Positions 1-64,000 of a DNA stretch of 64,000 bases are shown here, piece after piece. The number at the start of each line of letters is the position of its first letter. The first letter of the stretch is position 1. This DNA is from Luteimonas sp. JM171 (GTDB taxonomy: Bacteria > Pseudomonadota > Gammaproteobacteria > Xanthomonadales > Xanthomonadaceae): positions 293,846 to 357,845 of the forward strand of contig NZ_CP017074.1 of assembly GCF_001717465.1 (NCBI RefSeq), read 5' to 3'. The notes below the pieces were generated by a model. It worked only from the letters and a program-made list of their open reading frames with translations, was not told the origin of the DNA and made no database searches. Made by a program: the position numbers and the translations under genes.

Positions 1-148
1 CGGCCAGCACGTCCAGCGGCTCGTCAAGCGACGGCTCGCCAGCGGCCCCGTCGCGGTGCGCCTCAAGCAGCCCGCGCAAGCCCGGAGGCAGGGATCCTGC
101 GCCAGGCAGCTCCAGCAGCTGCTGGAGCGATGTGCGCTCTTCAGGCAC
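1..148 (-). CDS. N-terminal fragment of an unidentified protein
   Basis: The minus strand is open from a GTG at 148 to the window edge (49 codons). An in-frame TGA lies three codons upstream of the GTG, so translation cannot start further out. A GAGG lies about 11 bases before the GTG. The peptide begins VPEERTSLQQLLELPGAG and is leucine-, glycine- and proline-rich. I recognise no motif in it. The rest of the gene is outside the window, so no function can be given. It is divergent from the secreted-protein gene that starts at 214. Confidence 0.45.
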   Translation of the reverse strand, partial: MPEERTSLQQLLELPGAGSLPPGLRGLLEAHRDGAAGEPSLDEPLDVLA

Positions 149-213
149 CGCGTGTCATACCTCATCCGGATGATGCGCTTACACTAATACCGTCCACCGG
201 AGAGGAACAGCCC

Positions 214-720
214 ATGCCGCGTTTCAGCGCCCTGCTTGCAGCCGCCCTCATCGCCTGCTCGGCGCCGGCCGCACTGGCACAGGAATCCATCCAGCAACAG
301 ATGACCGCGGAGGAATTCGCGGCAGCCGGGCTCGACAAGCTGAGCGCCGCCGAACTGGAATCGCTCAACCGGTGGCTGCTGAGGCAAGTGCAGGAAGAAA
401 GCTCGGCCGCGGCCGACCAGGCGCGCGAGGAAGAGCGGCGCCAGGCCCGGGTGGATTCGGCTGGGCGCAAGGACGGCGGGGCGTTCTCTGCCGGACGCGA
501 GGCCTTCCAGACCAACATCGTCGGGGAATTCAACGGTTTTGGCCGCGGCCGCCTTTATACGTTGGCCAACGGCCAGGTGTGGGAGCAGACCGATTCATCC
601 CGCCTTGACGGCGTGCGCCGGACCGACCCGCAGGTGACCGTCTCCCCCGGCGCGCTTGGTTCCTGGTATCTGCGCCTGGAGGGCTTCAGCACCCGGGCCA
701 AGGTCCGCCGGATCAACTGA
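214..720 (+). CDS. Small secreted protein of unknown function
   Basis: The product has 168 residues. The ATG at 214 is chosen because a GGAGAGG lies about 8 bases upstream and the protein then opens with a clean signal peptide (MPRFSALLAAALIACSAPAALAQ, cut after about residue 21). The 28 codons of open frame before it look non-coding. The mature part has a helix with TAEEFAAAGLDKLSAAELESLN, a charged Glu/Arg-rich stretch, and a C-terminal beta-rich module with FNGFGRGRLYTLANGQVWEQ. I know this arrangement from uncharacterised periplasmic proteins of xanthomonads. The stop overlaps the convergent hrpA stop by 8 bases. Function unknown. Confidence 0.75.
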   Translation: MPRFSALLAAALIACSAPAALAQESIQQQMTAEEFAAAGLDKLSAAELESLNRWLLRQVQEESSAAADQAREEERRQARVDSAGRKDGGAFSAGREAFQTNIVGEFNGFGRGRLYTLANGQVWEQTDSSRLDGVRRTDPQVTVSPGALGSWYLRLEGFSTRAKVRRIN

Positions 721-3700
721 CCTCCTGCAGGGCCCGCAGGCGCCGGGCCAGTTTCTTGGCGGAGACGCCGCCGCGCGCGCCCAGCTCCTGGGCGTGGATG
801 GAAACGCGCAGCTCCTCCAGGTCACGCCGGAACTCCCGCCAGCCCGGCGCGTCCCCCACGCGTTCGAGCCTGGCCTGGGCCAGCGCCTCGACGAACGGGG
901 CCAGCTCCAGCATGCGCTGCTGGTCGCGGGCAGGGTCGCGCAGCGCGCGCTCGGCGCGCAGGGTGAGCGCCTGCAGGTAGCGCGGGTACTCGGCCAGGGT
1001 GGAGGCAGGCACGTCGCGCAGGAAGCCGGGCGGCGCCAGCTCGGCCAGGTGGGCGTGCATGTCGTCGAGGTTGGCCCGCGCCCAGCCCATCAGGTTGGAT
1101 TCCAGGCTGGCGCGGACCGCAGCGATCCGCTCGAGGATCTCTTCGGCCAGCTGCAGGCGGCGGGAGGCCTCGGCGAACAGCCCGCGACCAACGCGGTCGC
1201 GCAGGTCCGCAAATGCTTCGGCATCGCGCACTTCGCCCAACCCATCGGCGGTCAGCGCGGCGAAGGCGCCTTCCACCAGGTCATCTCGCAGCAGGTCGCC
1301 CTCACGGCTGCCGCCGCCCGCCTCGATTGCGGCGTACAGCAACGCCGTCTTCGGCTTCACGGGTAGCTGCTTGCGGGCCTGGCGCAGCTTCACTTCCAGG
1401 GCGATGCGCAGCAGCCGGCGCACCCCGCCCGGGTGCAGGCGGCGCGCCTGCTGCTCGTCCGCATGCACCGCCAGCGCGGCAGAATCGCCTTCGTCCGACA
1501 GCGCCGGATAGGCTGCCACCCCTCCCGCGCCAGGGACCGAAACAGGCACCGGTTCGCTGGGAAAATCGGTCAGCCCCTTGCGCGCCATGCCGCGGGCCGC
1601 GCGCGCGGAGAAGGCCTGCGCCGCGCGCTTTTCGAATCGGGCGCGCAGCTCATCCAGGTCGCGGGACTCGGCCAGCACCTTGCGGCCGTCGGCGTCGAGC
1701 AGGCGCAGGTTCATCCGCAGGTGCGGCTCCAGTGCGGCCTCGTCAAACTCCAGCGCGGAGACCTCGACGCCGGTCATCCGGCGCAGGAACGCCGCCAGCG
1801 CATTGGAGAAGGCGTCGGCGTCCGGGTACAGGTGCGCCTGCGCGAACGCGCGCGCGAAATCCGGCGCCGGGACGAAATTGCGCCGCAGCGCCTTGGGCAG
1901 CGAGCGGATCAACGCCGCCGCCTTGTCCTCGAAGAATCCCGGCGCCAGCCACGTCAGACGCGCCGGATCCAGCGCATTGAGCAGGTGCAGGGGCACCGCC
2001 AGGGTCATGCCGTCGTCCACCGCCCCCGGCTCGAACCGGTACTGCACGGCCAGGCGGGCATCGCCAAGCGCGATCACGCGCGGGAACTTCGCCGCTTCGC
2101 TCTCGTCCCCCACCAGCAGGTCGTCGCGGCTCCACTCCAGCGCCCGTCGGGTGTCCTCCGGTGCCTTGCGATACCAGGCATCGAGCGCGCGCGAATCGAT
2201 GATGTCGGAGGGGATGCGCTGCGCGTACCACCCGGCCATCCATTCCTCGTCCACCACCAGCCCCACCCGGCGCTGCTTGGCCTCTTCCTCCCGGGCCTGC
2301 TCCAGCGTGGCCAGGTTGCGGGCCAGGAACGGGCTGCGCAGGTTGACCTCGCCCGTGGCCAGGCCATCGCGCAGGAAGATCTCGCGCGCTTCGGCGGGAT
2401 ACAGGCGGCCGTAATCGACCGGCTTCTTCGGTGCCAGCACCAGGCCGAACAGGCTCACCTGCTCGCTGCCGATCACCCGCCCCTGTGAACGCGACCAGCG
2501 CGGATCGTGGTGGCGGCGGGCCAGCAGGTGCGGAAGTTCGGCGATCGCCCACTCCGGCTCGATCGCGGCGTTGGTCAGCGCCCACACCTTCTCGGTATCA
2601 AGCAGGGTGGCCGACAGCACCCACGGCGGCGGCCTGCGGGCCAGCACCGAGCCGGGGAAGAGGTGGAATTTCCGCCCCCGGGGACCCTGGAACAGCCCGC
2701 GGTCCTCGCGCTGGCCGATCTGGGTCGGCAGGCCGGCGATCAGCGCCCGGTGCAGGACCGCGTAGGGAACACCGCCCTCGCGGGTTCCGGTTTCCCAACC
2801 CAGCTCGGCGCACTGCAGCTTGAGCTGGCGATGCAGTTCGCGCCACTCGCGCATGCGCAGGAAGCCCAGGAAGTGCTTCTCGCACCAGCGCCTGAGCTGC
2901 GACTGGGTGGAGTCTGCGTGCGTTTGCCGATACGCCTCCCACAGGTTGAGGATGCCCACGAACTCCGACTTGGGATCGGCGAATTCCGCATGCGCGTTGT
3001 CGGCCGCTGCGCGCTGGTCGGCCGGGCGCTCGCGCGGGTCCTGGATACCGAGGAACGAAGCGATCGCAAGCATCTCGCGCAGGCAACCGTGCGCCTGGGC
3101 CGCGACCAGCATCCGCGCCAGCTTCACGTCCACCGGCAGACGCGCCATGGACCGCCCGATCGCGGTCAGCGCGCGCGAGCCGTCCACCGCCCCGAGTTCG
3201 GTCAGCTGCTGCCAGCCATCGGCCACCGCCCGCGGGTCGGGCGGGTCGATGAACGGGAAATCCTCCACCATGCGCGGGTTGACCGCGACGGGCGCCGCCT
3301 TGCCGCGGCGGCGGCGGCGCCGGCCCCCGCCGGCCCCGCCCAGGCCCAGCGAGAGCATGCGAAGGATCACGCCCGCAAGCGCCGCCCGGCGGATCTCGGG
3401 GTCGGTGTACGGCGGCCGCGACTGGTAGTCGGCCTCGGAATACAGGCGGATGCAGGTGCCGGGGGCGACGCGCCCGCAGCGGCCCTTGCGCTGCTCGGCG
3501 CTGGCCTGCGACACCGGTTCCACGTGCAGGCGGTCAAGCTTCTGGCGCGGACTGTAGCGCTTGACCCGGGCCAGCCCCGGGTCGACCACGTAGTGGATCC
3601 GGGGCACTGTCAGCGAGGTCTCGGCCACGTTGGTGGCCAGCACGATGCGCCGCTTCGGGCCGGGGTTGAACACCCGGTCCTGGTCGCGCGCAGAGAGCCG

Positions 3701-4681
3701 CGCGTACAGCGGCAGCACCTCGGTGTGGCGGTATTTCCGCCGCTCCAGCGCGCGGTGGGCGTCGCGGATCTCGCGCTCCCCCGGCAGGAACACCAGCACA
3801 TCGCCCTGGCCGCGCTCGGCCATGATCTCGTCGCAGGCGCCGACGACGCCGTCGATGACGGTGCGCTGCCCGGCATCTTCGCCCTCGCCTTCCAGCGGCC
3901 GCCACCGCGTTTCAACCGGATATCCCCGGCCCTCCACGTCGACCACCGGCGCATCGCCGAAATGCTCCGCGAACCGCGCGGTGTCGATGGTGGCGGAGGT
4001 GACGATCACCTTCAGGTCCGGCCGGCGCGCCAGCAGCTGCTTCAGGTAACCCAGCAGGAAATCGATGTTGAGGCTGCGCTCGTGGGCCTCGTCGACGATG
4101 ATGGTGTCGTAGGCCGACAGCCAGCGGTCCGAGGCGATCTCCGCCAGCAGGATCCCGTCGGTCATGAACTTGACCGCGGTGCGCTCGCCGATCTGGTCGT
4201 TGAAACGCACCTGGAACCCGACCGCCCCGCCGATCGGCACGCCCAGTTCCTCGGCCACCCGCCGCGCCACCGCGCGCGCGGCGATGCGGCGTGGCTGGGT
4301 ACACCCGATCATCCCGGCGGCGCCGCGCCCGGCCGCCAGGCACAGCTTGGGCAGCTGGGTGGTCTTGCCCGAGCCGGTTTCCCCCGCCACCACCACCACC
4401 TGGTGATCGCGGATGAGCTCCACCAGGCGGTCGGCATGGGCGGCGATCGGGAGCGAGGCATCCACCGCGGCCTGCGGCAGCTGCGACGCGCGCCGCTCGC
4501 GCTCGGCCACCGACGCCTGCAGCGCCTGTTCAAAGCGCTCGCGCAGATCCGCTTTGCCCGGCGCCTCGTTCCATTTCGACCACAGGCCGATGAGGCGGCC
4601 ACGGTCACGCGCCATGGCGGCATCGATCGCGCGCCGGGCCTGGCGCGGCGCGGAAGTGGTGGAAACAGGGGCCGGCTTCAT
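713..4681 (-). CDS. hrpA: ATP-dependent RNA helicase HrpA (DEAH box)
   Basis: The product has 1,322 residues, close to the usual size of about 1,300 for HrpA and much longer than HrpB. The Walker A motif GETGSGKT is at residues 100-107, followed by the DEAH box in [10 protein letters not shown], the SAT motif (VTSATIDT) and motif VI (QRKGRCGRV), then the helicase-associated region and the long C-terminal HrpA domain. HrpA-type DEAH helicases act on RNA and ribosomes; E. coli HrpA is linked to rescue of collided ribosomes. The ATG at 4681 is chosen because the open frame further upstream runs into recQ. A run of six arginines ([10 protein letters not shown]) sits in an insert between the helicase core and the downstream domain. 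Confidence 0.95.
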
Positions 4682-4828
4682 CGTCTCATTGAGTTGGGCG
4701 CCCGGCGCCGGGAAGTCAACCGCCGGGGTCGGACATTGTCGCCGCGCCGGGCCCGTCCTGGGTGTGAGCGGGGTGATTTCCGACGCGCCGGGCCGGGGTT
4801 GGCCGATGGGCCGGCCCGGGGGTGCCCG

Positions 4829-4841
4829 GTATCCTAGTGGC
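4829..4841 (+). promoter_or_regulatory. Possible -10 element for leaderless recQ transcript
   Basis: TATCCT at 4830-4835 ends six bases before the recQ ATG at 4842, so a start at the usual distance would fall on the A of the ATG. The 12-base string GTATCCTAGTGG recurs at 35581-35592 just before another ATG. No good -35 is visible. Inference from spacing only. Confidence 0.35.
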
Positions 4842-6677
<1,836 letters not shown>

Positions 6678-6682
6678 ACAGC

Positions 6683-6722
6683 GGGCCCCGTCCCTTCCCG
6701 CAATGCGGAGGGAACGGGGCCC
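6683..6722. terminator. Bidirectional hairpin between recQ and the OmpA-like gene
   Basis: GGGCCCCGT at the left pairs with ACGGGGCCC at the right around a roughly symmetrical, imperfect centre. It lies 6 bases after the recQ stop and 25 bases from the stop of the convergent gene. There is no U-run on either side, so termination is inferred from position and stem strength. Confidence 0.5.
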
Positions 6723-6747
6723 GGCAGTTCCCGCCGGCGCGCGGAGC

Positions 6748-7593
6748 TCAGCGCAGGCCGGTGACCTCGATTTCCACCCGGCGATCCGGGCGCAGGCACT
6801 CAATCAGCACGTCGCGCTGCAGCCCGCTGTCGCAGTGGGTCATCGGCTGGGTCGATCCGCGGCCGTACGCGGTGATGTGCGATGCCGGGATGCCTTCCTG
6901 CACCAGCAGCTCGCGCACCGTGCGCGCACGCGCATCGGAAAGCCGCTGGTTGTAGTCGGCATCACCGAGCCGGTCGGCGTGGCCGACCACGGTGATGCGG
7001 GCTTCGCCGCCATCCCGCAGGCTTGCGGCCAGGCGTGAGATCTGCTCGCGCCCGTCGGGCAGGATGTCCTGCACCGCGGAGCGGTCGAAGGCAAACAGCG
7101 CATCGGCGGAGAGGGTGTGCACCACCGGCTCCGGACTGGCCGCGGCCACCGGCTCCGGCGCAGCGTTCAGCGCCTCCAGGCACGCCGGGCCGTCCCAGTG
7201 GATCGTATCCACCAGGTAGCGCCGGGATTCGCGCTCGAAGTTGAGCTGGTACTGGCAGGTGACGTGGGTGTCCACCCCGGTGCGGAAATTGAACACGTAG
7301 TCCCAGCGCGACACGCCGGCGATCCCTTCGCTGAAATGGGGATTGCCAAGCAGCGAGCGGACCTGGTTCTTGCTCAGCCCGCGCCCGATCTGGCGCAGGT
7401 TGTCCACGTTGACGAAGTCGCCTCCGCGCAGCCAGGCACGGTCGATCCCGGGGAACTCCGTCCCGCCCACCACGCCCTGCACGGGCACCGCGGCCGTACC
7501 CGGGATCACCGGCTCGGACGCGTGCAGCACGGCCATCCCAAGCGGCAGCAGCGCGGCGGCGAGCGCGCCGCGGATCATTTTCCTGTTCGACAT
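6748..7593 (-). CDS. Envelope protein with BamE/OmlA-like and OmpA C-terminal domains
   Basis: The product has 281 residues with an N-terminal signal (residues 1 to about 25). Residues about 60-135 (FVNVDNLRQIGRGLSKNQVRSLLGNPHF, then RWDYVFNF) match the SmpA/OmlA (BamE) fold. Residues about 160-281 are an OmpA-type peptidoglycan-binding domain (FAFDRSAVQDI, VVGHADRLGDADYN, LSDARARTVRELL, DRRVEIEV). I see no lipobox. It lies downstream of the giant adhesin on the same strand, 73 bases away and separated by a strong hairpin. A role in anchoring or assembling the adhesin is inference from context. An AGAGGA ribosome site precedes the ATG. Confidence 0.8.
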   Translation of the reverse strand: MSNRKMIRGALAAALLPLGMAVLHASEPVIPGTAAVPVQGVVGGTEFPGIDRAWLRGGDFVNVDNLRQIGRGLSKNQVRSLLGNPHFSEGIAGVSRWDYVFNFRTGVDTHVTCQYQLNFERESRRYLVDTIHWDGPACLEALNAAPEPVAAASPEPVVHTLSADALFAFDRSAVQDILPDGREQISRLAASLRDGGEARITVVGHADRLGDADYNQRLSDARARTVRELLVQEGIPASHITAYGRGSTQPMTHCDSGLQRDVLIECLRPDRRVEIEVTGLR

Positions 7594-7626
7594 GAATGTT
7601 TCCTCTGGATTCGGTTCCTGCGGATT

Positions 7627-7659
7627 GCCGCAGCCCCCGGCCAGGCCGGGGGCTGCGGC
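7627..7659 (-). terminator. Strong perfect hairpin between adhesin and OmpA-like gene
   Basis: GCCGCAGCCCCCGGCC is followed almost at once by its exact reverse complement, giving a 14-16 base-pair stem. No U-run follows. It lies 8 bases after the adhesin stop. It could end most adhesin transcripts, or protect their 3' end while allowing some read-through to the downstream gene. Confidence 0.6.
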
Positions 7660-7666
7660 GCCTGGG

Positions 7667-10600
7667 TCACTTGCTGCCGAGCACGCCGCTCACGCCGATG
7701 TAGCCGCCGGCGCCGTCGCGGTTGGCGGAGAAACCGCCCTCCAGGCTCCAGCGGCCGTTGTCGGCGGTACGCCGCAGGCTGACGCCCAGGGCACCCTCGC
7801 CCTTGTACGCGCCGAAGCCGGCGTAATAGGTGGTCGCCCCCGCCACGTACGGCGCCTGTCGCAGGGCCATGGCGGTGGCCACGCCGGAGTTGATGTCGCG
7901 CTCCAGCTCGTCCACCCGGCCCTGCAGGTGCCACACGTCGTTCTGCACCTGGTTGAAGCGCTGGTCGGTGTAGGCGTTGGCGGTCACCACCGCGTGGTTG
8001 ACGCCGCCCCGCAGCTGGTTGACGTTGACCGCGTCGGTGCCCGCCACGCCCGGCGCGACGCCGGACACGGTGCGGTTGCCGACGTTGACCTCGCCCGCCG
8101 AGTCGCTGCTGCCCACGTAGGCGGCGTCGTAGCCGGCCTGCGCGCCCACCGTGGTGGCCGAACCCTGGCCCAGGGCCACGCTGTTGTCATGCGCGGCCTG
8201 CGCGCCCTGGCCGACCGCGGTGCTGTTGGCACCGCTGGCCACGGCCTGGTTGCCCAGCGCGGTGGCGTTGTCACCGCTGGCGTCGGCACCGCTGCCGCCC
8301 GCGGCGGAGTTGGCTCCGGTCGGGGACGGCGGCACCAGCGGGGCTTCCTGGCTGACCTGGAACGGACCGGTGGCACCGGCCTGCAGGTCCGCCACGTCAC
8401 CCTCCACCACGTCCATGCGGTCGCCCAGGTCGTTCACGTCACCCGCCACCTGGTTGAGCTGGCCGACGTTGACGGCATCGGTGTCATTCACGCCGGCCGC
8501 CACGTTGGTGAGCCTGCTGCCGCCGGCGTCGATGCCGTCGGTGGTCACGCTCGGGCCGCCCTCGATCACCAGGCCGGTATCGCCCAGGTGCACGTTGTCA
8601 CCCACCCGCACGCCGTTGGTATCGATGACGGTGTTGCCGGCGGTGATGCTGTCCACGTCCAGGTCGCGGTTGAGGGTGACCTGCACCTCGCCGGCATTGT
8701 CCTCACCGGTCTGGGCCACGCTGATGTTGCCGTCGCCGGTGAAGGTGACCGAGCCGTTGGGGCCGATGTTGGCGGCGTTGCCGTCCGCATCGGTGGCCGT
8801 CCAGCCGGCGTTGGCCGCATCGTTGGCAGCGCGGATCGCATCGTCGATGTTGTCGTGCCCGGTCCCACCGATGTCGCTGGTGGTGATGGTGCCGTCCGGG
8901 TTGAGCTCGGCGTTGCCGCCGATCACGTTCACGATCGAATCGCCCATGCCAAACAGCTGGCTGCCGTTGACGGCATCGGTGCTGGTGGCGCTGATCTCAC
9001 CCGGGGCCACGTTGGTGATCACCAGGTTGCCGGCGTCGATGCCCGCCAGGGTCACGCTCGGGCCGCCGTTGATCACCAGGCCGGTATTGCCCAGGTGCAC
9101 CTCGGTGCCGATCGCCACGCCGGTGGTGTCGATGAAGGTATCGCCGGCGGTGATGCTGTTGCCGATCACCAGGTCATCGGCCAGGTCGAAGGTGACGTCA
9201 TTGCTGTCATCCTCCTTGACGATCACGATGTTGCCGTCCGTATTGGACAGATCCACCGAACCGCCCGGGCCGACATTGGTCCCATTTTCGCCCTGGGCGC
9301 TGATGTTCCAGCCCATGTTGGCAGTGTCGTTGACCTGCGCGAGCTGCTCCTCGGTCGCAGCGCGGCCGGAGCCGTCGGCGAAGCCGGGGTAGTCGATGTC
9401 CTGGTTGGCCAGGCCACCGATGGTGCCGGTGTTGGCATCGATCACGATGGTATTGGCCGGACCCGTGGTCGGGTTCGCCGTCACCGTCACCGTGCCGGCG
9501 CCGACCGCAGTGTGGTTGCCAGCACCGTCGTCGATCACCAGGCCATCGTTGTCGAGCACCGAGTTGCCGGCGGTCACGCTGTCCACATCGAGGTTGCGGT
9601 TCAGGGTGACCTCGATCACGCCGTCCTGGTCCTCGCCCGTCTGCGCCACGGTGATGTTGTCATCTCCCTCGAAGGTCACCAGACCGTTCGGCCCGATGTT
9701 GACCTCGTTGCCTTCGGCGTCCGTCAGGTTCCAGCCGGCATTGGCCGTCTCGTTGACGATGCTCAGCTGCTCCTCGGTTGCGGCGCGGCCGGAGCCGTCC
9801 GCGAAGCCCTGGTAATCGATGGTCTGGTTGGCCAAGCCGCCGATGGTGCCGGTGTTGGCGTCGATGACGATGGTGTTGGCCGGACCCGTGGTCGGATTCG
9901 CCGTCACCGTCACCACACCCGCCTCCACCGAGGTGGTGGCATTGCCGTCGGTCACCGTGGTGCCGGTGGCCGCAACAGTGGTGCTGTTGCCGGCACCGTC
10001 GTCGACCGTGGTGCCATCCGCGGCCACCGTGGTCACGTTGCCGTCCTCGTCTTCAACGGTCAGGCCATCGTTGTTCACCACGGTGTTGCCGGTGGTCAGG
10101 CTGCCGTTCTCGCCCAGGTCGATGTTCTCGGCCAGGTTGAAGGCCAGGTCCGTGCCATCGCGGCTGATCACGATGTTGCCATCGTCATTGCTGAAGTCGA
10201 CCAGACCCCCGGGGCCGACGTTGTTCCCGTCACTGGCTCCTTCGCCACCTACCGCCACGTGCCAGCCCATATTGGCCGTATCGTTCGCGGTCTTGATAGC
10301 GTCGTGGATGGTGTTTTCGCCGGTTTCGCCAATGTCGGTCATCGTGATCGTGCCGTCATCGCCAAGTTCGGCGTTGCCGCCGAATACGTTGACCACGCTG
10401 CCCGCCACATTGCCGATCACCGTCTGGGTCGCGAACAGCTGCGATCCGTTGATTGCATCCAGCGATGTACTGCTGATTCGGCCAGCTGCGACGTTCTGAA
10501 CCTGCCTGGGCGCATCACCCGAGCCCACGCTCACTACGTGCCCATCTTCCGGCGTTTCACCAGCGAAGCCCCCGTAGGTGATCCCCTCAACCTCGGCGCT

Positions 10601-13600
10601 GTCGGTACCAACGGCAGCAGACGCCGACGAGTTGTTGCCAAGCACCACGATTCCATCAAGCCCGGGACCAACTACAAGATTGTTGCCAAGCAACATCGCA
10701 TCGTTGGACTGCAACGAGTTGGCATTTCCGACAACGGCACTGTTCCGTGCGCTGTTCTCAACGGGAATCGAAACCGGCGCTACGCCATTGCCAATGGCGG
10801 CTCGCAGCTCCGCGGGCGTCATGCTCGTTCCCAGAGTGTTTTCGCTACCGATGGCATAGCTGTTACCAGCAGATGTACTCAGCGCGTTCCCGGTTCCAAA
10901 CGACCCCGAATCCTGGCCTTCGACAACCGAAAGTGAGCCAACTGCAGTGCTACGGGTATGCCTGGCCTGCGTTTTGCTGCCTACTGAAGTCGCACTGCCC
11001 CTCTCCGCCTTGGCGAATGACCCAAGCGCCGTACCCTGCACACCTGATGCGTTCGCATAATTGCCGTACGCAGTGGCCTGGGATCCAGTAGCCCGAGACC
11101 TGAAACCGATGGTGGTCGACTCACCTCCATCAGCGCGGGACTCCGTGCCGATTGCAACGCTTAGTCCACCTGATGCAATTGCGCCGCCGATCGCGGTGGC
11201 ACGATCACCTGTAGCCTGCGACACAGGCCCCAGCGCCACTGCGCGAACACCAGTGCTTTGAGCCCCGGCTCCGACCGCGACCGATTGCTGACCGGAAGCG
11301 TTGGCCCCGGTACCCACAGCCGCTGCATTATCGCCGGAAGCACTGGCCCGCAACCCGGCAGCAAGGGCACCGTCCCCGGTTGCTCCATCGTTGTCGTAGT
11401 TGGAGCCGGCACCGGTCGCAGTCGCGTTGACGCTGTAGTACCGGGTGCGGTTGGCCTCGATCGTGTCATCCAGCTGGTTCACGTTCACCGCGTCGCTTCC
11501 GGCCACACCGGGAGCAACATTGGAAATCACACTGTCACCGGCGTCGATGCCAGCCTGGGTCAGGCTCGGCCCACCGTCGATCACCAGACCTGTATCGCCC
11601 AAGTGAACGTCGTCGCCGACCGCAACGCCGGTACCATCGATGCTGGTATCGCCAATGCTGATGCTGCCGTCTTCCGTCAGCTCGATGTTGTCGGCCAGTT
11701 CCACGATCAGACCGTCGCCATCCGCATTGACGGTGACACCGATGTTGCCTTCCGACAGCGCATCCAGGTCGGCACCGCCGGCGATCGACAGCTGCTCGCC
11801 CAGGTTACGGTGCACGTTCGTGCCGTCGTCGCCCACGAAGTTCAGGCCAGCCGTGGTCAGGTCGCCGTGGACCTGGCTCAGCTGCTCCTGGGTCGCCGCA
11901 AGGCCGCCCTCATAGGTGGCGTTCGGATCGAAATCGGTGTTGGTCAGGCCACCAATCGTGCCGGCATCGCCGCTGATCACGATCGGATTGTCACCACCCA
12001 CCGAGACCTCGCTGCCACCGATGGTGGTCGTCCCCGTCCCGTCGGTCACCGCTACGGTGCCTGCGCCCACGGCCGTGGCATTGTCGCCGTCGACAACCGC
12101 AAGACCTTCGGCGTCCAGCGTGCTGCCATCCGTGCCGTCACCGATGGCGATGCTGCCGTCCTCGCTCAGCTGGATGTTGTCAGCGAGCGTGATTTCCATC
12201 ACGCCGGCGTCGTCGGTGTCGTCGGACAGCCCCACCACCAGGTTTTCGTTGCCCGCAACGAACGTCAGCTCGCCGTCCGGTCCAATGTTGGCTTCATTGC
12301 CTGCCGCATCCAGCACGTTCCAGCCCGCATTGGCAATCGCCTTGACGGCTTCCAGCTGGTTGACGTTCACCGCGTCAGTGCCGGCCACGCCCGCGGCCAG
12401 ATTGCTGATGCGGGTATCGCCCATGTCGATACCGGAATTGCTGATCACCGGTCCGTTGTTGATGGTGATGCTGTCCAGGTCGGTCAGGTCACGCGCCATC
12501 ACCAGGTTGAGCTGGTTGCCATCGCTGTCCACACGCAGGTTGGCCCCGGTGGATGCTTCACTCGCGCCCAGCCCACCGGAAATGGTCAGCGGCGTGTTGT
12601 CACCCAGGGTCTTGCTGATGTTGCCGCCGGTATTGCCGGCGAAGCTCAGGCCATCGTCCTGGGTCGCGATCTCGGCGCCGTTGTAGGTGACGTTACCGTT
12701 GTTGTGCACGACGAAGTTGTCGCCAAGCCGGGTCTCGCCCTCAACGGTCAGGTTGGTGGTGGTGACGCTGTCGCCATCGATGAAGGTATCGCCATCGACG
12801 AAGCTGATGCTTTCACCGATGGTGATTTCGTCGTCCAGGTCGAACACCAGATTGGTGCCATCGCGGCTGACAACGATATTTCCGTCGTCGCTGCTGAAGT
12901 CCACCGAGCCGCCCGGGGCGACGTTTGCCGTGGCACCACCCTCAGCACTGACGTTCCAGCCTTGGCCGACATAGGTCAGCGCATCCTGGACGTTGGTGTA
13001 GTTGTTGCCCTGCACGGACAGCCCCGCCGTAACGGTGTGCGTTGCCGGGTTGTAGGTCGACGTTCCACCCAGTGCTGCCGCTACGCTCTGACCAGCGGTA
13101 TCGAGGTCATCGGCCAGCGCATCCACGGCCTGGTTGGTGCTGTAGAGCTGGCTGCCGTTGATGGCGTCGGTGCTCTGGGCACTGATGCGGCCTGCAGCCA
13201 CATTGGTGATGGTGCGCTCCTGACCCGGAGCGCCCACGCTGACGGTGGCCACCGGCGCGGTACCGGCGAAGCTGTAGGTGTTCTTGTCTACGGTGTAGCT
13301 GTCAGTACCCACCGCTGCTGCAGTCTCCGCACCGCTGCCCAGCGCGACCGAACCCTGGTGCAGCGCACGTGCCCCCTGGCCGAACGCAGAGGCGTTCATC
13401 GCAGAGGCTTCCGCGCCGTGGCCGACCGCCGAAGCGCTCTGGCCGGCAGCACGGGCACCGGACCCGACGGCCAGCGCATCCTCAGCAACGGCTTCTGCAC
13501 CGCGGCCGAACGCAGAGGCGTTCTGCGCGGTAACGCGGGCGCTGGAGCCAACGGCCAGGCCCTCTTCGGCATCTTCGGTGGCAACGGCGGAATCACCAAT

Positions 13601-16444
13601 TGCGGTTGCCGATTCGGCACGGGCCTGGGCCTCGACACCAAGCGCCATCGCGTTCAGATCATCGGCCCGCGAGGTGTCGCCAATGGCGATGCTGCCGTGG
13701 TTGCGGAGTGCCTCTTCCGGGGTGATCGCAAGGAAGCCGGAAGTCGCTCCAGTCCCCATCGCCACCCCATTGGTCGCATGGCCGCGCGAACCGGTGCCGG
13801 TCGCGATTGCGTTCGTGCCGCTGGCGTGGGCATCGGTGCCGCTGGCCTGCGAACTCGTGCCGCTGGCGCGGGACCTTGTGCCGGATGCCATGGCATCCGC
13901 TGCCGTTGCCTGGGCATTGTCACCCTGGGCCATACCTCTCTCCGCGTTCACGAGAGAATCCCGGCCGATGACGATACCCTCACGCGCCGACGATACGGAA
14001 TCGGTGCCGATGACGATAGAGTTCTGGACGTTGTTACCGTCCTGATCATCGGACTCCGACCGGGTACCAATCACGATCGAGTTCATGCCACGACTTTGTG
14101 AATCCGTACCAACTGCCACACCGCTGACGTCGCGCGCTTCCGTGCGAGCACTGCCGATGGCAACCGAGTTCGCACTTTGCGCTTGAACATCGTGGCCAAG
14201 CACCACGGACGAGCTTCCTTGAGCCGTAACGTCGGATCCGATCGCCGTCGCATTGGTAGCGCCCGGCGTCGTGGATGCATCCGGCCCTATTGCCACGGAC
14301 ATGGCTGCACTTGCGCCGTCATTGGCCCAATTCCCTGTCTGGGTATCGCCATCATTGATGCTGACGTAGTGCGACAGGCTGTTATCAATCTGATCCTGAA
14401 GATTGGCGATTACACCATCCGCAAAATCAATGTCACCCAGATCAATGCTTTCCACCGCCGCCCTCAACTGGCGAACGTTCACGGCATCGGTATCGTTGGC
14501 ACCATCTTCCACGTTGACGATACGTCTCGTCTGCCCGGCAGCGGTGTTCCCGACGGAAACAGCAGCGGTATTAGCAGGTCGATTGGTGAACGCACTTGAT
14601 CCAGCCACATCAGTTGCGAGCGCCGCAGACCCCATACCCAAGGCGATGTAACCGCTGTCTGCACGACTCCCCTGGCCCAGGGCGACACCAGAACCCTGCG
14701 CTTGTGCGTCACGACCCAATGCCATGCCGTTGACTCCGGCAGCGTTAGCACCAAAGCCAATAGCGACTCCATCGGTTGCCGCCGTGGCGTTCTCTCCGAT
14801 GCCAATCCCGCGTTCCGTGTTACCCCCCACATTGGCATTCCGACCGATGCTGATATTGCTGTCACCAGTCCGGCCGCCACCGGCATTCTCACCCAACGAA
14901 ATGTTGTCGTTGCCAGCAGCGCCACTGCCAGCGCTGCTTCCCATCGCCACGTTGCGCTGACCTTCGACGCCTTGGCCAGCCTGGGCGCCGATGGCGATAT
15001 TGTTCACCCAATCGCCTGCGGGACGCCCAGCCGTACCTTCGCCAGCCTGGGCACCGATCGAAATGTTGTCCTGAGCCGCTGCGACCGCGCCATCACCAAC
15101 GGCGACTCCACTGCCGCCGCTGGCCACAGCGCCGGCACCCAGGGCTGTGGCATTGCCGCCGCCCGCGCTGGCGCCGTCGCCCAAGGCTGCGGCGCTGGTG
15201 CCAGTGGCCGAACTGTCGCGACCAATGGCGATCGTGGCTTCCCCGCCAATCAGCTCACCACCCGCCGTCGCGTTCTGGCCGATGGCAATCGCGGCTTCAC
15301 CAGTTTCGGTGGTCTCCGCGCCGTCACCGGCGGCAAAGCTGCTGCCTCCCTCAGCCCGGGTATTCGGGCCAATCGCCACCGCCTCGACTCCCGCGGCCAC
15401 TGCATCGTCAGCAGTCGAGTTCGCACGGAAATAGCGCACACCAAACGCGGAACCACCCTCGAACAGCGCATTGTGCAGCTGCTGGCCGGTGATCGCGTCG
15501 GTGCTGTCTGCAGAGACAGTGCCGTTCGCCAAACCGGTGAGCTTCGTGCCGCCCGCGTCGATTCCGCTGGCGGTCACGCTCGGCCCGTCGGCAATGGTCA
15601 GGCCATCGTTGTTGACCGTGGTGTTGCCGGCGGTGACGCTGGTGACGTTGAGATCCGGGTTGAGAGTGATATCGATGGCACCGGCGTCGGCGCCGCCGGA
15701 CTGCGCCACGCTGATATTGGAGTCACCCGAGAAGGCGACCGAGCCGCCGGAACCGATATTGGCGGTCGAACCGGAGTCGGCCGAAACGTCCCAGCCTGCG
15801 CCGGCTGCGGCTGCCGCCGCATCGGCGGCAGCCTGCGCATTGCCGGCTGCCGTCAAAGCATTGTCTGCGGTGGACTGGGCCACGGAGGCGGCGGTCGCGG
15901 CCGCCTGGGCGCTGCTTTCGACGCCCTGGAGCTGGCCGAAGTTGACCGCATCGCTGGCATTGCCGCCTGCAGCGACGTTGGTGATGACTTTATTGCCGGC
16001 ATCGATTCCGGCGAGGGTCACGCTCGGACCACCCGTAATGCTCAGGCCGGAGGCCCCCAGCATGACGTTGGCACCCACCGCAACGCCGCTGTTGTCCATC
16101 ACGGTCTGACCGGTGGTCACGCTGTCGACCACGAGATCCGGGTCAAGGTTGATCTCGACAGTCGCATCAGCACCGTTCGGCACCACCGAAACATTGATGT
16201 TGGAGCCGCCCTGGAAGCCCACGGTGGCTCCATCCGTTACCGTCCACTCCTGCGCAAACGCAGCCGAGCCATACCCGGCGACCGCGAACAACGATGCGAA
16301 GACCACTGCCAGCAGCGACCTGCTCAGCGGCGCCGTGCCGCCTTCACCTTGCACCACGCCGGCGCTGTCGCTCTTTGCGAACTCCGATGCCACGACCAGC
16401 TGGCCAAGCTCCTTGTTCCAAACCTTCCGGTAGATCCTGTTCAT
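7667..16444 (-). CDS. Giant trimeric autotransporter adhesin (YadA/Hia type)
   Basis: The product has 2,925 residues. Residues 1-27 form an extended signal peptide region (MNRIYRKVWNKELGQLVVASEFA), followed by a hydrophobic signal ending at ...AAFAQ. The passenger alternates YadA-like head repeats (AxAIG-type) at about residues 340-615, 695-1060, 1665-1960 and 2710-2770 with neck and stalk modules (DAVNVNQL, DAINGSQL, GWNVSA, TNVAAG). The last ~95 residues are the YadA membrane anchor, ending GGYIGVSGVLGSK. Such proteins trimerise, insert in the outer membrane and mediate adhesion or biofilm formation. AGGAG lies 9 bases before the ATG. It is followed by an OmpA/BamE-type gene. The ligand cannot be told from sequence. 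Confidence 0.95.
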   Translation of the reverse strand: MNRIYRKVWNKELGQLVVASEFAKSDSAGVVQGEGGTAPLSRSLLAVVFASLFAVAGYGSAAFAQEWTVTDGATVGFQGGSNINVSVVPNGADATVEINLDPDLVVDSVTTGQTVMDNSGVAVGANVMLGASGLSITGGPSVTLAGIDAGNKVITNVAAGGNASDAVNFGQLQGVESSAQAAATAASVAQSTADNALTAAGNAQAAADAAAAAAGAGWDVSADSGSTANIGSGGSVAFSGDSNISVAQSGGADAGAIDITLNPDLNVTSVTAGNTTVNNDGLTIADGPSVTASGIDAGGTKLTGLANGTVSADSTDAITGQQLHNALFEGGSAFGVRYFRANSTADDAVAAGVEAVAIGPNTRAEGGSSFAAGDGAETTETGEAAIAIGQNATAGGELIGGEATIAIGRDSSATGTSAAALGDGASAGGGNATALGAGAVASGGSGVAVGDGAVAAAQDNISIGAQAGEGTAGRPAGDWVNNIAIGAQAGQGVEGQRNVAMGSSAGSGAAGNDNISLGENAGGGRTGDSNISIGRNANVGGNTERGIGIGENATAATDGVAIGFGANAAGVNGMALGRDAQAQGSGVALGQGSRADSGYIALGMGSAALATDVAGSSAFTNRPANTAAVSVGNTAAGQTRRIVNVEDGANDTDAVNVRQLRAAVESIDLGDIDFADGVIANLQDQIDNSLSHYVSINDGDTQTGNWANDGASAAMSVAIGPDASTTPGATNATAIGSDVTAQGSSSVVLGHDVQAQSANSVAIGSARTEARDVSGVAVGTDSQSRGMNSIVIGTRSESDDQDGNNVQNSIVIGTDSVSSAREGIVIGRDSLVNAERGMAQGDNAQATAADAMASGTRSRASGTSSQASGTDAHASGTNAIATGTGSRGHATNGVAMGTGATSGFLAITPEEALRNHGSIAIGDTSRADDLNAMALGVEAQARAESATAIGDSAVATEDAEEGLAVGSSARVTAQNASAFGRGAEAVAEDALAVGSGARAAGQSASAVGHGAEASAMNASAFGQGARALHQGSVALGSGAETAAAVGTDSYTVDKNTYSFAGTAPVATVSVGAPGQERTITNVAAGRISAQSTDAINGSQLYSTNQAVDALADDLDTAGQSVAAALGGTSTYNPATHTVTAGLSVQGNNYTNVQDALTYVGQGWNVSAEGGATANVAPGGSVDFSSDDGNIVVSRDGTNLVFDLDDEITIGESISFVDGDTFIDGDSVTTTNLTVEGETRLGDNFVVHNNGNVTYNGAEIATQDDGLSFAGNTGGNISKTLGDNTPLTISGGLGASEASTGANLRVDSDGNQLNLVMARDLTDLDSITINNGPVISNSGIDMGDTRISNLAAGVAGTDAVNVNQLEAVKAIANAGWNVLDAAGNEANIGPDGELTFVAGNENLVVGLSDDTDDAGVMEITLADNIQLSEDGSIAIGDGTDGSTLDAEGLAVVDGDNATAVGAGTVAVTDGTGTTTIGGSEVSVGGDNPIVISGDAGTIGGLTNTDFDPNATYEGGLAATQEQLSQVHGDLTTAGLNFVGDDGTNVHRNLGEQLSIAGGADLDALSEGNIGVTVNADGDGLIVELADNIELTEDGSISIGDTSIDGTGVAVGDDVHLGDTGLVIDGGPSLTQAGIDAGDSVISNVAPGVAGSDAVNVNQLDDTIEANRTRYYSVNATATGAGSNYDNDGATGDGALAAGLRASASGDNAAAVGTGANASGQQSVAVGAGAQSTGVRAVALGPVSQATGDRATAIGGAIASGGLSVAIGTESRADGGESTTIGFRSRATGSQATAYGNYANASGVQGTALGSFAKAERGSATSVGSKTQARHTRSTAVGSLSVVEGQDSGSFGTGNALSTSAGNSYAIGSENTLGTSMTPAELRAAIGNGVAPVSIPVENSARNSAVVGNANSLQSNDAMLLGNNLVVGPGLDGIVVLGNNSSASAAVGTDSAEVEGITYGGFAGETPEDGHVVSVGSGDAPRQVQNVAAGRISSTSLDAINGSQLFATQTVIGNVAGSVVNVFGGNAELGDDGTITMTDIGETGENTIHDAIKTANDTANMGWHVAVGGEGASDGNNVGPGGLVDFSNDDGNIVISRDGTDLAFNLAENIDLGENGSLTTGNTVVNNDGLTVEDEDGNVTTVAADGTTVDDGAGNSTTVAATGTTVTDGNATTSVEAGVVTVTANPTTGPANTIVIDANTGTIGGLANQTIDYQGFADGSGRAATEEQLSIVNETANAGWNLTDAEGNEVNIGPNGLVTFEGDDNITVAQTGEDQDGVIEVTLNRNLDVDSVTAGNSVLDNDGLVIDDGAGNHTAVGAGTVTVTANPTTGPANTIVIDANTGTIGGLANQDIDYPGFADGSGRAATEEQLAQVNDTANMGWNISAQGENGTNVGPGGSVDLSNTDGNIVIVKEDDSNDVTFDLADDLVIGNSITAGDTFIDTTGVAIGTEVHLGNTGLVINGGPSVTLAGIDAGNLVITNVAPGEISATSTDAVNGSQLFGMGDSIVNVIGGNAELNPDGTITTSDIGGTGHDNIDDAIRAANDAANAGWTATDADGNAANIGPNGSVTFTGDGNISVAQTGEDNAGEVQVTLNRDLDVDSITAGNTVIDTNGVRVGDNVHLGDTGLVIEGGPSVTTDGIDAGGSRLTNVAAGVNDTDAVNVGQLNQVAGDVNDLGDRMDVVEGDVADLQAGATGPFQVSQEAPLVPPSPTGANSAAGGSGADASGDNATALGNQAVASGANSTAVGQGAQAAHDNSVALGQGSATTVGAQAGYDAAYVGSSDSAGEVNVGNRTVSGVAPGVAGTDAVNVNQLRGGVNHAVVTANAYTDQRFNQVQNDVWHLQGRVDELERDINSGVATAMALRQAPYVAGATTYYAGFGAYKGEGALGVSLRRTADNGRWSLEGGFSANRDGAGGYIGVSGVLGSK
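9340..9491 (-). repeat. Adhesin internal repeat, copy 1
   Basis: This 152-base segment encodes the stalk unit VTVTANPTTGPANTIV... through ...ATEEQL. It is about 90% identical by eye to 9763-9914, which lies 423 bases away. Such near-identical stalk cassettes are targets for recombination or assembly collapse. Confidence 0.8.
9763..9914 (-). repeat. Adhesin internal repeat, copy 2
   Basis: This is the second copy of the 152-base stalk cassette at 9340-9491, in the same orientation and frame. Most differences are third-position changes. Confidence 0.8.
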
Positions 16445-16617
16445 GCAATGGACTCCTGGTAACCCTCAAAGAAAAAGTGATGGACGCGGGCGGCGAGCGC
16501 CCTGCGCCAACAACCGACTAGAACAAGCAAAAACTGTGCCCATCATCACAAATTACGAGGTGGTGGCCAAAAAAACGCCGGGCCGCACACGCAACCCAAC
16601 GGAATCAACCACAGCCT

Positions 16618-16691
16618 GACGCTCGGCGTCACTTTCCGCCCCTCGAAAAGAGGCGCATAAGAGCGCCCCGCACCCGTTGCCGGGCTGGGGC
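16618..16691 (-). other. Candidate structured RNA leader with competing hairpins
   Basis: Read on the minus strand, GCCCC (16691-16687) pairs with GGGGC (16669-16665) around an inner CCCG-GCAA-CGGG tetraloop stem. GGCGC (16667-16663) can pair with GCGCC (16656-16652) but shares bases with the first stem. GCGCC in turn overlaps a CCTC/GAGG hairpin at 16653-16641. A separate GACGC/GCGTC hairpin is at 16630-16618. Two alternative folds are therefore possible. No known riboswitch class was recognised. Confidence 0.3.
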
Positions 16692-16755
16692 ACTTGAAAT
16701 TTCGGTGCCTCATGATATTTGGAGGAAGGCGGCAGAACACCCACAGAGGATCACC

Positions 16756-16774
16756 AAAACTCACGAACGGTGAG
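16756..16774 (-). terminator. Short terminator-like hairpin after the response regulator
   Basis: On the minus strand CTCAC-CGTTC-GTGAG is followed by TTTT. It lies about 80 bases after the response-regulator stop. The stem is short, so termination is probably weak. Confidence 0.4.
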
Positions 16775-16851
16775 CTTTGTCTCGCAAGGCACGCCTGTAT
16801 CCATCCATCGAGCGTCCCACACCCCAGCCGGCCAGCAACCCGGCCTGCCCC

Positions 16852-17535
16852 CTACCAGTCCAGCCGGTAACCCACCCCGCGCACGGCCCGCAGCGGCAAC
16901 TTGACCCCCAGTTGCTGCTCGCACTTGCGACGCAACCTGTATACAAGCATCTCCAGCCGGCGCGGGTCGAAATCGTGCACGTTCTCCACCAGCCGCTCAA
17001 TCAGCGCCTCGCGCCGCACCGGCATGCCGGGCGTGGCAGCCAGCAACCCAAGCACCTGCCGCTCGGCCAGGCTCAGGCCCAGTTCGCGGCCGTCGGGCGA
17101 CAGGATCCGCCAGCCGCGCTCACCCAGGCGCCAGCCACTGCCCCCGTCGGCCTGGTCGGGCAACACCGTCGCCACGCGACGGCCAAGGTTGCGCAGCGTC
17201 GCCACCAGTTCCTGCAGGTCGGCTGGCTTGGACAGATAGGCATCCACCCCGCCTTCGAGGGCACGCCGACGGTACTCGGCCGAAGCATGGCCGGTGAGCA
17301 TCACGATCCCCAGCGACTGCGACAGCTCGCGCAGGTGCCGGGCGATGGCCAGGCCATCCTCGTCAGGGAGATTCACGTCCAGCAGGACCAGGTGATAGCG
17401 CTCGGCCAACAGCGCCCGATACAGCTCCAGTGCGCTCCCCATGCCCACGGGCTGGAATACCATGCCCCTGCGGGGGTCGAGACTGAACCGCTCAGCATCC
17501 GTCCCGACATTCGACTTTGGTCGTATGCCGGACAA
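16852..17535 (-). CDS. OmpR-type response regulator with truncated receiver domain
   Basis: The longest frame gives 227 residues from a TTG at 17535; the first ATGs are at 17463 and 17442. From about residue 31 the protein is a good receiver (GSALELYRALLAERYHLVLLDVNLPDEDG) with phospho-acceptor Asp53, Thr81 and Lys103, followed by a complete winged-helix DNA-binding domain (about 130-227, ending RAVRGVGYRLDW). The first ~30 residues do not resemble the receiver beta1-alpha1 region, and the acidic metal-binding pair is absent. The other two frames do not supply it. The tRNA-Lys gene ends 52 bases upstream. This is either a 5'-damaged gene or an atypical regulator that works without normal phosphorylation. 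No kinase gene is nearby. Confidence 0.7.
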   Translation of the reverse strand: MSGIRPKSNVGTDAERFSLDPRRGMVFQPVGMGSALELYRALLAERYHLVLLDVNLPDEDGLAIARHLRELSQSLGIVMLTGHASAEYRRRALEGGVDAYLSKPADLQELVATLRNLGRRVATVLPDQADGGSGWRLGERGWRILSPDGRELGLSLAERQVLGLLAATPGMPVRREALIERLVENVHDFDPRRLEMLVYRLRRKCEQQLGVKLPLRAVRGVGYRLDW

Positions 17536-17587
17536 ATCATCTGACGGTGACAGAGCCGCATGAAGCCACGTGGTGGCGCGCGGAATA

Positions 17588-17663
17588 TGGTGGGTCGTGA
17601 TGGATTCGAACCATCGACCAGCGGATTAAAAGTCCGATGCTCTACCGACTGAGCTAACGACCC
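17588..17663 (-). tRNA. tRNA-Lys (anticodon TTT)
   Basis: The minus strand reads GGGTCGT (5' acceptor arm), TTAGCTCAGTCGGTAGAGC (D arm), an anticodon loop CTTTTAA with anticodon TTT, a T arm with GGTTCGAATCC, then ACGACCC pairing with the 5' end, a discriminator A and an encoded CCA. All four arms form. The length is 76 bases. Confidence 0.97.
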
Positions 17664-17817
17664 GAGGCGCCGGCCGACCCTGCATTTCGAATCGGGACGG
17701 CCTACAATGGCAGGGATTTTACACGCGGCCACGCCAGCCGGACACCCCGGCGGCGTACAGGATGTGCGGGACCAGCGCCCGCGCCGCGCCCGCTGCCAAA
17801 AAAAAGGCCCGTGGGAC

Positions 17818-17859
17818 TTGATCAAGATCAAGTCCGAGAGGCCCAGCAGCCATAACAAT
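17818..17859 (+). promoter_or_regulatory. Fnr/Anr box and -10 for ccoN operon
   Basis: TTGATCAAGATCAA at 17818-17831 is a perfect match to the Fnr/Anr consensus TTGAT-N4-ATCAA. AACAAT at 17854-17859 sits where a class II -10 is expected (36 bases from the box start). This predicts a start near 17866 and a leader of about 22 bases. Activation at low oxygen is inferred from the family. Confidence 0.85.
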
Positions 17860-17887
17860 ACCGTCCGGACCAGAGACAACTCCCACC

Positions 17888-19381
17888 ATGGCAGACTCCA
17901 TCACCACCACGGCCGTCGACCCCAAGGCGGGGCCGGACGAATCCGTTTCCAAGGGCTATTACAACGACAAGGTCGTGCTCCAGTTCGCCGTCGCCACGGT
18001 CATCTGGGGCATCGTCGGCATGCTGGTGGGCGTGGTCATCGCGGCCCAGCTTTACTGGCCGACGCTGTTCGAAGGCATCCCGTGGCTCAGCTACGGCCGC
18101 CTGCGCCCGCTGCATACCAACGCGGTGATCTTCGCCTTCGGTGGCAGCGCGCTGTTCGCCACCAGCCTGCACGTGGTGCAGCGCACCTGCCACGCACGGC
18201 TGATCTCCGACAAGCTGGCCGCGTTCGTGTTCTGGGGCTGGCAGGCGATCATCGTCGCCGTGGCCATCACCCTGCCGCTGGGCTTCACCCAGAGCAAGGA
18301 ATACGCCGAGATGGAGTGGCCGATCGACATCGCCATCACGGTGGTGTGGGTGGCCTACGCGGTGCTGTTCTTCGGCACCATCGCCAAGCGCCGGGTCTCC
18401 CACATCTACGTGGCGAACTGGTTCTACGGCGCCTACATCATCGCCATCGCGCTGCTGCACATCGTCAACAACCTCGCCCTGCCGGTGAGCCCGGGCAAGT
18501 CCTACCAGGTCTACACCGGCGCGGTCGATGCGATGGTGCAGTGGTGGTACGGGCACAACGCGGTGGGCTTCCTGCTGACCGCGGGCTTCCTGGGGATGAT
18601 GTACTACTACGTGCCCAAGCAGGCCGGCCGCCCGATCTACTCGTACCGGCTGTCGATCGTGCACTTCTGGGCCCTGATCTCCATCTACATGTGGGCCGGC
18701 CCGCACCACCTGCACTACACGGCGCTGCCTGACTGGGTGCAGTCGGTGGGCATGGTGTTCTCGCTGATCCTGCTGGCGCCCAGCTGGGGCGGCGCGATCA
18801 ACGGCATCCTCACCCTGTCGGGCGTGTGGCACAAGCTGCGCACCGACCCGATCCTGAAGTTCCTCATCGTCGCGATCAGCTTCTACATGATCGCCACCTT
18901 CGAGGGGCCGATGATGTCGATCAAGACGGTCAACTCGCTGTCCCACTACACCGACTGGACCATCGGCCACGTGCACGCCGGCGCGCTGGGCTGGGTGGCG
19001 ATGATCTCGATCGGCTCGATCTACTCGCTGATGCCGCGCCTGCTGGGCCGGGAGAACATGTACTCGGTGAAGTGGGTCGATGCGCACTTCTGGGTGCACA
19101 CCCTCGGCGTGGTGCTGTACATCGCCTCGATGTGGATCGCCGGCGTGATGCAGGGCCTGATGTGGCGTGCCACCAACGCCGACGGCACGCTCACCTACGC
19201 GTTCGTCGAGGCGCTCAACGCCACCTACCCCTACTACTTCGTCCGCATGCTGGGCGGCGTACTGGTGGTGTCCGGCATGGTGCTGATGGCCGTGAACACC
19301 TGGAAGACGTTCGCCGCTGCGCGCCAAACCCGCGAGCCGCAGCCGCTGCTGCCGCCCGACCCGACCAACGTGCGCGCCTGA
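17888..19381 (+). CDS. ccoN: cbb3-type cytochrome c oxidase subunit I (CcoN)
   Basis: The product has 497 residues with about 12 membrane segments. It carries haem and CuB histidines: RLRPLHTN (His76), WWYGHNAVG (near residue 222), GPHHLHY (near 272) and [13 protein letters not shown] (near 360). It is the catalytic subunit reducing O2 to water, with haem b, haem b3 and CuB, in the inner membrane. It is first in ccoNOQP. The predicted Anr-dependent promoter fits the high-affinity oxidase being induced under low oxygen. Confidence 0.97.
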
Positions 19382-19396
19382 CGCCCTGGAAAGACC

Positions 19397-20032
19397 ATGA
19401 GCAACAAGCAGAACAAACCCAACAATCCGCACGAGAAGATCGAGAAGAACGTCGGCCTGATGGCGGTGCTGATCGCCGTCGTGGTGTCGATGGGCGGCCT
19501 GGTCGAAATCGTGCCGCTGATGCACGAGGCCGAGGCCGTCGAGCCGCTCCCTGGCGTGGAACCCTACCCGCCGCTGGAGCTGGCCGGCCGCGACGTCTAC
19601 GTGCGTGAAGGCTGCTACAACTGCCACTCGCAGATGGTGCGCACCCTGCGCTTCGAGACCGAACGCTACGGCCACTACTCGCTGGCCGGCGAGTCGGTCT
19701 ACGACCGCCCGTTCCAGTGGGGCTCCAAGCGCACCGGGCCGGACCTGGCACGCGTGGGCGGCCGCTACTCCGACGACTGGCACCGGGTGCACCTGATCAA
19801 CCCGCGTGACGTGGTGCCCGAGTCCAACATGCCGTCCTACCCCTGGCTGGACGAGCGCATGGTGGACCCGGAGCAGGTGACCAGCCGCATGCGCGCCCTG
19901 CAGAAGCTGGGCGACCCGTACAGCGACGAGCAGATCGCGGAAGCTTCCGAACAGGTGGCGGGCAAGACCGAGCTCGACGCCGTGGTGGCTTACCTGCAAG
20001 GTCTCGGCCGCAACGCGCCAAGGGGGCAGTGA
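19397..20032 (+). CDS. ccoO: cbb3-type cytochrome c oxidase subunit II (CcoO)
   Basis: The product has 211 residues: one N-terminal membrane anchor (about residues 21-40), then a periplasmic mono-haem cytochrome c domain with CYNCH at residues 73-77. The distal Met is probably in SNMPSYPW. It passes electrons to CcoN. It lies 15 bases after ccoN and 1 base before ccoQ, so it is in the same operon. Confidence 0.96.
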
Positions 20033-20033
20033 G

Positions 20034-20174
20034 ATGGTGTCCGGAATCGTGACCGTGGTGCTGCTGGTGCTGTTCGTGACCGGCTGGATCTGGGCCTGGA
20101 GCCCCCGGCGCAAGCAGAGTTTTGACGAAGCGGCCCAGCTGCCGCTGGAAGACGACGTGGAGAACAAGCGATGA
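20034..20174 (+). CDS. ccoQ: cbb3 oxidase small subunit CcoQ
   Basis: The product has only 46 residues: MVSGIVTVVLLVLFVTGWIW, then a basic and acidic tail ending EDDVENKR. The single membrane helix followed by a short charged tail is typical of CcoQ/FixQ, which stabilises the cbb3 complex. It starts 1 base after the ccoO stop, and its stop overlaps the ccoP start in ATGA. Position in the operon decides the call. Confidence 0.9.
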   Translation: MVSGIVTVVLLVLFVTGWIWAWSPRRKQSFDEAAQLPLEDDVENKR

Positions 20175-21118
20175 GCCAGGGCTGGTCCCTGTTCGTGATC
20201 GTGCTGGTGCTGGCGCACATCGCCGGCTATGCGTGGCTGCTGTGGTGGACCGCCCGCCGGCGCCCGGGCGATCCCGCGCCCACCGACACCAGCCATGTCT
20301 GGGACGGCGACATCACGGAGTACAACAAGCCGTTGCCGAAGTGGTGGATCAACCTGTTCTACCTCACCATCCTCTTCGCGCTGGGCTACCTGGCCTGGTA
20401 CCCGGGCCTGGGCAACCTGCCCGGCCTCGGGGGATGGACCTCGGCCTCGGAGCATGACATCCAGCGCGCGCGCAACGACGCCCTGCTGGAGGAAACCTTC
20501 GCGGTGCATGCCGGCCAGCCGATCCCGGTGCTCGCGCGCAACGACGAGGCGCTGGAACTGGGCCGTTCGATCTTCGCCAACACCTGCGCCACCTGCCACG
20601 GCTCCACCGCCCAGGGCGCGGTGGGCTACCCCGACCTCACCGACGACGTGTGGAACTGGGGCGGCGAGCCCGAGGACATCCTCACCACCATCCTCGACGG
20701 ACGTGAAGGCATCATGCCGGGCTGGGAGTCGGTGCTGGTGGGCATGGGCGGCGAAACGGCGATGACCGAGATCGTGGCCTACACCCGTTCGCTGTCGCAG
20801 CCCGACGCCCCGCGCGACTACTTCGCCACCCGTGGCGAGCGCCTCTTCGAAGGCCTGTGCGTGGCCTGCCACAACGAGGGCGGCGTGGGCAACCAGGCCC
20901 TGGGCGCCCCGAACCTGACCACCGGCACCTGGCTCTACGGCGGCACCACCGAAGCGCTGCACCAGACCATCGCCAAAGGCCGGCACGGCATCATGCCCGC
21001 CCACCGCGACCTGCTGGGCGAAACCCGCGCGCGGCTGGTGGCGGCCTATGTCTGGTCGCTGTCCAACCCGCCGGAAGAATCCGCTGCGGCCAATGCCGCG
21101 GGGGCCGGGGAACGGTGA
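20171..21118 (+). CDS. ccoP: cbb3-type cytochrome c oxidase subunit III, di-haem (CcoP)
   Basis: The product has 315 residues. Two membrane helices lie near the N-terminus (about 5-25 and 58-80), followed by two cytochrome c domains with CATCH at 139-143 and CVACH at 230-234. It takes electrons from soluble cytochrome c or azurin and feeds CcoO/CcoN. The start overlaps the ccoQ stop by 4 bases. Confidence 0.97.
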   Translation: MSQGWSLFVIVLVLAHIAGYAWLLWWTARRRPGDPAPTDTSHVWDGDITEYNKPLPKWWINLFYLTILFALGYLAWYPGLGNLPGLGGWTSASEHDIQRARNDALLEETFAVHAGQPIPVLARNDEALELGRSIFANTCATCHGSTAQGAVGYPDLTDDVWNWGGEPEDILTTILDGREGIMPGWESVLVGMGGETAMTEIVAYTRSLSQPDAPRDYFATRGERLFEGLCVACHNEGGVGNQALGAPNLTTGTWLYGGTTEALHQTIAKGRHGIMPAHRDLLGETRARLVAAYVWSLSNPPEESAAANAAGAGER

Positions 21119-21414
21119 CCCCCCCGGTCCCCACGTCCGCGCCGGAGCACCCGCCCCGGCCGATGGCACAGAGGCTCGGCGCAATCCTGTGGCCGAGCTT
21201 CTTCGCCGCGGGCGTGACAACGATGGTCTTCTTCGCCCACGTCGACCCGCTGGAACTGCGGGACATGACGTTCCCCGGGCTGCCGATCACCCGCACCATG
21301 GGCTACACGATCGGCTTTTTCACTTCCTGGCTCGCCACCGCGTCCTCCAGCCTCTTCACCTGGTGGCTGCTGCGCCCTGCGAGCCGCTTCAACCGGACGC
21401 TGTCCGGCGACTGA
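21115..21414 (+). CDS. Small two-helix membrane protein of the cco operon
   Basis: The product has 99 residues if translation starts at the GTG at 21115, whose GTGA overlaps the ccoP stop; an in-frame ATG lies at 21163. It has two hydrophobic segments (AILWPSFFAAGVTTMVFFAHV and a second around GYTIGFFTSWLATASSSLFTWWLLRP), a polar loop with DPLELRDM, and a short basic tail. It lacks cysteine pairs and haem motifs. I recall similar short proteins between ccoP and ccoG in related bacteria, without a known function. Tight overlap suggests a role in oxidase assembly or stability; that is inference. Confidence 0.75.
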   Translation: MTPPVPTSAPEHPPRPMAQRLGAILWPSFFAAGVTTMVFFAHVDPLELRDMTFPGLPITRTMGYTIGFFTSWLATASSSLFTWWLLRPASRFNRTLSGD

Positions 21415-21418
21415 AAGA

Positions 21419-22972
21419 ATGTCTGGTCGTATTCCAATCAAGATGCTCGATGACAGCGGGCATGACAGCTACTACGTCAGTGAAGGCAAGATCTATCCGC
21501 GCGAGGTAAGCGGACGCCTTGACCGCCTGCGCAAGCTGGCGGTGTTCTGGCTGCTGGGCATGTTCTATGTCTTCCCTTGGCTGCAGTGGGACGGCCGCCA
21601 GGCGGTGCTGTTCGACCTGCCGGCGCGCCAGTTCCATGTCTTCGGGCTGACCTTCTGGCCGCAGGACTTCGTGTTCCTGGCGCTGCTGCTGATCATCGCG
21701 GCGATGGCGCTGTTCTTCTTCACCGCGCTCGCCGGCCGGCTGTTCTGCGGCTACGCCTGCCCGCAGACCGTCTGGACGGAAGTGTTCCTGTGGATCGAGC
21801 AGTGGACGGAGGGCACGCGCAACCAGCGCATGAAGCTCGACGCCGGCCCCTGGACGCGTGAAAAGGTCCTGCGCAAGACCGCCAAGCACACCCTGTGGGT
21901 GGTGCTGGCGCTGTGGACGGGGTTCACCTTCGTCGGCTTCTTCACCCCCATCGTCGACCTGGGCGCCCGCCTGCCGCGCCTGGAATGGGGCGGCTGGGAG
22001 ATCTTCTGGGTGCTGTTCTACGCCCTGGCCACCTGGGGCAATGCCGGCTTCCTGCGCGAGCAGGTGTGCAAGTACATGTGCCCGTACGCGCGCTTCCAGA
22101 GCGCCATGTTCGATCGCAACACCCTGATCATCGCCTACGACCCGATGCGCGGCGAACCGCGCGGCCCGCGCAAGCGCGGCCTGGGCAGCGTGCTCCAGCG
22201 CGGCCGCGGGCTGCTCGACAAGATCACCGCCTACGACTACGTCTTCCGCGCCGCCCAGCACCCTACCGCCGCCGACAACCGGGCCCATGCCCGCGGCACC
22301 ATCACCTTCGACGGCGAGCTGGACACCCGGGCCGAACCGCTGCCGAAGTTCGAACCCGACGCGCTGGGCGACTGCATCGACTGCACCATCTGCGTGCAGG
22401 TGTGCCCCACCGGCATCGACATCCGCAACGGCCTGCAGTACGAGTGCATCGCCTGCGGCGCCTGCATCGACGCCTGTGACGACGTCATGGACAAGATGGG
22501 CTTCGAGCGCGGCCTGATCCGCTACACCACCCAGAACGCCATCGACGGCAAGCCCAGCCGCGTGCTGCGCCCGCGGATCATGATCTACGGCACCATCCTG
22601 CTCGCCCTGGTGCTGGCCTGGGCCTGGGGCGTGGGCACCCGCAGCCCACTGATCGCCGAGGTCCTGCGCGACCGCAACGCCCTGTACCGGGAAACCGCCG
22701 CCGGGGTTGAAAATGGCTACACGCTGAAGCTCATCAACAAGGGCGACGCGCGCGGGGAGTACAATATCGCCATTGAAAGCGGTCTCGAAGGCCTCCATCT
22801 GGTAGCCGACGACAACGTCTCCCTGGATGCGCAGCAGGTGCTGTCGCTGCCATTGACCATCGCCGCTCCCGACGGCGTCACCGGCCGCCACGACATCGTC
22901 TTCGTGATCGAGTCTTCCGATGGCCAGGTCCGCCAGGAAGTCGACAGCAGCTTCTTTGGTCCCATGCAATGA
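21419..22972 (+). CDS. ccoG: cbb3 oxidase accessory ferredoxin-type protein CcoG (FixG/RdxA)
   Basis: The product has 517 residues with several membrane segments. Cysteine motifs include CGYACP, CKYMCPYARFQ and a di-cluster ferredoxin region (CIDCTICVQVCP, then CIACGACIDACDD). The C-terminus (about 390-517) is an Ig-like IG_FixG domain. CcoG is thought to act as a copper reductase for cbb3 assembly. It starts 4 bases after the small membrane gene and overlaps ccoH by 4 bases. Confidence 0.95.
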   Translation: MSGRIPIKMLDDSGHDSYYVSEGKIYPREVSGRLDRLRKLAVFWLLGMFYVFPWLQWDGRQAVLFDLPARQFHVFGLTFWPQDFVFLALLLIIAAMALFFFTALAGRLFCGYACPQTVWTEVFLWIEQWTEGTRNQRMKLDAGPWTREKVLRKTAKHTLWVVLALWTGFTFVGFFTPIVDLGARLPRLEWGGWEIFWVLFYALATWGNAGFLREQVCKYMCPYARFQSAMFDRNTLIIAYDPMRGEPRGPRKRGLGSVLQRGRGLLDKITAYDYVFRAAQHPTAADNRAHARGTITFDGELDTRAEPLPKFEPDALGDCIDCTICVQVCPTGIDIRNGLQYECIACGACIDACDDVMDKMGFERGLIRYTTQNAIDGKPSRVLRPRIMIYGTILLALVLAWAWGVGTRSPLIAEVLRDRNALYRETAAGVENGYTLKLINKGDARGEYNIAIESGLEGLHLVADDNVSLDAQQVLSLPLTIAAPDGVTGRHDIVFVIESSDGQVRQEVDSSFFGPMQ

Positions 22973-23487
22973 GCGAAAAAACCTCCATCTGGCGCAACCC
23001 GGTCCTGATCCTGGTGTTCGTGCTGCCCGCCATCTCCATCATCGCCGGCGTCGGCCTGCTGGTGATGGCGCTGCGCACCGGCGGCGACGACCCGGTGCTG
23101 GACGAGGTGCGCCGCACCGCCCGCGGCGCCCAGGTCACCGACCTGAGCGCGGACCAGGCCGCGGCCGCCGGCCGCTATGCCGCGGTGGTGCGGGTGGATG
23201 CCGAAAACGGCGCGGTCGAGGTGTTCCCGGTCAGCGGCCGCTTCACCCGCAGCGCCCCGCTGCAGCTGGTGCTCAGCCACCCGGTGAATGCCACCGAGGA
23301 CGTGTTCCTGCAGCTGGAGCCGGCCGACAACGGCTGGCGCACGGAAGCGCAGATCGACGGGTCCCATGACTGGAACCTGCGCCTGTTCCCCTCGGACCGC
23401 GAATGGCGCCTGCAGGGCCGGCTTGAGAGCGGCGAGCTCGCGGCCCGGGTGCAACCGGCACTGCAGGACGCCGGCGAGGAGCCATGA
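22969..23487 (+). CDS. ccoH: cbb3 oxidase assembly protein CcoH (FixH family)
   Basis: The product has 172 residues: one N-terminal membrane helix (about 12-35) and a periplasmic beta-rich domain with SAPLQLVLSHPVNATEDVFLQL and DGSHDWNLRLFPSDREWRLQG, typical of FixH. CcoH binds nascent CcoN and stays with the oxidase. It has 4-base overlaps with ccoG before it and ccoI after it. Confidence 0.9.
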   Translation: MSEKTSIWRNPVLILVFVLPAISIIAGVGLLVMALRTGGDDPVLDEVRRTARGAQVTDLSADQAAAAGRYAAVVRVDAENGAVEVFPVSGRFTRSAPLQLVLSHPVNATEDVFLQLEPADNGWRTEAQIDGSHDWNLRLFPSDREWRLQGRLESGELAARVQPALQDAGEEP

Positions 23488-25919
23488 GCGCGGCCGTGCC
23501 GGGCGCAGCCCTGCACGCGGACACCACGCCGCCCGTCGCCAGCGGCTGCCACCACTGCGCCGAACCCCTCCCCGCCCGCCCTGCCACGCGCACCATTGAT
23601 GGCAGCGAGCGCGGCTTCTGCTGCGAGGGCTGCGCCGCCGCCGCCGAATGGATCCACGGCGCGCGCCTGGGCGACTACTACCGCCTGCGCACCGCGCCCG
23701 CCGAGCGCATCGACGAAACCGCGCTGGAAGAGGATCTGTCGCTCTGGGACCGCGAGGAAGTCCAGGCCGAACACGCGCGCAACGTGCCCGGCGGGCGCGA
23801 GATCACCCTGCTGACCGACGGCATGCGCTGCGCCGCCTGTGCCTGGCTGATCGACCGCGCGCTCTCGCGCGAGGAAGGCGTGGTGGAAACCGTCGCCAAC
23901 GCCGTCACCGGCCGCATCCGCTTGACGTGGGACCCCTCGCGCACCGCCCTGTCGGCGCCGCTGCGGCGGCTGGCCGCGCTGGGCTATCGCCCGTGGCTGG
24001 CCACCGGCGAGGCCCGGGAGCGCGAGCGCCGGCGCCAGCGCAACCGCGACCTGCTGCGCATCGGCATCGCCGGCATCGGCGCCATGCAGGCCATGATGAT
24101 GGCCGAGGCGCTGTACCTGGACATCCATTTCACGATGCCCATCCCCACGCGGGACTTCTTCCGCTGGGTCACCTTCCTGCTGTCCACGCCGGTGGTGTTC
24201 TACGCCGGCTGGCCGTTCCTGCTGGGCGCCTGGCGCGAGCTGTCGCAGCGGCGGCTGGGCATGGACACCCTGATCGCCAGCGCCACCCTGCTGGCCTGGG
24301 GCGCCAGCGTGTTCGAGACCGTCCGCGGCGGCGTGCACGTCTGGTACGACGCTGCGGTGATGTTCGTGTTCCTGCTGCTGGTGGCGCGCATGCTCGAACA
24401 GCGCGCGCGCGCCACGGCCAGCGCCCAGGTCGATGCGCTTGCCCGCGCCCGGCCCGCCTTCGCCATCCGCGAAGGCCCCGGAGGCGAACGCGAAACAGTG
24501 CCCGTGGCGGCGCTGTCGCCGGGCGACATCGCCTGCGTGCCGGTGGGGGGCGTGGTGCCCGCCGACGGCACGCTGCTGGAGCCCTCCAGCTTCGAGGAGG
24601 CGCTGTTGACCGGTGAATGGACCCCGGTGGCGCGTGAGGCCGGCGAGCGCGTCTACGCGGGCACCCTGTGCCGGGAGCGCCCCGCCCGCCTGCGCGTGGA
24701 TGAAACCGGCACCGGCACCCGGCTCTCGCAGCTCACCGCGCTGGTCGAGAAGGCCCAGGCGCAGCGCCCGGCGCTGGCCGAGGTCGGCGAGCGTATCGCC
24801 CACCACTTCGTTGCCTGGCTGCTGGTGATCGCCGCGCTCGTGTACGTGGGCTGGCGGATCCACGATCCCTCGCGGGCGCTGGAAGTCACCCTGGCCCTGC
24901 TCGTCATCAGCTGCCCCTGCGCGCTGGCGCTGGCGGCCCCGGCGGCGCTGGCCGCCACCCACGGCACCCTGGCGCGGCTGGGGGTGCTGGCGCTGGGCGA
25001 GGCGGCGCTGGATCGCCTGTCCGCGGTCACCGACGTGGTGTTCGACAAGACCGGCACCCTCAGCGATGGCCATCCGGTGCTGTCGGAGGTCACGGCCCTG
25101 GGCGACCATGGGCGCGACGAAGTGCTGGCGATTGCCGCTGCCCTGGAAAGCGACAGCGGGCATCCCCTGGCGCGCGCGTTCGCGGGCATTGCGCCGGCGG
25201 GCGTGGCCACGGATGTGCGCGCGGTGCCCGGGCAGGGCATCGAGGGCAAGGTCGACGGCGTGCGCTGGAGGCTGGGCCGCGCCGGCTTCGCCGCCGGCGC
25301 CGAGGAGGATGATGCCATCTGGCTGGGCGACGGCCGCCAGGCTGCGGCGCGGTTCCGGATCTCGGAATCCGCGCGCCCCGACGCCGCCGAAGCCGTGGCC
25401 CTGCTGCGCGGCATGGGCCTGCGCGTGCACCTGTCCAGCGGCGACGCCGAAGGCCCCGTGCGCCGCTTCGCCAGCGAGCTGGGCATCGAACGCGCGCACG
25501 CCCGCCAGAGCCCGGAAGACAAGCTCGCCTACGCTCGGAGCCTGCAGGCCGAGGGCCGGGTGGTGGCGATGGTGGGTGACGGCCTCAACGACGCGCCGGT
25601 GCTGGCCGGCGCCGACGTTTCGCTGGCGCTGGCGGGCGGCGCGCCCCTGGCGCAGCAATCCGCCGACCTGGTGCTCACCGGGAGCTCGCTGCTGCGGGTC
25701 CCGCAGGCGATCGCCACGGCCCGGCGCACCCGCCGCATCGTGCGCCAGAACCTGGCCTGGGCGGCGGGCTACAACGTCATCGCCCTGCCGGTGGCGATCG
25801 CCGGCCTGGTGACGCCCTGGCTGGCTGCGCTGGGCATGGCGCTGTCTTCGCTGCTCGTCGTGTGCAATGCCCTGCGCCTGGCGCGCACGCCATCCCTGAA
25901 GGGGAGGACCGCTGCATGA
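23484..25919 (+). CDS. ccoI: Copper-translocating P1B-ATPase CcoI (FixI/CopA2)
   Basis: The product has 811 residues. The N-terminus has a cysteine-rich segment (CHHCAEP, FCCEGC), then a heavy-metal domain with GMRCAAC (Cys116, Cys119), membrane helices, the actuator region (LLTGEWTPV), the CPC metal site (477-479), DKTGT with phosphorylated Asp521, and the nucleotide-binding and hinge motifs (GDGLNDAPVL). CcoI exports copper slowly to the periplasm to load CuB of CcoN. It overlaps ccoH and ccoS by 4 bases each. Confidence 0.96.
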   Translation: MSAAVPGAALHADTTPPVASGCHHCAEPLPARPATRTIDGSERGFCCEGCAAAAEWIHGARLGDYYRLRTAPAERIDETALEEDLSLWDREEVQAEHARNVPGGREITLLTDGMRCAACAWLIDRALSREEGVVETVANAVTGRIRLTWDPSRTALSAPLRRLAALGYRPWLATGEARERERRRQRNRDLLRIGIAGIGAMQAMMMAEALYLDIHFTMPIPTRDFFRWVTFLLSTPVVFYAGWPFLLGAWRELSQRRLGMDTLIASATLLAWGASVFETVRGGVHVWYDAAVMFVFLLLVARMLEQRARATASAQVDALARARPAFAIREGPGGERETVPVAALSPGDIACVPVGGVVPADGTLLEPSSFEEALLTGEWTPVAREAGERVYAGTLCRERPARLRVDETGTGTRLSQLTALVEKAQAQRPALAEVGERIAHHFVAWLLVIAALVYVGWRIHDPSRALEVTLALLVISCPCALALAAPAALAATHGTLARLGVLALGEAALDRLSAVTDVVFDKTGTLSDGHPVLSEVTALGDHGRDEVLAIAAALESDSGHPLARAFAGIAPAGVATDVRAVPGQGIEGKVDGVRWRLGRAGFAAGAEEDDAIWLGDGRQAAARFRISESARPDAAEAVALLRGMGLRVHLSSGDAEGPVRRFASELGIERAHARQSPEDKLAYARSLQAEGRVVAMVGDGLNDAPVLAGADVSLALAGGAPLAQQSADLVLTGSSLLRVPQAIATARRTRRIVRQNLAWAAGYNVIALPVAIAGLVTPWLAALGMALSSLLVVCNALRLARTPSLKGRTAA

Positions 25920-26110
25920 ACATCCTCTTTGTACTGATCCCGATCAGCATCGTGCTCCTGCTGGTGATGATCGCCGCCTTCGTCTGGGCGGTCCGCAAGG
26001 GCCAATTCGAAAACCTCGACGCCGCGGCGATCGACATCCTCAGCGACGATGCACCGCCGCCCGGCCGTCCGGACGGCAAGGCCACGGCCCCGAAGCGCGA
26101 TGCCGATTGA
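25916..26110 (+). CDS. ccoS: cbb3 oxidase maturation protein CcoS
   Basis: The product has 64 residues: MNILFVLIPISIVLLLVMIA forms one membrane helix, followed by WAVRKGQFENLDAAAIDIL, the hallmark CcoS tail. CcoS is needed for cofactor insertion into cbb3 oxidase. The ATG overlaps the ccoI stop (ATGA). The last 11 bases overlap the next gene. Confidence 0.93.
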   Translation: MNILFVLIPISIVLLLVMIAAFVWAVRKGQFENLDAAAIDILSDDAPPPGRPDGKATAPKRDAD

Positions 26111-26825
26111 CTGGCTCATGCTGGGCGCGGCCCTGCTCGCCGGCCTGATGGGTGGGGTGCACTGCGCGGCCATGTGCGGAGGCATCGCCACCGGTTTCTC
26201 GGCCATGTCCGGCCGCAGCAGCTGGCTGGCCGCGCTTGAGCCCAACCTGGGCCGCGTGCTCGGCTACACGCTCGCCGGCGCCATCGTCGGCGGCATCGGC
26301 CACGGCCTGCTCAGCGTGGCACGCGTGGACTGGCTGGCGTGGGGCCTGCGCTCGGCGGTGGGCCTGGTGCTGATCGCCATTGCCATACGCATGCTCAACC
26401 CGCGCGCGGGCCCGGGCGTGCTTGCGGGCCCGGCGCACCGGCTGTGGGCACGGCTGCGGCCGCTGCAGCGCCACCTGCTGCCGGCCGACACCAGCGCCAA
26501 GCGCGTTGGCCTGGGCATGCTGTGGGGCTGGCTGCCCTGCGGGTTGAGCACCACGCTGCTGGCTGCCGCCTGGCTCCAGGCCGATGCACGCAACGGCGCA
26601 TTGACCATGGCCGCGTTCGGCCTCGGCACCCTGCCGATGATGGTGCCGCTGACCTGGTCCGGCGCGCGCATTGCGCGCTGGCTGCAGAAACCCGGCCTGC
26701 GGCGCTCGGCCGGCGTGCTGGTATTGGCATCGGGCGTGCTCACCCTCGCCTCGCCGTGGCTGATGCAGATCCCCGCGCTGCACGGTGCGTTGACCGCACT
26801 GGGCTGCGTGCCGCGCGCAACCTGA
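26100..26825 (+). CDS. SulfE/TauE-type membrane protein of the cco cluster
   Basis: The product has 241 residues with about six membrane helices. Residues 18-28 read GGVHCAAMCGG, the conserved cysteine motif of the DsbD-like/SulfE family found beside ccoI and ccoS in many proteobacteria; a second cysteine motif is LPCGLSTTLL. These proteins are implicated in copper or thiol handling for cbb3 assembly. The ATG at 26100 lies inside the end of ccoS. It is probably the last gene of the 9 kb cco transcription unit. Confidence 0.85.
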   Translation: MPIDWLMLGAALLAGLMGGVHCAAMCGGIATGFSAMSGRSSWLAALEPNLGRVLGYTLAGAIVGGIGHGLLSVARVDWLAWGLRSAVGLVLIAIAIRMLNPRAGPGVLAGPAHRLWARLRPLQRHLLPADTSAKRVGLGMLWGWLPCGLSTTLLAAAWLQADARNGALTMAAFGLGTLPMMVPLTWSGARIARWLQKPGLRRSAGVLVLASGVLTLASPWLMQIPALHGALTALGCVPRAT

Positions 26826-26862
26826 ACCAACGGTTGACCGGCGCCTCCAGGCACGCCCCCGG

Positions 26863-26904
26863 CTGATCCAGATCAAGCCGTGGCCGGCGCGCCCCGGCGA
26901 TAAT
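26863..26904 (+). promoter_or_regulatory. Fnr/Anr box and -10 for azurin
   Basis: CTGATCCAGATCAA at 26863-26876 differs from the Fnr/Anr consensus at one base. GATAAT at 26899-26904 (five of six matches to TATAAT) lies 36 bases from the box start. Predicted start near 26911. Confidence 0.8.
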
Positions 26905-26951
26905 TTTTGCCATCGGATTCCAACCCAATTCCATCCAACAGGAGCAATCGC

Positions 26952-27401
26952 ATGAAGCGTTACCTTGCAATCTTCGGACTCGCCCTCCTCGGTGCCGTTG
27001 GCACCGCACAGGCCCAGAACTGCACCATCGCCCTGGAGGGCAACGACCGCATGCAGTTCGACCAGAAGAGCGTCAGCGTCTCGGCCAGCTGCCCGACCAT
27101 CACCGTCGAGCTCAAGCACACCGGCTCGCTCCCGGTCGCGGCGATGGGCCACAACGTGGTGATCACTGAAACCGGCGACGTCGCCGAAGTGGCACAGGCC
27201 GGCATCAAGGCCGGTGCCCCGGCCTACGTGCCGGAAGGCGACGCCCGCATCATCGCGGCCACGGAGATGGTGGGAGGCGGCGAAACGACCTCCATCACCT
27301 TCCCGGGCAACAAGCTCACCGCGGGCGGCGACTACACCTTCTTCTGCTCGTTCCCCGGCCACTCGGGAATCATGCGCGGCAAGGTCGAAGTCACCAACTG
27401 A
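26952..27401 (+). CDS. azu: Azurin (blue copper electron carrier)
   Basis: The product has 149 residues with a signal peptide ending ...GTAQA (residue 21). All type 1 copper ligands are present: His67 in MGHNVV, and Cys132, His137 and Met141 in FFCSFPGHSGIM. These are close to His46, Cys112, His117 and Met121 of mature azurin. Periplasmic azurin can donate electrons to nitrite reductase or cbb3 oxidase. It lies between the oxidase operon and nirK with its own Fnr-type promoter and terminator. Confidence 0.96.
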   Translation: MKRYLAIFGLALLGAVGTAQAQNCTIALEGNDRMQFDQKSVSVSASCPTITVELKHTGSLPVAAMGHNVVITETGDVAEVAQAGIKAGAPAYVPEGDARIIAATEMVGGGETTSITFPGNKLTAGGDYTFFCSFPGHSGIMRGKVEVTN

Positions 27402-27432
27402 TCCACCCAGGCATCATTGCTTCCTCCCCCAG

Positions 27433-27462
27433 ACATGCCGGCGAAAGCCGGCATGTTTTTTT
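27433..27462 (+). terminator. Rho-independent terminator after azurin
   Basis: ACATGCCGGC-GAAA-GCCGGCATGT is a perfect 10-base-pair stem with a GAAA tetraloop, followed by T7. It lies 31 bases after the azurin stop. Confidence 0.95.
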
Positions 27463-27572
27463 CATGCGCAAAAACATGTCGGCGAACACCCGAGGGACGC
27501 GGCCATATCCCTTGCGATGAACTTGAAAACAGCCTTTCCCAAGCCTGTGCGCAGCGCACAAAGCACTTCCTC

Positions 27573-27614
27573 TTGACCCCGGTCAAGGTGCCCGTTACGC
27601 GCGCGCGAGACCAT
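27573..27614 (+). promoter_or_regulatory. Fnr/Dnr-type box for nirK
   Basis: TTGACCCCGGTCAA (27573-27586) is a perfect palindrome with TTGAC half-sites. GACCAT at 27609-27614 occupies the -10 position, again 36 bases from the box start; it is a weak match. Predicted start near 27621. Confidence 0.75.
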
Positions 27615-27651
27615 ATGCCCAGACAAGATTTACCTCACCTGGAGCAACACG

Positions 27652-28818
27652 ATGAAAGTGCTGAAGACCACCCTGATCGCCGCGGCAATCGCCCTTGGCA
27701 TGGGCGTCGCCCCTCCCCCGGCCCAGGCCATGGATGCGATGGACCTGGTGCAGAAGAACATCGCCACCGCATCCGACCTGGCCAACCTTCCCCGCGAACA
27801 GGTGCAGCTGGTGCGGCCCCCGTTCGTGCATGACCACGACCAGGTGGCGACCACCGGCCCCAAGGTCGTGCAGTTCACCATGGCCATCGAAGAGAAGGAG
27901 ATCGTGATCGACGACCAGGGCACCACGATGCAGGCCATGACCTTCGGCGGCAGCATCCCCGGCCCGATGATGGTGGTCCACCAGGGCGACTACGTGGAAC
28001 TGACCCTGGTCAACCCGGCCACCAACACGATGCCGCACAACATCGACTTCCACGCGGCCACCGGCGCCATGGGCGGCGGCGACATCACCATCATCGCCCC
28101 GGGCGAGGAAGTGACCCTGCGGTTCAAGGCCGACCGGGCCGGCACCTTCATCTACCACTGCGCCCCGGGCGGCACCATGACCCCGTGGCACATCATGGCC
28201 GGCATGCACGGCACCCTCACGGTGCTGCCGCGCGACGGGCTGAAGGATGCCGAAGGCAACCCGCTGCGCTACGACAAGATGTATTACATCGGCGAAACCG
28301 ACTTCTACATCCCGCGGGACGAGGACGGCAACTTCAAGAGCTACGCCTCCGCCGCCGAGTCCCTGCCGGAGACGCTGGACGTGATGCGCGGCCTGGTCCC
28401 CACCCACGTCGTCTTCAACGGCGCCGTCGGGGCCATCACCGGCGAGAACTCCATGCGCAGCGAAGTCGGCGAAACGGTGCTCTTCGTCCACTCCACCGCC
28501 ACCCGCGACACCCGGCCCCACCTCATCGGTGGTCACGCCGACTACGTCTGGGAGCACGGCAAGTTCGGCAACGACCCGGACGTGGACTACGAGACCTGGT
28601 TCGTCCGCGGAGGCTCCGCCGCCGCTGCCCTCTACACCTTCAAGCAGCCCGGCCTCTACGCCTACGTCAACCACAACCTGATCGAGGGCATCGAACTGGG
28701 AGCGGCCGCCCACATGCTCGTGGACGGCGACACCTGGGATCACGATCTCATGACCCTTCCCTCCGCCCCGGGCGCGATCAAGCCCGACACCGACCAGTCC
28801 ACGCTCCCCGAGCGCTGA
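27652..28818 (+). CDS. nirK: Copper-containing nitrite reductase (NO-forming)
   Basis: The product has 388 residues with a signal peptide ending about ...PAQAMD. Two cupredoxin domains follow. Type 1 copper ligands are His129, Cys170, His180 and Met185. Type 2 ligands are His134, His169 and His341. Catalytic Asp132 and His295 are both present. It reduces nitrite to nitric oxide in the periplasm, probably fed by the azurin encoded upstream. Every key residue is intact. The upstream Dnr-type box suggests induction by low oxygen and nitrogen oxides. Confidence 0.97.
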
Positions 28819-28849
28819 CCGGCTCCCCACCGGCCCAAGGGCCCGAACC

Positions 28850-28878
28850 GCGCCGCCCCGTTCCCGGGGCGGCGCTTT
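28850..28878 (+). terminator. Terminator after nirK
   Basis: GCGCCGCCCC pairs perfectly with GGGGCGGCGC over a six-base loop and is followed by TTT. It lies 31 bases after the nirK stop. Confidence 0.75.
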
Positions 28879-28921
28879 GCGTCCAGCCTCCTCGCCGGCC
28901 CAAGCCCTCCCTCCCGGAGCC

Positions 28922-29033
28922 GGGCCCCGCCGCGGTCGGGAGGTCTTTGCGTGTAAGTAAAGGAGGAGGCCGCAGCCGCAGGCGGAGGCCGGGGGACATG
29001 GAGCGCAAAGGCCTCCCGGCCGCGGCGGGGCCC
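28922..29033. repeat. Long inverted repeat (30-base arms)
   Basis: The arms at 28922-28951 and 29004-29033 are reverse complements at 28 of 30 positions. In plus-strand RNA both differences become G-U pairs, so all 30 positions would pair. A 52-base purine-rich spacer containing repeated GGAGGCC separates them. It may be a family-specific intergenic repeat or a stable RNA hairpin. No coding frame explains it. Confidence 0.75.
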
Positions 29034-29074
29034 CTCAGTCCGAGACGCCTCCGGTCACGCCATCCGCTGTCCCC

Positions 29075-29110
29075 TGTGCTGCCCGTGCTGCCCGCGCTGC
29101 CCGTGGTGCC
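29075..29110. repeat. Four 9-base tandem units
   Basis: TGTGCTGCC, CGTGCTGCC, CGCGCTGCC and CGTGGTGCC follow each other without spacers. It is a short degenerate tandem repeat with no evident function. Confidence 0.6.
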
Positions 29111-29150
29111 GCACACCATCAATCACTGCACCCAAAAAACGGGCTCCCCA

Positions 29151-29192
29151 TTGACCAGGGTCAAGGCCCTCCCCCCAAACCCGGCGTAACGT
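29151..29192 (+). promoter_or_regulatory. Fnr/Dnr-type box and -10 for hemN
   Basis: TTGACCAGGGTCAA (29151-29164) is a perfect TTGAC palindrome. TAACGT at 29187-29192 is in the -10 position. The predicted start is 29199, one base before the hemN ATG at 29200, which would make a leaderless or nearly leaderless message. Confidence 0.78.
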
Positions 29193-29199
29193 GCACCCC

Positions 29200-30600
29200 A
29201 TGCAGATCCCCACCGCCCATTTCGACGCGGAGCTGGCCAGGCGCTACAACCGCCCCGGCCCGCGCTACACCTCGTACCCCACCGCCCCCCGCTTCAATGA
29301 AGCATTCGGCGAAGCGGAGCTGCGCGAGGCGGCGATGGCGAGCAACGGCGACCCGATCCCGCGGCGCCTCTCGCTCTACGTCCACGTGCCGTTCTGCATG
29401 AGCCCCTGCTTCTACTGCGGCTGCAACCGCATCATCACCCGCGACACCACCCGCGGCGATGCCTACCTCGCCCGCCTTTACCGCGAGATCGCGCTGGTGG
29501 CCGAGCTCTTCGACCGCGACCGCGAAGTGATCCAGCTCCACTTCGGGGGCGGCACCCCCAACTTCCTCGCCCCGGGCCAGCTGGCCGAAGTGGTGGACGC
29601 CCTGCGCGCCCAGTTCCACTTTTCCGACCACCGCGACCGCGACATCTCGATCGAGCTCGATCCCCGCTACATCGGTCCGGCGGAGGTTGCCGAACTGGCC
29701 GCGATCGGCTTCAACCGCGCCAGCCTGGGCGTGCAGGATTTCGACCCCGCGGTGCAGGAGGCCGTCAACCGGGTGCAATCGGTGGAGGAAACCTTCGCCG
29801 TGGTCGACGCCTGCCGCGCCAACGGCTTCCGCTCGGTCAACCTGGACCTCATCTACGGCCTGCCCCTGCAGACCCTGGAAGGCTTCGGCCGCACCCTGGA
29901 CCTGGTGCTGCAGGCACGCCCCGACCGGCTCGCCGTCTACAGCTACGCGCACCTGCCGCACATGTTCAAGGCGCAAAGGCAGATCGACGGCGACCAGCTG
30001 CCGGACCCGGAGACCAAGCTCGCGCTCCTGCAGATGGCCATCCAGCGCCTCACCGCCGCCGGCTACGTGTACATCGGCATGGACCATTTCGCCCTTCCCG
30101 ATGACGAGCTGGCGCGCGCCCAGGAGCGCGGCGGCCTGCACCGCAACTTCATGGGCTACACCACCCACGCCGACACCGACCTGGTGGGCCTGGGGGTGAG
30201 CGCGATCAGCCACATCGGCGACACCTTCAGCCAGAACCCGCGCGACCTGCCCTCGTGGCAGATCGCCCTGGACGAAGGCAGGCTGCCGGTGTTCCGCGGA
30301 CTGCAGTTGGACGAGGACGATTGCCTGCGCGCGGACCTCATCCAGCGCCTGATGTGCCAGGGCGAAATCCCAGTGAACGCGCTCGAGCGCCGCTACCTGA
30401 TCAATTTCCCGGAATACTTCGCCGATGCCCTGGATCGCCTGCACCCGCTGATGGAGGACGGACTGGTGCGGGTGGAGGCCGAAAGGATCATCGCAACCTC
30501 GCGCGGACGGCTCCTGTTGCGTAATATTGCGATGTGCTTCGATCGATATCTCAATCAGCCGGACGTACCGGCCACTCCCCGATTCTCACGTGCCATCTGA
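29200..30600 (+). CDS. hemN: Oxygen-independent coproporphyrinogen III dehydrogenase
   Basis: The product has 466 residues from the ATG at 29200; an in-frame GTG at 29191 is less likely. The radical-SAM cluster motif with the extra HemN cysteine is at Cys66, Cys70, Cys73 and Cys75 (CMSPCFYCGC). The N-terminal RYNRPGPRYTSYPTAP and FGGGTPNFL motifs are typical of true HemN rather than the HemW relatives. It decarboxylates coproporphyrinogen III without oxygen, supplying haem to the cytochromes encoded nearby. The Fnr-family regulator gene begins 19 bases downstream. Confidence 0.95.
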   Translation: MQIPTAHFDAELARRYNRPGPRYTSYPTAPRFNEAFGEAELREAAMASNGDPIPRRLSLYVHVPFCMSPCFYCGCNRIITRDTTRGDAYLARLYREIALVAELFDRDREVIQLHFGGGTPNFLAPGQLAEVVDALRAQFHFSDHRDRDISIELDPRYIGPAEVAELAAIGFNRASLGVQDFDPAVQEAVNRVQSVEETFAVVDACRANGFRSVNLDLIYGLPLQTLEGFGRTLDLVLQARPDRLAVYSYAHLPHMFKAQRQIDGDQLPDPETKLALLQMAIQRLTAAGYVYIGMDHFALPDDELARAQERGGLHRNFMGYTTHADTDLVGLGVSAISHIGDTFSQNPRDLPSWQIALDEGRLPVFRGLQLDEDDCLRADLIQRLMCQGEIPVNALERRYLINFPEYFADALDRLHPLMEDGLVRVEAERIIATSRGRLLLRNIAMCFDRYLNQPDVPATPRFSRAI

Positions 30601-30619
30601 CCATTCGGGTGGGGTGGCG

Positions 30620-31369
30620 GTGAGTACCCCATTCCCGTTCCAGGACCGGCATACCCTTGCCGACGACGGCGACGAGTTCACCTTCTGCTCCACGTGCGCC
30701 TTTTCCCAGGCGTGCCTGGCCGAGGGCATGGACAAGTCCGGACTGCGCAACCTGCACATGCTGGTCGAGCACACCGGGCCGCTGCACGCGGGCGAGCACG
30801 TGTTCCGCGCCGGCGATCCGTTCGAGGCGATCGCCGCGGTGCGCTCGGGCACGGTCAAGACCTACACCATCGACCGCGACGGCCGCGAGCACGTGCTGGG
30901 CTTCCACTTCCCTGGGGAGGTGATCGGCCTGGACGGCATCGACGGCGACCGCTACCCCTGCAACGCGGTGGCGCTGGACACGGTGATGCTGTGCCGGTTC
31001 TCGTTCCCCAAGATCTCGGTTCTGGCGGCCCAGCTGCCCGGGCTGCAGCGGCACCTGTTCCGCCTGCTCAGCCGCAACATGGGCCGCGCCGCGCTGCTGG
31101 CCGGCGACTGGACCGCCGACCAGCGCATGGCGGCGTTCCTGATGGGCCTGTCGCGGCGGCTTGCCGCGCGCGGGTTCTCGCCGCACCGGTTCCAGCTGAC
31201 CATGGCCCGCACCGACATCGGCAACTACCTGCGCCTGGCGCCGGAAACCGTGAGCCGGGTGCTGCGCCGCTTCCAGAAGGACGGCCTGCTGGCGATCGAC
31301 CGGCGCGACGTCGAACTGCTGGATCCGGCCGGCCTGGAAGCACTTGCCGAGCCGCTGATGCGCGGCTGA
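30620..31369 (+). CDS. anr: Fnr/Anr-type oxygen-sensing transcription regulator
   Basis: The product has 249 residues from the GTG at 30620, preceded by a G-rich ribosome site; the frame is open further upstream into hemN. Cys23, Cys26, Cys32 and Cys125 match the four [4Fe-4S] ligands of E. coli Fnr in spacing. A cyclic-nucleotide-type beta-roll and dimer helix follow. The recognition helix reads PETVSRVLRRFQ with Glu209, Ser212 and Arg213, identical in kind and number to Fnr, which reads TTGAT. It is likely the regulator of the ccoN and azurin promoters. Whether it also reads the TTGAC boxes is unknown. Confidence 0.93.
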   Translation: MSTPFPFQDRHTLADDGDEFTFCSTCAFSQACLAEGMDKSGLRNLHMLVEHTGPLHAGEHVFRAGDPFEAIAAVRSGTVKTYTIDRDGREHVLGFHFPGEVIGLDGIDGDRYPCNAVALDTVMLCRFSFPKISVLAAQLPGLQRHLFRLLSRNMGRAALLAGDWTADQRMAAFLMGLSRRLAARGFSPHRFQLTMARTDIGNYLRLAPETVSRVLRRFQKDGLLAIDRRDVELLDPAGLEALAEPLMRG

Positions 31370-31409
31370 TCCTGCGTCGGCCGCAACGGTCCACGCACTT
31401 GATTCCCGC

Positions 31410-31451
31410 TTGACCCAGGTCAATCCGCCTGGGCAACACCTGCCTCAGCAT
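31410..31451 (+). promoter_or_regulatory. Fnr/Dnr-type box for norB
   Basis: TTGACCCAGGTCAA (31410-31423) is a perfect TTGAC palindrome. CAGCAT at 31446-31451 is at the -10 position but is weak. Predicted start near 31458. Confidence 0.75.
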
Positions 31452-31479
31452 GCCGCCACCATTCCGGAGAGGCGGCAAA

Positions 31480-33753
31480 ATGGATACAACCAGGCGATTG
31501 TGGTGGGGGCTCGGCACCCTGCTGGCGGTGACGTTCGTCATCATGTTGTGGATGGGGCGCGAGATCCACCAGCAGGCACCCCCCTTGCCCGAAAAGATCG
31601 TGACCCAGAGCGGCCAGGTGGTGTTCACCCGGGCCGAGCTGGAAACCGGACGACAGGTCTGGCAAAGCTTCGGCGGCCAGCAGATCGGTTCGATCTGGGG
31701 CCATGGCGCACTGCTCGCCCCGGACTGGTCGGCCGAGTGGCTGCACCTGGAGGCACTGGCGATCCTGGAGATGCGCGCGCAGCACCAGTACGGCATGCCC
31801 TACGACGAACTCGGCGCCGATGACCAGGCCAGGCTCCAGGCCCAGATCCGGTCTGCGCTGCGCACCAACAGCTACGATGCCGCAACCGACACGCTCGTCA
31901 TTTCCGACGAGCGTGCCCGCGCCATCGAGGTGGTTGCCGCGCACTACGATCGCGTGTTCTCCGACGACCCCGGCGCGGCCCACCTGCGCGAGACCTACGC
32001 GCTGCGCGAGAACCCGATCCCGGACGCCGAACACCGGCGCCTGATGTCGGGCTTCTTCTTCTGGGCCTCGTGGGCCACGGTGACCGAGCGGCCCGGCAGC
32101 GACATCACCTACACCCACAACTTCCCGCATGACCCGAAGGTGGGCAACACGCCCACGTCGAGCAGCTTCATGTGGTCGGTGTTCTCGATCCTGCTGATGA
32201 TCGCCGGCATCGCCCTGCTGGTCTGGCACTACGCGGTCAACCACGGCAAGGAGGAGCCGCTGACCCCGCCCAGGACCGACCCGTCGCTCTCGATCCGGGT
32301 CACCCCCTCGATGCGCGCGGTGGGCAAGTACTTCTGGCTGGTGATGGGCCTGTTCCTGGTGCAGATCCTGCTGGGCGCGACCACGGCCCACTACCAGGTC
32401 GAAGGCCAGGCCGCCTACGGCCTGCCGCTTGCGGAGTTCCTGCCCTATACGCTCACCCGTACCTGGCACACCCAGCTTGCGATCCTGTGGATCGCGACCG
32501 CCTGGCTGGCCACCGGCCTGTACCTGGCGCCGGCGATCTCCGGCCATGAGCCGAAGTTCCAGCGCCTGGGGGTGAACTTCCTGTTCATCAGCCTGATCCT
32601 GATCGTGGTCGGCTCGTTCGCCGGCCAGTGGATGGCGGTGATGAACAAGCTTGGCCTGGACCACAACTTCTGGTTCGGCCACCAGGGCTGGGAGTACACC
32701 GACATCGGCCGCTTCTGGCAGATCTACCTGTTCATCGGCCTGCTGCTGTGGCTGGCCCTGATGGGACGCGCGCTGTGGCCGGCGCTCAAGCGGAAGGACG
32801 AGATGTCCTCGATCGCCGGCCTGCTGTTCCTGTCGGTGGTCGCGATCGGCCTGCTGTACGCGGCCGGCCTGATGTGGCGCGAGCACTCGCACATCTCGAT
32901 CATCACCTACTGGCGCTTCTGGGTCGTCCACCTGTGGGTGGAAGGATTCTTCGAGGTGTTCGCGGTCGCCGTGATCAGCTTCATCTTCGTCAAGCTGGGG
33001 CTGGTGCGCGGCAGGAGCGCGACCAACGCGGTGCTGTTCGCGACCATCATATTCATGGCCGGCGGCGTGCTGGGGATCTTCCACCACATGTACTTCTCCG
33101 GCACGACCACGGCGATCATCGCGGTGGGCGCGAGCATCTCGGCGCTGGAGGTGGTACCGCTGGCACTGATCGGCCTGGAGGCCTACGACACCTGGAAGAA
33201 CGGGCAGGCCACGCCGTGGATGGCCCGCTACAAGTGGCCGATCATGTTCTTCCTGGCGGTCAGCTTCTGGAACCTGATCGGCGCCGGCCTGCTCGGCTTC
33301 ATGATCAACACCCCCATCGCGCTGTACTTCATGCAGGGCACCAACCTGACCGCGGCCCATGGCCACACCGCGCTGTTCGGCGTGTACGGCATGCTCGGCA
33401 TCGGCCTGATGCTGTACTGCCTGCGCGGACTGAAGCCCAACCTGGTCTGGCGCGAGGGGCTGATCCGCTCGGCGTTCTGGGCGTTCAACATCGGCCTGGC
33501 GCTGATGACGGTGCTGACCCTGCTGCCGCTGGGGGCGCTGCAGCTCGAGGCCAGCATGGACGTCGGCTACTGGTACGCCCGCTCGGCGGAGTTCATGGAC
33601 CGCCCGATCGTGGACGTGCTGGTCTGGCTGCGCACGCCCGGCGACGTGGTGTTCGCCGCCGGCGCGGTATTGATCGCCGCCTTCGTGGCCTCGCTGTGGC
33701 TGCCCTCGCGCCGCCCGGCGGCCGTGTCCGGGGGTGCCGCCGAGGAGGCGTGA
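31480..33753 (+). CDS. norB: Quinol-dependent nitric oxide reductase (qNor)
   Basis: The product has 757 residues from the ATG at 31480 (GGAGAGG just upstream). The length and the N-terminal periplasmic domain after the first helix (GRQVWQSFGGQQIGSIWGHGALLAPDW) mark the single-subunit quinol type; no norC is present. The membrane core carries the haem and FeB histidines (YWRFWVVHLWVEGFFEV, GIFHHMYFSG, HGHTALFGVYGM). It reduces NO to N2O with electrons from quinol. It directly follows the regulator gene and has its own box. Confidence 0.96.
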   Translation: MDTTRRLWWGLGTLLAVTFVIMLWMGREIHQQAPPLPEKIVTQSGQVVFTRAELETGRQVWQSFGGQQIGSIWGHGALLAPDWSAEWLHLEALAILEMRAQHQYGMPYDELGADDQARLQAQIRSALRTNSYDAATDTLVISDERARAIEVVAAHYDRVFSDDPGAAHLRETYALRENPIPDAEHRRLMSGFFFWASWATVTERPGSDITYTHNFPHDPKVGNTPTSSSFMWSVFSILLMIAGIALLVWHYAVNHGKEEPLTPPRTDPSLSIRVTPSMRAVGKYFWLVMGLFLVQILLGATTAHYQVEGQAAYGLPLAEFLPYTLTRTWHTQLAILWIATAWLATGLYLAPAISGHEPKFQRLGVNFLFISLILIVVGSFAGQWMAVMNKLGLDHNFWFGHQGWEYTDIGRFWQIYLFIGLLLWLALMGRALWPALKRKDEMSSIAGLLFLSVVAIGLLYAAGLMWREHSHISIITYWRFWVVHLWVEGFFEVFAVAVISFIFVKLGLVRGRSATNAVLFATIIFMAGGVLGIFHHMYFSGTTTAIIAVGASISALEVVPLALIGLEAYDTWKNGQATPWMARYKWPIMFFLAVSFWNLIGAGLLGFMINTPIALYFMQGTNLTAAHGHTALFGVYGMLGIGLMLYCLRGLKPNLVWREGLIRSAFWAFNIGLALMTVLTLLPLGALQLEASMDVGYWYARSAEFMDRPIVDVLVWLRTPGDVVFAAGAVLIAAFVASLWLPSRRPAAVSGGAAEEA

Positions 33754-33773
33754 CGGCCCGGCGCATGGCAACG

Positions 33774-33804
33774 AAAGGGGGGCGGAGCAATCCACCCCCT
33801 TTTT
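33774..33804 (+). terminator. Terminator after norB
   Basis: AAAGGGGGGCGGA pairs with TCCACCCCCTTTTT over a GCAA loop, with one mismatch, and ends in T5. It lies 21 bases after the norB stop. Confidence 0.88.
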
Positions 33805-33875
33805 CCTTCCGCCACGCGCAGGGCGGGCGATGAGCGAAGCCCCGGGGAGGCGGGGATGTGCGCGTCGACCGGCGG

Positions 33876-33917
33876 CTGACCTGGGTCAAGAGCCGGGCAC
33901 GGGACTGCCGCCATACT
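33876..33917 (+). promoter_or_regulatory. Fnr/Dnr-type box and -10 for nnrS
   Basis: CTGACCTGGGTCAA (33876-33889) has one mismatch to the TTGAC palindrome. CATACT (33912-33917) is at the -10 position. The predicted start is 33924, one base before the ATG, the same 49-base box-to-ATG distance as hemN. Confidence 0.7.
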
Positions 33918-33924
33918 TGCGACC

Positions 33925-35148
33925 ATGGATACACGACTGTCTTCGCAGCTTTCACTCAATCGCCTTGGCGATGCCCCGCACCGACTGATGTTCTTCGTCG
34001 GCGCCGGCAACCTGCTGCTGGCGATGGCCTGGTGGGCCGCCTGGCTGGGCGCCCTGCGCTGGCCGTTCGCGCAGATGCACCAGCCCTGGCCTTACGCCGG
34101 CTGGCTGCACGCCTTCATCATGCAGTACCAGATGCTGCCCAGCTTCATCTTCGGATTCCTGCTGACCACCTTCCCCAAGTGGATGGGACAGCCGGAATTC
34201 GAGCGCTGGCGTTACGCACCGGTGGGCGTGGGCCTGTTCGGCGGCCAGATCGCAACCCTGCTGGGGGCGGTCGGCTGGGACGCCGGGATCGTGGTCGGGC
34301 TGTTCATGACCATGGGCGGCTGGCTGGCCGGGCTGCTGACCCTGGGCCCGCTGCTGTGGCGCGAGAAGGGCACCACCTGGCACGCCCGCTCGTGCTTTGC
34401 CGCGCTCAGCCTGGGCTTCCTGGGCCTGCTGGCGTGGCTGGCTCACGTGCTGGGCGCGTCGCCGTTCTGGGCCTTCGTGAGCATCAAGATCGGCACCTTC
34501 GGCGTGCTGCTGCCGGTGTACCTGACGGTGGCCCACCGGATGTTCCCGTTCTTCGCCGCCAACGTGGTGCCCGGTTACCAGGCCTGGCGGCCGCTGTGGC
34601 TGCTGGCGGCGCTGTGGCCGCTGAGCCTGGCGCACCTGGTGCTGGAGCTGTTCCACCTGTACGGACTGCTATGGCTGGTGGACGTGCCGTTGCTGGGGCT
34701 CACTGCGTACATGCTGTGGCGCTGGTGGCCGCGCGGCGAGAAGCCGCGGTTGCTGACCGTGCTGTTCGTGGGCGTTGCGTGGCTGCCGCTGACCTTCGCC
34801 CTGTACGCCGGACAATCCATCGCCTACGAGCTGACCGGGGTGTACTGGCTGGGTCGCGGGCCGGCGCACGCGCTGTTCGTGGGCTTCTTCGGCAGCGTGC
34901 TGGTGGCGATGGTCACGCGGGTGACGCAGGGCCACTCCGGGCAGGGGCTGTACATGCCGGGGGTGGCCTGGTTCGCCTTCGTCGCCATCCAGGTGGTGGC
35001 GGTGACGCGGGTGCTGGCCGAGGTACTGCCGGACACGCCGATGTGGCAGGCGGTTTCCGCACTGGGCTGGCTGGTCGTGTTCCTGCCCTGGGTGGCCAGG
35101 ATCGGGCGGATCTACCTGAGCCCGCGCGCCGACGGCCGGCCCGGCTGA
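33925..35148 (+). CDS. nnrS: NnrS family haem/copper membrane protein
   Basis: The product has 407 residues with about 12 membrane helices. It starts MDTRLSSQLSLNRLGDAPHRLMFFVGAGNLL and has conserved family stretches WLHAFIMQYQMLPSFIFGFLLTTFPKW and RMFPFFAANV with scattered His and Met. NnrS proteins protect cells from nitric oxide stress and are usually under NO-responsive control. The position after norB and the upstream Dnr-type box agree. The sirB-type gene follows 12 bases later. Confidence 0.93.
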   Translation: MDTRLSSQLSLNRLGDAPHRLMFFVGAGNLLLAMAWWAAWLGALRWPFAQMHQPWPYAGWLHAFIMQYQMLPSFIFGFLLTTFPKWMGQPEFERWRYAPVGVGLFGGQIATLLGAVGWDAGIVVGLFMTMGGWLAGLLTLGPLLWREKGTTWHARSCFAALSLGFLGLLAWLAHVLGASPFWAFVSIKIGTFGVLLPVYLTVAHRMFPFFAANVVPGYQAWRPLWLLAALWPLSLAHLVLELFHLYGLLWLVDVPLLGLTAYMLWRWWPRGEKPRLLTVLFVGVAWLPLTFALYAGQSIAYELTGVYWLGRGPAHALFVGFFGSVLVAMVTRVTQGHSGQGLYMPGVAWFAFVAIQVVAVTRVLAEVLPDTPMWQAVSALGWLVVFLPWVARIGRIYLSPRADGRPG

Positions 35149-35160
35149 GGAGGTGGCGGG

Positions 35161-35562
35161 ATGATCGAGTTCTATCCGCAGATCAAGCACGCCCACATCG
35201 GCCTGGCCATGGCCAGCGGCGCGCTGTTCGCGCTGCGCGGGGCCGGCGCCCTGGCCAACATGCGCTGGCCGCGCTGGGCACCGGTGCGCTACGCCAGTTA
35301 CACCATCGACACCGCGCTGCTGACCGCGGCGCTGATGCTGCTCACCATCCTGCCGCGCGGGCTGTACGCCAACGGCTGGCTGGCGGTGAAGCTGGTGCTG
35401 CTTGTGGCCTACGTGGTGCTGGGCGTGTTCGCGCTTCGGCGCGCGCGCAGTCGCGCCGGCCGGGCGATCTGCTACGTCGCGGCGCTGGCCACCTTCGCGA
35501 TGATCTACGGCATCGCCCGCGCCCATCATCCGCTGGGGTACCTGCAGGGGCTTTTGGGCTGA
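35161..35562 (+). CDS. SirB family membrane protein
   Basis: The product has 133 residues and four membrane helices. It opens with MIEFYPQIKHAHIGLAMASGALFALRG and has LPRGLYANGWLAVKLVLLVAYVVLGVFALRR, matching the SirB2 family. That family's role is not known; its name comes from a genetic effect on invasion gene expression in Salmonella. The GGAGG upstream and the 12-base gap from nnrS suggest co-transcription in the NO-related unit. Confidence 0.88.
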   Translation: MIEFYPQIKHAHIGLAMASGALFALRGAGALANMRWPRWAPVRYASYTIDTALLTAALMLLTILPRGLYANGWLAVKLVLLVAYVVLGVFALRRARSRAGRAICYVAALATFAMIYGIARAHHPLGYLQGLLG

Positions 35563-35580
35563 AGCAGGACGCCCCGGCGC

Positions 35581-35592
35581 GTATCCTAGTGG
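35581..35592 (+). promoter_or_regulatory. Possible -10 element upstream of the PLP-enzyme gene
   Basis: GTATCCTAGTGG is identical to the string just before recQ. TATCCT at 35582-35587 lies 9 bases before the ATG at 35597. No clear -35 is seen, and read-through from nnrS/sirB is equally possible. Confidence 0.3.
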
Positions 35593-35596
35593 GGAT

Positions 35597-36718
35597 ATGA
35601 GGACCCCCGACTCCATTCCCGCCAACAAGGCTCCCGCCGACGACGCCGAGGGCCAGCGCAGCTGGACCCGCGAAGCGCTGAAGCTCCTGCGCCAGGAGGC
35701 CGCGCGCTCGGCCGACACCCACCTGCTGCGGCTGGCGTTCGAAGGCTTCCCCGGCATCGAGTTCTACTTCAAGGACGAGGCTGCCCACCCGACCGGCAGC
35801 CTCAAGCATCGCCTGGCCCGCTCGCTGTACCTGTACGCGCTGTGCAACGGCCGCCTGCACGCCGGCCAGCCGGTGGTGGACGCATCCTCGGGCAGCACCG
35901 CCATTTCCGAAGCGTGGTTCGCGCGCCTGCTGGGGCTGCCGTTCACCGCGGTGATGCCGGCTGCGACCGCACCGCGGAAGATTGCCGATGTGCAGGCCCT
36001 GGGCGGGCACTGCGACCTGGTGGACGACCCCTCGCAGGTGTACGAGCGCGCCGCGTGGCACGCCGCCAACGGTGCCTGCCACCTGGACCAGTTCGGGCTC
36101 GCGGTCACCGCCACCGACTGGCGCGGCAACAACAACATCGCCGAATCGATCATCAGCCAGCTCGCGGCCGAGCCGCACCCGGAACCAGCGTGGATCGTCT
36201 GCGGCGTGGGCACCGGTGGCACCTCGGCCACCATCGGCCGCTACCTGCGCTACCGTGGCCTGGCCACGGGGCTGTGCGTGGCCGAACCGGCCGGCAGCGC
36301 CTTCGTGCACGCCTGGCGCGGGCGCGACCGCCACGTGCGCTGCAGCCAGCCCACGGTGATCGAGGGCATCGGCCGGCCGCAGGTTGAGCCGGGCTGGGTG
36401 TTCGAGACCGTGGACGAGGTGATCGAGGTGCCGGACGCGGCCTCGATCGCGGCGATGCACGTCCTGAAGGAACACCTGGCACGCCCCTACGGCGGATCCT
36501 CGGGCACCAACCTGGTGGCCTGCCTGCAGCTGGCCTGCCGCATGCGCGAGCAGGGCCGGAAAGGCAGCATCGTCAGCCTGCTGTGCGACCCGGGCGAGCG
36601 TTACGACCAGACCCTGTACGACCCGGTCTGGCTCAGCCGCCAGGGCATCGACCCGGCCCCCTGCGCCAACGCACTGCGCCGCACCCTCGCCACCGGCACC
36701 TGGCAGCCGTTCGCCTGA
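35597..36718 (+). CDS. PLP-dependent cysteine synthase/desulfhydrase-like enzyme
   Basis: The product has 373 residues with a fold-type II PLP signature: the Schiff-base Lys70 in PTGSLKHRLA, the substrate loop SSGSTAISEAWFARLLG (cysteine synthases have a similar S-x-G-N/S-T), and the phosphate-binding loop GVGTGGTSATIGRY. The long N-terminus and the C-terminal CDPGERY stretch resemble the Cds1-like L-cysteine desulfhydrase/synthase group rather than CysK or CysM. The direction of the reaction cannot be read from sequence. Its setting between NO-defence genes and a copper receptor suggests sulfur supply or H2S under nitrosative stress; that is inference. Confidence 0.8.
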   Translation: MRTPDSIPANKAPADDAEGQRSWTREALKLLRQEAARSADTHLLRLAFEGFPGIEFYFKDEAAHPTGSLKHRLARSLYLYALCNGRLHAGQPVVDASSGSTAISEAWFARLLGLPFTAVMPAATAPRKIADVQALGGHCDLVDDPSQVYERAAWHAANGACHLDQFGLAVTATDWRGNNNIAESIISQLAAEPHPEPAWIVCGVGTGGTSATIGRYLRYRGLATGLCVAEPAGSAFVHAWRGRDRHVRCSQPTVIEGIGRPQVEPGWVFETVDEVIEVPDAASIAAMHVLKEHLARPYGGSSGTNLVACLQLACRMREQGRKGSIVSLLCDPGERYDQTLYDPVWLSRQGIDPAPCANALRRTLATGTWQPFA

Positions 36719-36753
36719 CTCCTTGTAGGGGCGGGCAAAAACCATACGCCTGT

Positions 36754-36795
36754 TTGACCTGGGTCATGGGGCCCGGAAGAGCCTGTCGATACGCT
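36754..36795 (+). promoter_or_regulatory. Fnr/Dnr-type box and -10 for the copper receptor gene
   Basis: TTGACCTGGGTCAT (36754-36767) has one mismatch to the TTGAC palindrome. TACGCT (36790-36795) is at the -10 position. The predicted start near 36802 leaves a leader of about 126 bases, the longest of the set. Confidence 0.7.
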
Positions 36796-36927
36796 TCCAG
36801 ACACGGGGCAAACCAGCCCCGGACGAAGAATCGACAGCCGCCCACCGCAGCTGCGTAGAGCGCGACGCCACGTCGCATCCGCACGCGCGAGGACGCGCCG
36901 CAAGGCTCTGAAACGTTGGAGTACCCC

Positions 36928-38994
36928 ATGAACCGCTCCCTCCTGTGCGTCGCGCTCGCGGCGGCGCTGATGCACGCGCCTGCCCTCGCCTCCCCGCTCG
37001 CTGCCGACGACACCGGCCCGCCGGAGAACGTGGTCGATTTCGATGCCATGGTGGTCACCGGCGTGGCCCCCAGCGTCGCGCTCACCTTCGTCACCGACCC
37101 ACGCCAGCCGCGCCAACCGGTGCCCGCCAGCGATGGCGCCGACTACCTCAAGACCATCCCCGGCTTCGGCGTGATCCGCGGTGGCGGTACCAACGGCGAT
37201 CCGGTGCTGCGCGGCATGTTCGGCTCGCGCCTGAACCTGCTGGCCGGCGACGGCGCGCTGGCCGGCGCTTGCCCCTCGCGCATGGACAACGCCATGTCCT
37301 ACATCTCGCCGGAAACCTGGGACGGACTGACCGTCATCAAGGGCCCGCAGACGGTGCTGTGGGGCGGCGGCGCGGCCGCCGGCACGGTACGCTTCGAACG
37401 CGACATCCCCTACTTCCCCGAGCCCGGCGTACAGGCGCGCGGCAGCGTGCTGGCCGGCAGCAGCGGCCGCAACGACCAGGTGCTGGACTTTGCTGGCGGC
37501 AACGAATCCTTCTACGGCCGGATCACCGCGAACCGCTCCGACTCGGACGACTACCAGGACGGCGACGGCAACCGCGTGCCTTCGGCATGGCTGAAGTGGA
37601 ACGCGGACGCGGCCATCGGCTGGACCCCGGATGCGGACACCATCCTCGAGGCCAGCTTCGGCCGCGGCGACGGCGAAGCCCGCTATGCCGGCCGCGGCAT
37701 GGACGGCTCGCAGTTCGACCGCACCAGCTTCGGGCTGCGCTTCGAGAAGGCGAACATGGAGGGCACGCTCAACGAGGTCCAGGCCAACCTGTACTACAAC
37801 GACATCGACCATGTGATGGACAACTACTCGCTGCGCGATCCGGATCCGGACGGCATGATGCCGATGCCGATGGCCAGCAACGTTGCCCATCGCACCGTCG
37901 GCGGGCGCGTCGCGTTGACCTGGCGGGGCCACCACTGGGACCTGACCGGCGGCATCGACGGCCGTGCCAGCAGGCACTCCCAGCGGCGCGGAACCGGCCG
38001 GGACGCCTATCTGGCACAGCCCTGGAACGTGGACGCGCGCTTCCGCCAGGCCGGCGCGTTCGCCGAACTGCACTGGCACCTGAGCGACCGCCACCACCTG
38101 ATCGGCGGCGCGCGGGTGGACCGCGCCGAAGCCGAGGACCGGCGCATGCATGCCGGCGGCGGCCATGGCGGTGGCACGATGCCGATGCCCAACCCGACGT
38201 TTGGGATGACCCGCAGCGAGACGCTGCCCTCGGCCTTCGTCCGCTACGAGCAGAACGTGCCCGATTCCAACCTGAGCTGGTACGCCGGCGTCGGCCACAC
38301 GGCGCGCATGCCGGACTATTGGGAACTGTTTTCACCCAACCACGGGCCGGACGCCGCGGCCAACGCCTTCGCCGGCGTGGACCCCGAGCGCACCACCCAG
38401 CTCGACCTGGGCCTGAACTACAAGGGTGAATCGGTCGACGCCTGGGTGTCGGTCTACGCCGGGCGGATGCGCGACTACATCCTGTTCGACTACGGCATGC
38501 ACGGCACCACCGCCGGCAACGCCGACGCCGACATCCGCGGCGGCGAGGCGGGCGTCGAGTGGACCCCGGCGGACAACTGGAAACTGGGCGGAAGCCTGGC
38601 CTACGCCTGGGGCGAGCTTGCGGACAGCGGCCAGCCGCTGCCGCAGATGACGCCGATAGAGGCGCGCCTGACGGTCGGCTACGACAACCGGCGCTGGAGC
38701 GCGGGCGCCCTGCTGCGGGTGGTGTCCAGCCAGGACCGGGTGAGCGAATCGCTGGGCAACGTGGTCGGGCGCGACCTTGGTCCCAGCGCCGGCTTCGCGG
38801 TGTTCTCGCTCAATGGCGGCTATCGCTTCAGCGAAGCGATGCAGCTGACCGCCGGCATCGACAACCTGTTCGACCGCAGCTACAGCGAGCACCTCAACCT
38901 GGCCGGCAACAGCGCCTTCGGCTATCCCGCCGACCCGGTGCGCATCAACGAACCCGGCCGCACCGGGTGGGTCAAGCTCAACCTGGAGTTCTGA
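36928..38994 (+). CDS. TonB-dependent copper receptor (OprC/NosA type)
   Basis: The product has 688 residues with a signal peptide ending about ...PALA and a TonB-box-like FDAMVVTG. A plug domain and a 22-strand-type barrel follow, ending in VKLNLEF with terminal Phe. The plug has Cys115-x3-Met119 (ACPSRMD), the copper-binding CxxxM pattern known from OprC, and the loops carry Met/His-rich stretches (MMPMPM, and MHAGGGHGGGTMPMPNP). It would import copper across the outer membrane for NirK, azurin and cbb3 oxidase. The ATG at 36928 is preferred over an upstream TTG. Confidence 0.9.
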   Translation: MNRSLLCVALAAALMHAPALASPLAADDTGPPENVVDFDAMVVTGVAPSVALTFVTDPRQPRQPVPASDGADYLKTIPGFGVIRGGGTNGDPVLRGMFGSRLNLLAGDGALAGACPSRMDNAMSYISPETWDGLTVIKGPQTVLWGGGAAAGTVRFERDIPYFPEPGVQARGSVLAGSSGRNDQVLDFAGGNESFYGRITANRSDSDDYQDGDGNRVPSAWLKWNADAAIGWTPDADTILEASFGRGDGEARYAGRGMDGSQFDRTSFGLRFEKANMEGTLNEVQANLYYNDIDHVMDNYSLRDPDPDGMMPMPMASNVAHRTVGGRVALTWRGHHWDLTGGIDGRASRHSQRRGTGRDAYLAQPWNVDARFRQAGAFAELHWHLSDRHHLIGGARVDRAEAEDRRMHAGGGHGGGTMPMPNPTFGMTRSETLPSAFVRYEQNVPDSNLSWYAGVGHTARMPDYWELFSPNHGPDAAANAFAGVDPERTTQLDLGLNYKGESVDAWVSVYAGRMRDYILFDYGMHGTTAGNADADIRGGEAGVEWTPADNWKLGGSLAYAWGELADSGQPLPQMTPIEARLTVGYDNRRWSAGALLRVVSSQDRVSESLGNVVGRDLGPSAGFAVFSLNGGYRFSEAMQLTAGIDNLFDRSYSEHLNLAGNSAFGYPADPVRINEPGRTGWVKLNLEF

Positions 38995-39005
38995 CCCCGC
39001 CCGTG

Positions 39006-39028
39006 GCGCCCCGCCATCGGTGGGGCGC
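39006..39028. terminator. Bidirectional hairpin between receptor gene and fabB
   Basis: GCGCCCC pairs with GGGGCGC around a nine-base loop. It is located 11 bases after the receptor stop and 42 bases from the convergent fabB stop. No long U-run follows. Confidence 0.55.
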
Positions 39029-39070
39029 TGCGGTACCGGCGTCGAAGCGCGCCATGCGCCGCCGGGGAGG

Positions 39071-40294
39071 TCAGGCGGGGCGGGCGAACACCAGGCTGGC
39101 GTTGGTGCCGCCAAAGCCGAAGCTGTTGGACATCACCGTGCGCAGCTCTGCGTCGCGGCTCTCGCGCACCACCGGGAAGTCTTCGGCCTTCGGATCCAGG
39201 GTCTCGATGTTGGCCGACCCGGCGATGAAGCCGCCGTGCATCATCAGCAGGCTGTAGATCGCCTCGTGCACGCTGGCCGCGCCCAGCGAGTGGCCGCTCA
39301 GGGCCTTGGTCGAGGACAGCGGCGGCAGCTTTTCGCCGAAGGCCTCGCGCACCGCCTCCAGCTCGACGATGTCGCCGGCCGGGGTCGAGGTGCCGTGGGT
39401 GTTGAGGTAGTCGATATCGCCCACCGGCGTGCCGTTCAGGCCCGCCAGCGCCGTGCGCATGCAGCGCACCGCGCCCTCGCCGGACGGCGCCACCATGTCG
39501 GCGCCGTCGGAGGTCACGCCGTAGCCCACCAGCTCGGCCAGGATCGGCGCGCCGCGCGCAACCGCGTGCTCGTAGTCCTCCAGCACCAGCATGCCGCCGC
39601 CGCCGGCGATCACGAAGCCGTCGCGGTCGGCGTCATACGGGCGCGAAGCGGTCAGCGGGCTGTCGTTGCGCTTCGTGGACAGCGCGCCCATGGCGTCGAA
39701 CTGCGCGGTCATCGCCCAGTGCAACTCCTCGCCGCCGCCGGCGATCACGATGTCCTGCGCGCCGTGGCGGATCAGGTCGGCGCCGGCGCCAATGCAGTGC
39801 GCCGAGGTGGCGCAGGCCGCCGACAGCGAGTAGCTCACGCCGCGGATGCCGAAGGCGGTCGACAGCGTCGCCGACACCGTGGAGCCCATCGAGCGGGGCA
39901 CCATGTACGGGCCCACCTTGCGCACGCCGCGGTTGCGCAGCAGGTCGGCGGTTTCCACCTGCCACTGCGGCGAACCGCCGCCCGAGCCGGCCACCAGGCC
40001 CGTGCGCTCGCAGCGCACCTGCGCATCGTCCAGGCCCGCGGCCGCGATGGCGTCACGGGCGGCCACGTACGCGTACGCCGCGGCGTCGCCCATGAAGCGC
40101 TTGAGCTTGCGGTCGATGGCGGCGGCCAGGTCGATCTCCGGCACGCCCGCCACCTGGCTGCGCAAGCCGAGCTCCTGGTATTCGGGGACGAACCGGATGC
40201 CGGCGCGGCTCTCGCGCAGCGACCTGGATACCGTGTCCAGATCATTGCCAAGGCAGGACACCACACCCATCCCGGTAACCACGACGCGACGCAT
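39071..40294 (-). CDS. fabB: 3-oxoacyl-ACP synthase I (FabB)
   Basis: The product has 407 residues of the KAS I/II fold. The start [13 protein letters not shown] is at the ATG at 40294, 2 bases after the fabA stop. The catalytic Cys lies in [12 protein letters not shown], with the two His in [11 protein letters not shown] and [12 protein letters not shown]. It elongates acyl chains, including the cis-unsaturated intermediate made by FabA, and so sets membrane unsaturation. The fabA-fabB pair identifies it as FabB rather than FabF. Confidence 0.96.
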
Positions 40295-40296
40295 TT

Positions 40297-40812
40297 CTAG
40301 AATCCCTTGGTGGAGGAGAACAGGCCCACGCGCAGGTCGGCGGCCAGGTAGATCTCGCGGCCGTCGACGAGCGTCCGGCCGTCGGCGATCACCAGGTCGA
40401 GCTTGCCGCGCATGGTGCGGCGGATGTCGATCTCGTAGCTCACCAGCTTTGCCGTCGGCAGCACCTGGCCGCTGAACTTCACCTGGCCCACGCCCAGCGC
40501 ACGGCCCAGGCCGGTGGCCCCAAGCCACGGCAGGTAGAAGCCGCACAGCTGCCACATCGCATCCAGGCCCAGGCACCCGGGCATCACCGGGTCGCCCTCG
40601 AAGTGGCAATCGAAGAACCACAGGTCCGGACGGATATCCAGCTCTGCGCGCAGTTCGCCCTTGCCGTAGCGCCCACCCTCGGTGGAGACATGGGTGATGC
40701 GATCGAACATCAGCATTGGCGGCGCGGGCAGCCGGGCGTTGCCGGGCCCGAACAGTTCACCGCGCGCGCAGGCGAGCAACTGCTCGTAGTCGTACGAGGA
40801 AGACTGGGTCAT
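40297..40812 (-). CDS. fabA: 3-hydroxydecanoyl-ACP dehydratase/isomerase (FabA)
   Basis: The product has 171 residues, matching E. coli FabA (172). The catalytic His is in [21 protein letters not shown], which also carries the Asp of the active site. It dehydrates 3-hydroxydecanoyl-ACP and isomerises the double bond to start unsaturated fatty acid synthesis in the cytoplasm. It is the first gene of a two-gene operon with fabB. Confidence 0.97.
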
Positions 40813-40849
40813 GACATCCAGAACGTGGGGATTCCGTCTATTTTGCGTG

Positions 40850-40862
40850 TTTCAGCGTGAAA
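40850..40862 (-). promoter_or_regulatory. Possible operator upstream of fabA
   Basis: TTTCAGCGTGAAA is a perfect 5-3-5 inverted repeat, 38 bases upstream of the fabA ATG, in an AT-richer patch that includes AAAATAG. It could be bound by a fatty-acid regulator, but it does not match a site I can name. Confidence 0.3.
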
Positions 40863-40909
40863 ATGCCCGCCTGGGAGGCTGCCTGCCTTGCCCGCCCTGC
40901 CAGTGTCGC

Positions 40910-41584
40910 TCAGGCATAGCGGGTTGGATCCGGAACGCCGGCACCCGCGAAGCCCTGCGCGCGCAGCCTGCAGGCGTCGCAGCGCCCGCAGGCACGGCCG
41001 TCCAGATCGGCGCTGTAGCACGACACGGTGCTGGAAAAGTCCACGCCCAAACGCACGCCTTCGCGCACGATGCCGTCCTTGCCCAGCGCCATCAGCGGCG
41101 CATGCACGCGGATGCCCGCGCCTTCCACGCCCGCCTTCGTGGCCAGGTTGGCCAGCGCCTGGAAGGCGGCGATGAACTCCGGCCTGCAGTCGGGATAGCC
41201 GGAATAATCCACGGCGTTGACGCCGCAGAAGATGTCGGCCGCGCCCAGCACCTCGGCCCAGCCCAGGGCGATCGAAAGCATGATGGTGTTGCGCGCCGGC
41301 ACGTAGGTCACCGGGATGTCGCCCGGCGCATGCTCGCTGCCATCGGGCACCGCGATGTCGTCGGTGAGCGCCGAGCCGCCGATGCCGCGCAGGTCCACCG
41401 CCACCACCTTGTGCGCCACCGCGCCCTGCGCCCGCGCCACCCGCGCCGCAGCCTGCAGCTCGGAAGGATGGCGCTGGCCGTAGTCCACGCTCAGCGCATG
41501 CGCCGCAAACCCGCGCTCGCGGGCCATGGCCAGCACCACGGCCGAATCCATGCCGCCTGAAAGGAGTACCACCGCGTTCTTCAT
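40910..41584 (-). CDS. queC: 7-cyano-7-deazaguanine synthase QueC
   Basis: The product has 224 residues. The PP-loop SGGMDS is at residues 9-14, and the zinc-binding cysteines are in the C-terminal [21 protein letters not shown]. It converts carboxy-deazaguanine to preQ0 with ammonia and ATP, in queuosine synthesis. It follows queE with no gap (stop and start abut at 41584/41585). Confidence 0.96.
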
Positions 41585-42274
41585 CTAGCGTCCCGGCTCG
41601 TCGTTCCAGAGGATCTTGTGCAGCTGCAGCTGGAACCGCACCGGCAGGCGGTCGGCGACGATCCAGTCGGCCAGCTCGCGCGCGCCCAGCTGGTCCTTGC
41701 TGGGTGAGAACAGCACATCGCAGCGGGTGGTGATTCTGTGCCGGGCAACGACCCCGCGCGCCCAGTCGTAGTCCTCGCGCCCGCACAGCACGAACTTGAC
41801 CTGGTCGTGGGGCGTGAGCAGGGCGATGTTCTCCCACAGGTTGCGATGGGCCTCGCCCGAAGCCGGGGTCTTGATGTCGAGCACCCGACTGACCCGCGGA
41901 TCGGCCTGGCCGATGTCGATTGCCCCGGAAGTTTCCAGGGAGACCGCATATCCGGCATCGCACAGCCGCCGCAGCAGCTCCGCGCAGCGCTTCTGGGCCA
42001 GCGGCTCGCCGCCGGTGACGCAGACGTGGCGCACGCCGTGGCGGGCCACCTCGGCCAGGATGCCGTCGATCGTCCACCACTCACCCCCCTGGAACGCGTA
42101 GGCGGTATCGCAGTACTGGCAGCGGAGCGGACACCCGGTCAGGCGCACGAACACCGTGGGCCAGCCGGCATCGCGGGCCTCGCCCTGCAGCGACAGGAAA
42201 ATCTCGGTGATGCGGAGCCGGTCGGCCGCGGACGCGGCATCGGTACCGGCCGCGTGGGGGACGGCGGCGTTCAT
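41585..42274 (-). CDS. queE: 7-carboxy-7-deazaguanine synthase QueE
   Basis: The product has 229 residues of a small radical-SAM enzyme. The cluster cysteines are in CPLRCQYCDTAYAF, and the SAM-binding GGEP motif in CVTGGEPLAQ. The N-terminus has the substrate motif ITEIFLSLQGEARDAGWPTVFVRLTGC. It rearranges carboxy-tetrahydropterin to carboxy-deazaguanine, the step before QueC. Confidence 0.96.
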   Translation of the reverse strand: MNAAVPHAAGTDAASAADRLRITEIFLSLQGEARDAGWPTVFVRLTGCPLRCQYCDTAYAFQGGEWWTIDGILAEVARHGVRHVCVTGGEPLAQKRCAELLRRLCDAGYAVSLETSGAIDIGQADPRVSRVLDIKTPASGEAHRNLWENIALLTPHDQVKFVLCGREDYDWARGVVARHRITTRCDVLFSPSKDQLGARELADWIVADRLPVRFQLQLHKILWNDEPGR

Positions 42275-42319
42275 GGCGCTATTGTAGACGGCCAGGGCAC
42301 GCGCCCGGCCGGTCCTGCC

Positions 42320-43117
42320 TCAGCGGAGCCTGGAGAGCCGGATCACGCGCAGGCGGTCGTCGGCGGTCACCGCGGCGTCACTGCCCGGATAGCGCTCCAC
42401 CACGGCGGCCAGGGTCTGCTCGGCGGCATCGAGCTGCTGGCGGCCGAACTGCGACAGGCCGACCTTGAGCAGCGCGCGCGGCGCGCGGGAATCCTCGGGA
42501 AACTGCTCGATCAGCGCCTCGAACTGGCGCTGGGCGCGCTCGTAGTCCTCGAGCACGTAGAAGCTCTCACCCAGCCAATAGTGCGCGTTCGGCGCCAGGT
42601 TTCCGGATGGATGGACCTGCAGGAACTGCTCGAACAGATCCGCCGCGCGCTCATATTCACCCGCGCGCAAGGCGCTGAAGGCAACTTCGTAAGCTGCCCG
42701 CTCGTCGGGATCCTGCGCGGGGCTGGCGCGTGGGGCGGGCGCATCGGCACCCGCTGTCGAGTCCGGCACGGGCACCGGCAGGCCGTCGCCATCGCCGTCC
42801 GGGTCCGGGAGCGCCGGCGCGGGCATGCCGCCCTCGAGCCGGTTGAGCCGGCCGTCGGCATCCAGGTACTGGGCGCGGGAGGTCTCCCGCAGCTGTTCCA
42901 GGCCGTGCTGCAGCTCTTCGATCTGCGAGCGCAGGGACACGACCTCGCGCCGCAGTTCATTGACCTGCTCCAGCAGGTCCACATTGCTGCTGCGCGACAT
43001 CGATTCCTGCCGCTCCAGCGCGGCAACGCGGTCAGCCAGGCTTGCGCGCTGGGCAGACGCGGGTGCGGCGGCCACCAGGGCCGCCGCAACCGTGATTGGA
43101 ACAATCAGCTTGAGCAT
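42320..43117 (-). CDS. cpoB: Cell division coordinator CpoB (YbgF)
   Basis: The product has 265 residues: a signal peptide ending ...APASAQ, a coiled coil (about residues 25-85, LADRVAALERQESMSRS... and ELRREVVSLRSQIEELQ) that trimerises in known homologues, a Pro/Ala/Asp-rich linker, and TPR repeats (about 140-265). In the periplasm it links Tol-Pal to PBP1B during septal constriction. It is the last gene of the tol-pal operon, 25 bases after pal. Confidence 0.95.
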   Translation of the reverse strand: MLKLIVPITVAAALVAAAPASAQRASLADRVAALERQESMSRSSNVDLLEQVNELRREVVSLRSQIEELQHGLEQLRETSRAQYLDADGRLNRLEGGMPAPALPDPDGDGDGLPVPVPDSTAGADAPAPRASPAQDPDERAAYEVAFSALRAGEYERAADLFEQFLQVHPSGNLAPNAHYWLGESFYVLEDYERAQRQFEALIEQFPEDSRAPRALLKVGLSQFGRQQLDAAEQTLAAVVERYPGSDAAVTADDRLRVIRLSRLR

Positions 43118-43142
43118 CGGATGCTACTGCTGCGACGCCGGA

Positions 43143-43655
43143 TCAGCGCGCCGTGTAGACGATTTCCACCCGGCGGTTGCGCGCCCAGCAGTCCTCGCTG
43201 GAGTCAGTGCACTGCGGGCGCTCTTCGCCGTAGCTGACCACGGTGAGCTGGTTGCCCGAGCCACCATTGGCCTGCAGGGCCGAGGAGACCGAGTTGCCGC
43301 GGCGCTCGCCCAGGCCGAGGTTGTAGTCGCGGCTGCCGCGCTCGTCGGCGTGGCCTTCCAGGGTGATGCGCGAGGACGGGCGGTCACGCAGGTACTTGGC
43401 GTGGCAGGCCATCTGCGCCTGGAACTCCGGACGCAGGGTTTCCTGGTCGAAGTCGAAGTAGATCACCCGCTGGCGCAGGCAGGCGTCGGTATCCAGGTCT
43501 TCCGGGCCGAACACGCCGGTGGTCGGCGCCGGCTCGGTGGTGGTCGGCGGGGTGGTCGGCGGCGGCGGCGGAGCCTCCTCCTGCACCTGTCGGGCACAGC
43601 CGACAAACATCAAGCACAGCGCAGCGGCAAGCAGGACTCGGTTGGTGGTCTTCAT
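43143..43655 (-). CDS. pal: Peptidoglycan-associated lipoprotein Pal
   Basis: The product has 170 residues. The lipobox FVGC gives the lipidated Cys20. A proline/threonine-rich linker is followed by an OmpA-type domain (VIYFDFDQETL, LEGHADERGSRDYNLGLGERRG, NRRVEIVYT). Pal anchors the outer membrane to peptidoglycan and works with TolB. Confidence 0.97.
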   Translation of the reverse strand: MKTTNRVLLAAALCLMFVGCARQVQEEAPPPPPTTPPTTTEPAPTTGVFGPEDLDTDACLRQRVIYFDFDQETLRPEFQAQMACHAKYLRDRPSSRITLEGHADERGSRDYNLGLGERRGNSVSSALQANGGSGNQLTVVSYGEERPQCTDSSEDCWARNRRVEIVYTAR

Positions 43656-43717
43656 CTCGTCGATCCCTAATTGTTGAACTCAATGTTCAGATTGATGGAA
43701 ACATTGTGGAGACGGCG

Positions 43718-45034
43718 TCAGCGTGGTTCCCGGAAAGGCCCCCAGGCCGGCTCCCGCACATCCCCATCGGCAAGCACCAGGCGCTGGCGCACGCGCCCGT
43801 CGGACGAAACGGCATACAACACCCCTCGCCGTCCCTCGCGCGCCGCGTACAGGATCATGCTGGCGTTCGGTGCGAAACTCGGCGACTCGTCGAGTGAACC
43901 GGGCGACAGCGTGGACCACCGCGGCGTGCCGAGGCTGCGATCCAGCACCGCGATACGGTACACGTTGCCCGCACCTTGCGCTACGGCAATCTTCTGTCCG
44001 TCGAAGGAAATGTCCGGATCGGAATTGTAGCTGCCCTGGAAGGTGACACGGCTTTCGCCGCCACCGCCGGCCGGCACCTGGTACACCTGCGGACGCCCGC
44101 CGCGGTCGGAAGTGAAGTACACCGTGTTGCCATCCGGGCTCCACGCCGGCGAGGTGTCGATGCCGAAGTGGTTGGTCAGCCGGGTCAGCGCCTTGCTGCC
44201 CAGGTCCATCACGTAGATCTCCGGATTGCCGCTGCGCGAGAGGGTCAGCGCGAGCCGGCTGCCATCGGGCGAGAACGCCGGCGAGGCGTTGATGCCCCGG
44301 AAGCTGGAAACCAGCTCGCGCGCGCCGCTGGAGATGTCCTGGATGTAGATCGCCGAGTTGCCCTGCTCGAAGCTCACGTAGGCCAGGCGGCTGCCGTCGG
44401 GGCTCCAGGCAGGCGAGAGCAGCGGCTCGTTGGAACGCACCACCGTCTGCGGGTTGTGGCCATCGGAGTCGGCCACGATCAGCGCGTAGCGCGCGCTCTC
44501 GCCGGCGCCGGTCTGGGTGACGTAGGCGATCCGGGTCCAGAACGCGCCGCGCACGCCCAGGATGGCCTCGTAGATCGCGTCCGACATCTGGTGTGCCACG
44601 TCGCGCATGGCGCCGGCGCGAGCGGTCATGGCCATGCCCAGGATGCGCTCCTGCTTGGCCACGTCGAACAGCTCGTACTCGACGCGGTAGCCGCCGCCCG
44701 CATCCAGCACCCGGCCCACCACCAGGAAGTCCTGCCGCAGCATGCGCCAGGTGGGGTACTGGACCTCGGAGCCGCGGGTGGGGCGCTCGACGATGTCGCG
44801 CTCGGGCAGCGTGCGGAACTGGCCGGAGCGGTCGAGGTTGGCGCGGATCACCGCAGCCACGTCGGTGTCGGGCGCCGTCGCCGAGCCTTCGTACGGCATC
44901 GGCACCACCGCAATCGGCAGCGCCGACGCATGCCCGCCCACGATATCGATCTCCAGGCCCTGCTGCTGCGCGGCAGCGGCCACGGGCAGGAGCAGCGCGA
45001 ACAGCGCAAGGAAGCAACGGATCATCGGTTTCAT
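43718..45034 (-). CDS. tolB: Tol-Pal system periplasmic protein TolB
   Basis: The product has 438 residues from the ATG at 45034; an ATG two codons upstream (45040) is also possible. It has a signal peptide (FLALFALLLPVAAAAQ), an N-terminal alpha/beta domain (residues about 25-165) and a six-bladed beta-propeller with repeated SPAWSPDG / DISFDG blade motifs. TolB binds Pal and TolA in the periplasm. It lies 90 bases after tolA. Confidence 0.96.
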   Translation of the reverse strand: MKPMIRCFLALFALLLPVAAAAQQQGLEIDIVGGHASALPIAVVPMPYEGSATAPDTDVAAVIRANLDRSGQFRTLPERDIVERPTRGSEVQYPTWRMLRQDFLVVGRVLDAGGGYRVEYELFDVAKQERILGMAMTARAGAMRDVAHQMSDAIYEAILGVRGAFWTRIAYVTQTGAGESARYALIVADSDGHNPQTVVRSNEPLLSPAWSPDGSRLAYVSFEQGNSAIYIQDISSGARELVSSFRGINASPAFSPDGSRLALTLSRSGNPEIYVMDLGSKALTRLTNHFGIDTSPAWSPDGNTVYFTSDRGGRPQVYQVPAGGGGESRVTFQGSYNSDPDISFDGQKIAVAQGAGNVYRIAVLDRSLGTPRWSTLSPGSLDESPSFAPNASMILYAAREGRRGVLYAVSSDGRVRQRLVLADGDVREPAWGPFREPR

Positions 45035-45124
45035 CGTCATACCCGGAGTTGGAAGGAGATGGCCTGCAACGCTACAGCTTGGCCGCAGCACGTGGAGGGC
45101 GGATGAACGGCGCCATAGCCGCGC

Positions 45125-46081
45125 CTACCGGTCCTGTGCGGTGAAGTTGAGATTGAGGCGGCGGTTGAAAACGGATTCGAAGCCGGCGTAGGGCAGCGGC
45201 TCGGCACGCCGCACCGCGGCCTCGACCGAGCGCCGGCCCAGTGCGTCATAGGGACAGGAGCTGTCGAACTCGACGCTCATCACCTGTCCGCCGGGAAGCT
45301 GGGTAATGTAGATCCGGCAGCGCTGGCCCAGCGGCACGTTGTCAGGGCGGGTCCAGTTGCGGGCAATCGCTTCCTGCAGCGCAGCGGCATAGCGGGCGGC
45401 CAGGTCGCTGTCGCCGCCGGGCGACCCCGGCGTGGGATTGGCGGACGATCCGGAATCGGCCTGCTCGGCCTGGCGGTCACGCGCCGCCGCGATCTGCTGC
45501 AGCTTGCGTTCGGCCTCTTCCTCCTCGCGCCGCAGGCGCTCCCGCTCCGCGCGCAGCTTCTTCAGTTCTTCCTCGCGCTGCTGGCGGGCGAGGCGCCGCT
45601 TCTGCTCGGCCTCTTCCTGCGCCTGGCGCTCTTCCAGTTCTATCTGCTCCTGGCGGCGGCGCTCCTCCTGTTCGCGCTCGGCGGCAAGCTCGGACTCCGA
45701 ATCGGCGCGCGCCGCGTCCTGGTCAACGACGTCCGGCTCCGGGATCCGCTCCTGCGGCGCCGGCTGCGGCTCCACCGGCGCATCTTCGGGCACGGGTTCG
45801 GGCAGCGGCTGCGGCGGCGGCACGGTTTCCTCCTCCACCGGCTCAGGCTCAGGCTCCGGCGGAGGGGGCGGCAACGGCTCGGGGGTCTCGGCCAGGGCCC
45901 GCTGCGCGGCCGGAGACAGCGCGTCGGCGTCCACCAGCTCAGCGCTGATCGGCAGGCCGGCGGCCTGCGGCGCGGCGCTCCGGGTCCAGTACATGCCAAG
46001 GAACACCAGGCCGAACAGCAGCACGTGCAGCAGCAGCGCCAGCACCACGGCCTGGGCGGTATCGGCACGCGCCTCGCGCAT
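45125..46081 (-). CDS. tolA: Tol-Pal system protein TolA
   Basis: The product has 318 residues: one N-terminal membrane helix (about 11-31), a long Pro/Glu-rich part, a charged helical region of Glu/Arg/Gln repeats (about 125-205), a Gly/Ser linker, and the C-terminal TolA/TonB-like domain (about 225-318, with CRIYITQLPGGQVMSVEF). It spans the periplasm and transmits TolQR energy to TolB and Pal. The ATG directly abuts the tolR stop. Confidence 0.95.
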   Translation of the reverse strand: MREARADTAQAVVLALLLHVLLFGLVFLGMYWTRSAAPQAAGLPISAELVDADALSPAAQRALAETPEPLPPPPPEPEPEPVEEETVPPPQPLPEPVPEDAPVEPQPAPQERIPEPDVVDQDAARADSESELAAEREQEERRRQEQIELEERQAQEEAEQKRRLARQQREEELKKLRAERERLRREEEEAERKLQQIAAARDRQAEQADSGSSANPTPGSPGGDSDLAARYAAALQEAIARNWTRPDNVPLGQRCRIYITQLPGGQVMSVEFDSSCPYDALGRRSVEAAVRRAEPLPYAGFESVFNRRLNLNFTAQDR

Positions 46082-46519
46082 TTACTCGGCGCCCTCCGCC
46101 GGACGGCTGATCAGGCTCACCCGGGTCACGCCCGCCTGGTTGATCGCATCGATCGCGCGGATCACGTGCTGGTAGCTGGCGTCGCGGTCGCCGTTGACCA
46201 GCACGCTCGCGTCCGGGTTCTGGTTGTGGATGGCCTGCAGGCGCTCGCGCAGCTGGGCCACGTCGACCATGCGGTTGTCGTTCTCGATCATCAGGCCGAG
46301 CGAGCCATCGGGATAGACGCTCACCACCACAGGATCCTGCGGCGAACCCAGCGAGCGGGCCTCCGAATCGGGCAGGTTGACCTGGGTGCCGAGGTTCAGC
46401 AGCGGCGCGGTGACCATGAAGATGATCAGCAACACCAGCATCACGTCGATGTAGGGAACGACGTTGATCTCGTTCTTGAGCTTGCGCCGGTGGCGGCGGC
46501 GGGTGGAGATGACCGACAT
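46082..46519 (-). CDS. tolR: Tol-Pal system protein TolR
   Basis: The product has 145 residues of the ExbD/TolR family. One membrane helix (about 18-40) contains the conserved Asp in PYIDVMLVLLIIFMVTAPL, followed by a periplasmic dimer domain. With TolQ it forms the proton-driven motor. Confidence 0.96.
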   Translation of the reverse strand: MSVISTRRRHRRKLKNEINVVPYIDVMLVLLIIFMVTAPLLNLGTQVNLPDSEARSLGSPQDPVVVSVYPDGSLGLMIENDNRMVDVAQLRERLQAIHNQNPDASVLVNGDRDASYQHVIRAIDAINQAGVTRVSLISRPAEGAE

Positions 46520-46584
46520 GGGGACTCCGAGCTTGCGGTGCGATCAGGCGGACGGGGAGCGGACGGGGCCGGGGCCCGGCGCCG

Positions 46585-47382
46585 CTATTCCTCGACGTAG
46601 GCCTGGCGCTCCAGGATCGAGGAGAACTCGTCGGCGAAGGATTCGTAACGGCTGGCGATGCGCTCGACCTTGGTGGCGTAGCGGTTGTAGGCCCAGACCG
46701 CGGGGATCGCGGCGAACAGGCCCATTGCCGTGGCGATCAGCGCCTCCGAAATGCCCGGCGCGACGGTGGCAATGGTGGCCTCGCGCACGTTGGCCAGGCC
46801 CTGGAACGAAATCATGATTCCCCACACGGTGCCGAGCAGCCCGACGTATGGCGCGATCGAACCGACGTTGGCAAGGAACTCCAGATTGTGCTCCAGCCCG
46901 TCCAGTTCGCGCGAAGTGGCCACGCGCATGCCGCGCTGGGCGCCTTCAAGCTGTGCCGCCGGGGTGGCGCTGCGTCGCTGCCGCTGGCGCGAGAACTCGC
47001 GGAACCCGGCCTCGAAGATTGCCTCGAGCCCGTCGACCTCGCGGTTGCGCTCGGTGGCGGCGGCGTAGAGCTTGCCCATGTCGGAGCCGGACCAGAAGCG
47101 CTCCTCGAAACGGTCGGCCTCGCGCTCGGCGCGGTCAAGCAGCTTCTTCTTGCGGAAGATGATCACCCAGGAGGCGATCGACGCGGCCAGCAGCAGCAGC
47201 ATCACCAGCTGCACCGGGATCGAGGCGTGCAGGATCAGCTGCAGCATGTCGATGTCGCTGCCCACCGCGACCGCAGCCTCGGCAACGCCGGGATCGGCCG
47301 GCAGCCCGGTTGCTGCGGCGGCGCCTTCGTCCGGCAGCGGCGCGACTTCGGTCGCCTGCAACAACATCGTCAGTGGAATCAT
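46585..47382 (-). CDS. tolQ: Tol-Pal system protein TolQ with N-terminal extension
   Basis: The product has 265 residues of the ExbB/TolQ family with three membrane helices (ILHASIPVQLVMLLLLAASIASWVIIF, then IAPYVGLLGTVWGIMISF, and SEALIATAMGLFAAIPAVWAYN). The start at 47382 overlaps the ybgC stop in ATGA, which supports it. This leaves an Ala/Pro-rich extension of about 45 residues before the first helix that E. coli TolQ (230 residues) lacks. An internal ATG at 47247 would give the standard length. Confidence 0.94.
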   Translation of the reverse strand: MIPLTMLLQATEVAPLPDEGAAAATGLPADPGVAEAAVAVGSDIDMLQLILHASIPVQLVMLLLLAASIASWVIIFRKKKLLDRAEREADRFEERFWSGSDMGKLYAAATERNREVDGLEAIFEAGFREFSRQRQRRSATPAAQLEGAQRGMRVATSRELDGLEHNLEFLANVGSIAPYVGLLGTVWGIMISFQGLANVREATIATVAPGISEALIATAMGLFAAIPAVWAYNRYATKVERIASRYESFADEFSSILERQAYVEE

Positions 47383-47814
47383 GCATCCGCTCCAGGGTTT
47401 TTGATTACGTGTTCTGCAAGTTGTCCGTACAGCGCTTCCGGGATCCCGCGGGGACGGAAGCCCTCGGCGTCGAGCGCCGCCAGGCGCACCTGCGCATCGA
47501 GCAGGAGTCGCCCGTCACACTCGACCGCCTGATCGACCACCAGGCTCGCCCGGCGGCATTCGCGCAGCGCCACCGTGACCTCGAGCGCATCGTCCAGCCG
47601 CGCTGGCGCGCGGAAATCCATCCGCATCGCCCGCACCGCGAACACCAGCCCGTGGGCGGCACGCAGCGCGTCCTGCCCGTGGCCCAGCGCGCGCATCCAT
47701 TCGGTCCGCGCGCGCTCCATGAAGGCCACGTACCGGGCGTGGTAGACCACTCCACCGGCGTCGGTATCTTCCCAGTAGACCCTTGTCGGAAGGCTGAACA
47801 ACTGCTGAGGGCCG

Positions 47815-47822
<8 letters not shown>
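47379..47822 (-). CDS. ybgC: Acyl-CoA thioesterase YbgC
   Basis: The product has 147 residues of a hot-dog thioesterase. The catalytic Asp lies in [25 protein letters not shown], a match to the 4-hydroxybenzoyl-CoA thioesterase family. It is always near tolQ in proteobacteria and is thought to act on acyl-CoA or acyl-ACP in phospholipid metabolism. It overlaps the end of ruvB by 8 bases and tolQ by 4. Confidence 0.94.
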
Positions 47823-48858
<1,036 letters not shown>

Positions 48859-48903
48859 GCGGCTATGGTCGCACAGCCGCCCCGCCTGGCGGCCGGTGGC
48901 CGG

Positions 48904-49929
48904 TCAGGCCGCGCCCTGCCCGCTGCCCTCCAGGCCCCAGGCTCCGGCGGCGATCTCGAAGCTGCGCATGCGGGCTTCAACGCTGGCCAGGTTGGCGGTG
49001 AGGATCAGTTCGTCGGGGCGGTGCTTTTCAACGAAGTCGGCGATGCCCTCGGCGACGTCCTTCGCATCGCCCACCACCGAGCACGACAGGGCCTGCCCCA
49101 CCGCCGCCAGCTCCTGCGGGGTCACCACCGAATGGATGTCGTCGACCGGCTGGGGCACCTTGCCCGGCTGCCCCGGCCGGCGCAGGTAGGCGAACATCTG
49201 CTGCAGCGTGGTGAACTGGCGCTCGGCCTCGGCGCGGGTATCGGCCGCCACCACGTTCAGCGCCAGCATCGCGTACGGCTCACGCAGCCGCTTCGAGGGC
49301 CGGAAGTTCTGGTGATAGGCGGCCAGCGCCTCGGTCATCATCGCCGGGGCGAAGTGCGAGGCGAACGAATACGGCAGCCCCATCGCCGCCGCCAGCCGGG
49401 CGCCGAACAGGCTCGAACCCAGGATCCACACCGGCACCTCGATCCCGCCGCCCGGCACCGCCTGCACCAGCTGGCCGGGCTCGACCGGCTCGAAGTAGTT
49501 GATCAGCTCCGCCACGTCGTGGGGGAAGGCGTCCGCGCCCTCGTAGTAGCGCCGCAGCGCGCGCACGGTGGGCTGGTCGGTGCCCGGCGCGCGCCCCAGG
49601 CCCAGGTCGATGCGGTCCGGATACAGCGTGGCCAGGGTGCCGAACTGCTCGGCCACCTGCAGCGGCGCATGGTTGGGCAGCATCACCCCGCCCGCACCCA
49701 CGCGGATGGTCTTCGTGGCTCCTGCCACGTGCCCGATCAGCAGCGCGGTCGCGGCGCTGGCCACGCCGGGCATGTTGTGGTGCTCGGCCAGCCAGTAGCG
49801 GCGGTAGCCGAGCCTCTCGGCGTGGCTGGCCAGGGTGACCATGTCGGAAAAGGCGGTGGCAACGTCGCTGCCTTCGGCCACCGGGGCGAGGTCGAGTATG
49901 GAAAGCGGAATGCGTGCCTGTGTGCTCAT
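48904..49929 (-). CDS. Luciferase-like flavin-dependent monooxygenase
   Basis: The product has 341 residues from the ATG at 49929 (start [17 protein letters not shown]). The LLM fold is shown by the N-terminal strand, [26 protein letters not shown], and [16 protein letters not shown]. It resembles the YhbW/MsnO8 group of single-component FMN-type oxidoreductases. Its substrate is unknown. It lies between kup and ruvB on the same strand. Confidence 0.9.
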
Positions 49930-49975
49930 GCCACCAGCATGGGGGCGGGGCATCGGGTTTGCCACCCGGCCGGGC

Positions 49976-51883
49976 TCAGATTTCCACCGGCGTCCCCAGT
50001 TCAACCAGGCGGTCGCCGGGAATCCGGAAGTAGGCCGAGGCCGGCGCTGCGTTCCGGTGCATGGCCGAGAACAGCTTTTCGCGCCACAGCGCCATGCCAT
50101 GGCGGACGCCGGGCACCACCGTTTCCCGGCTGGTGAAGTAGGTGGTGTCGGTCGGGTCGATCCACAGTCCGTCGTCGTCGTCGCAGGACGCCATCAGCGC
50201 CACCGGCACGTCCGGTGTCTCCATGAACCCGAACCGCAGCGTCACCCTGTACCAGCCATCGGCGATCCCCCGCACCTCCAGGCGCCGCTCGCGCGGCGCA
50301 TACGGCACCGCCAGCGTAGCCACCGTGAGCACCACGTTGCGCTCGTGCAGCACCTTGTTGTGCTTGAGGTTGTGCAGCAGCGCCTGCGGCACCACGCCCT
50401 TGTCGGCAGTCAGGAACACCGCGGTCCCCGGCACCCGCTGCGGCGGCGCCAGCATCAGGCCCGGCAGGAACTCGTCGAGCTGCTCGCCGTGCTCGCGGAT
50501 GCGCTGGCGCAGCAGCAGGCGGCCGCGCCGCCAGGTACGCAGCAGGGTGAACAGCACCAGCCCCAGCAGCAGCGGGAACCAGCCGCCCTGCGGCACCTTG
50601 GCCAGGTTGGCGGTGACGAAAGCCAGGTCCACCAGCAGGAACACCGCGCACAGCGGCACCACCCACAGCCGCCAGCGCGGCCAAAGCGCGTGGGCCACGA
50701 TCGCCAGCAGCACGGTGTCGATCAGCATGGTCATCGACACCGAGACCCCGTAGGCCGCCGCCAGCGCGGACGAGCTGCCGAAGCCGACCACCAGCGCGAT
50801 GACCACCACCAGCATGCTCCAGTTGACCGCCGGGATATAGATCTGGCCAATGGTGTCCTTGGAGGTATGCAACACCTTCATGCGCGGGATGTAGCCCAGC
50901 TGCATCGCCTGGCGGGCAATCGAGTAACCGCCGGTGATCACGGCCTGGGACGCGATCACGGTGGCCGCCGTCGCCAGCAGGATCATCGGGAACCGGCCCC
51001 ACTCCGGCACCCCGTGGTAGAACGGGCTGGCCGCGGCTTCCGGGTTCTCGAGCACCAGCGCCCCCTGCCCCAGGTAGTTGAGCATCAGCGATGGCAGCAC
51101 CACGCAATACCAGGCGTAGCGCACCGGCCGCGCCCCGAAGTGGCCCATGTCGGTATAGATCGCCTCGCCGCCGGTCACGGCCAGCACCACCGCGCCGAGG
51201 ATGAAGACCCCGCCCCAGGAATGGTCGATGAAGAACCGGACCGCCCAGATGGGGTTGATGGCGTGCAAGATCTCGGGGTCGTGGAGGATGTTGGCCACTC
51301 CCAGCACAGCCAGCACCAGGAACCAGAGGACGGTGATGGGCCCGAATATCCCGCCCACCCGGGCGGTGCCGAATCGCTGGGTGGCAAACAGCACCACCAG
51401 CACCGTGAGCGCGATCGGCAACACCCAGTGGCCGAGTTCGGGCGCGGCCACCTCCAGGCCTTCCACCGCCGCCAGCACCGAGACCGCCGGCGTAAGCACC
51501 CCGTCGCCGAAGAACAGCGCCGCGCCCAGGATCCCGAAGATGCCCACCAGCCACGCCGCGCGCGAATCCTTGGGCAGGCTGCGCTGGGCCAGCGCCATCA
51601 GCGCCATGATGCCGCCCTCGCCCTCGTTGTCTGCGCGGGTGATGATGGTGACGTATTTCACCGACACCACCAGCACCAGCGCCCAGAACACCAGCGAGAG
51701 CAGGCCCAGCACGGTGTCGTGGTTGGCCACCAGGCCGTAATGCGGCGAGAAGGCCTCGCGGATGGCGTAGAGGGGGCTGGTGCCGATGTCCCCGAACACC
51801 ACCCCCAGCGCGCCAATCGTCAGCCCGAACAGGCCGACCTTGCCGTGCTGCGGGTTGTCGCGTTCGCGGCCCTCTGGTGCCAT
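49976..51883 (-). CDS. kup: Potassium uptake protein Kup
   Basis: The product has 635 residues. About 12 membrane helices begin with [26 protein letters not shown], the Kup signature, and a soluble C-terminal region (about 460-635) follows. It is a proton-coupled low-affinity potassium importer in the inner membrane. It starts 24 bases after ruvA. Confidence 0.96.
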
Positions 51884-51907
51884 CGATGGTGTCCGGGGTG
51901 GGGGGAA

Positions 51908-52498
51908 TCAGCGCAGGGCGGACTGTAGCGCCTTGCGGATGATGGCCTCGGCGGCGTCGCCTTCACCGGCGGCGGCCCGGGCCATCTTCTGCGCCTCGGC
52001 CGACCGGTAACCCAGCTGCTGCAGCGCCACCACCGCTTCGGACATCGGGTCGGCGGGCACCGCCCCGGCGCTTGGCGCGGTGGCGGCGCCGGCGAAGTCG
52101 GCCGCGCGGTCGCGCAGCTCCACCACGATCCGCTCGGCGGTCTTCTTGCCGATGCCCGGGATCCGGCACAGCGCGGTGATGTCACCGGCCTGCACCAGCA
52201 GCGCGAACTCGCCCACCGACGCCCCCGACAGGATCGCCAGCGCGATCTTCGCGCCGATGCCGCTCACCTTCTGCACGTCGCGGAACATGCGCCGCTCGGC
52301 CTCGGTGAGGAATCCGTACAGGGACACGGTGTCGTCCTTGTGCGCGTAGTGGGTGAACAGCGTCACCTCGCGGCCGACCTCGGGCAGGTCGTAGAACGTG
52401 CTCATGGGCGCCTCGAGCTCGTAGCCCACGCCGCCCACGTCCACCACCAGCCACGGCGGCTGCTTGTGCGCGAGGGTGCCGCGCAGTCGTCCAATCAT
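51908..52498 (-). CDS. ruvA: Holliday junction-binding protein RuvA
   Basis: The product has 196 residues from the ATG at 52498 (MIGRLRGTL, the standard RuvA start). The three RuvA parts are visible: an OB-fold, the two helix-hairpin-helix motifs ([13 protein letters not shown] and [16 protein letters not shown]) and a C-terminal UBA-like domain ([15 protein letters not shown]) that contacts RuvB. Confidence 0.96.
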
Positions 52499-52514
52499 CG
52501 GTTTCCGGTCCTCA

Positions 52515-53036
52515 TTACTTGCGCGCCCAGGCCTGCCGGGTGCCGACGCCGAGGCGGCGGGCACTGGCGCGCACATGGGCGTGGGTGATGGCGGCGGCCA
52601 GCGCGTCGGCGGCATCCTCCTGCAGCTTGCCACGCAGGTTGAGCAGGATGCCCACCATGTGCTGGATCTGGGCCTTCTCGGCGCCGCCGCGCCCCACCAC
52701 CGCCAGCTTGATCTCCTTGGCCGCGTACTCGTGCACCGGCAGGTCGCGCAGCACCGCCGCGCAGATCGCCGCGCCCCGGGCCTGGCCGAGCTTGAGCGCC
52801 GAATCCGGGTTGCGCGCCATGAATACCTGTTCGATCACCACCTCGTCCGGGCGGTGCGCATCAATCACCTCGCCCAGGCCGTCCAGCAACAGGCGCAGGC
52901 GGCCCGGGAAGTCGGGCGCCGAAAGCAGCACCAGCGGGCCGTGGAACACGTGCGCCATGTTGCCCGCGGCATCGACATCGATGATGCCCACGCCGGTGCG
53001 CTGGGAGCCCGGGTCGATGCCGAGGATGCGGGTCAT
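52515..53036 (-). CDS. ruvC: Holliday junction resolvase RuvC
   Basis: The product has 173 residues. [12 protein letters not shown] carries the first catalytic Asp. The second acidic residue is in VVIEQVF, and the last acidic residue(s) in [14 protein letters not shown]. It cuts Holliday junctions. It starts 13 bases after yebC and lies 16 bases before ruvA. Confidence 0.96.
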
Positions 53037-53049
53037 GGCCCGGGCGCCG

Positions 53050-53790
53050 TCAGGCGTAGGCCTCCTCGCCCAGGTCCGCGTTGGAATACACCGCCTGCAC
53101 GTCGTCCAGGTCCTCGAGCCAGTCGAGCAGCTTGACCACCTGCTGGCCGGTCTCGCCGTCCACCGACACGTCGTTGTCCGCGCGCCAGGTGACCTCCGCC
53201 TGCGCCGGCTCGGCGCCGGCGGCGATCATCGCATTGCGCACCTCGGCGAAGGCGTCGGGGTCGGTCAGCACGTCGATCGAGCCGTCCTCGGGATAGGTGA
53301 CGATGTCGTCGGCGCCGGCCTCGATGGCGGCCTCGGTTATCGCGTCCTCGTCGGAGCCGGGCGGATAGCTCAGCACGCCCAGCTTGCGGAACATGAAGGC
53401 CACCGAGCCGTCGGTGCCCAGGTTGCCGCCGAACTTGCTGAAGGCATGGCGCACGTCGGCCACGGTGCGCACGTGGTTGTCGGTGAGGCAGTCGACGATC
53501 ACCGCGACCCCGCCCGGGGCGTAGCCCTCGTAGCGGATCTCCTCGTAGTTCACGCCCTCCAGCTCGCCGGTCGCCTTCTTGATGGCGCGCTCAACCGAGT
53601 CGCGGGTCATGTTGGCGGCCAGCGCCTTGTCCACCGCCGTGCGCAGGCGCGGGTTGGAAGCGGTGTCACCGCCCCCCAGGCGCGCGGCCACGGAAATCTC
53701 GCGGATGAGCTTGGTGAAGATCTTGCCCCGCTTCGCGTCCTGCGCGTTCTTGCGGTGCTGGATGTTCGCCCATTTGGAATGACCGGCCAT
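53050..53790 (-). CDS. yebC: YebC/PmpR family transcription and translation factor
   Basis: The product has 246 residues from the ATG at 53790 ([25 protein letters not shown], the family's signature start). It has the three-domain YebC layout. Members act as transcription regulators or help ribosomes translate proline stretches. It is first in the yebC-ruvC-ruvA unit. Confidence 0.95.
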
Positions 53791-53829
53791 GTGTTTCGGG
53801 ACCCGGGAATGCAGTGACGGAAGTCCCTG

Positions 53830-53835
53830 ATTATA
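53830..53835 (-). promoter_or_regulatory. Likely -10 of the yebC-ruvCA promoter
   Basis: The minus strand reads TATAAT, a perfect -10, 40 bases upstream of the yebC ATG. The hexamer 17 bases further up (GCTGCC) is a poor -35. Confidence 0.5.
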
Positions 53836-53929
53836 GGGCCTGGAAAGCGCAAGGCAGCGGCGCACTTCGCGCTCTCACAGCAACTTCGGGCCCGATCGGC
53901 TACAATGCGGGGCGCTTCGCAGCCTCACG

Positions 53930-53947
53930 TGTGCATTGAATTGCACA
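53930..53947 (+). promoter_or_regulatory. Palindrome downstream of TACAAT, possible operator
   Basis: TGTGCA and TGCACA flank TTGAAT in an 18-base near-perfect palindrome located 24 bases after TACAAT. It is placed like an operator for the symporter gene. The regulator is unknown. Confidence 0.35.
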
Positions 53948-54136
53948 TGCCGCTCGAATGCCTTGATGCCGCGGCCTTTCATTCGGCACCGCAGCACCGG
54001 CGGCATCCGCCGCCCGGCCGGCTCCATGCCCGGCCCGCGACAACAGACCGATCCCCAATCCGCCGGGACCCCCGCGTGGGCGGCTTTTCCTTTGCCTGCG
54101 CCTGGCGTCCCCTCAAAAGGACCGTCCACAGCCCAG

Positions 54137-55840
54137 ATGCAACAAACCGGAATCCACCAGCTCAGCTCTGGCACCGCACTGCTTCTCCTCGTCGGCTTCT
54201 ACGCCCTGACCTTCCTGATGTCGCTGTCGATCCTCCGCAAGAAGGAGAACGTCGACGCCTACATGGTCTCCAACAGCGCCATCGGCTTCGGCATGGCCGC
54301 GGCCAGCATGATGGCCACCTGGATCTGGGCGGCCTCCTTCTTTGCCAGCGCCACGTCCGGCTACCGCTACGGCATCTCCGGGCCGATCCACTACGGGCTG
54401 TGGGGCGCGCTGATGATCCTTTTCATCTACCCGTTCGGGAAGCGCTTCCGCGAACTGGCGCCCGACGCCCACACCCTGGCCGAGATCCTGCACGCCCGCC
54501 ACGGCACCTCGAGCCAGATGGTGATGGCGGTGTCCAACATCGTCGGCTCGTGCATCAGCCTGATGGTGAACTTCAGCGCCGCCGGCGCGCTGGTGGCCGT
54601 GCTCTCGCCGCTGTCCTTCATCCACGGCGTGCTGATCGCCGGCGCCGGCGTGCTCGCGTACACCCTGTGGTCCGGCTTCCGCGCTTCGGTGATGACCGAC
54701 TTCGCCCAGCTGGTGGCCATGGTCGTTGCCGCCGCGGTGCTGATCCCGATGGTGTACTTCAACGCCGGCGGCAGCTCGCTGCTGGAAGAGGGAATGGTGC
54801 ACCTGACCGCGGAACAGGCGAGCTTCTTCTCGGGTACCGCATTCCTTGAACAGGGCGCGCCCTACCTGGTGGCCGTGCTGGCGTATGCCATCGGCAACCA
54901 GACCATCGCCCAGCGCCTGTTCGCCGTGCGCCAGGACCTGATCAAGCCCACCTTCCTCACCGCCACCGTGGGCTATGGCGCGGTGGTGATCGGCTTGGGC
55001 ATGCTGGGGCTGCTGGCGCTGTTCGCGGGCGTGACCCCGCTCGACGGCGACAGCAACAACCTGATCCCGCAGATGGCGTCGGAATTCCTGCCCCCGTTTG
55101 CCATCGGCGTGTTCTTCATCCTGGTGGTGGGCTCCCTGTCTTCCACCGCCGACTCCGACCTGTCCGCGCTCTCGGCGCTGATGATGACCGACGTCTACGG
55201 CAAGAACCTGGCCCGCAAGCGGCCGGACCCGAAGGTCATGCTGCTGGTCGGGCGGGTCACCATGATCGTCGCCACGATGCTCGGCATCATCTTCGCCAGC
55301 CTACGCCTGGACATCCTGATCGTGCTGGTGTTCGTGGGCGCGCTGTGGGGCGCCATCGTGTTCCCGGTGATCGCCAGCTTCTACTGGGACCGCGTGAACA
55401 ACCGCGCCTTCTCCTGGGCGGTGGCCGTGGCGGTGACCCTGTTCTGCCTGACCCGCTTCGAGCTGGTCCCGCTCACCGGCGTCATCGGCTACCTGTTCGA
55501 AGCCATCGCCCTGGTTGGCGCTGGCGTGGTCACCGGCCTGATGGCGTTCGGCTTCTTCGGCCGCCGCGTGGCCTTCGTCGTCGGCGGCGCCACCATCCTC
55601 GGCCTGTCGACGATCGTCTTCGGCGGTTTGCGCGACTACATCCCGCTGATCAGTGCCCTGGTCGCCTATGGCGCCAGCGCCATCGTCTGCACCGCGCTCA
55701 GCCTGCGCAACAACGAACGCTTCGACTTCGCACTGCTCGACGAGCGCGTGCGCAACTTCCAGAAGACCGCCTTCGACAAGGACGAGGGCAAGGACAGCGG
55801 TCTCAACCCCGCCGACCCGCTCCCGGAGGCCCGCTCATGA
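54137..55840 (+). CDS. Sodium:solute symporter family transporter
   Basis: The product has 567 residues with about 13-14 membrane helices, in the SSS fold. Family stretches include ENVDAYMVSNSAIGFGMAAASMMATWIWAASFF, the inner repeat start IGNQTIAQRLFAVRQ, and SSTADSDLSALSALMMTDVYG with the sodium-site serines. It is closest by eye to the urea/acetate-like (Dur3-like) branch; the substrate is not certain. The ATG at 54137 is chosen because membrane-like sequence begins there. The 43-residue gene overlaps its stop. Confidence 0.85.
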   Translation: MQQTGIHQLSSGTALLLLVGFYALTFLMSLSILRKKENVDAYMVSNSAIGFGMAAASMMATWIWAASFFASATSGYRYGISGPIHYGLWGALMILFIYPFGKRFRELAPDAHTLAEILHARHGTSSQMVMAVSNIVGSCISLMVNFSAAGALVAVLSPLSFIHGVLIAGAGVLAYTLWSGFRASVMTDFAQLVAMVVAAAVLIPMVYFNAGGSSLLEEGMVHLTAEQASFFSGTAFLEQGAPYLVAVLAYAIGNQTIAQRLFAVRQDLIKPTFLTATVGYGAVVIGLGMLGLLALFAGVTPLDGDSNNLIPQMASEFLPPFAIGVFFILVVGSLSSTADSDLSALSALMMTDVYGKNLARKRPDPKVMLLVGRVTMIVATMLGIIFASLRLDILIVLVFVGALWGAIVFPVIASFYWDRVNNRAFSWAVAVAVTLFCLTRFELVPLTGVIGYLFEAIALVGAGVVTGLMAFGFFGRRVAFVVGGATILGLSTIVFGGLRDYIPLISALVAYGASAIVCTALSLRNNERFDFALLDERVRNFQKTAFDKDEGKDSGLNPADPLPEARS

Positions 55841-55968
55841 ACACCACCCTGCTTTCCTTCTACATCCTAATCTGGCCCGCGCTCGCCATGGGCGTGCTGG
55901 TGCTGTTGTTCGTCGCCCTGTTCCGCGACATCCGCGCCGCCAGGAAGAAGGGCAAGGACCTGGTCTGA
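55837..55968 (+). CDS. Small transporter-associated membrane protein
   Basis: The product has 43 residues: MNTTLLSFYILIWPALAMG plus VLVLLFVALFRDIRAARKKGKDLV, one long membrane helix with a basic tail. The ATG overlaps the symporter stop in ATGA, indicating translational coupling. Similar tiny subunits accompany this symporter branch in other proteobacteria. A structural or stabilising role is inferred. Confidence 0.8.
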   Translation: MNTTLLSFYILIWPALAMGVLVLLFVALFRDIRAARKKGKDLV

Positions 55969-55976
55969 CGGCTTCC

Positions 55977-56618
55977 TCAGGCGCCGCTGAAACGGCCACT
56001 GCGCAGGAAACGGACCGCCTGCGCGGCGACCTCGCGTGACAGGAGCAGGCCCATGTGGCTGGTGCGGATCACCACGTGATCCGCCAGGCCGGGCGCGCGG
56101 GTCTCCGCCACGGCCACCGTGCCATCGTGCTGCCCCTCGAACCGGCCGAAGAATCGCCCCAGCCCGTAGGGCGCGCTGCCGGCGATCATCCCGACTTCGA
56201 ATCCGTCCGGCAGCGTGGCGCATCCTTCGGTGAGGATCCTGCGGCTGCGCCCGAAGTAGAGCCCCGACAGCCGGTAGCCGGCCAGTTCACCGGCTGCCGC
56301 GCTTCCACACAGCGGGGAGCCCAGGCAAAGGACCCGGCCGACCGGGGCACCTGGTTCCTGGCGCAGCGCATGCAGCGTGACCAGCCCGCCCATGCTGTGG
56401 CCGACGATGTGCGCGGGGCCGCCTTTCCGGATCCGCCCGAGCAGGGTGGCCATTGCGGCGCGGGGGCTTTCCCGGATCGTCCGGTAGCCGAGGATCTCCG
56501 GCACAAAGCCCTCTGCGCGCAGCCGGCGCGCCAGTGGTTGCATGGTGATGCCCGCCATCCACAGGCCGTGGAGGAGGATGACGCGGCGGATGCATTCTGG
56601 AGGGACGGGGGTGGACAT
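55977..56618 (-). CDS. Alpha/beta hydrolase (lipase-like)
   Basis: The product has 213 residues. The oxyanion segment VILLHGLWMAG, the nucleophile elbow GHSMGG, and a late His in TSHMGLLLS match an alpha/beta hydrolase; the catalytic Asp is probably in EGQHDGTVAV. There is no signal peptide, so it is likely cytoplasmic. The substrate is unknown. It converges on the small transporter subunit gene. Confidence 0.87.
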   Translation of the reverse strand: MSTPVPPECIRRVILLHGLWMAGITMQPLARRLRAEGFVPEILGYRTIRESPRAAMATLLGRIRKGGPAHIVGHSMGGLVTLHALRQEPGAPVGRVLCLGSPLCGSAAAGELAGYRLSGLYFGRSRRILTEGCATLPDGFEVGMIAGSAPYGLGRFFGRFEGQHDGTVAVAETRAPGLADHVVIRTSHMGLLLSREVAAQAVRFLRSGRFSGA

Positions 56619-56707
56619 CCGGCAATGCTATCCGCCTGTCCAGCTCTCCTGGTGAACCCTGGAGCGAGCACACATCATGTCGCCCTGAGCTGAGGGGCCC
56701 CGCGCTA

Positions 56708-57232
56708 TTACAGCGCTCCCCCTTTGCGGCGCATGATGAATTCCCGGTCACGCACCCGGCCGACCGGAAACCGGTATTCGCCAACAATTTCAAAACCCTT
56801 GCGCGCATAAAAGCGCTGGGCGCCGACGTTCTCCGACCAGACCCCGATCCACAGCGGGCACGGCCCCTTGCGCTGCAGCCACGCCATCGCCGTATCGAAC
56901 ATCCGCCCGCCCCAGCCGCCCCGCTGGTATTCCTTGAGCAGGTACAGCCGCTTCAGCTCCCCGTCGCCCGGCGCCACCTCCGGGTGCGGCAGCCCGCACG
57001 GGCCCGCGGCAGCATGGCCCACGGCCTCCCCGCCGTCTTCGAGGAACCACACCGCGTAATCCGGATGCGCCAGGATCACCCGCTGCTTCTCCACCGCGTA
57101 CGCATCGTCGAAGAACGCCTGCAGGTCCTCCGGCGGATACAGGTGGCCGAAGGTTTCGTCGAACGTGCGCCGGGCCAGCCTCGACAGCGTCTGCGCGTCA
57201 TTGACCGTTGCCCGCCGGATCGCCAGCGTCAT
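56708..57232 (-). CDS. GNAT family N-acetyltransferase
   Basis: The product has 174 residues from the ATG at 57232 ([24 protein letters not shown]). The acetyl-CoA loop lies in [23 protein letters not shown], followed by [20 protein letters not shown], typical of GNAT motifs A and B. The substrate cannot be told. It begins 8 bases after the aspS stop, so the two are probably co-transcribed. Confidence 0.9.
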
Positions 57233-57240
57233 CGCGCCCC

Positions 57241-59001
57241 CTACTCCGGCTTGCGTACCGACACGTGCAGCTCCTTCAGCTGCTCCTCGTCGACCGGCGA
57301 AGGCGCATCGGTCATCAGGCACTGGGCGCCGGTGGTCTTGGGGAACGCGATCACATCGCGGATCGAGTCCGTGCCCGCCAGCAGCGCAGCCATCCGGTCG
57401 ATGCCGAAGGCGATGCCGGCGTGCGGCGGCGCGCCGTACCTGAGCGCGTCGAGCAGGAAGCCGAACTTCGCCTCCGCCTCCTCCGCGCCGATGCCCAGCA
57501 GCTCGAGCACCGCCTTCTGCATCGAGGGCCGGTGGATGCGCACCGAGCCGCCGCCGATTTCGTTGCCGTTGAGCACCAGGTCGTAGCCGCGGCTGGTGGC
57601 CGTGGCCGCGTTCGCGCGCAGCGCCTCCTCGTCGTCCACCGCCGGCGCGGTGAACGGGTGGTGCAGCGCCACGTAGCGCCCAGCCTCGTCGTCCCATTCG
57701 AACATCGGAAAATCGGTGACCCACAGAGGCTTCCAGCCGTCCTCGACCAGGCCGAACTCCTCGCCCGCCTTGAGCCGCACCGCGCCCATGAAGGTGCTTG
57801 CCACGGCATGATCGCCGGCGCCGAAGAACACCATGTCGCCATTGCCGGCGCCCACATGCTTCATCAGGGCATCGAACTGCGCCTCCTCGAAGAACTTCTG
57901 GATCGGCGAGGACACCGCGCCGTCGTCGGCGATCTTGACGTAAGCCAGGCCCTTGGCGCCGAACTTCGCCGCGTGCGCCGCGTAGCCATCGATCTGCTTG
58001 CGCGACAGCGAGGCGCCGCCGGGGATGCGCAGCGCGCACACGCGCCCGCCCTCGCCCGCCGCGACATCCGCGAACACCTTGAAGCCGCTGTCCTTCACCA
58101 GGTCGTTGACGTCCATCAGCTCCAGCGGATTGCGCAGGTCCGGCTTGTCCGAGCCGAAGCGGCGCATGGCCTCGGCATACGGCATGCGGGGGAACGGGTC
58201 GACCAGGGCAACGCCCGCCACTTCCGCGAACACCTCGCGCACCATCGTTTCCACCGTGTCCTGCACCAGCGCCTCGTCGGCCCAGGCCAGCTCCATGTCC
58301 AGCTGGGTGAACTCCAGCTGGCGATCGGCGCGCAGGGCCTCGTCGCGGAAGCAGCGCGCGATCTGGTAGTAGCGGTCGAAGCCGGCCACCATCAGGATCT
58401 GCTTGAACAGCTGCGGGCTCTGCGGCAGCGCGTAGAACTCGCCCGGGTGCTGGCGCGCCGGCACCAGGAAGTCGCGCGCGCCCTCGGGCGTGGCGCGGGT
58501 CAGGATCGGGGTCTCGATGTCCTGGAAGCCGCGCCCGTCCAGCCAGCGGCGCAGTGCGCTCACCAGCTTCGTGCGCACCCGCATCCGGCGCTGCATCTCC
58601 GGGTGGCGCAGGTCGAGGTAGCGGTATTTGAGGCGGATGTCCTCGCCGGGGTTCTCATGGTGGTGGAACGGCAGCGGCTCGGCCTCGTTCAGCACCTCGA
58701 TGGCCGTGGCCACCACTTCCACCTGGCCGGTGCGGATCTTCGGGTTGACCGACTCGCGCCGGCGCACGGTGCCGGTCACCCGCAGGCAGTCCTCGTAGCC
58801 CACCCCGGCGGCGGTGGCGATGACCGCGGCGTTGCCCTCGGCGCCCGACGGCTCGGCCACCACCTGCACGATGCCCTCGTGGTCACGCAGGTCGATGAAG
58901 CACAGGCCGCCGAGGTCGCGGGCAACGTCCGCCCAGCCGCAGAGGGTGACGCTCTGGCCGATCAGCGATTCGTCGATCAGGCCGCAAAGATGGGTACGCA
59001 T
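57241..59001 (-). CDS. aspS: Aspartyl-tRNA synthetase
   Basis: The product has 586 residues from the ATG at 59001 ([23 protein letters not shown]). The OB-fold anticodon domain is followed by class II motifs (motif 2 [23 protein letters not shown]; motif 3 [13 protein letters not shown]) and the bacterial GAD insertion domain. Whether it charges only tRNA-Asp or also tRNA-Asn depends on the presence of AsnRS or GatCAB, which are not in the window. Confidence 0.97.
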
Positions 59002-59195
59002 GGAAACTCCGGACAGTGGCCGCGCCGGCGCGCGGAAAGCCGGCCATTTTACCGGCTTGCACGGCGGGTTCCGAGGCGGGCGGCGGGAACCACCGGCAGC
59101 AAGTGGCGGGGGCGAGAGAGCAACGGGTGGCCATGCGGGGATAATGGGCGGTTCATGCCGTTCAACGACCATTGGCCCGGAGGAACCAAGCGCCC

Positions 59196-60458
59196 GTGAT
59201 CGCCGTCGTCCGCCCGCTTGCCGCCCTGCTCGCCGGCACCGCGCTGCTGCTGGCCGGCAGCGGCCTGCTCGGCACCCTGCTGGCGGTGCGCGGCCGCATC
59301 GAGGGTTATGACGACCAGGTGATGGGGCTGGTGATGTCGGCGTATTTCGCCGGCTTCTTCCTGGGCACCTACGCCGCGCCCGGCCTCATCCAGCGGATCG
59401 GCCATATCCGCGCGTTCGCCGCCTACGCGGCGCTGTGCGCGGCCACGGTGCTGCTGCACCCGATCCTGGTTTCGCCCTGGGCCTGGGGCCTGCTGCGCCT
59501 GGCCACCGGCCTGTCGCTGGTCGGCCTGTACACGGTGATCGAGAGCTGGCTCAACGTACAGGCCCCCAACGACCAGCGCAGCCAGGTGTTCTCGATCTAC
59601 ATGGCGGTGAGCCTGCTGGCCCTGGCCGGCGGACAGTGGCTGCTGGGCGCGTCTGCGCCGGATGGCTTCGTGCTCTTCAGCGTGGTGGCGATCCTCATCT
59701 GCCTGGCGGCGCTTCCGGTCACCACCAGCCGGATGACGCAGCCTGAACTGCCGCAGGTGCCGCGGCTGGCCCTTCGCGCCCTGTTCCAGGCCGCGCCCGC
59801 GGCCACCCTGGGCGCCCTGCTGGGCGGCCTCACGCTGGGAAGCTTCTGGGGCCTGGCGGCGATCTTCGCGACCCGGATCGGACTGGACGTCACCGGCGTG
59901 GCCCTGGTGGTGAGCGTGACCATCCTGGGCGGGGCGGCGCTGCAGTTGCCGATCGGCCGCCTCTCCGACCGCGGCGACCGGCGCACCGCGCTGGTGGTGA
60001 TCTGCCTGCTGGCGGCGGCGGCCGCGGTGGGCACGATGCTGCCCGGGGGCCAGGCCGGCCTGCCGCTGTACGCGCTGTGCTTCGTGTTCGGCGGCCTGAC
60101 GTTCGCGATCTACCCGCTGTGCATGGCCCACCTGCTGGACCACCTTGAGCCATCCGACACGCTGTCGGCCGGCAGCAGCCTGCTGCTGCTCAACGGCGTG
60201 GGCTCGGCCATCGGCCCGGCGCTGGCCGGCGTGGCCATGACCCGGTTTGGCGCCGAGGCCCTGCCCGCGTTCCAGGCCGCGGCGCTGGTGCTGGCCGCGC
60301 TGATCGCGGGCGGCCGGCGCCTGCTGCGCCACCGCGACAATGAGCACCCGTCGGAATTCCACGTCATGGTGCAAACCACGCCGACGGCGATCGAGATGCT
60401 GCCTGAAGTCGAATCACCCGAGCCCGAACCCGAAGCCGGGCCCGGCAGCGGCCGCTAG
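59196..60458 (+). CDS. MFS transporter (YcaD-like)
   Basis: The product has 420 residues from the GTG at 59196, with GGAGG about 11 bases upstream. Twelve membrane helices are visible, including [28 protein letters not shown] (MFS motif region) and [20 protein letters not shown]. It resembles YcaD-type transporters of unknown substrate. A Glu/Pro-rich cytoplasmic tail ends the protein. It is divergent from aspS. Confidence 0.88.
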
Positions 60459-60497
60459 CAACTACCAGCCAGCAACTGAGGACTCCGGGCCAAAGCC

Positions 60498-60806
60498 TTA
60501 CGGGGCTTGCGCTGCGGGCGCGGGCTCGGCCTTCTTCGGTGGGTCGGCCTTGCCCGGGGCGTCGGCCGGCTTGGCAGCGGAATCGGATTTGTCCCCGCCC
60601 GCCAGGTTGCGCTTGGCCTCGCCGCCCTTCTTGAAGTCGGTTTCATACCAGCCGCTGCCCGCCAGGCGGAACGCCGGGGCGGTCACCTGCCGCTTCACGG
60701 CCGCCGCGGCGCACTCCGGGCAGGCCTCCGGATCCGGATCGGAAAGCTTCTGGAGACGGTCGAACTGGTGGCCACAGGCGGCGCACTGGAAAGCGTAGAT
60801 GGGCAT
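60498..60806 (-). CDS. FmdB-type zinc ribbon protein
   Basis: The product has 102 residues. MPIYAFQCAACGHQFDRLQKLSDPDPEACPEC holds the CxxC...CxxC zinc ribbon of the FmdB regulatory family. The second half is a disordered Lys/Ala/Pro/Asp-rich tail. The function is not established. In related genomes this gene sits directly beside aspS; here the MFS gene on the other strand separates them. Confidence 0.92.
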   Translation of the reverse strand: MPIYAFQCAACGHQFDRLQKLSDPDPEACPECAAAAVKRQVTAPAFRLAGSGWYETDFKKGGEAKRNLAGGDKSDSAAKPADAPGKADPPKKAEPAPAAQAP

Positions 60807-60830
60807 GGCGTACGTCTTGAACCTGGGGGT

Positions 60831-60874
60831 GAAATGGAACCGCCCCCATTCATGGGGGCGGCTGTGACCATTTC
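60831..60874. terminator. Long interrupted hairpin between lipoprotein gene and fmdB
   Basis: CCGCCCCC (60840-60847) pairs with GGGGGCGG (60854-60861), and outside it GAAATGG (60831-60837) pairs with CCATTTC (60868-60874). No U-run follows. It probably ends the lipoprotein transcript before fmdB. Confidence 0.6.
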
Positions 60875-60892
60875 AAGCCGCGCGGGCGCGCG

Positions 60893-61594
60893 TCAGTAGC
60901 CCCAGGGGGTGGGCGGGGTCTCGACCGGCTGCGTGAGGTCGAACTCGACCTGGAACAAGCGCCCCTCCGGGTTCTGGCCGCCCTCGGGACGCGCCAGCTC
61001 ATAGAGGAAGCGCTGCCCGGGCTCGATCTCCATCGCCCAGACATTGGTGGTCGAGACATCCAGCCCCTCGCGCGAGAACAGCTCGATCGACTCCTGGTCG
61101 ACCGGGAACTCCTGGCGCTGCGCGGTCCCGGGCTCCACGGTATCGCCGCCGTACATGGTGACCGGATCGTCGCTGCCGTCCTCCAGGCGGTGGTCGTGCT
61201 TGAGGCGCAGGCCGTCTTCGGTGCGGGTCAGGATCCAGGTGCGCGAATGGTTGTCGCCGACATGGAACGGCACCCGGATCTCGCGGGTGGGCTCCTCGCA
61301 GCCGCGCACGTGCATCACCAGGTCCTGGCCTTCGAACGCGTCGGGTTCGGGCGAGGCCGGCTCGTTGGCCACGATGCGCCCGGCGAACGCCTGGCCGCAG
61401 TGCTCGGCCAGCCGGATCAGGAATTCATCCGCCGGCTCGATCAGGCCTTCCGCGGAAGCGGCGGCCTCAGCGGCCTGGGCGGCGGCTTCGGCATGGGCCT
61501 CGGCGACCGGATCAGGCTGGTCGTCGGTGGAAGGCGCGCAGGCGGCCAGGGCCAGCGCGAGCGTGAGTGAGGAAACCGTGATGACTCTGTTCAT
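60893..61594 (-). CDS. Lipoprotein of unknown function
   Basis: The product has 233 residues. A signal with lipobox LAAC gives the lipidated Cys19. An Ala/Glu-rich helix (about 32-50) and a globular region follow, with paired cysteines (EHCGQAF and RGCEEP) and WILTRTEDGLRLKHDHRLEDGS, ending in a Pro-rich tail. I do not recognise a named family. It is likely anchored to a membrane. Confidence 0.75.
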   Translation of the reverse strand: MNRVITVSSLTLALALAACAPSTDDQPDPVAEAHAEAAAQAAEAAASAEGLIEPADEFLIRLAEHCGQAFAGRIVANEPASPEPDAFEGQDLVMHVRGCEEPTREIRVPFHVGDNHSRTWILTRTEDGLRLKHDHRLEDGSDDPVTMYGGDTVEPGTAQRQEFPVDQESIELFSREGLDVSTTNVWAMEIEPGQRFLYELARPEGGQNPEGRLFQVEFDLTQPVETPPTPWGY

Positions 61595-61650
61595 CCGGCC
61601 ACGGTAGCGTCCCGCTGAACCGCACGCAATCCCGCACGGGCCGCGCCGGA

Positions 61651-63507
61651 TCAGTCCTCAAGCAGCTCAAGCCACCGCTCCTCGGCTTCGGCCAGCTGGC
61701 CGGCGATGGCCTCACGCTCGCGCCCGAGCCGGGCCAGGGCGGTGGGGTCGGTGTGGTTGTCCGGATCGGCCAGGGCCGCGTCTATGCCGGCCAGCTCCGC
61801 TTCAAGGCGCGCAACGGCGTCCTCGGCTTCCGCCAGCTTGTGTGGATTGGTTTTGCGCGCTGGCGCCGGGGCCTTCGCAACAGGCTGGGCGGCGGGCGCT
61901 GCGCCGGCCTTGGCGCCGGCCCCGCGGCCCTCGCCCTGGCGCGCGCGCAGCCACGCCGCATATTCGTCAAGGTCGCCGTCGAAGGGCTTCACCGCGCCGT
62001 CGGCCACCCGCCAGAAGCTGTCACTGACCAGCCCGATCAGGTGCCGGTCGTGGGACACCAGCACGATGGCGCCATCGAAGTCGCTCAGCGCCTCGGCCAG
62101 CGCCTCGCGCATGTCCAGGTCCAGGTGGTTGGTAGGTTCGTCGAGCAGCAGTACGTTGGGCTGCTTCCACGCGATCAGCGCCAGCGCCAGGCGCGCGCGC
62201 TCGCCGCCGGAGAACCCGTCGATGCTCTCGAAGGCCCGGTCGCCGGGGAAGTACCACTTGCCCAGGAAGTCGCGGAACGCCTGGGTCGGGGAATCCGGGG
62301 ACAGCTCCCTCAGGTGATCGATCGGCGAGGTGCCGGCCACCAGCGACTCCACGGTGTGCTGGGCGAAGTAGCCGATGCGCAGGTCCGGATGCGCCGCGCG
62401 CTCGCCCGCCAGCAGCGGAAGCTCGCCCACCAGTGATTTCACCAGCGTGGACTTGCCGGCGCCGTTGGGGCCCAGCAGGCCGATGCGGTCGCCGGCTTCC
62501 AGGCCGAAGCCGACGCTCTCCAGGATGCGCGCATCTTCGCCATAGCCGCAGGTGCCGTGGTTGATCCTCAGCAGCGCGTGCGGCAGCTTCGCGGGCTGCG
62601 GGAATTCGATGCGGAAGCCGCGCTCGGCGCGCACCGCCTCGGTCCCGGCCAGCTTGGCCAGGCGCTTCATCCGGCTCTGGGCCTGGCGCGCCTTGCTGGC
62701 CTTGGCACGGAAGCGGTCGATGAACTTCTGCAGGTGGGCCCGCTCGGCCTGCTCCTTCTCGTGCGCGATCTGCTGCTGGCGCAGGTGCTCGGCGCGCTGG
62801 CGCTCGAACGCCGTGTAATCGCCCACGTAGAGCCTTGCCTTGCCGTCATGCAGGTGCAGGGTGTGGGTGGAGACGCCGTCGAGGAACTCGCGGTCGTGGC
62901 TGATCAGCAGCAGCGTGCCCTGGTAGCGCAGCAGCCACTGCTCCAGCCACAGCACCGCATCCAGGTCCAGGTGGTTGGTGGGTTCGTCCAGCAGCAGCAG
63001 GTCGCTGGGCATCATCAGCGCGCGCGCCAGGTTCAGGCGCACCCGCCAGCCGCCGGAGAATGCGCTCACCGGCCGACGGTGGGTATCGGGCGAAAAACCA
63101 AGGCCGTGCAGCAGGCGCCCGGCGCGGGCTTCGGCATCGTAGCCGTTGAGCTCGCCCAGGCGCTGGTGGGCCTGGGCCACCGCGTCCCAGTCCTCGGCGG
63201 CGGTGGCCTCGGCTTCGGCGCGCAGGGCGGCCGCGACTTCGGTATCCCCGGACAGCACGAACCCGATCGCAGGATCCGGCAGCGACGGTGTTTCCTGGGC
63301 GACGCTGGCGATGCGCAGCTTCGAAGGCAAGTCGAGGTCGCCGCGGTCGGCTTCCACCTCGCCGCGGATGGCGGCGAACAGCGAGGACTTGCCGGTGCCG
63401 TTGCGGCCCACCACGCCCACGCGCCAGCCCGCGTGCAACGCCAGGTCGACGTCGGACAGCAGCAGCCGTTCGCCACGGCGCAGGGCGAAATTCCGGAAGG
63501 CGATCAT
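61651..63507 (-). CDS. ABC-F family ATPase (YheS-like)
   Basis: The product has 618 residues from the ATG at 63507 (MIAFRNFALRRGERLLLSDV). It has two ABC domains in tandem with no membrane part: GRNGTGKSS, FSGGWRVRLNLARAL and LLLDEPTNHLDLD in the first; GPNGAGKSTL, FSGGERARLALALI and LLLDEPTNHLDLD in the second. A linker between them and a C-terminal coiled coil (about 555-618) complete the ABC-F layout. Such proteins act at the ribosome; E. coli YheS is the closest in size. Confidence 0.93.
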   Translation of the reverse strand: MIAFRNFALRRGERLLLSDVDLALHAGWRVGVVGRNGTGKSSLFAAIRGEVEADRGDLDLPSKLRIASVAQETPSLPDPAIGFVLSGDTEVAAALRAEAEATAAEDWDAVAQAHQRLGELNGYDAEARAGRLLHGLGFSPDTHRRPVSAFSGGWRVRLNLARALMMPSDLLLLDEPTNHLDLDAVLWLEQWLLRYQGTLLLISHDREFLDGVSTHTLHLHDGKARLYVGDYTAFERQRAEHLRQQQIAHEKEQAERAHLQKFIDRFRAKASKARQAQSRMKRLAKLAGTEAVRAERGFRIEFPQPAKLPHALLRINHGTCGYGEDARILESVGFGLEAGDRIGLLGPNGAGKSTLVKSLVGELPLLAGERAAHPDLRIGYFAQHTVESLVAGTSPIDHLRELSPDSPTQAFRDFLGKWYFPGDRAFESIDGFSGGERARLALALIAWKQPNVLLLDEPTNHLDLDMREALAEALSDFDGAIVLVSHDRHLIGLVSDSFWRVADGAVKPFDGDLDEYAAWLRARQGEGRGAGAKAGAAPAAQPVAKAPAPARKTNPHKLAEAEDAVARLEAELAGIDAALADPDNHTDPTALARLGREREAIAGQLAEAEERWLELLED

Positions 63508-63676
63508 GGGGCGCGCAGTGTAACGGCTGCAGGCCTGCGGCGGTTGCCGCCGCGACCCACGGCATGGTTTCGGCGGAAACCGTTGCGGCGCTGCCGCGGG
63601 GCGTGCTAGTTGGACTGGGACAGGATCATTTTCCGGCGCCACGCGCCTTCCCACCGGACAGGGAGAATCCCCCGCC

Positions 63677-64000
63677 ATGCACAAGAACCGCCTTGCCGCC
63701 GCCCTTGCGTTCGCCCTCGTTGCGCCAGCCGCCTGGGCCCAGGCGCCGCAGCCCCAGGCATCCGAGCGCGCCTCCACCCTGGACACCATGATCGTCACCG
63801 GCACCCGCGTGTCGGACCGCACGGTGGCCGAGTCGACTTCCCCGATCGACATCATCACCCCCGAAGCCCTGCAGGCCACCGGCACCACCGAGCTGGCCAC
63901 GGCGCTGTCGCGGGCCCTGCCCTCGCTCAACTTCCCGCGCCCGGCCATCACCGACGGCACCAGCGCGATCCGCCCCGCGCAGCTGCGCGGCATGGCGCCC
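63677..64000 (+). CDS. TonB-dependent receptor, N-terminal part
   Basis: The visible part has 108 residues. The signal peptide ends ...PAAWAQ (residue 21), then a TonB-box-like LDTMIVTG and a plug-domain start (DIITPEALQATGTTELATALSRALPSLNFP). The rest runs off the window. The ligand is unknown. AGGGAG precedes the ATG. No Fur-like site was seen in the 169-base gap before it. Confidence 0.88.
   Translation, partial: MHKNRLAAALAFALVAPAAWAQAPQPQASERASTLDTMIVTGTRVSDRTVAESTSPIDIITPEALQATGTTELATALSRALPSLNFPRPAITDGTSAIRPAQLRGMAP

Follow-up and report, generated by a model that had tools for sequence, protein, structure and literature searches.

Genes and Fnr boxes of the cluster

The window (the whole 64,000-nucleotide stretch of Luteimonas sp. 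JM171 DNA that was analysed) carries seven genes of low-oxygen and NO metabolism that match family models under the names given to them in a first-pass annotation, namely ccoN, azurin, copper nitrite reductase, HemN, NorB, NnrS and a TonB-dependent copper receptor, together with a gene for an Fnr-type regulator between hemN and norB (Table 1). The seven palindromes and associated hexamers described in that annotation were found at the same positions, one pair upstream of each of the seven genes. All seven palindromes lie within 0–3 differences of the FNR consensus TTGATNNNNATCAA, five of them within 2 mismatches, and all are oriented toward the downstream gene. By the rule used in the ortholog scan, no box precedes fnr, cds1 (PALP) or sirB in the window, and their orthologs had weak boxes (8/10) only, in a minority of cases.

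Table 1. Features of the cluster. Hexamer and ATG distances are counted from the first base of the box.
Feature	Position	Strand	–10-like hexamer	ATG	Basis or remark
Fnr box TTGATCAAGATCAA, ccoN promoter	17818–17831	+	AACAAT, 17854–17859	+70	Orthologs compared
ccoN, cbb3 oxidase subunit I	17888–19381	+			TIGR00780
Fnr box CTGATCCAGATCAA, azurin promoter	26863–26876	+	GATAAT, 26899–26904	+89	Orthologs compared
Azurin (azu)	26952–27401	+		26952	TIGR02695
Fnr box TTGACCCCGGTCAA, nirK promoter	27573–27586	+	GACCAT, 27609–27614	+79	Two orthologs with box and –10
nirK, copper nitrite reductase	27652–28818	+			TIGR02376
Fnr box TTGACCAGGGTCAA, hemN promoter	29151–29164	+	TAACGT, 29187–29192	+49	Predicted leaderless
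hemN, oxygen-independent coproporphyrinogen III oxidase	29200–30600	+			TIGR00538
Fnr-type regulator, 249 aa	30620–31369	+			GTG start; Pfam HTH_Crp_2, cNMP_binding; FNR alignment
Fnr box TTGACCCAGGTCAA, norB promoter	31410–31423	+	CAGCAT, 31446–31451	+70	Shine-Dalgarno present
norB, NO reductase with fused cytochrome c-like domain	31480–33753	+			PF22085, PF00115; no NCBIfam match
Fnr box CTGACCTGGGTCAA, nnrS promoter	33876–33889	+	CATACT, 33912–33917	+49	Predicted leaderless
nnrS	33925–35148	+			PF05940; no NCBIfam match
Fnr box TTGACCTGGGTCAT, TonB-dependent copper receptor promoter	36754–36767	+	TACGCT, 36790–36795	+174	
TonB-dependent copper receptor	36928–38994	+		36928	TIGR01778

The first-pass annotation had also claimed a fixed spacing, and this held by direct count: at all 7 promoters, a hexamer with A at position 2 and T at position 6 (A....T) begins exactly 36 bases from the start of the box (+36). 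At each of the remaining 45 offsets between 14 and 59, this motif was present in 0 or 1 of the 7 promoters, and shuffling the bases of each promoter never produced seven occurrences at any offset between 20 and 49 (0 of 20,000 shuffles). The window contains 15 TGAYNNNNRTCA sites, corresponding to 30 oriented sites, and A....T is found at +36 in these seven only. As –10 elements, the hexamers resemble TATAAT poorly, agreeing with it at 25 of 42 letters.

The same spacing was found in relatives. Among 181 oriented strict boxes in loci of 39 relatives, A....T occurred 77 times at +36 and 0–16 times at each other offset. When box-bearing orthologs were thinned to less than 70% spacer identity, with a box choice that favoured +36, the motif was present at that position for hemN (75/83), nnrS (28/33), norB (45/50), ccoN (16/18) and azu (16/18). 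The mean spacer identity among these promoters was 0.34–0.39, or about 36%. Since many relatives retain this spacing at the corresponding promoters, a chance origin becomes less likely, and the pattern is in line with class II activation. Comparative support is thinnest for nirK and the copper receptor: among the orthologs listed, two nirK genes had both box and –10, and the one copper receptor gene with a box had no –10 at that box. In one relative (G033), the equivalent location has a box and –10 in front of a DUF2946 gene, which precedes the copper receptor.

An Fnr regulon is in itself expected here. The +36 geometry, the gene identities, the Fnr-type regulator within the cluster and the conservation in relatives support the earlier proposal of class II Fnr activation, which is the likely, and an ordinary, reading of the seven promoters.

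Fnr-type regulators

The regulator encoded within the cluster is the likely activator of these seven promoters. Its CxxCxxxxxC motif and a later cysteine align with the cysteines of A. fischeri FNR, as does its recognition helix (ETxSR), the residues of which have a recognized role in FNR. The best of the models listed for this protein was the NCBIfam Fnr model NF008365, at 202.2 bits, which is below the curated cut-off of 228. Sequence similarity does not favour assignment to the DNR type: the protein aligned with FNR at E = 7.8e-50 and with the DNR structure 3dkw at E = 1.5e-10.

A second Fnr-type regulator, an Fnr/FixK-like protein of 266 aa, is encoded elsewhere in the genome. (L003 is presumably Clp.) The seven genes had previously been tied into one regulon; they do share the box geometry, but because the second regulator exists, a single regulon stays a proposal. 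We considered the possibility that the two proteins divide the set, with the 266-aa regulator serving cco and azu, whose boxes are of the TTGAT type, and the cluster Fnr serving nirK, hemN, norB, nnrS and the receptor, whose boxes are of the TTGACC type. Both proteins are present in the genome, position 5 of the box is T for cco and azu in the window and C for the other five, and the cluster Fnr tracks nnrS exactly over 48 same-genus genomes, both being found in the same 24 (outside the genus, the co-occurrence is inexact). However, position 5 is not constant in orthologous hemN boxes, being T in some and C in others, which weakens this base as a divider between regulators. Furthermore, four relatives (G008, G010, G015 and G043) that have the other regulator and lack the cluster Fnr keep the hemN start at +48/+49, the G015 box being weak (8/10 positions). 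The cluster Fnr also occurs without the other regulator, in G003, G007, G013, G016, G019, G036 and G044. Five of these seven carry a further Fnr-type match (38–39% identity), leaving G013 and G016 as the only clean cases. Such a division of labour is thus conceivable, but doubtful.

Start codons of hemN and nnrS

The position of the hemN and nnrS start codons, which was overlooked in the first-pass annotation, is consistent with a box centred near –41.5, as is the –10 at +36 in all seven promoters. In the window, both ATGs are at +49, and the predicted transcription start at +48 is the base before the ATG. Judged against the usual –10-to-start distances, starts at +48 are plausible to within 1–2 bases. 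The ATG is located 7–9 bases past the –10 hexamer in most orthologs, and 8 bases past it in the window. Among the best 80 of 588 confirmed loci, of which 79 entered the hemN count, the ATG was at +47 to +50 in 72 of 79 hemN orthologs and at +48 to +51 in 19 of 32 nnrS orthologs. Five of the 7 remaining hemN orthologs and 8 of the 13 remaining nnrS orthologs were boxless. (One of the seven hemN exceptions, L166, resulted from a wrong box choice, at +119; in L028, which is the same gene on the same contig, the box is at +49.) In the same set of loci, all 44 norB orthologs had box and –10, with starts spread from +53 to +87, and the azu starts were at about +79 to +101 among the orthologs listed. 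In the window, norB has an in-frame ATG at 31450, within the –10 hexamer, which presents an annotation hazard, as the start may be called there rather than at 31480.

Since the ATG is placed where initiation should occur, the hemN and nnrS mRNAs should begin at the AUG or 1–2 bases from it. These mRNAs should be leaderless and translated without a Shine-Dalgarno site. Pairing was evaluated in box-bearing orthologs that had box, –10 and an ATG within +45 to +110, with a Shine-Dalgarno energy of –4 or better as the threshold. This level was reached by 20% of 104 leaderless hemN and 12% of 40 leaderless nnrS orthologs, and by 87% of 67 norB and 95% of 20 azu orthologs. The energies in the window were –1.7 for hemN and +1.9 for nnrS. 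Pairing for ccoN was intermediate, at 62% of 13 orthologs, and weak in the window (–2.9).

Alternatively, a second promoter farther upstream could make a leadered hemN or nnrS mRNA, in which case the place of the ATG would reflect tight packing only. Although compact genomes often have short intergenic gaps, this is improbable: no Shine-Dalgarno signal above the shuffled level was found at the ATGs of the hemN or nnrS orthologs, and the relative positions of box, –10 and ATG vary by only ≈2 bases over diverged spacers, whereas the norB and azu starts are scattered. An AUG at the 5′ end does not prove translation, however, because an anaerobically induced Neisseria gonorrhoeae transcript that starts with AUG was inactive as a leaderless fusion, as reported in the available text of PMC3032703.

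Box, –10 and ATG at +48 to +50 gave 101 matches in 49 same-genus genomes (including that of JM171 itself), compared to 27 for ATG at +54 to +56. Enrichment was weak in 32 genomes of other families (77 versus 56 for ATG at +54 to +56). In other orders, hemN had box and –10 at 11 of 28 loci, with the start at about +67 to +77, except for two Steroidobacter-type loci.

Proposed mechanism and known systems

From the boxes, the hexamers, their spacing and conservation, the gene identities and the regulator sequence, we infer the following scheme of binding, activation, signal and start sites. The seven palindromes would serve as operators for an Fnr-type activator, each box being centred 41–42 bases upstream of the presumed transcription start and replacing the –35 element. 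Oxygen (or perhaps NO) status would activate the regulator and thereby place polymerase on the seven promoters, where the sigma-70 enzyme would use the weak –10 hexamer that lies at a constant distance of 36 bases past the start of the box. At hemN and nnrS, initiation at or near the AUG would yield leaderless mRNA, translated without a Shine-Dalgarno site, and ccoN, azu, nirK, norB and the copper receptor would have the same geometry with leaders of ≈20–125 bases. We consider it very probable that the palindromes are class II Fnr operators with a weak –10 at +36, and that hemN and nnrS are leaderless and the rest leadered.

A genome scan for other members, as proposed in the first-pass annotation, was carried out with the 41-base core of the pattern. 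The genome has 219 TGAYNNNNRTCA sites (438 oriented). There were 25 matches, including the 7 in this cluster, but chance probably accounts for many of the remaining 18, since about 11 of the 438 sites would be expected to match at the A....T rate of 0.0245 found across the window. Four matches outside the cluster precede genes for OmpW, a universal stress protein, a DUF411 protein and a porin (by Pfam), and further ones lie inside genes. The reversed pattern gave 0 matches, which is a weak control because backward boxes are also rarer (18 versus 219). In spite of the frequent TGAYNNNNRTCA sites in this GC-rich DNA, the low-information A....T hexamer and the ≈11 accidental matches expected genome-wide, chance as the origin of the seven-fold geometry in the window has a negligible probability and is refuted by the shuffles, by the occurrence of the hexamer at 7 of 7 promoters and only 7 of 30 oriented sites, and by the geometry being kept in dozens of genomes.

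In E. coli, the class II position is the norm for FNR, found at 19 of 23 activated promoters with known start (PMC3688515, available text). The box consensus, the predicted centre near –41.5 and the –10 are alike in our cluster, but the available text of that paper describes no start codon at the transcription start, unlike the predicted hemN and nnrS arrangement. The Pseudomonas Anr core regulon likewise has Anr boxes upstream of hemN and azu, and hemN adjoins anr in some Pseudomonas species; leaderless starts are not mentioned in the available text (PMC6588701). Compared to that regulon, the cluster adds ccoN, nirK, norB, nnrS and the copper receptor within 19 kb. In the DNR and NnrR regulons of denitrifiers, as presented in the accessible part of PMC1274295, FNR-like boxes also accompany nirK, norB, nnrS and hemN, depending on the species, and one NnrR regulon includes the copper receptor nosA. 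The regulator described here, by comparison, carries cysteines of the FNR type, and its sequence is nearer to FNR than to DNR. In the main text of that source, the words “Xanthomonas” and “leaderless” are absent.

Leaderless mRNAs have been reported in Xanthomonas. In Magnetospirillum, 5% of 5′-UTRs are leaderless, and bacterial leaderless mRNAs resemble hemN and nnrS in having an ATG at the start, here predicted, and no Shine-Dalgarno site (PMC9549626, available text). The arrangement described here differs from the Magnetospirillum mRNAs in that it is tied to an activator box at a fixed distance and is found family-wide, with starts that are predicted. Among the open-licence literature matches listed, no leaderless Fnr-activated hemN or nnrS was found in titles or abstract openings.

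In two Fnr-activated genes, a start codon conserved at the predicted transcription start provides evidence, from sequence only, for start sites to within 1–2 bases. The cluster also presents a clean test case, with one geometry, probably one activator, and two predicted translation modes side by side; the leadered hemN orthologs of other lineages offer a comparison set. More tentatively, the distance from Fnr box to start codon might set the translation mode throughout the Xanthomonadaceae, separating leaderless from Shine-Dalgarno-led genes. If this less likely generalization were true, low oxygen would call up a group of mRNAs translated in the leaderless mode, in a shift from the leadered hemN of most other lineages sampled.

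A few other matches to the leaderless pattern were inspected individually. The tiny open reading frames at +48 in G001, G047, G024 and G031 were dismissed as genes of their own, as a cytochrome bd oxidase gene follows (by Pfam on the G047 copy). A truncated-haemoglobin reading of L289 and L291 had no Pfam match and was dropped. In five relatives, the same 50-base sequence recurs unchanged ahead of a small protein without a Pfam match and of genes that we take to be efflux-like; this stretch looks mobile and is unclear as evidence for Fnr. In single relatives, hemB, the PALP gene beside nnrS and DUF2946 genes before the copper receptor would also be of the leaderless type.

Box and −10 geometry

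Family models confirmed the genes named in the first-pass annotation: ccoN, azurin (azu), copper nitrite reductase (nirK), hemN, nnrS, a TonB-copper receptor and norB, the last with a fused cytochrome c-like domain. All seven Fnr-type palindromes (boxes) that it had described upstream were present where it had placed them, and each had a hexamer whose second and sixth bases were A and T (A....T, denoted −10) at +36, counted from the box start. At any other offset from 14 to 59, A....T occurred in at most one of the seven, and none of 20,000 shuffles of each downstream segment reached 7/7 within offsets 20–49. The window contains 15 TGAYNNNNRTCA sites (30 oriented), of which these seven only had A....T at +36, each oriented toward its named gene. 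The genome, a single 2.99-Mb contig in which the window sits, yielded 25 pattern matches from 438 oriented sites versus ≈11 expected (A....T rate 0.0245). Genome-wide, the box/−10 pattern by itself is a weak predictor, but the cluster of seven is not due to chance.

Boxes with a −10 at +36 were also observed upstream of genes for OmpW, a universal stress protein, a DUF411 protein and a porin (G000:C1:1651219, 1189204, 2892884 and 1204664, in the same genome), which are possible further members of the regulon. A perfect TTGAYNNNNRTCAA box 262 bases upstream of a HemB (ALAD) gene (G000:C1:1312033, locus L111) had no −10 at +36.

Positions of boxes, start codons and regulators (window numbering unless prefixed)
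Feature	Position	Remark
ccoN box	17818	
azu box	26863	
nirK box	27573	
hemN box	29151	
hemN ATG	29200	box +49
norB box	31410	
norB ATG within −10	31450	in frame, false start (window 31446-31480)
norB ATG with Shine-Dalgarno	31480	
nnrS box	33876	
nnrS ATG	33925	box +49
Copper receptor box	36754	
Cluster's Fnr	30620-31369	Crp/Fnr protein, 249 aa
L001		Fnr/FixK-like; best structure matches FixK2 and FNR
L003		Crp-type by family assignment; presumably Clp
L004		Lrp/AsnC-type by family assignment
L005		Crp helix-turn-helix match below cut-off
L116 candidate	G000:C1:1501390-1501439 (L116:788-1393, − strand)	Fnr-like box, −10 at +36, ATG at +48

Regions of up to 20 kb around hemN were taken from 40 relatives, and strict boxes were counted in 39 of these loci. 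In 181 oriented strict boxes, A....T occurred 77 times at +36, 16 times at +37 and 0–9 times at each other offset; this count took each palindrome in both orientations, leaving about half unable to score, and had no box-choice bias toward +36. After the promoters had been thinned to <70% spacer identity, A....T was found at +36 for hemN in 75/83, nnrS 28/33, norB 45/50, ccoN 16/18 and azu 16/18, fractions that are slightly generous because box choice favored those with +36. The 22-base spacers of the thinned promoters had a mean identity of 34–39%. Comparative data were sparse for nirK (two orthologs with box and −10) and the copper receptor (one ortholog with a box and no −10). A DUF2946 gene lay between box and receptor in one relative (G033, L292); it is absent from window positions 36754-36928, where the receptor directly follows the box.

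The fixed spacing had been read as class II activation, which appears to hold: +36 is kept in relatives, and PMC3688515 places the site at −41.5 (within 4) in 19 of 23 E. coli FNR-activated promoters with a known start. Likewise, PMC6588701 describes Anr boxes ahead of Pseudomonas hemN and azu, and PMC1274295 describes DNR/NnrR sites ahead of nir, nor, nnrS and hemN in other bacteria. Given such sites at like genes, the proposed Fnr regulon is of an expected kind.

Predicted leaderless hemN and nnrS messages

What is new is the placement of the ATG, from which, combined with the fixed geometry, the hemN and nnrS messages of Lysobacteraceae are predicted to be leaderless and Fnr-activated. Both start codons lie 8 bases past the end of the −10 hexamer. 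Orthologs were drawn from the best 80 of 588 confirmed HemN loci in named genomes, mostly Lysobacteraceae (Lysobacter, Luteimonas, Pseudoxanthomonas, Stenotrophomonas and Thermomonas); the present organism therefore very probably belongs to this family as well. Among the 79 scorable hemN orthologs in this set, 74 had the box, 73 the −10 and 72 an ATG at +47 to +50; among 32 nnrS orthologs from the same loci, 24 had some box and 19 an ATG at +48 to +51. All 44 norB orthologs from these loci had box and −10, and none (0/44) had an ATG at +46 to +51. Shine-Dalgarno pairing of −4 or better was found for 20% of 104 hemN and 12% of 40 nnrS starts predicted to be leaderless, values not above the shuffled level, and for 87% of 67 norB, 95% of 20 azu and an intermediate 62% of 13 ccoN starts.

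An ATG at +40 (24 of the 181 oriented strict boxes) arises mostly because the −10 hexamer ends in AT and is followed by G. Gene callers may consequently place the norB start 30 bases too early.

The open-licence literature searched yielded no description of Fnr-activated hemN or nnrS messages that are leaderless. A gonococcal anaerobically induced transcript starting with AUG was untranslated as a leaderless fusion, according to PMC3032703, which cautions against assuming translation of the predicted messages.

Lineage spread and regulators

In other orders of the class, box and −10 (at +35 to +37) were found in 11 of 28 loci (L199–L226), with likely hemN starts at +67 to +77 and no ATG at +47 to +50 (0/11). 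In three of the 11 (L201, L207 and L215) the sole start candidates were GTG or TTG, and an in-frame GTG also occurred at +40 in L201 and at +46 in L204. L200 had box, −10 and an ATG at +100; the remaining loci lacked the box or the −10 or were unreadable. One of six further other-order loci (L241–L246) had box and −10, with a start at +96 or +111. In further families of the same order (14 loci, L227–L240), 10 had box and −10, one lacked the box and the other three were unreadable; eight of the 10 started at +66 to +82, the start of L238 was either an ATG at +41 or a GTG at +71, and L237 had an ATG at +48. Starts in families f2, f3, f11 and f12 were mostly at +47 to +50 (exceptions L097, L100 and L101). 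Two loci labeled Steroidobacter and Peristeroidobacter (L169, L186), of the order Steroidobacterales, had an ATG at +48, which counts against a strict order boundary. From this survey we infer that the putative class II box is widespread, while predicted leaderless hemN is a trait of a subset of lineages centered on Lysobacteraceae.

The genome has five matches to the Crp helix-turn-helix family, including the cluster's Fnr. This protein matched A. fischeri FNR with E = 7.8e-50, the cysteines and recognition helix aligning, and its NCBIfam Fnr score of 202 is under the curated cut-off of 228. The cluster's Fnr and nnrS had an identical distribution within the genus, in the same 24 of 48 relatives; outside it the co-distribution was inexact. 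Four relatives had hemN and the other regulator (L001) without the cluster's Fnr, and seven had the cluster's Fnr without the other regulator; of these seven, five carried an additional Fnr-type match. In both groups hemN starts at +48 to +50; the simplest reading is that the two regulators would overlap in specificity.

Other leaderless candidates

The combination of box, A....T at +36 and ATG at +48 to +50 gave 101 matches in 49 genus genomes, including the present one, versus 27 with the ATG shifted to +54 to +56; the corresponding numbers in 32 genomes of other families were 77 and 56. Twenty of these places were examined and 12 scanned by Pfam. Among the products were HemB (ALAD), a HemN_C protein, the PALP protein, a Phos_pyr_kin protein and a DUF6522 protein, as well as DUF2946 proteins encoded upstream of copper receptors; Pfam matched nothing in five of the scanned proteins, and four of the 20 places held tiny ORFs. 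Another leaderless candidate in this genome is the L116 match, whose 201-aa product gives a borderline hit to DUF2017.

An identical 50-base box-to-ATG stretch was observed in five relatives (L277, L295; G010, G027, G034), preceding a small protein without a Pfam match and genes that we take to be efflux-like; it is possibly a shared mobile metal-resistance element. In several relatives (L280, L281, L282 and L296), a cytochrome bd oxidase gene with an Fnr box has its own start near +71, preceded by an ATG ORF of 5–9 codons at +48, possibly a leaderless leader peptide.
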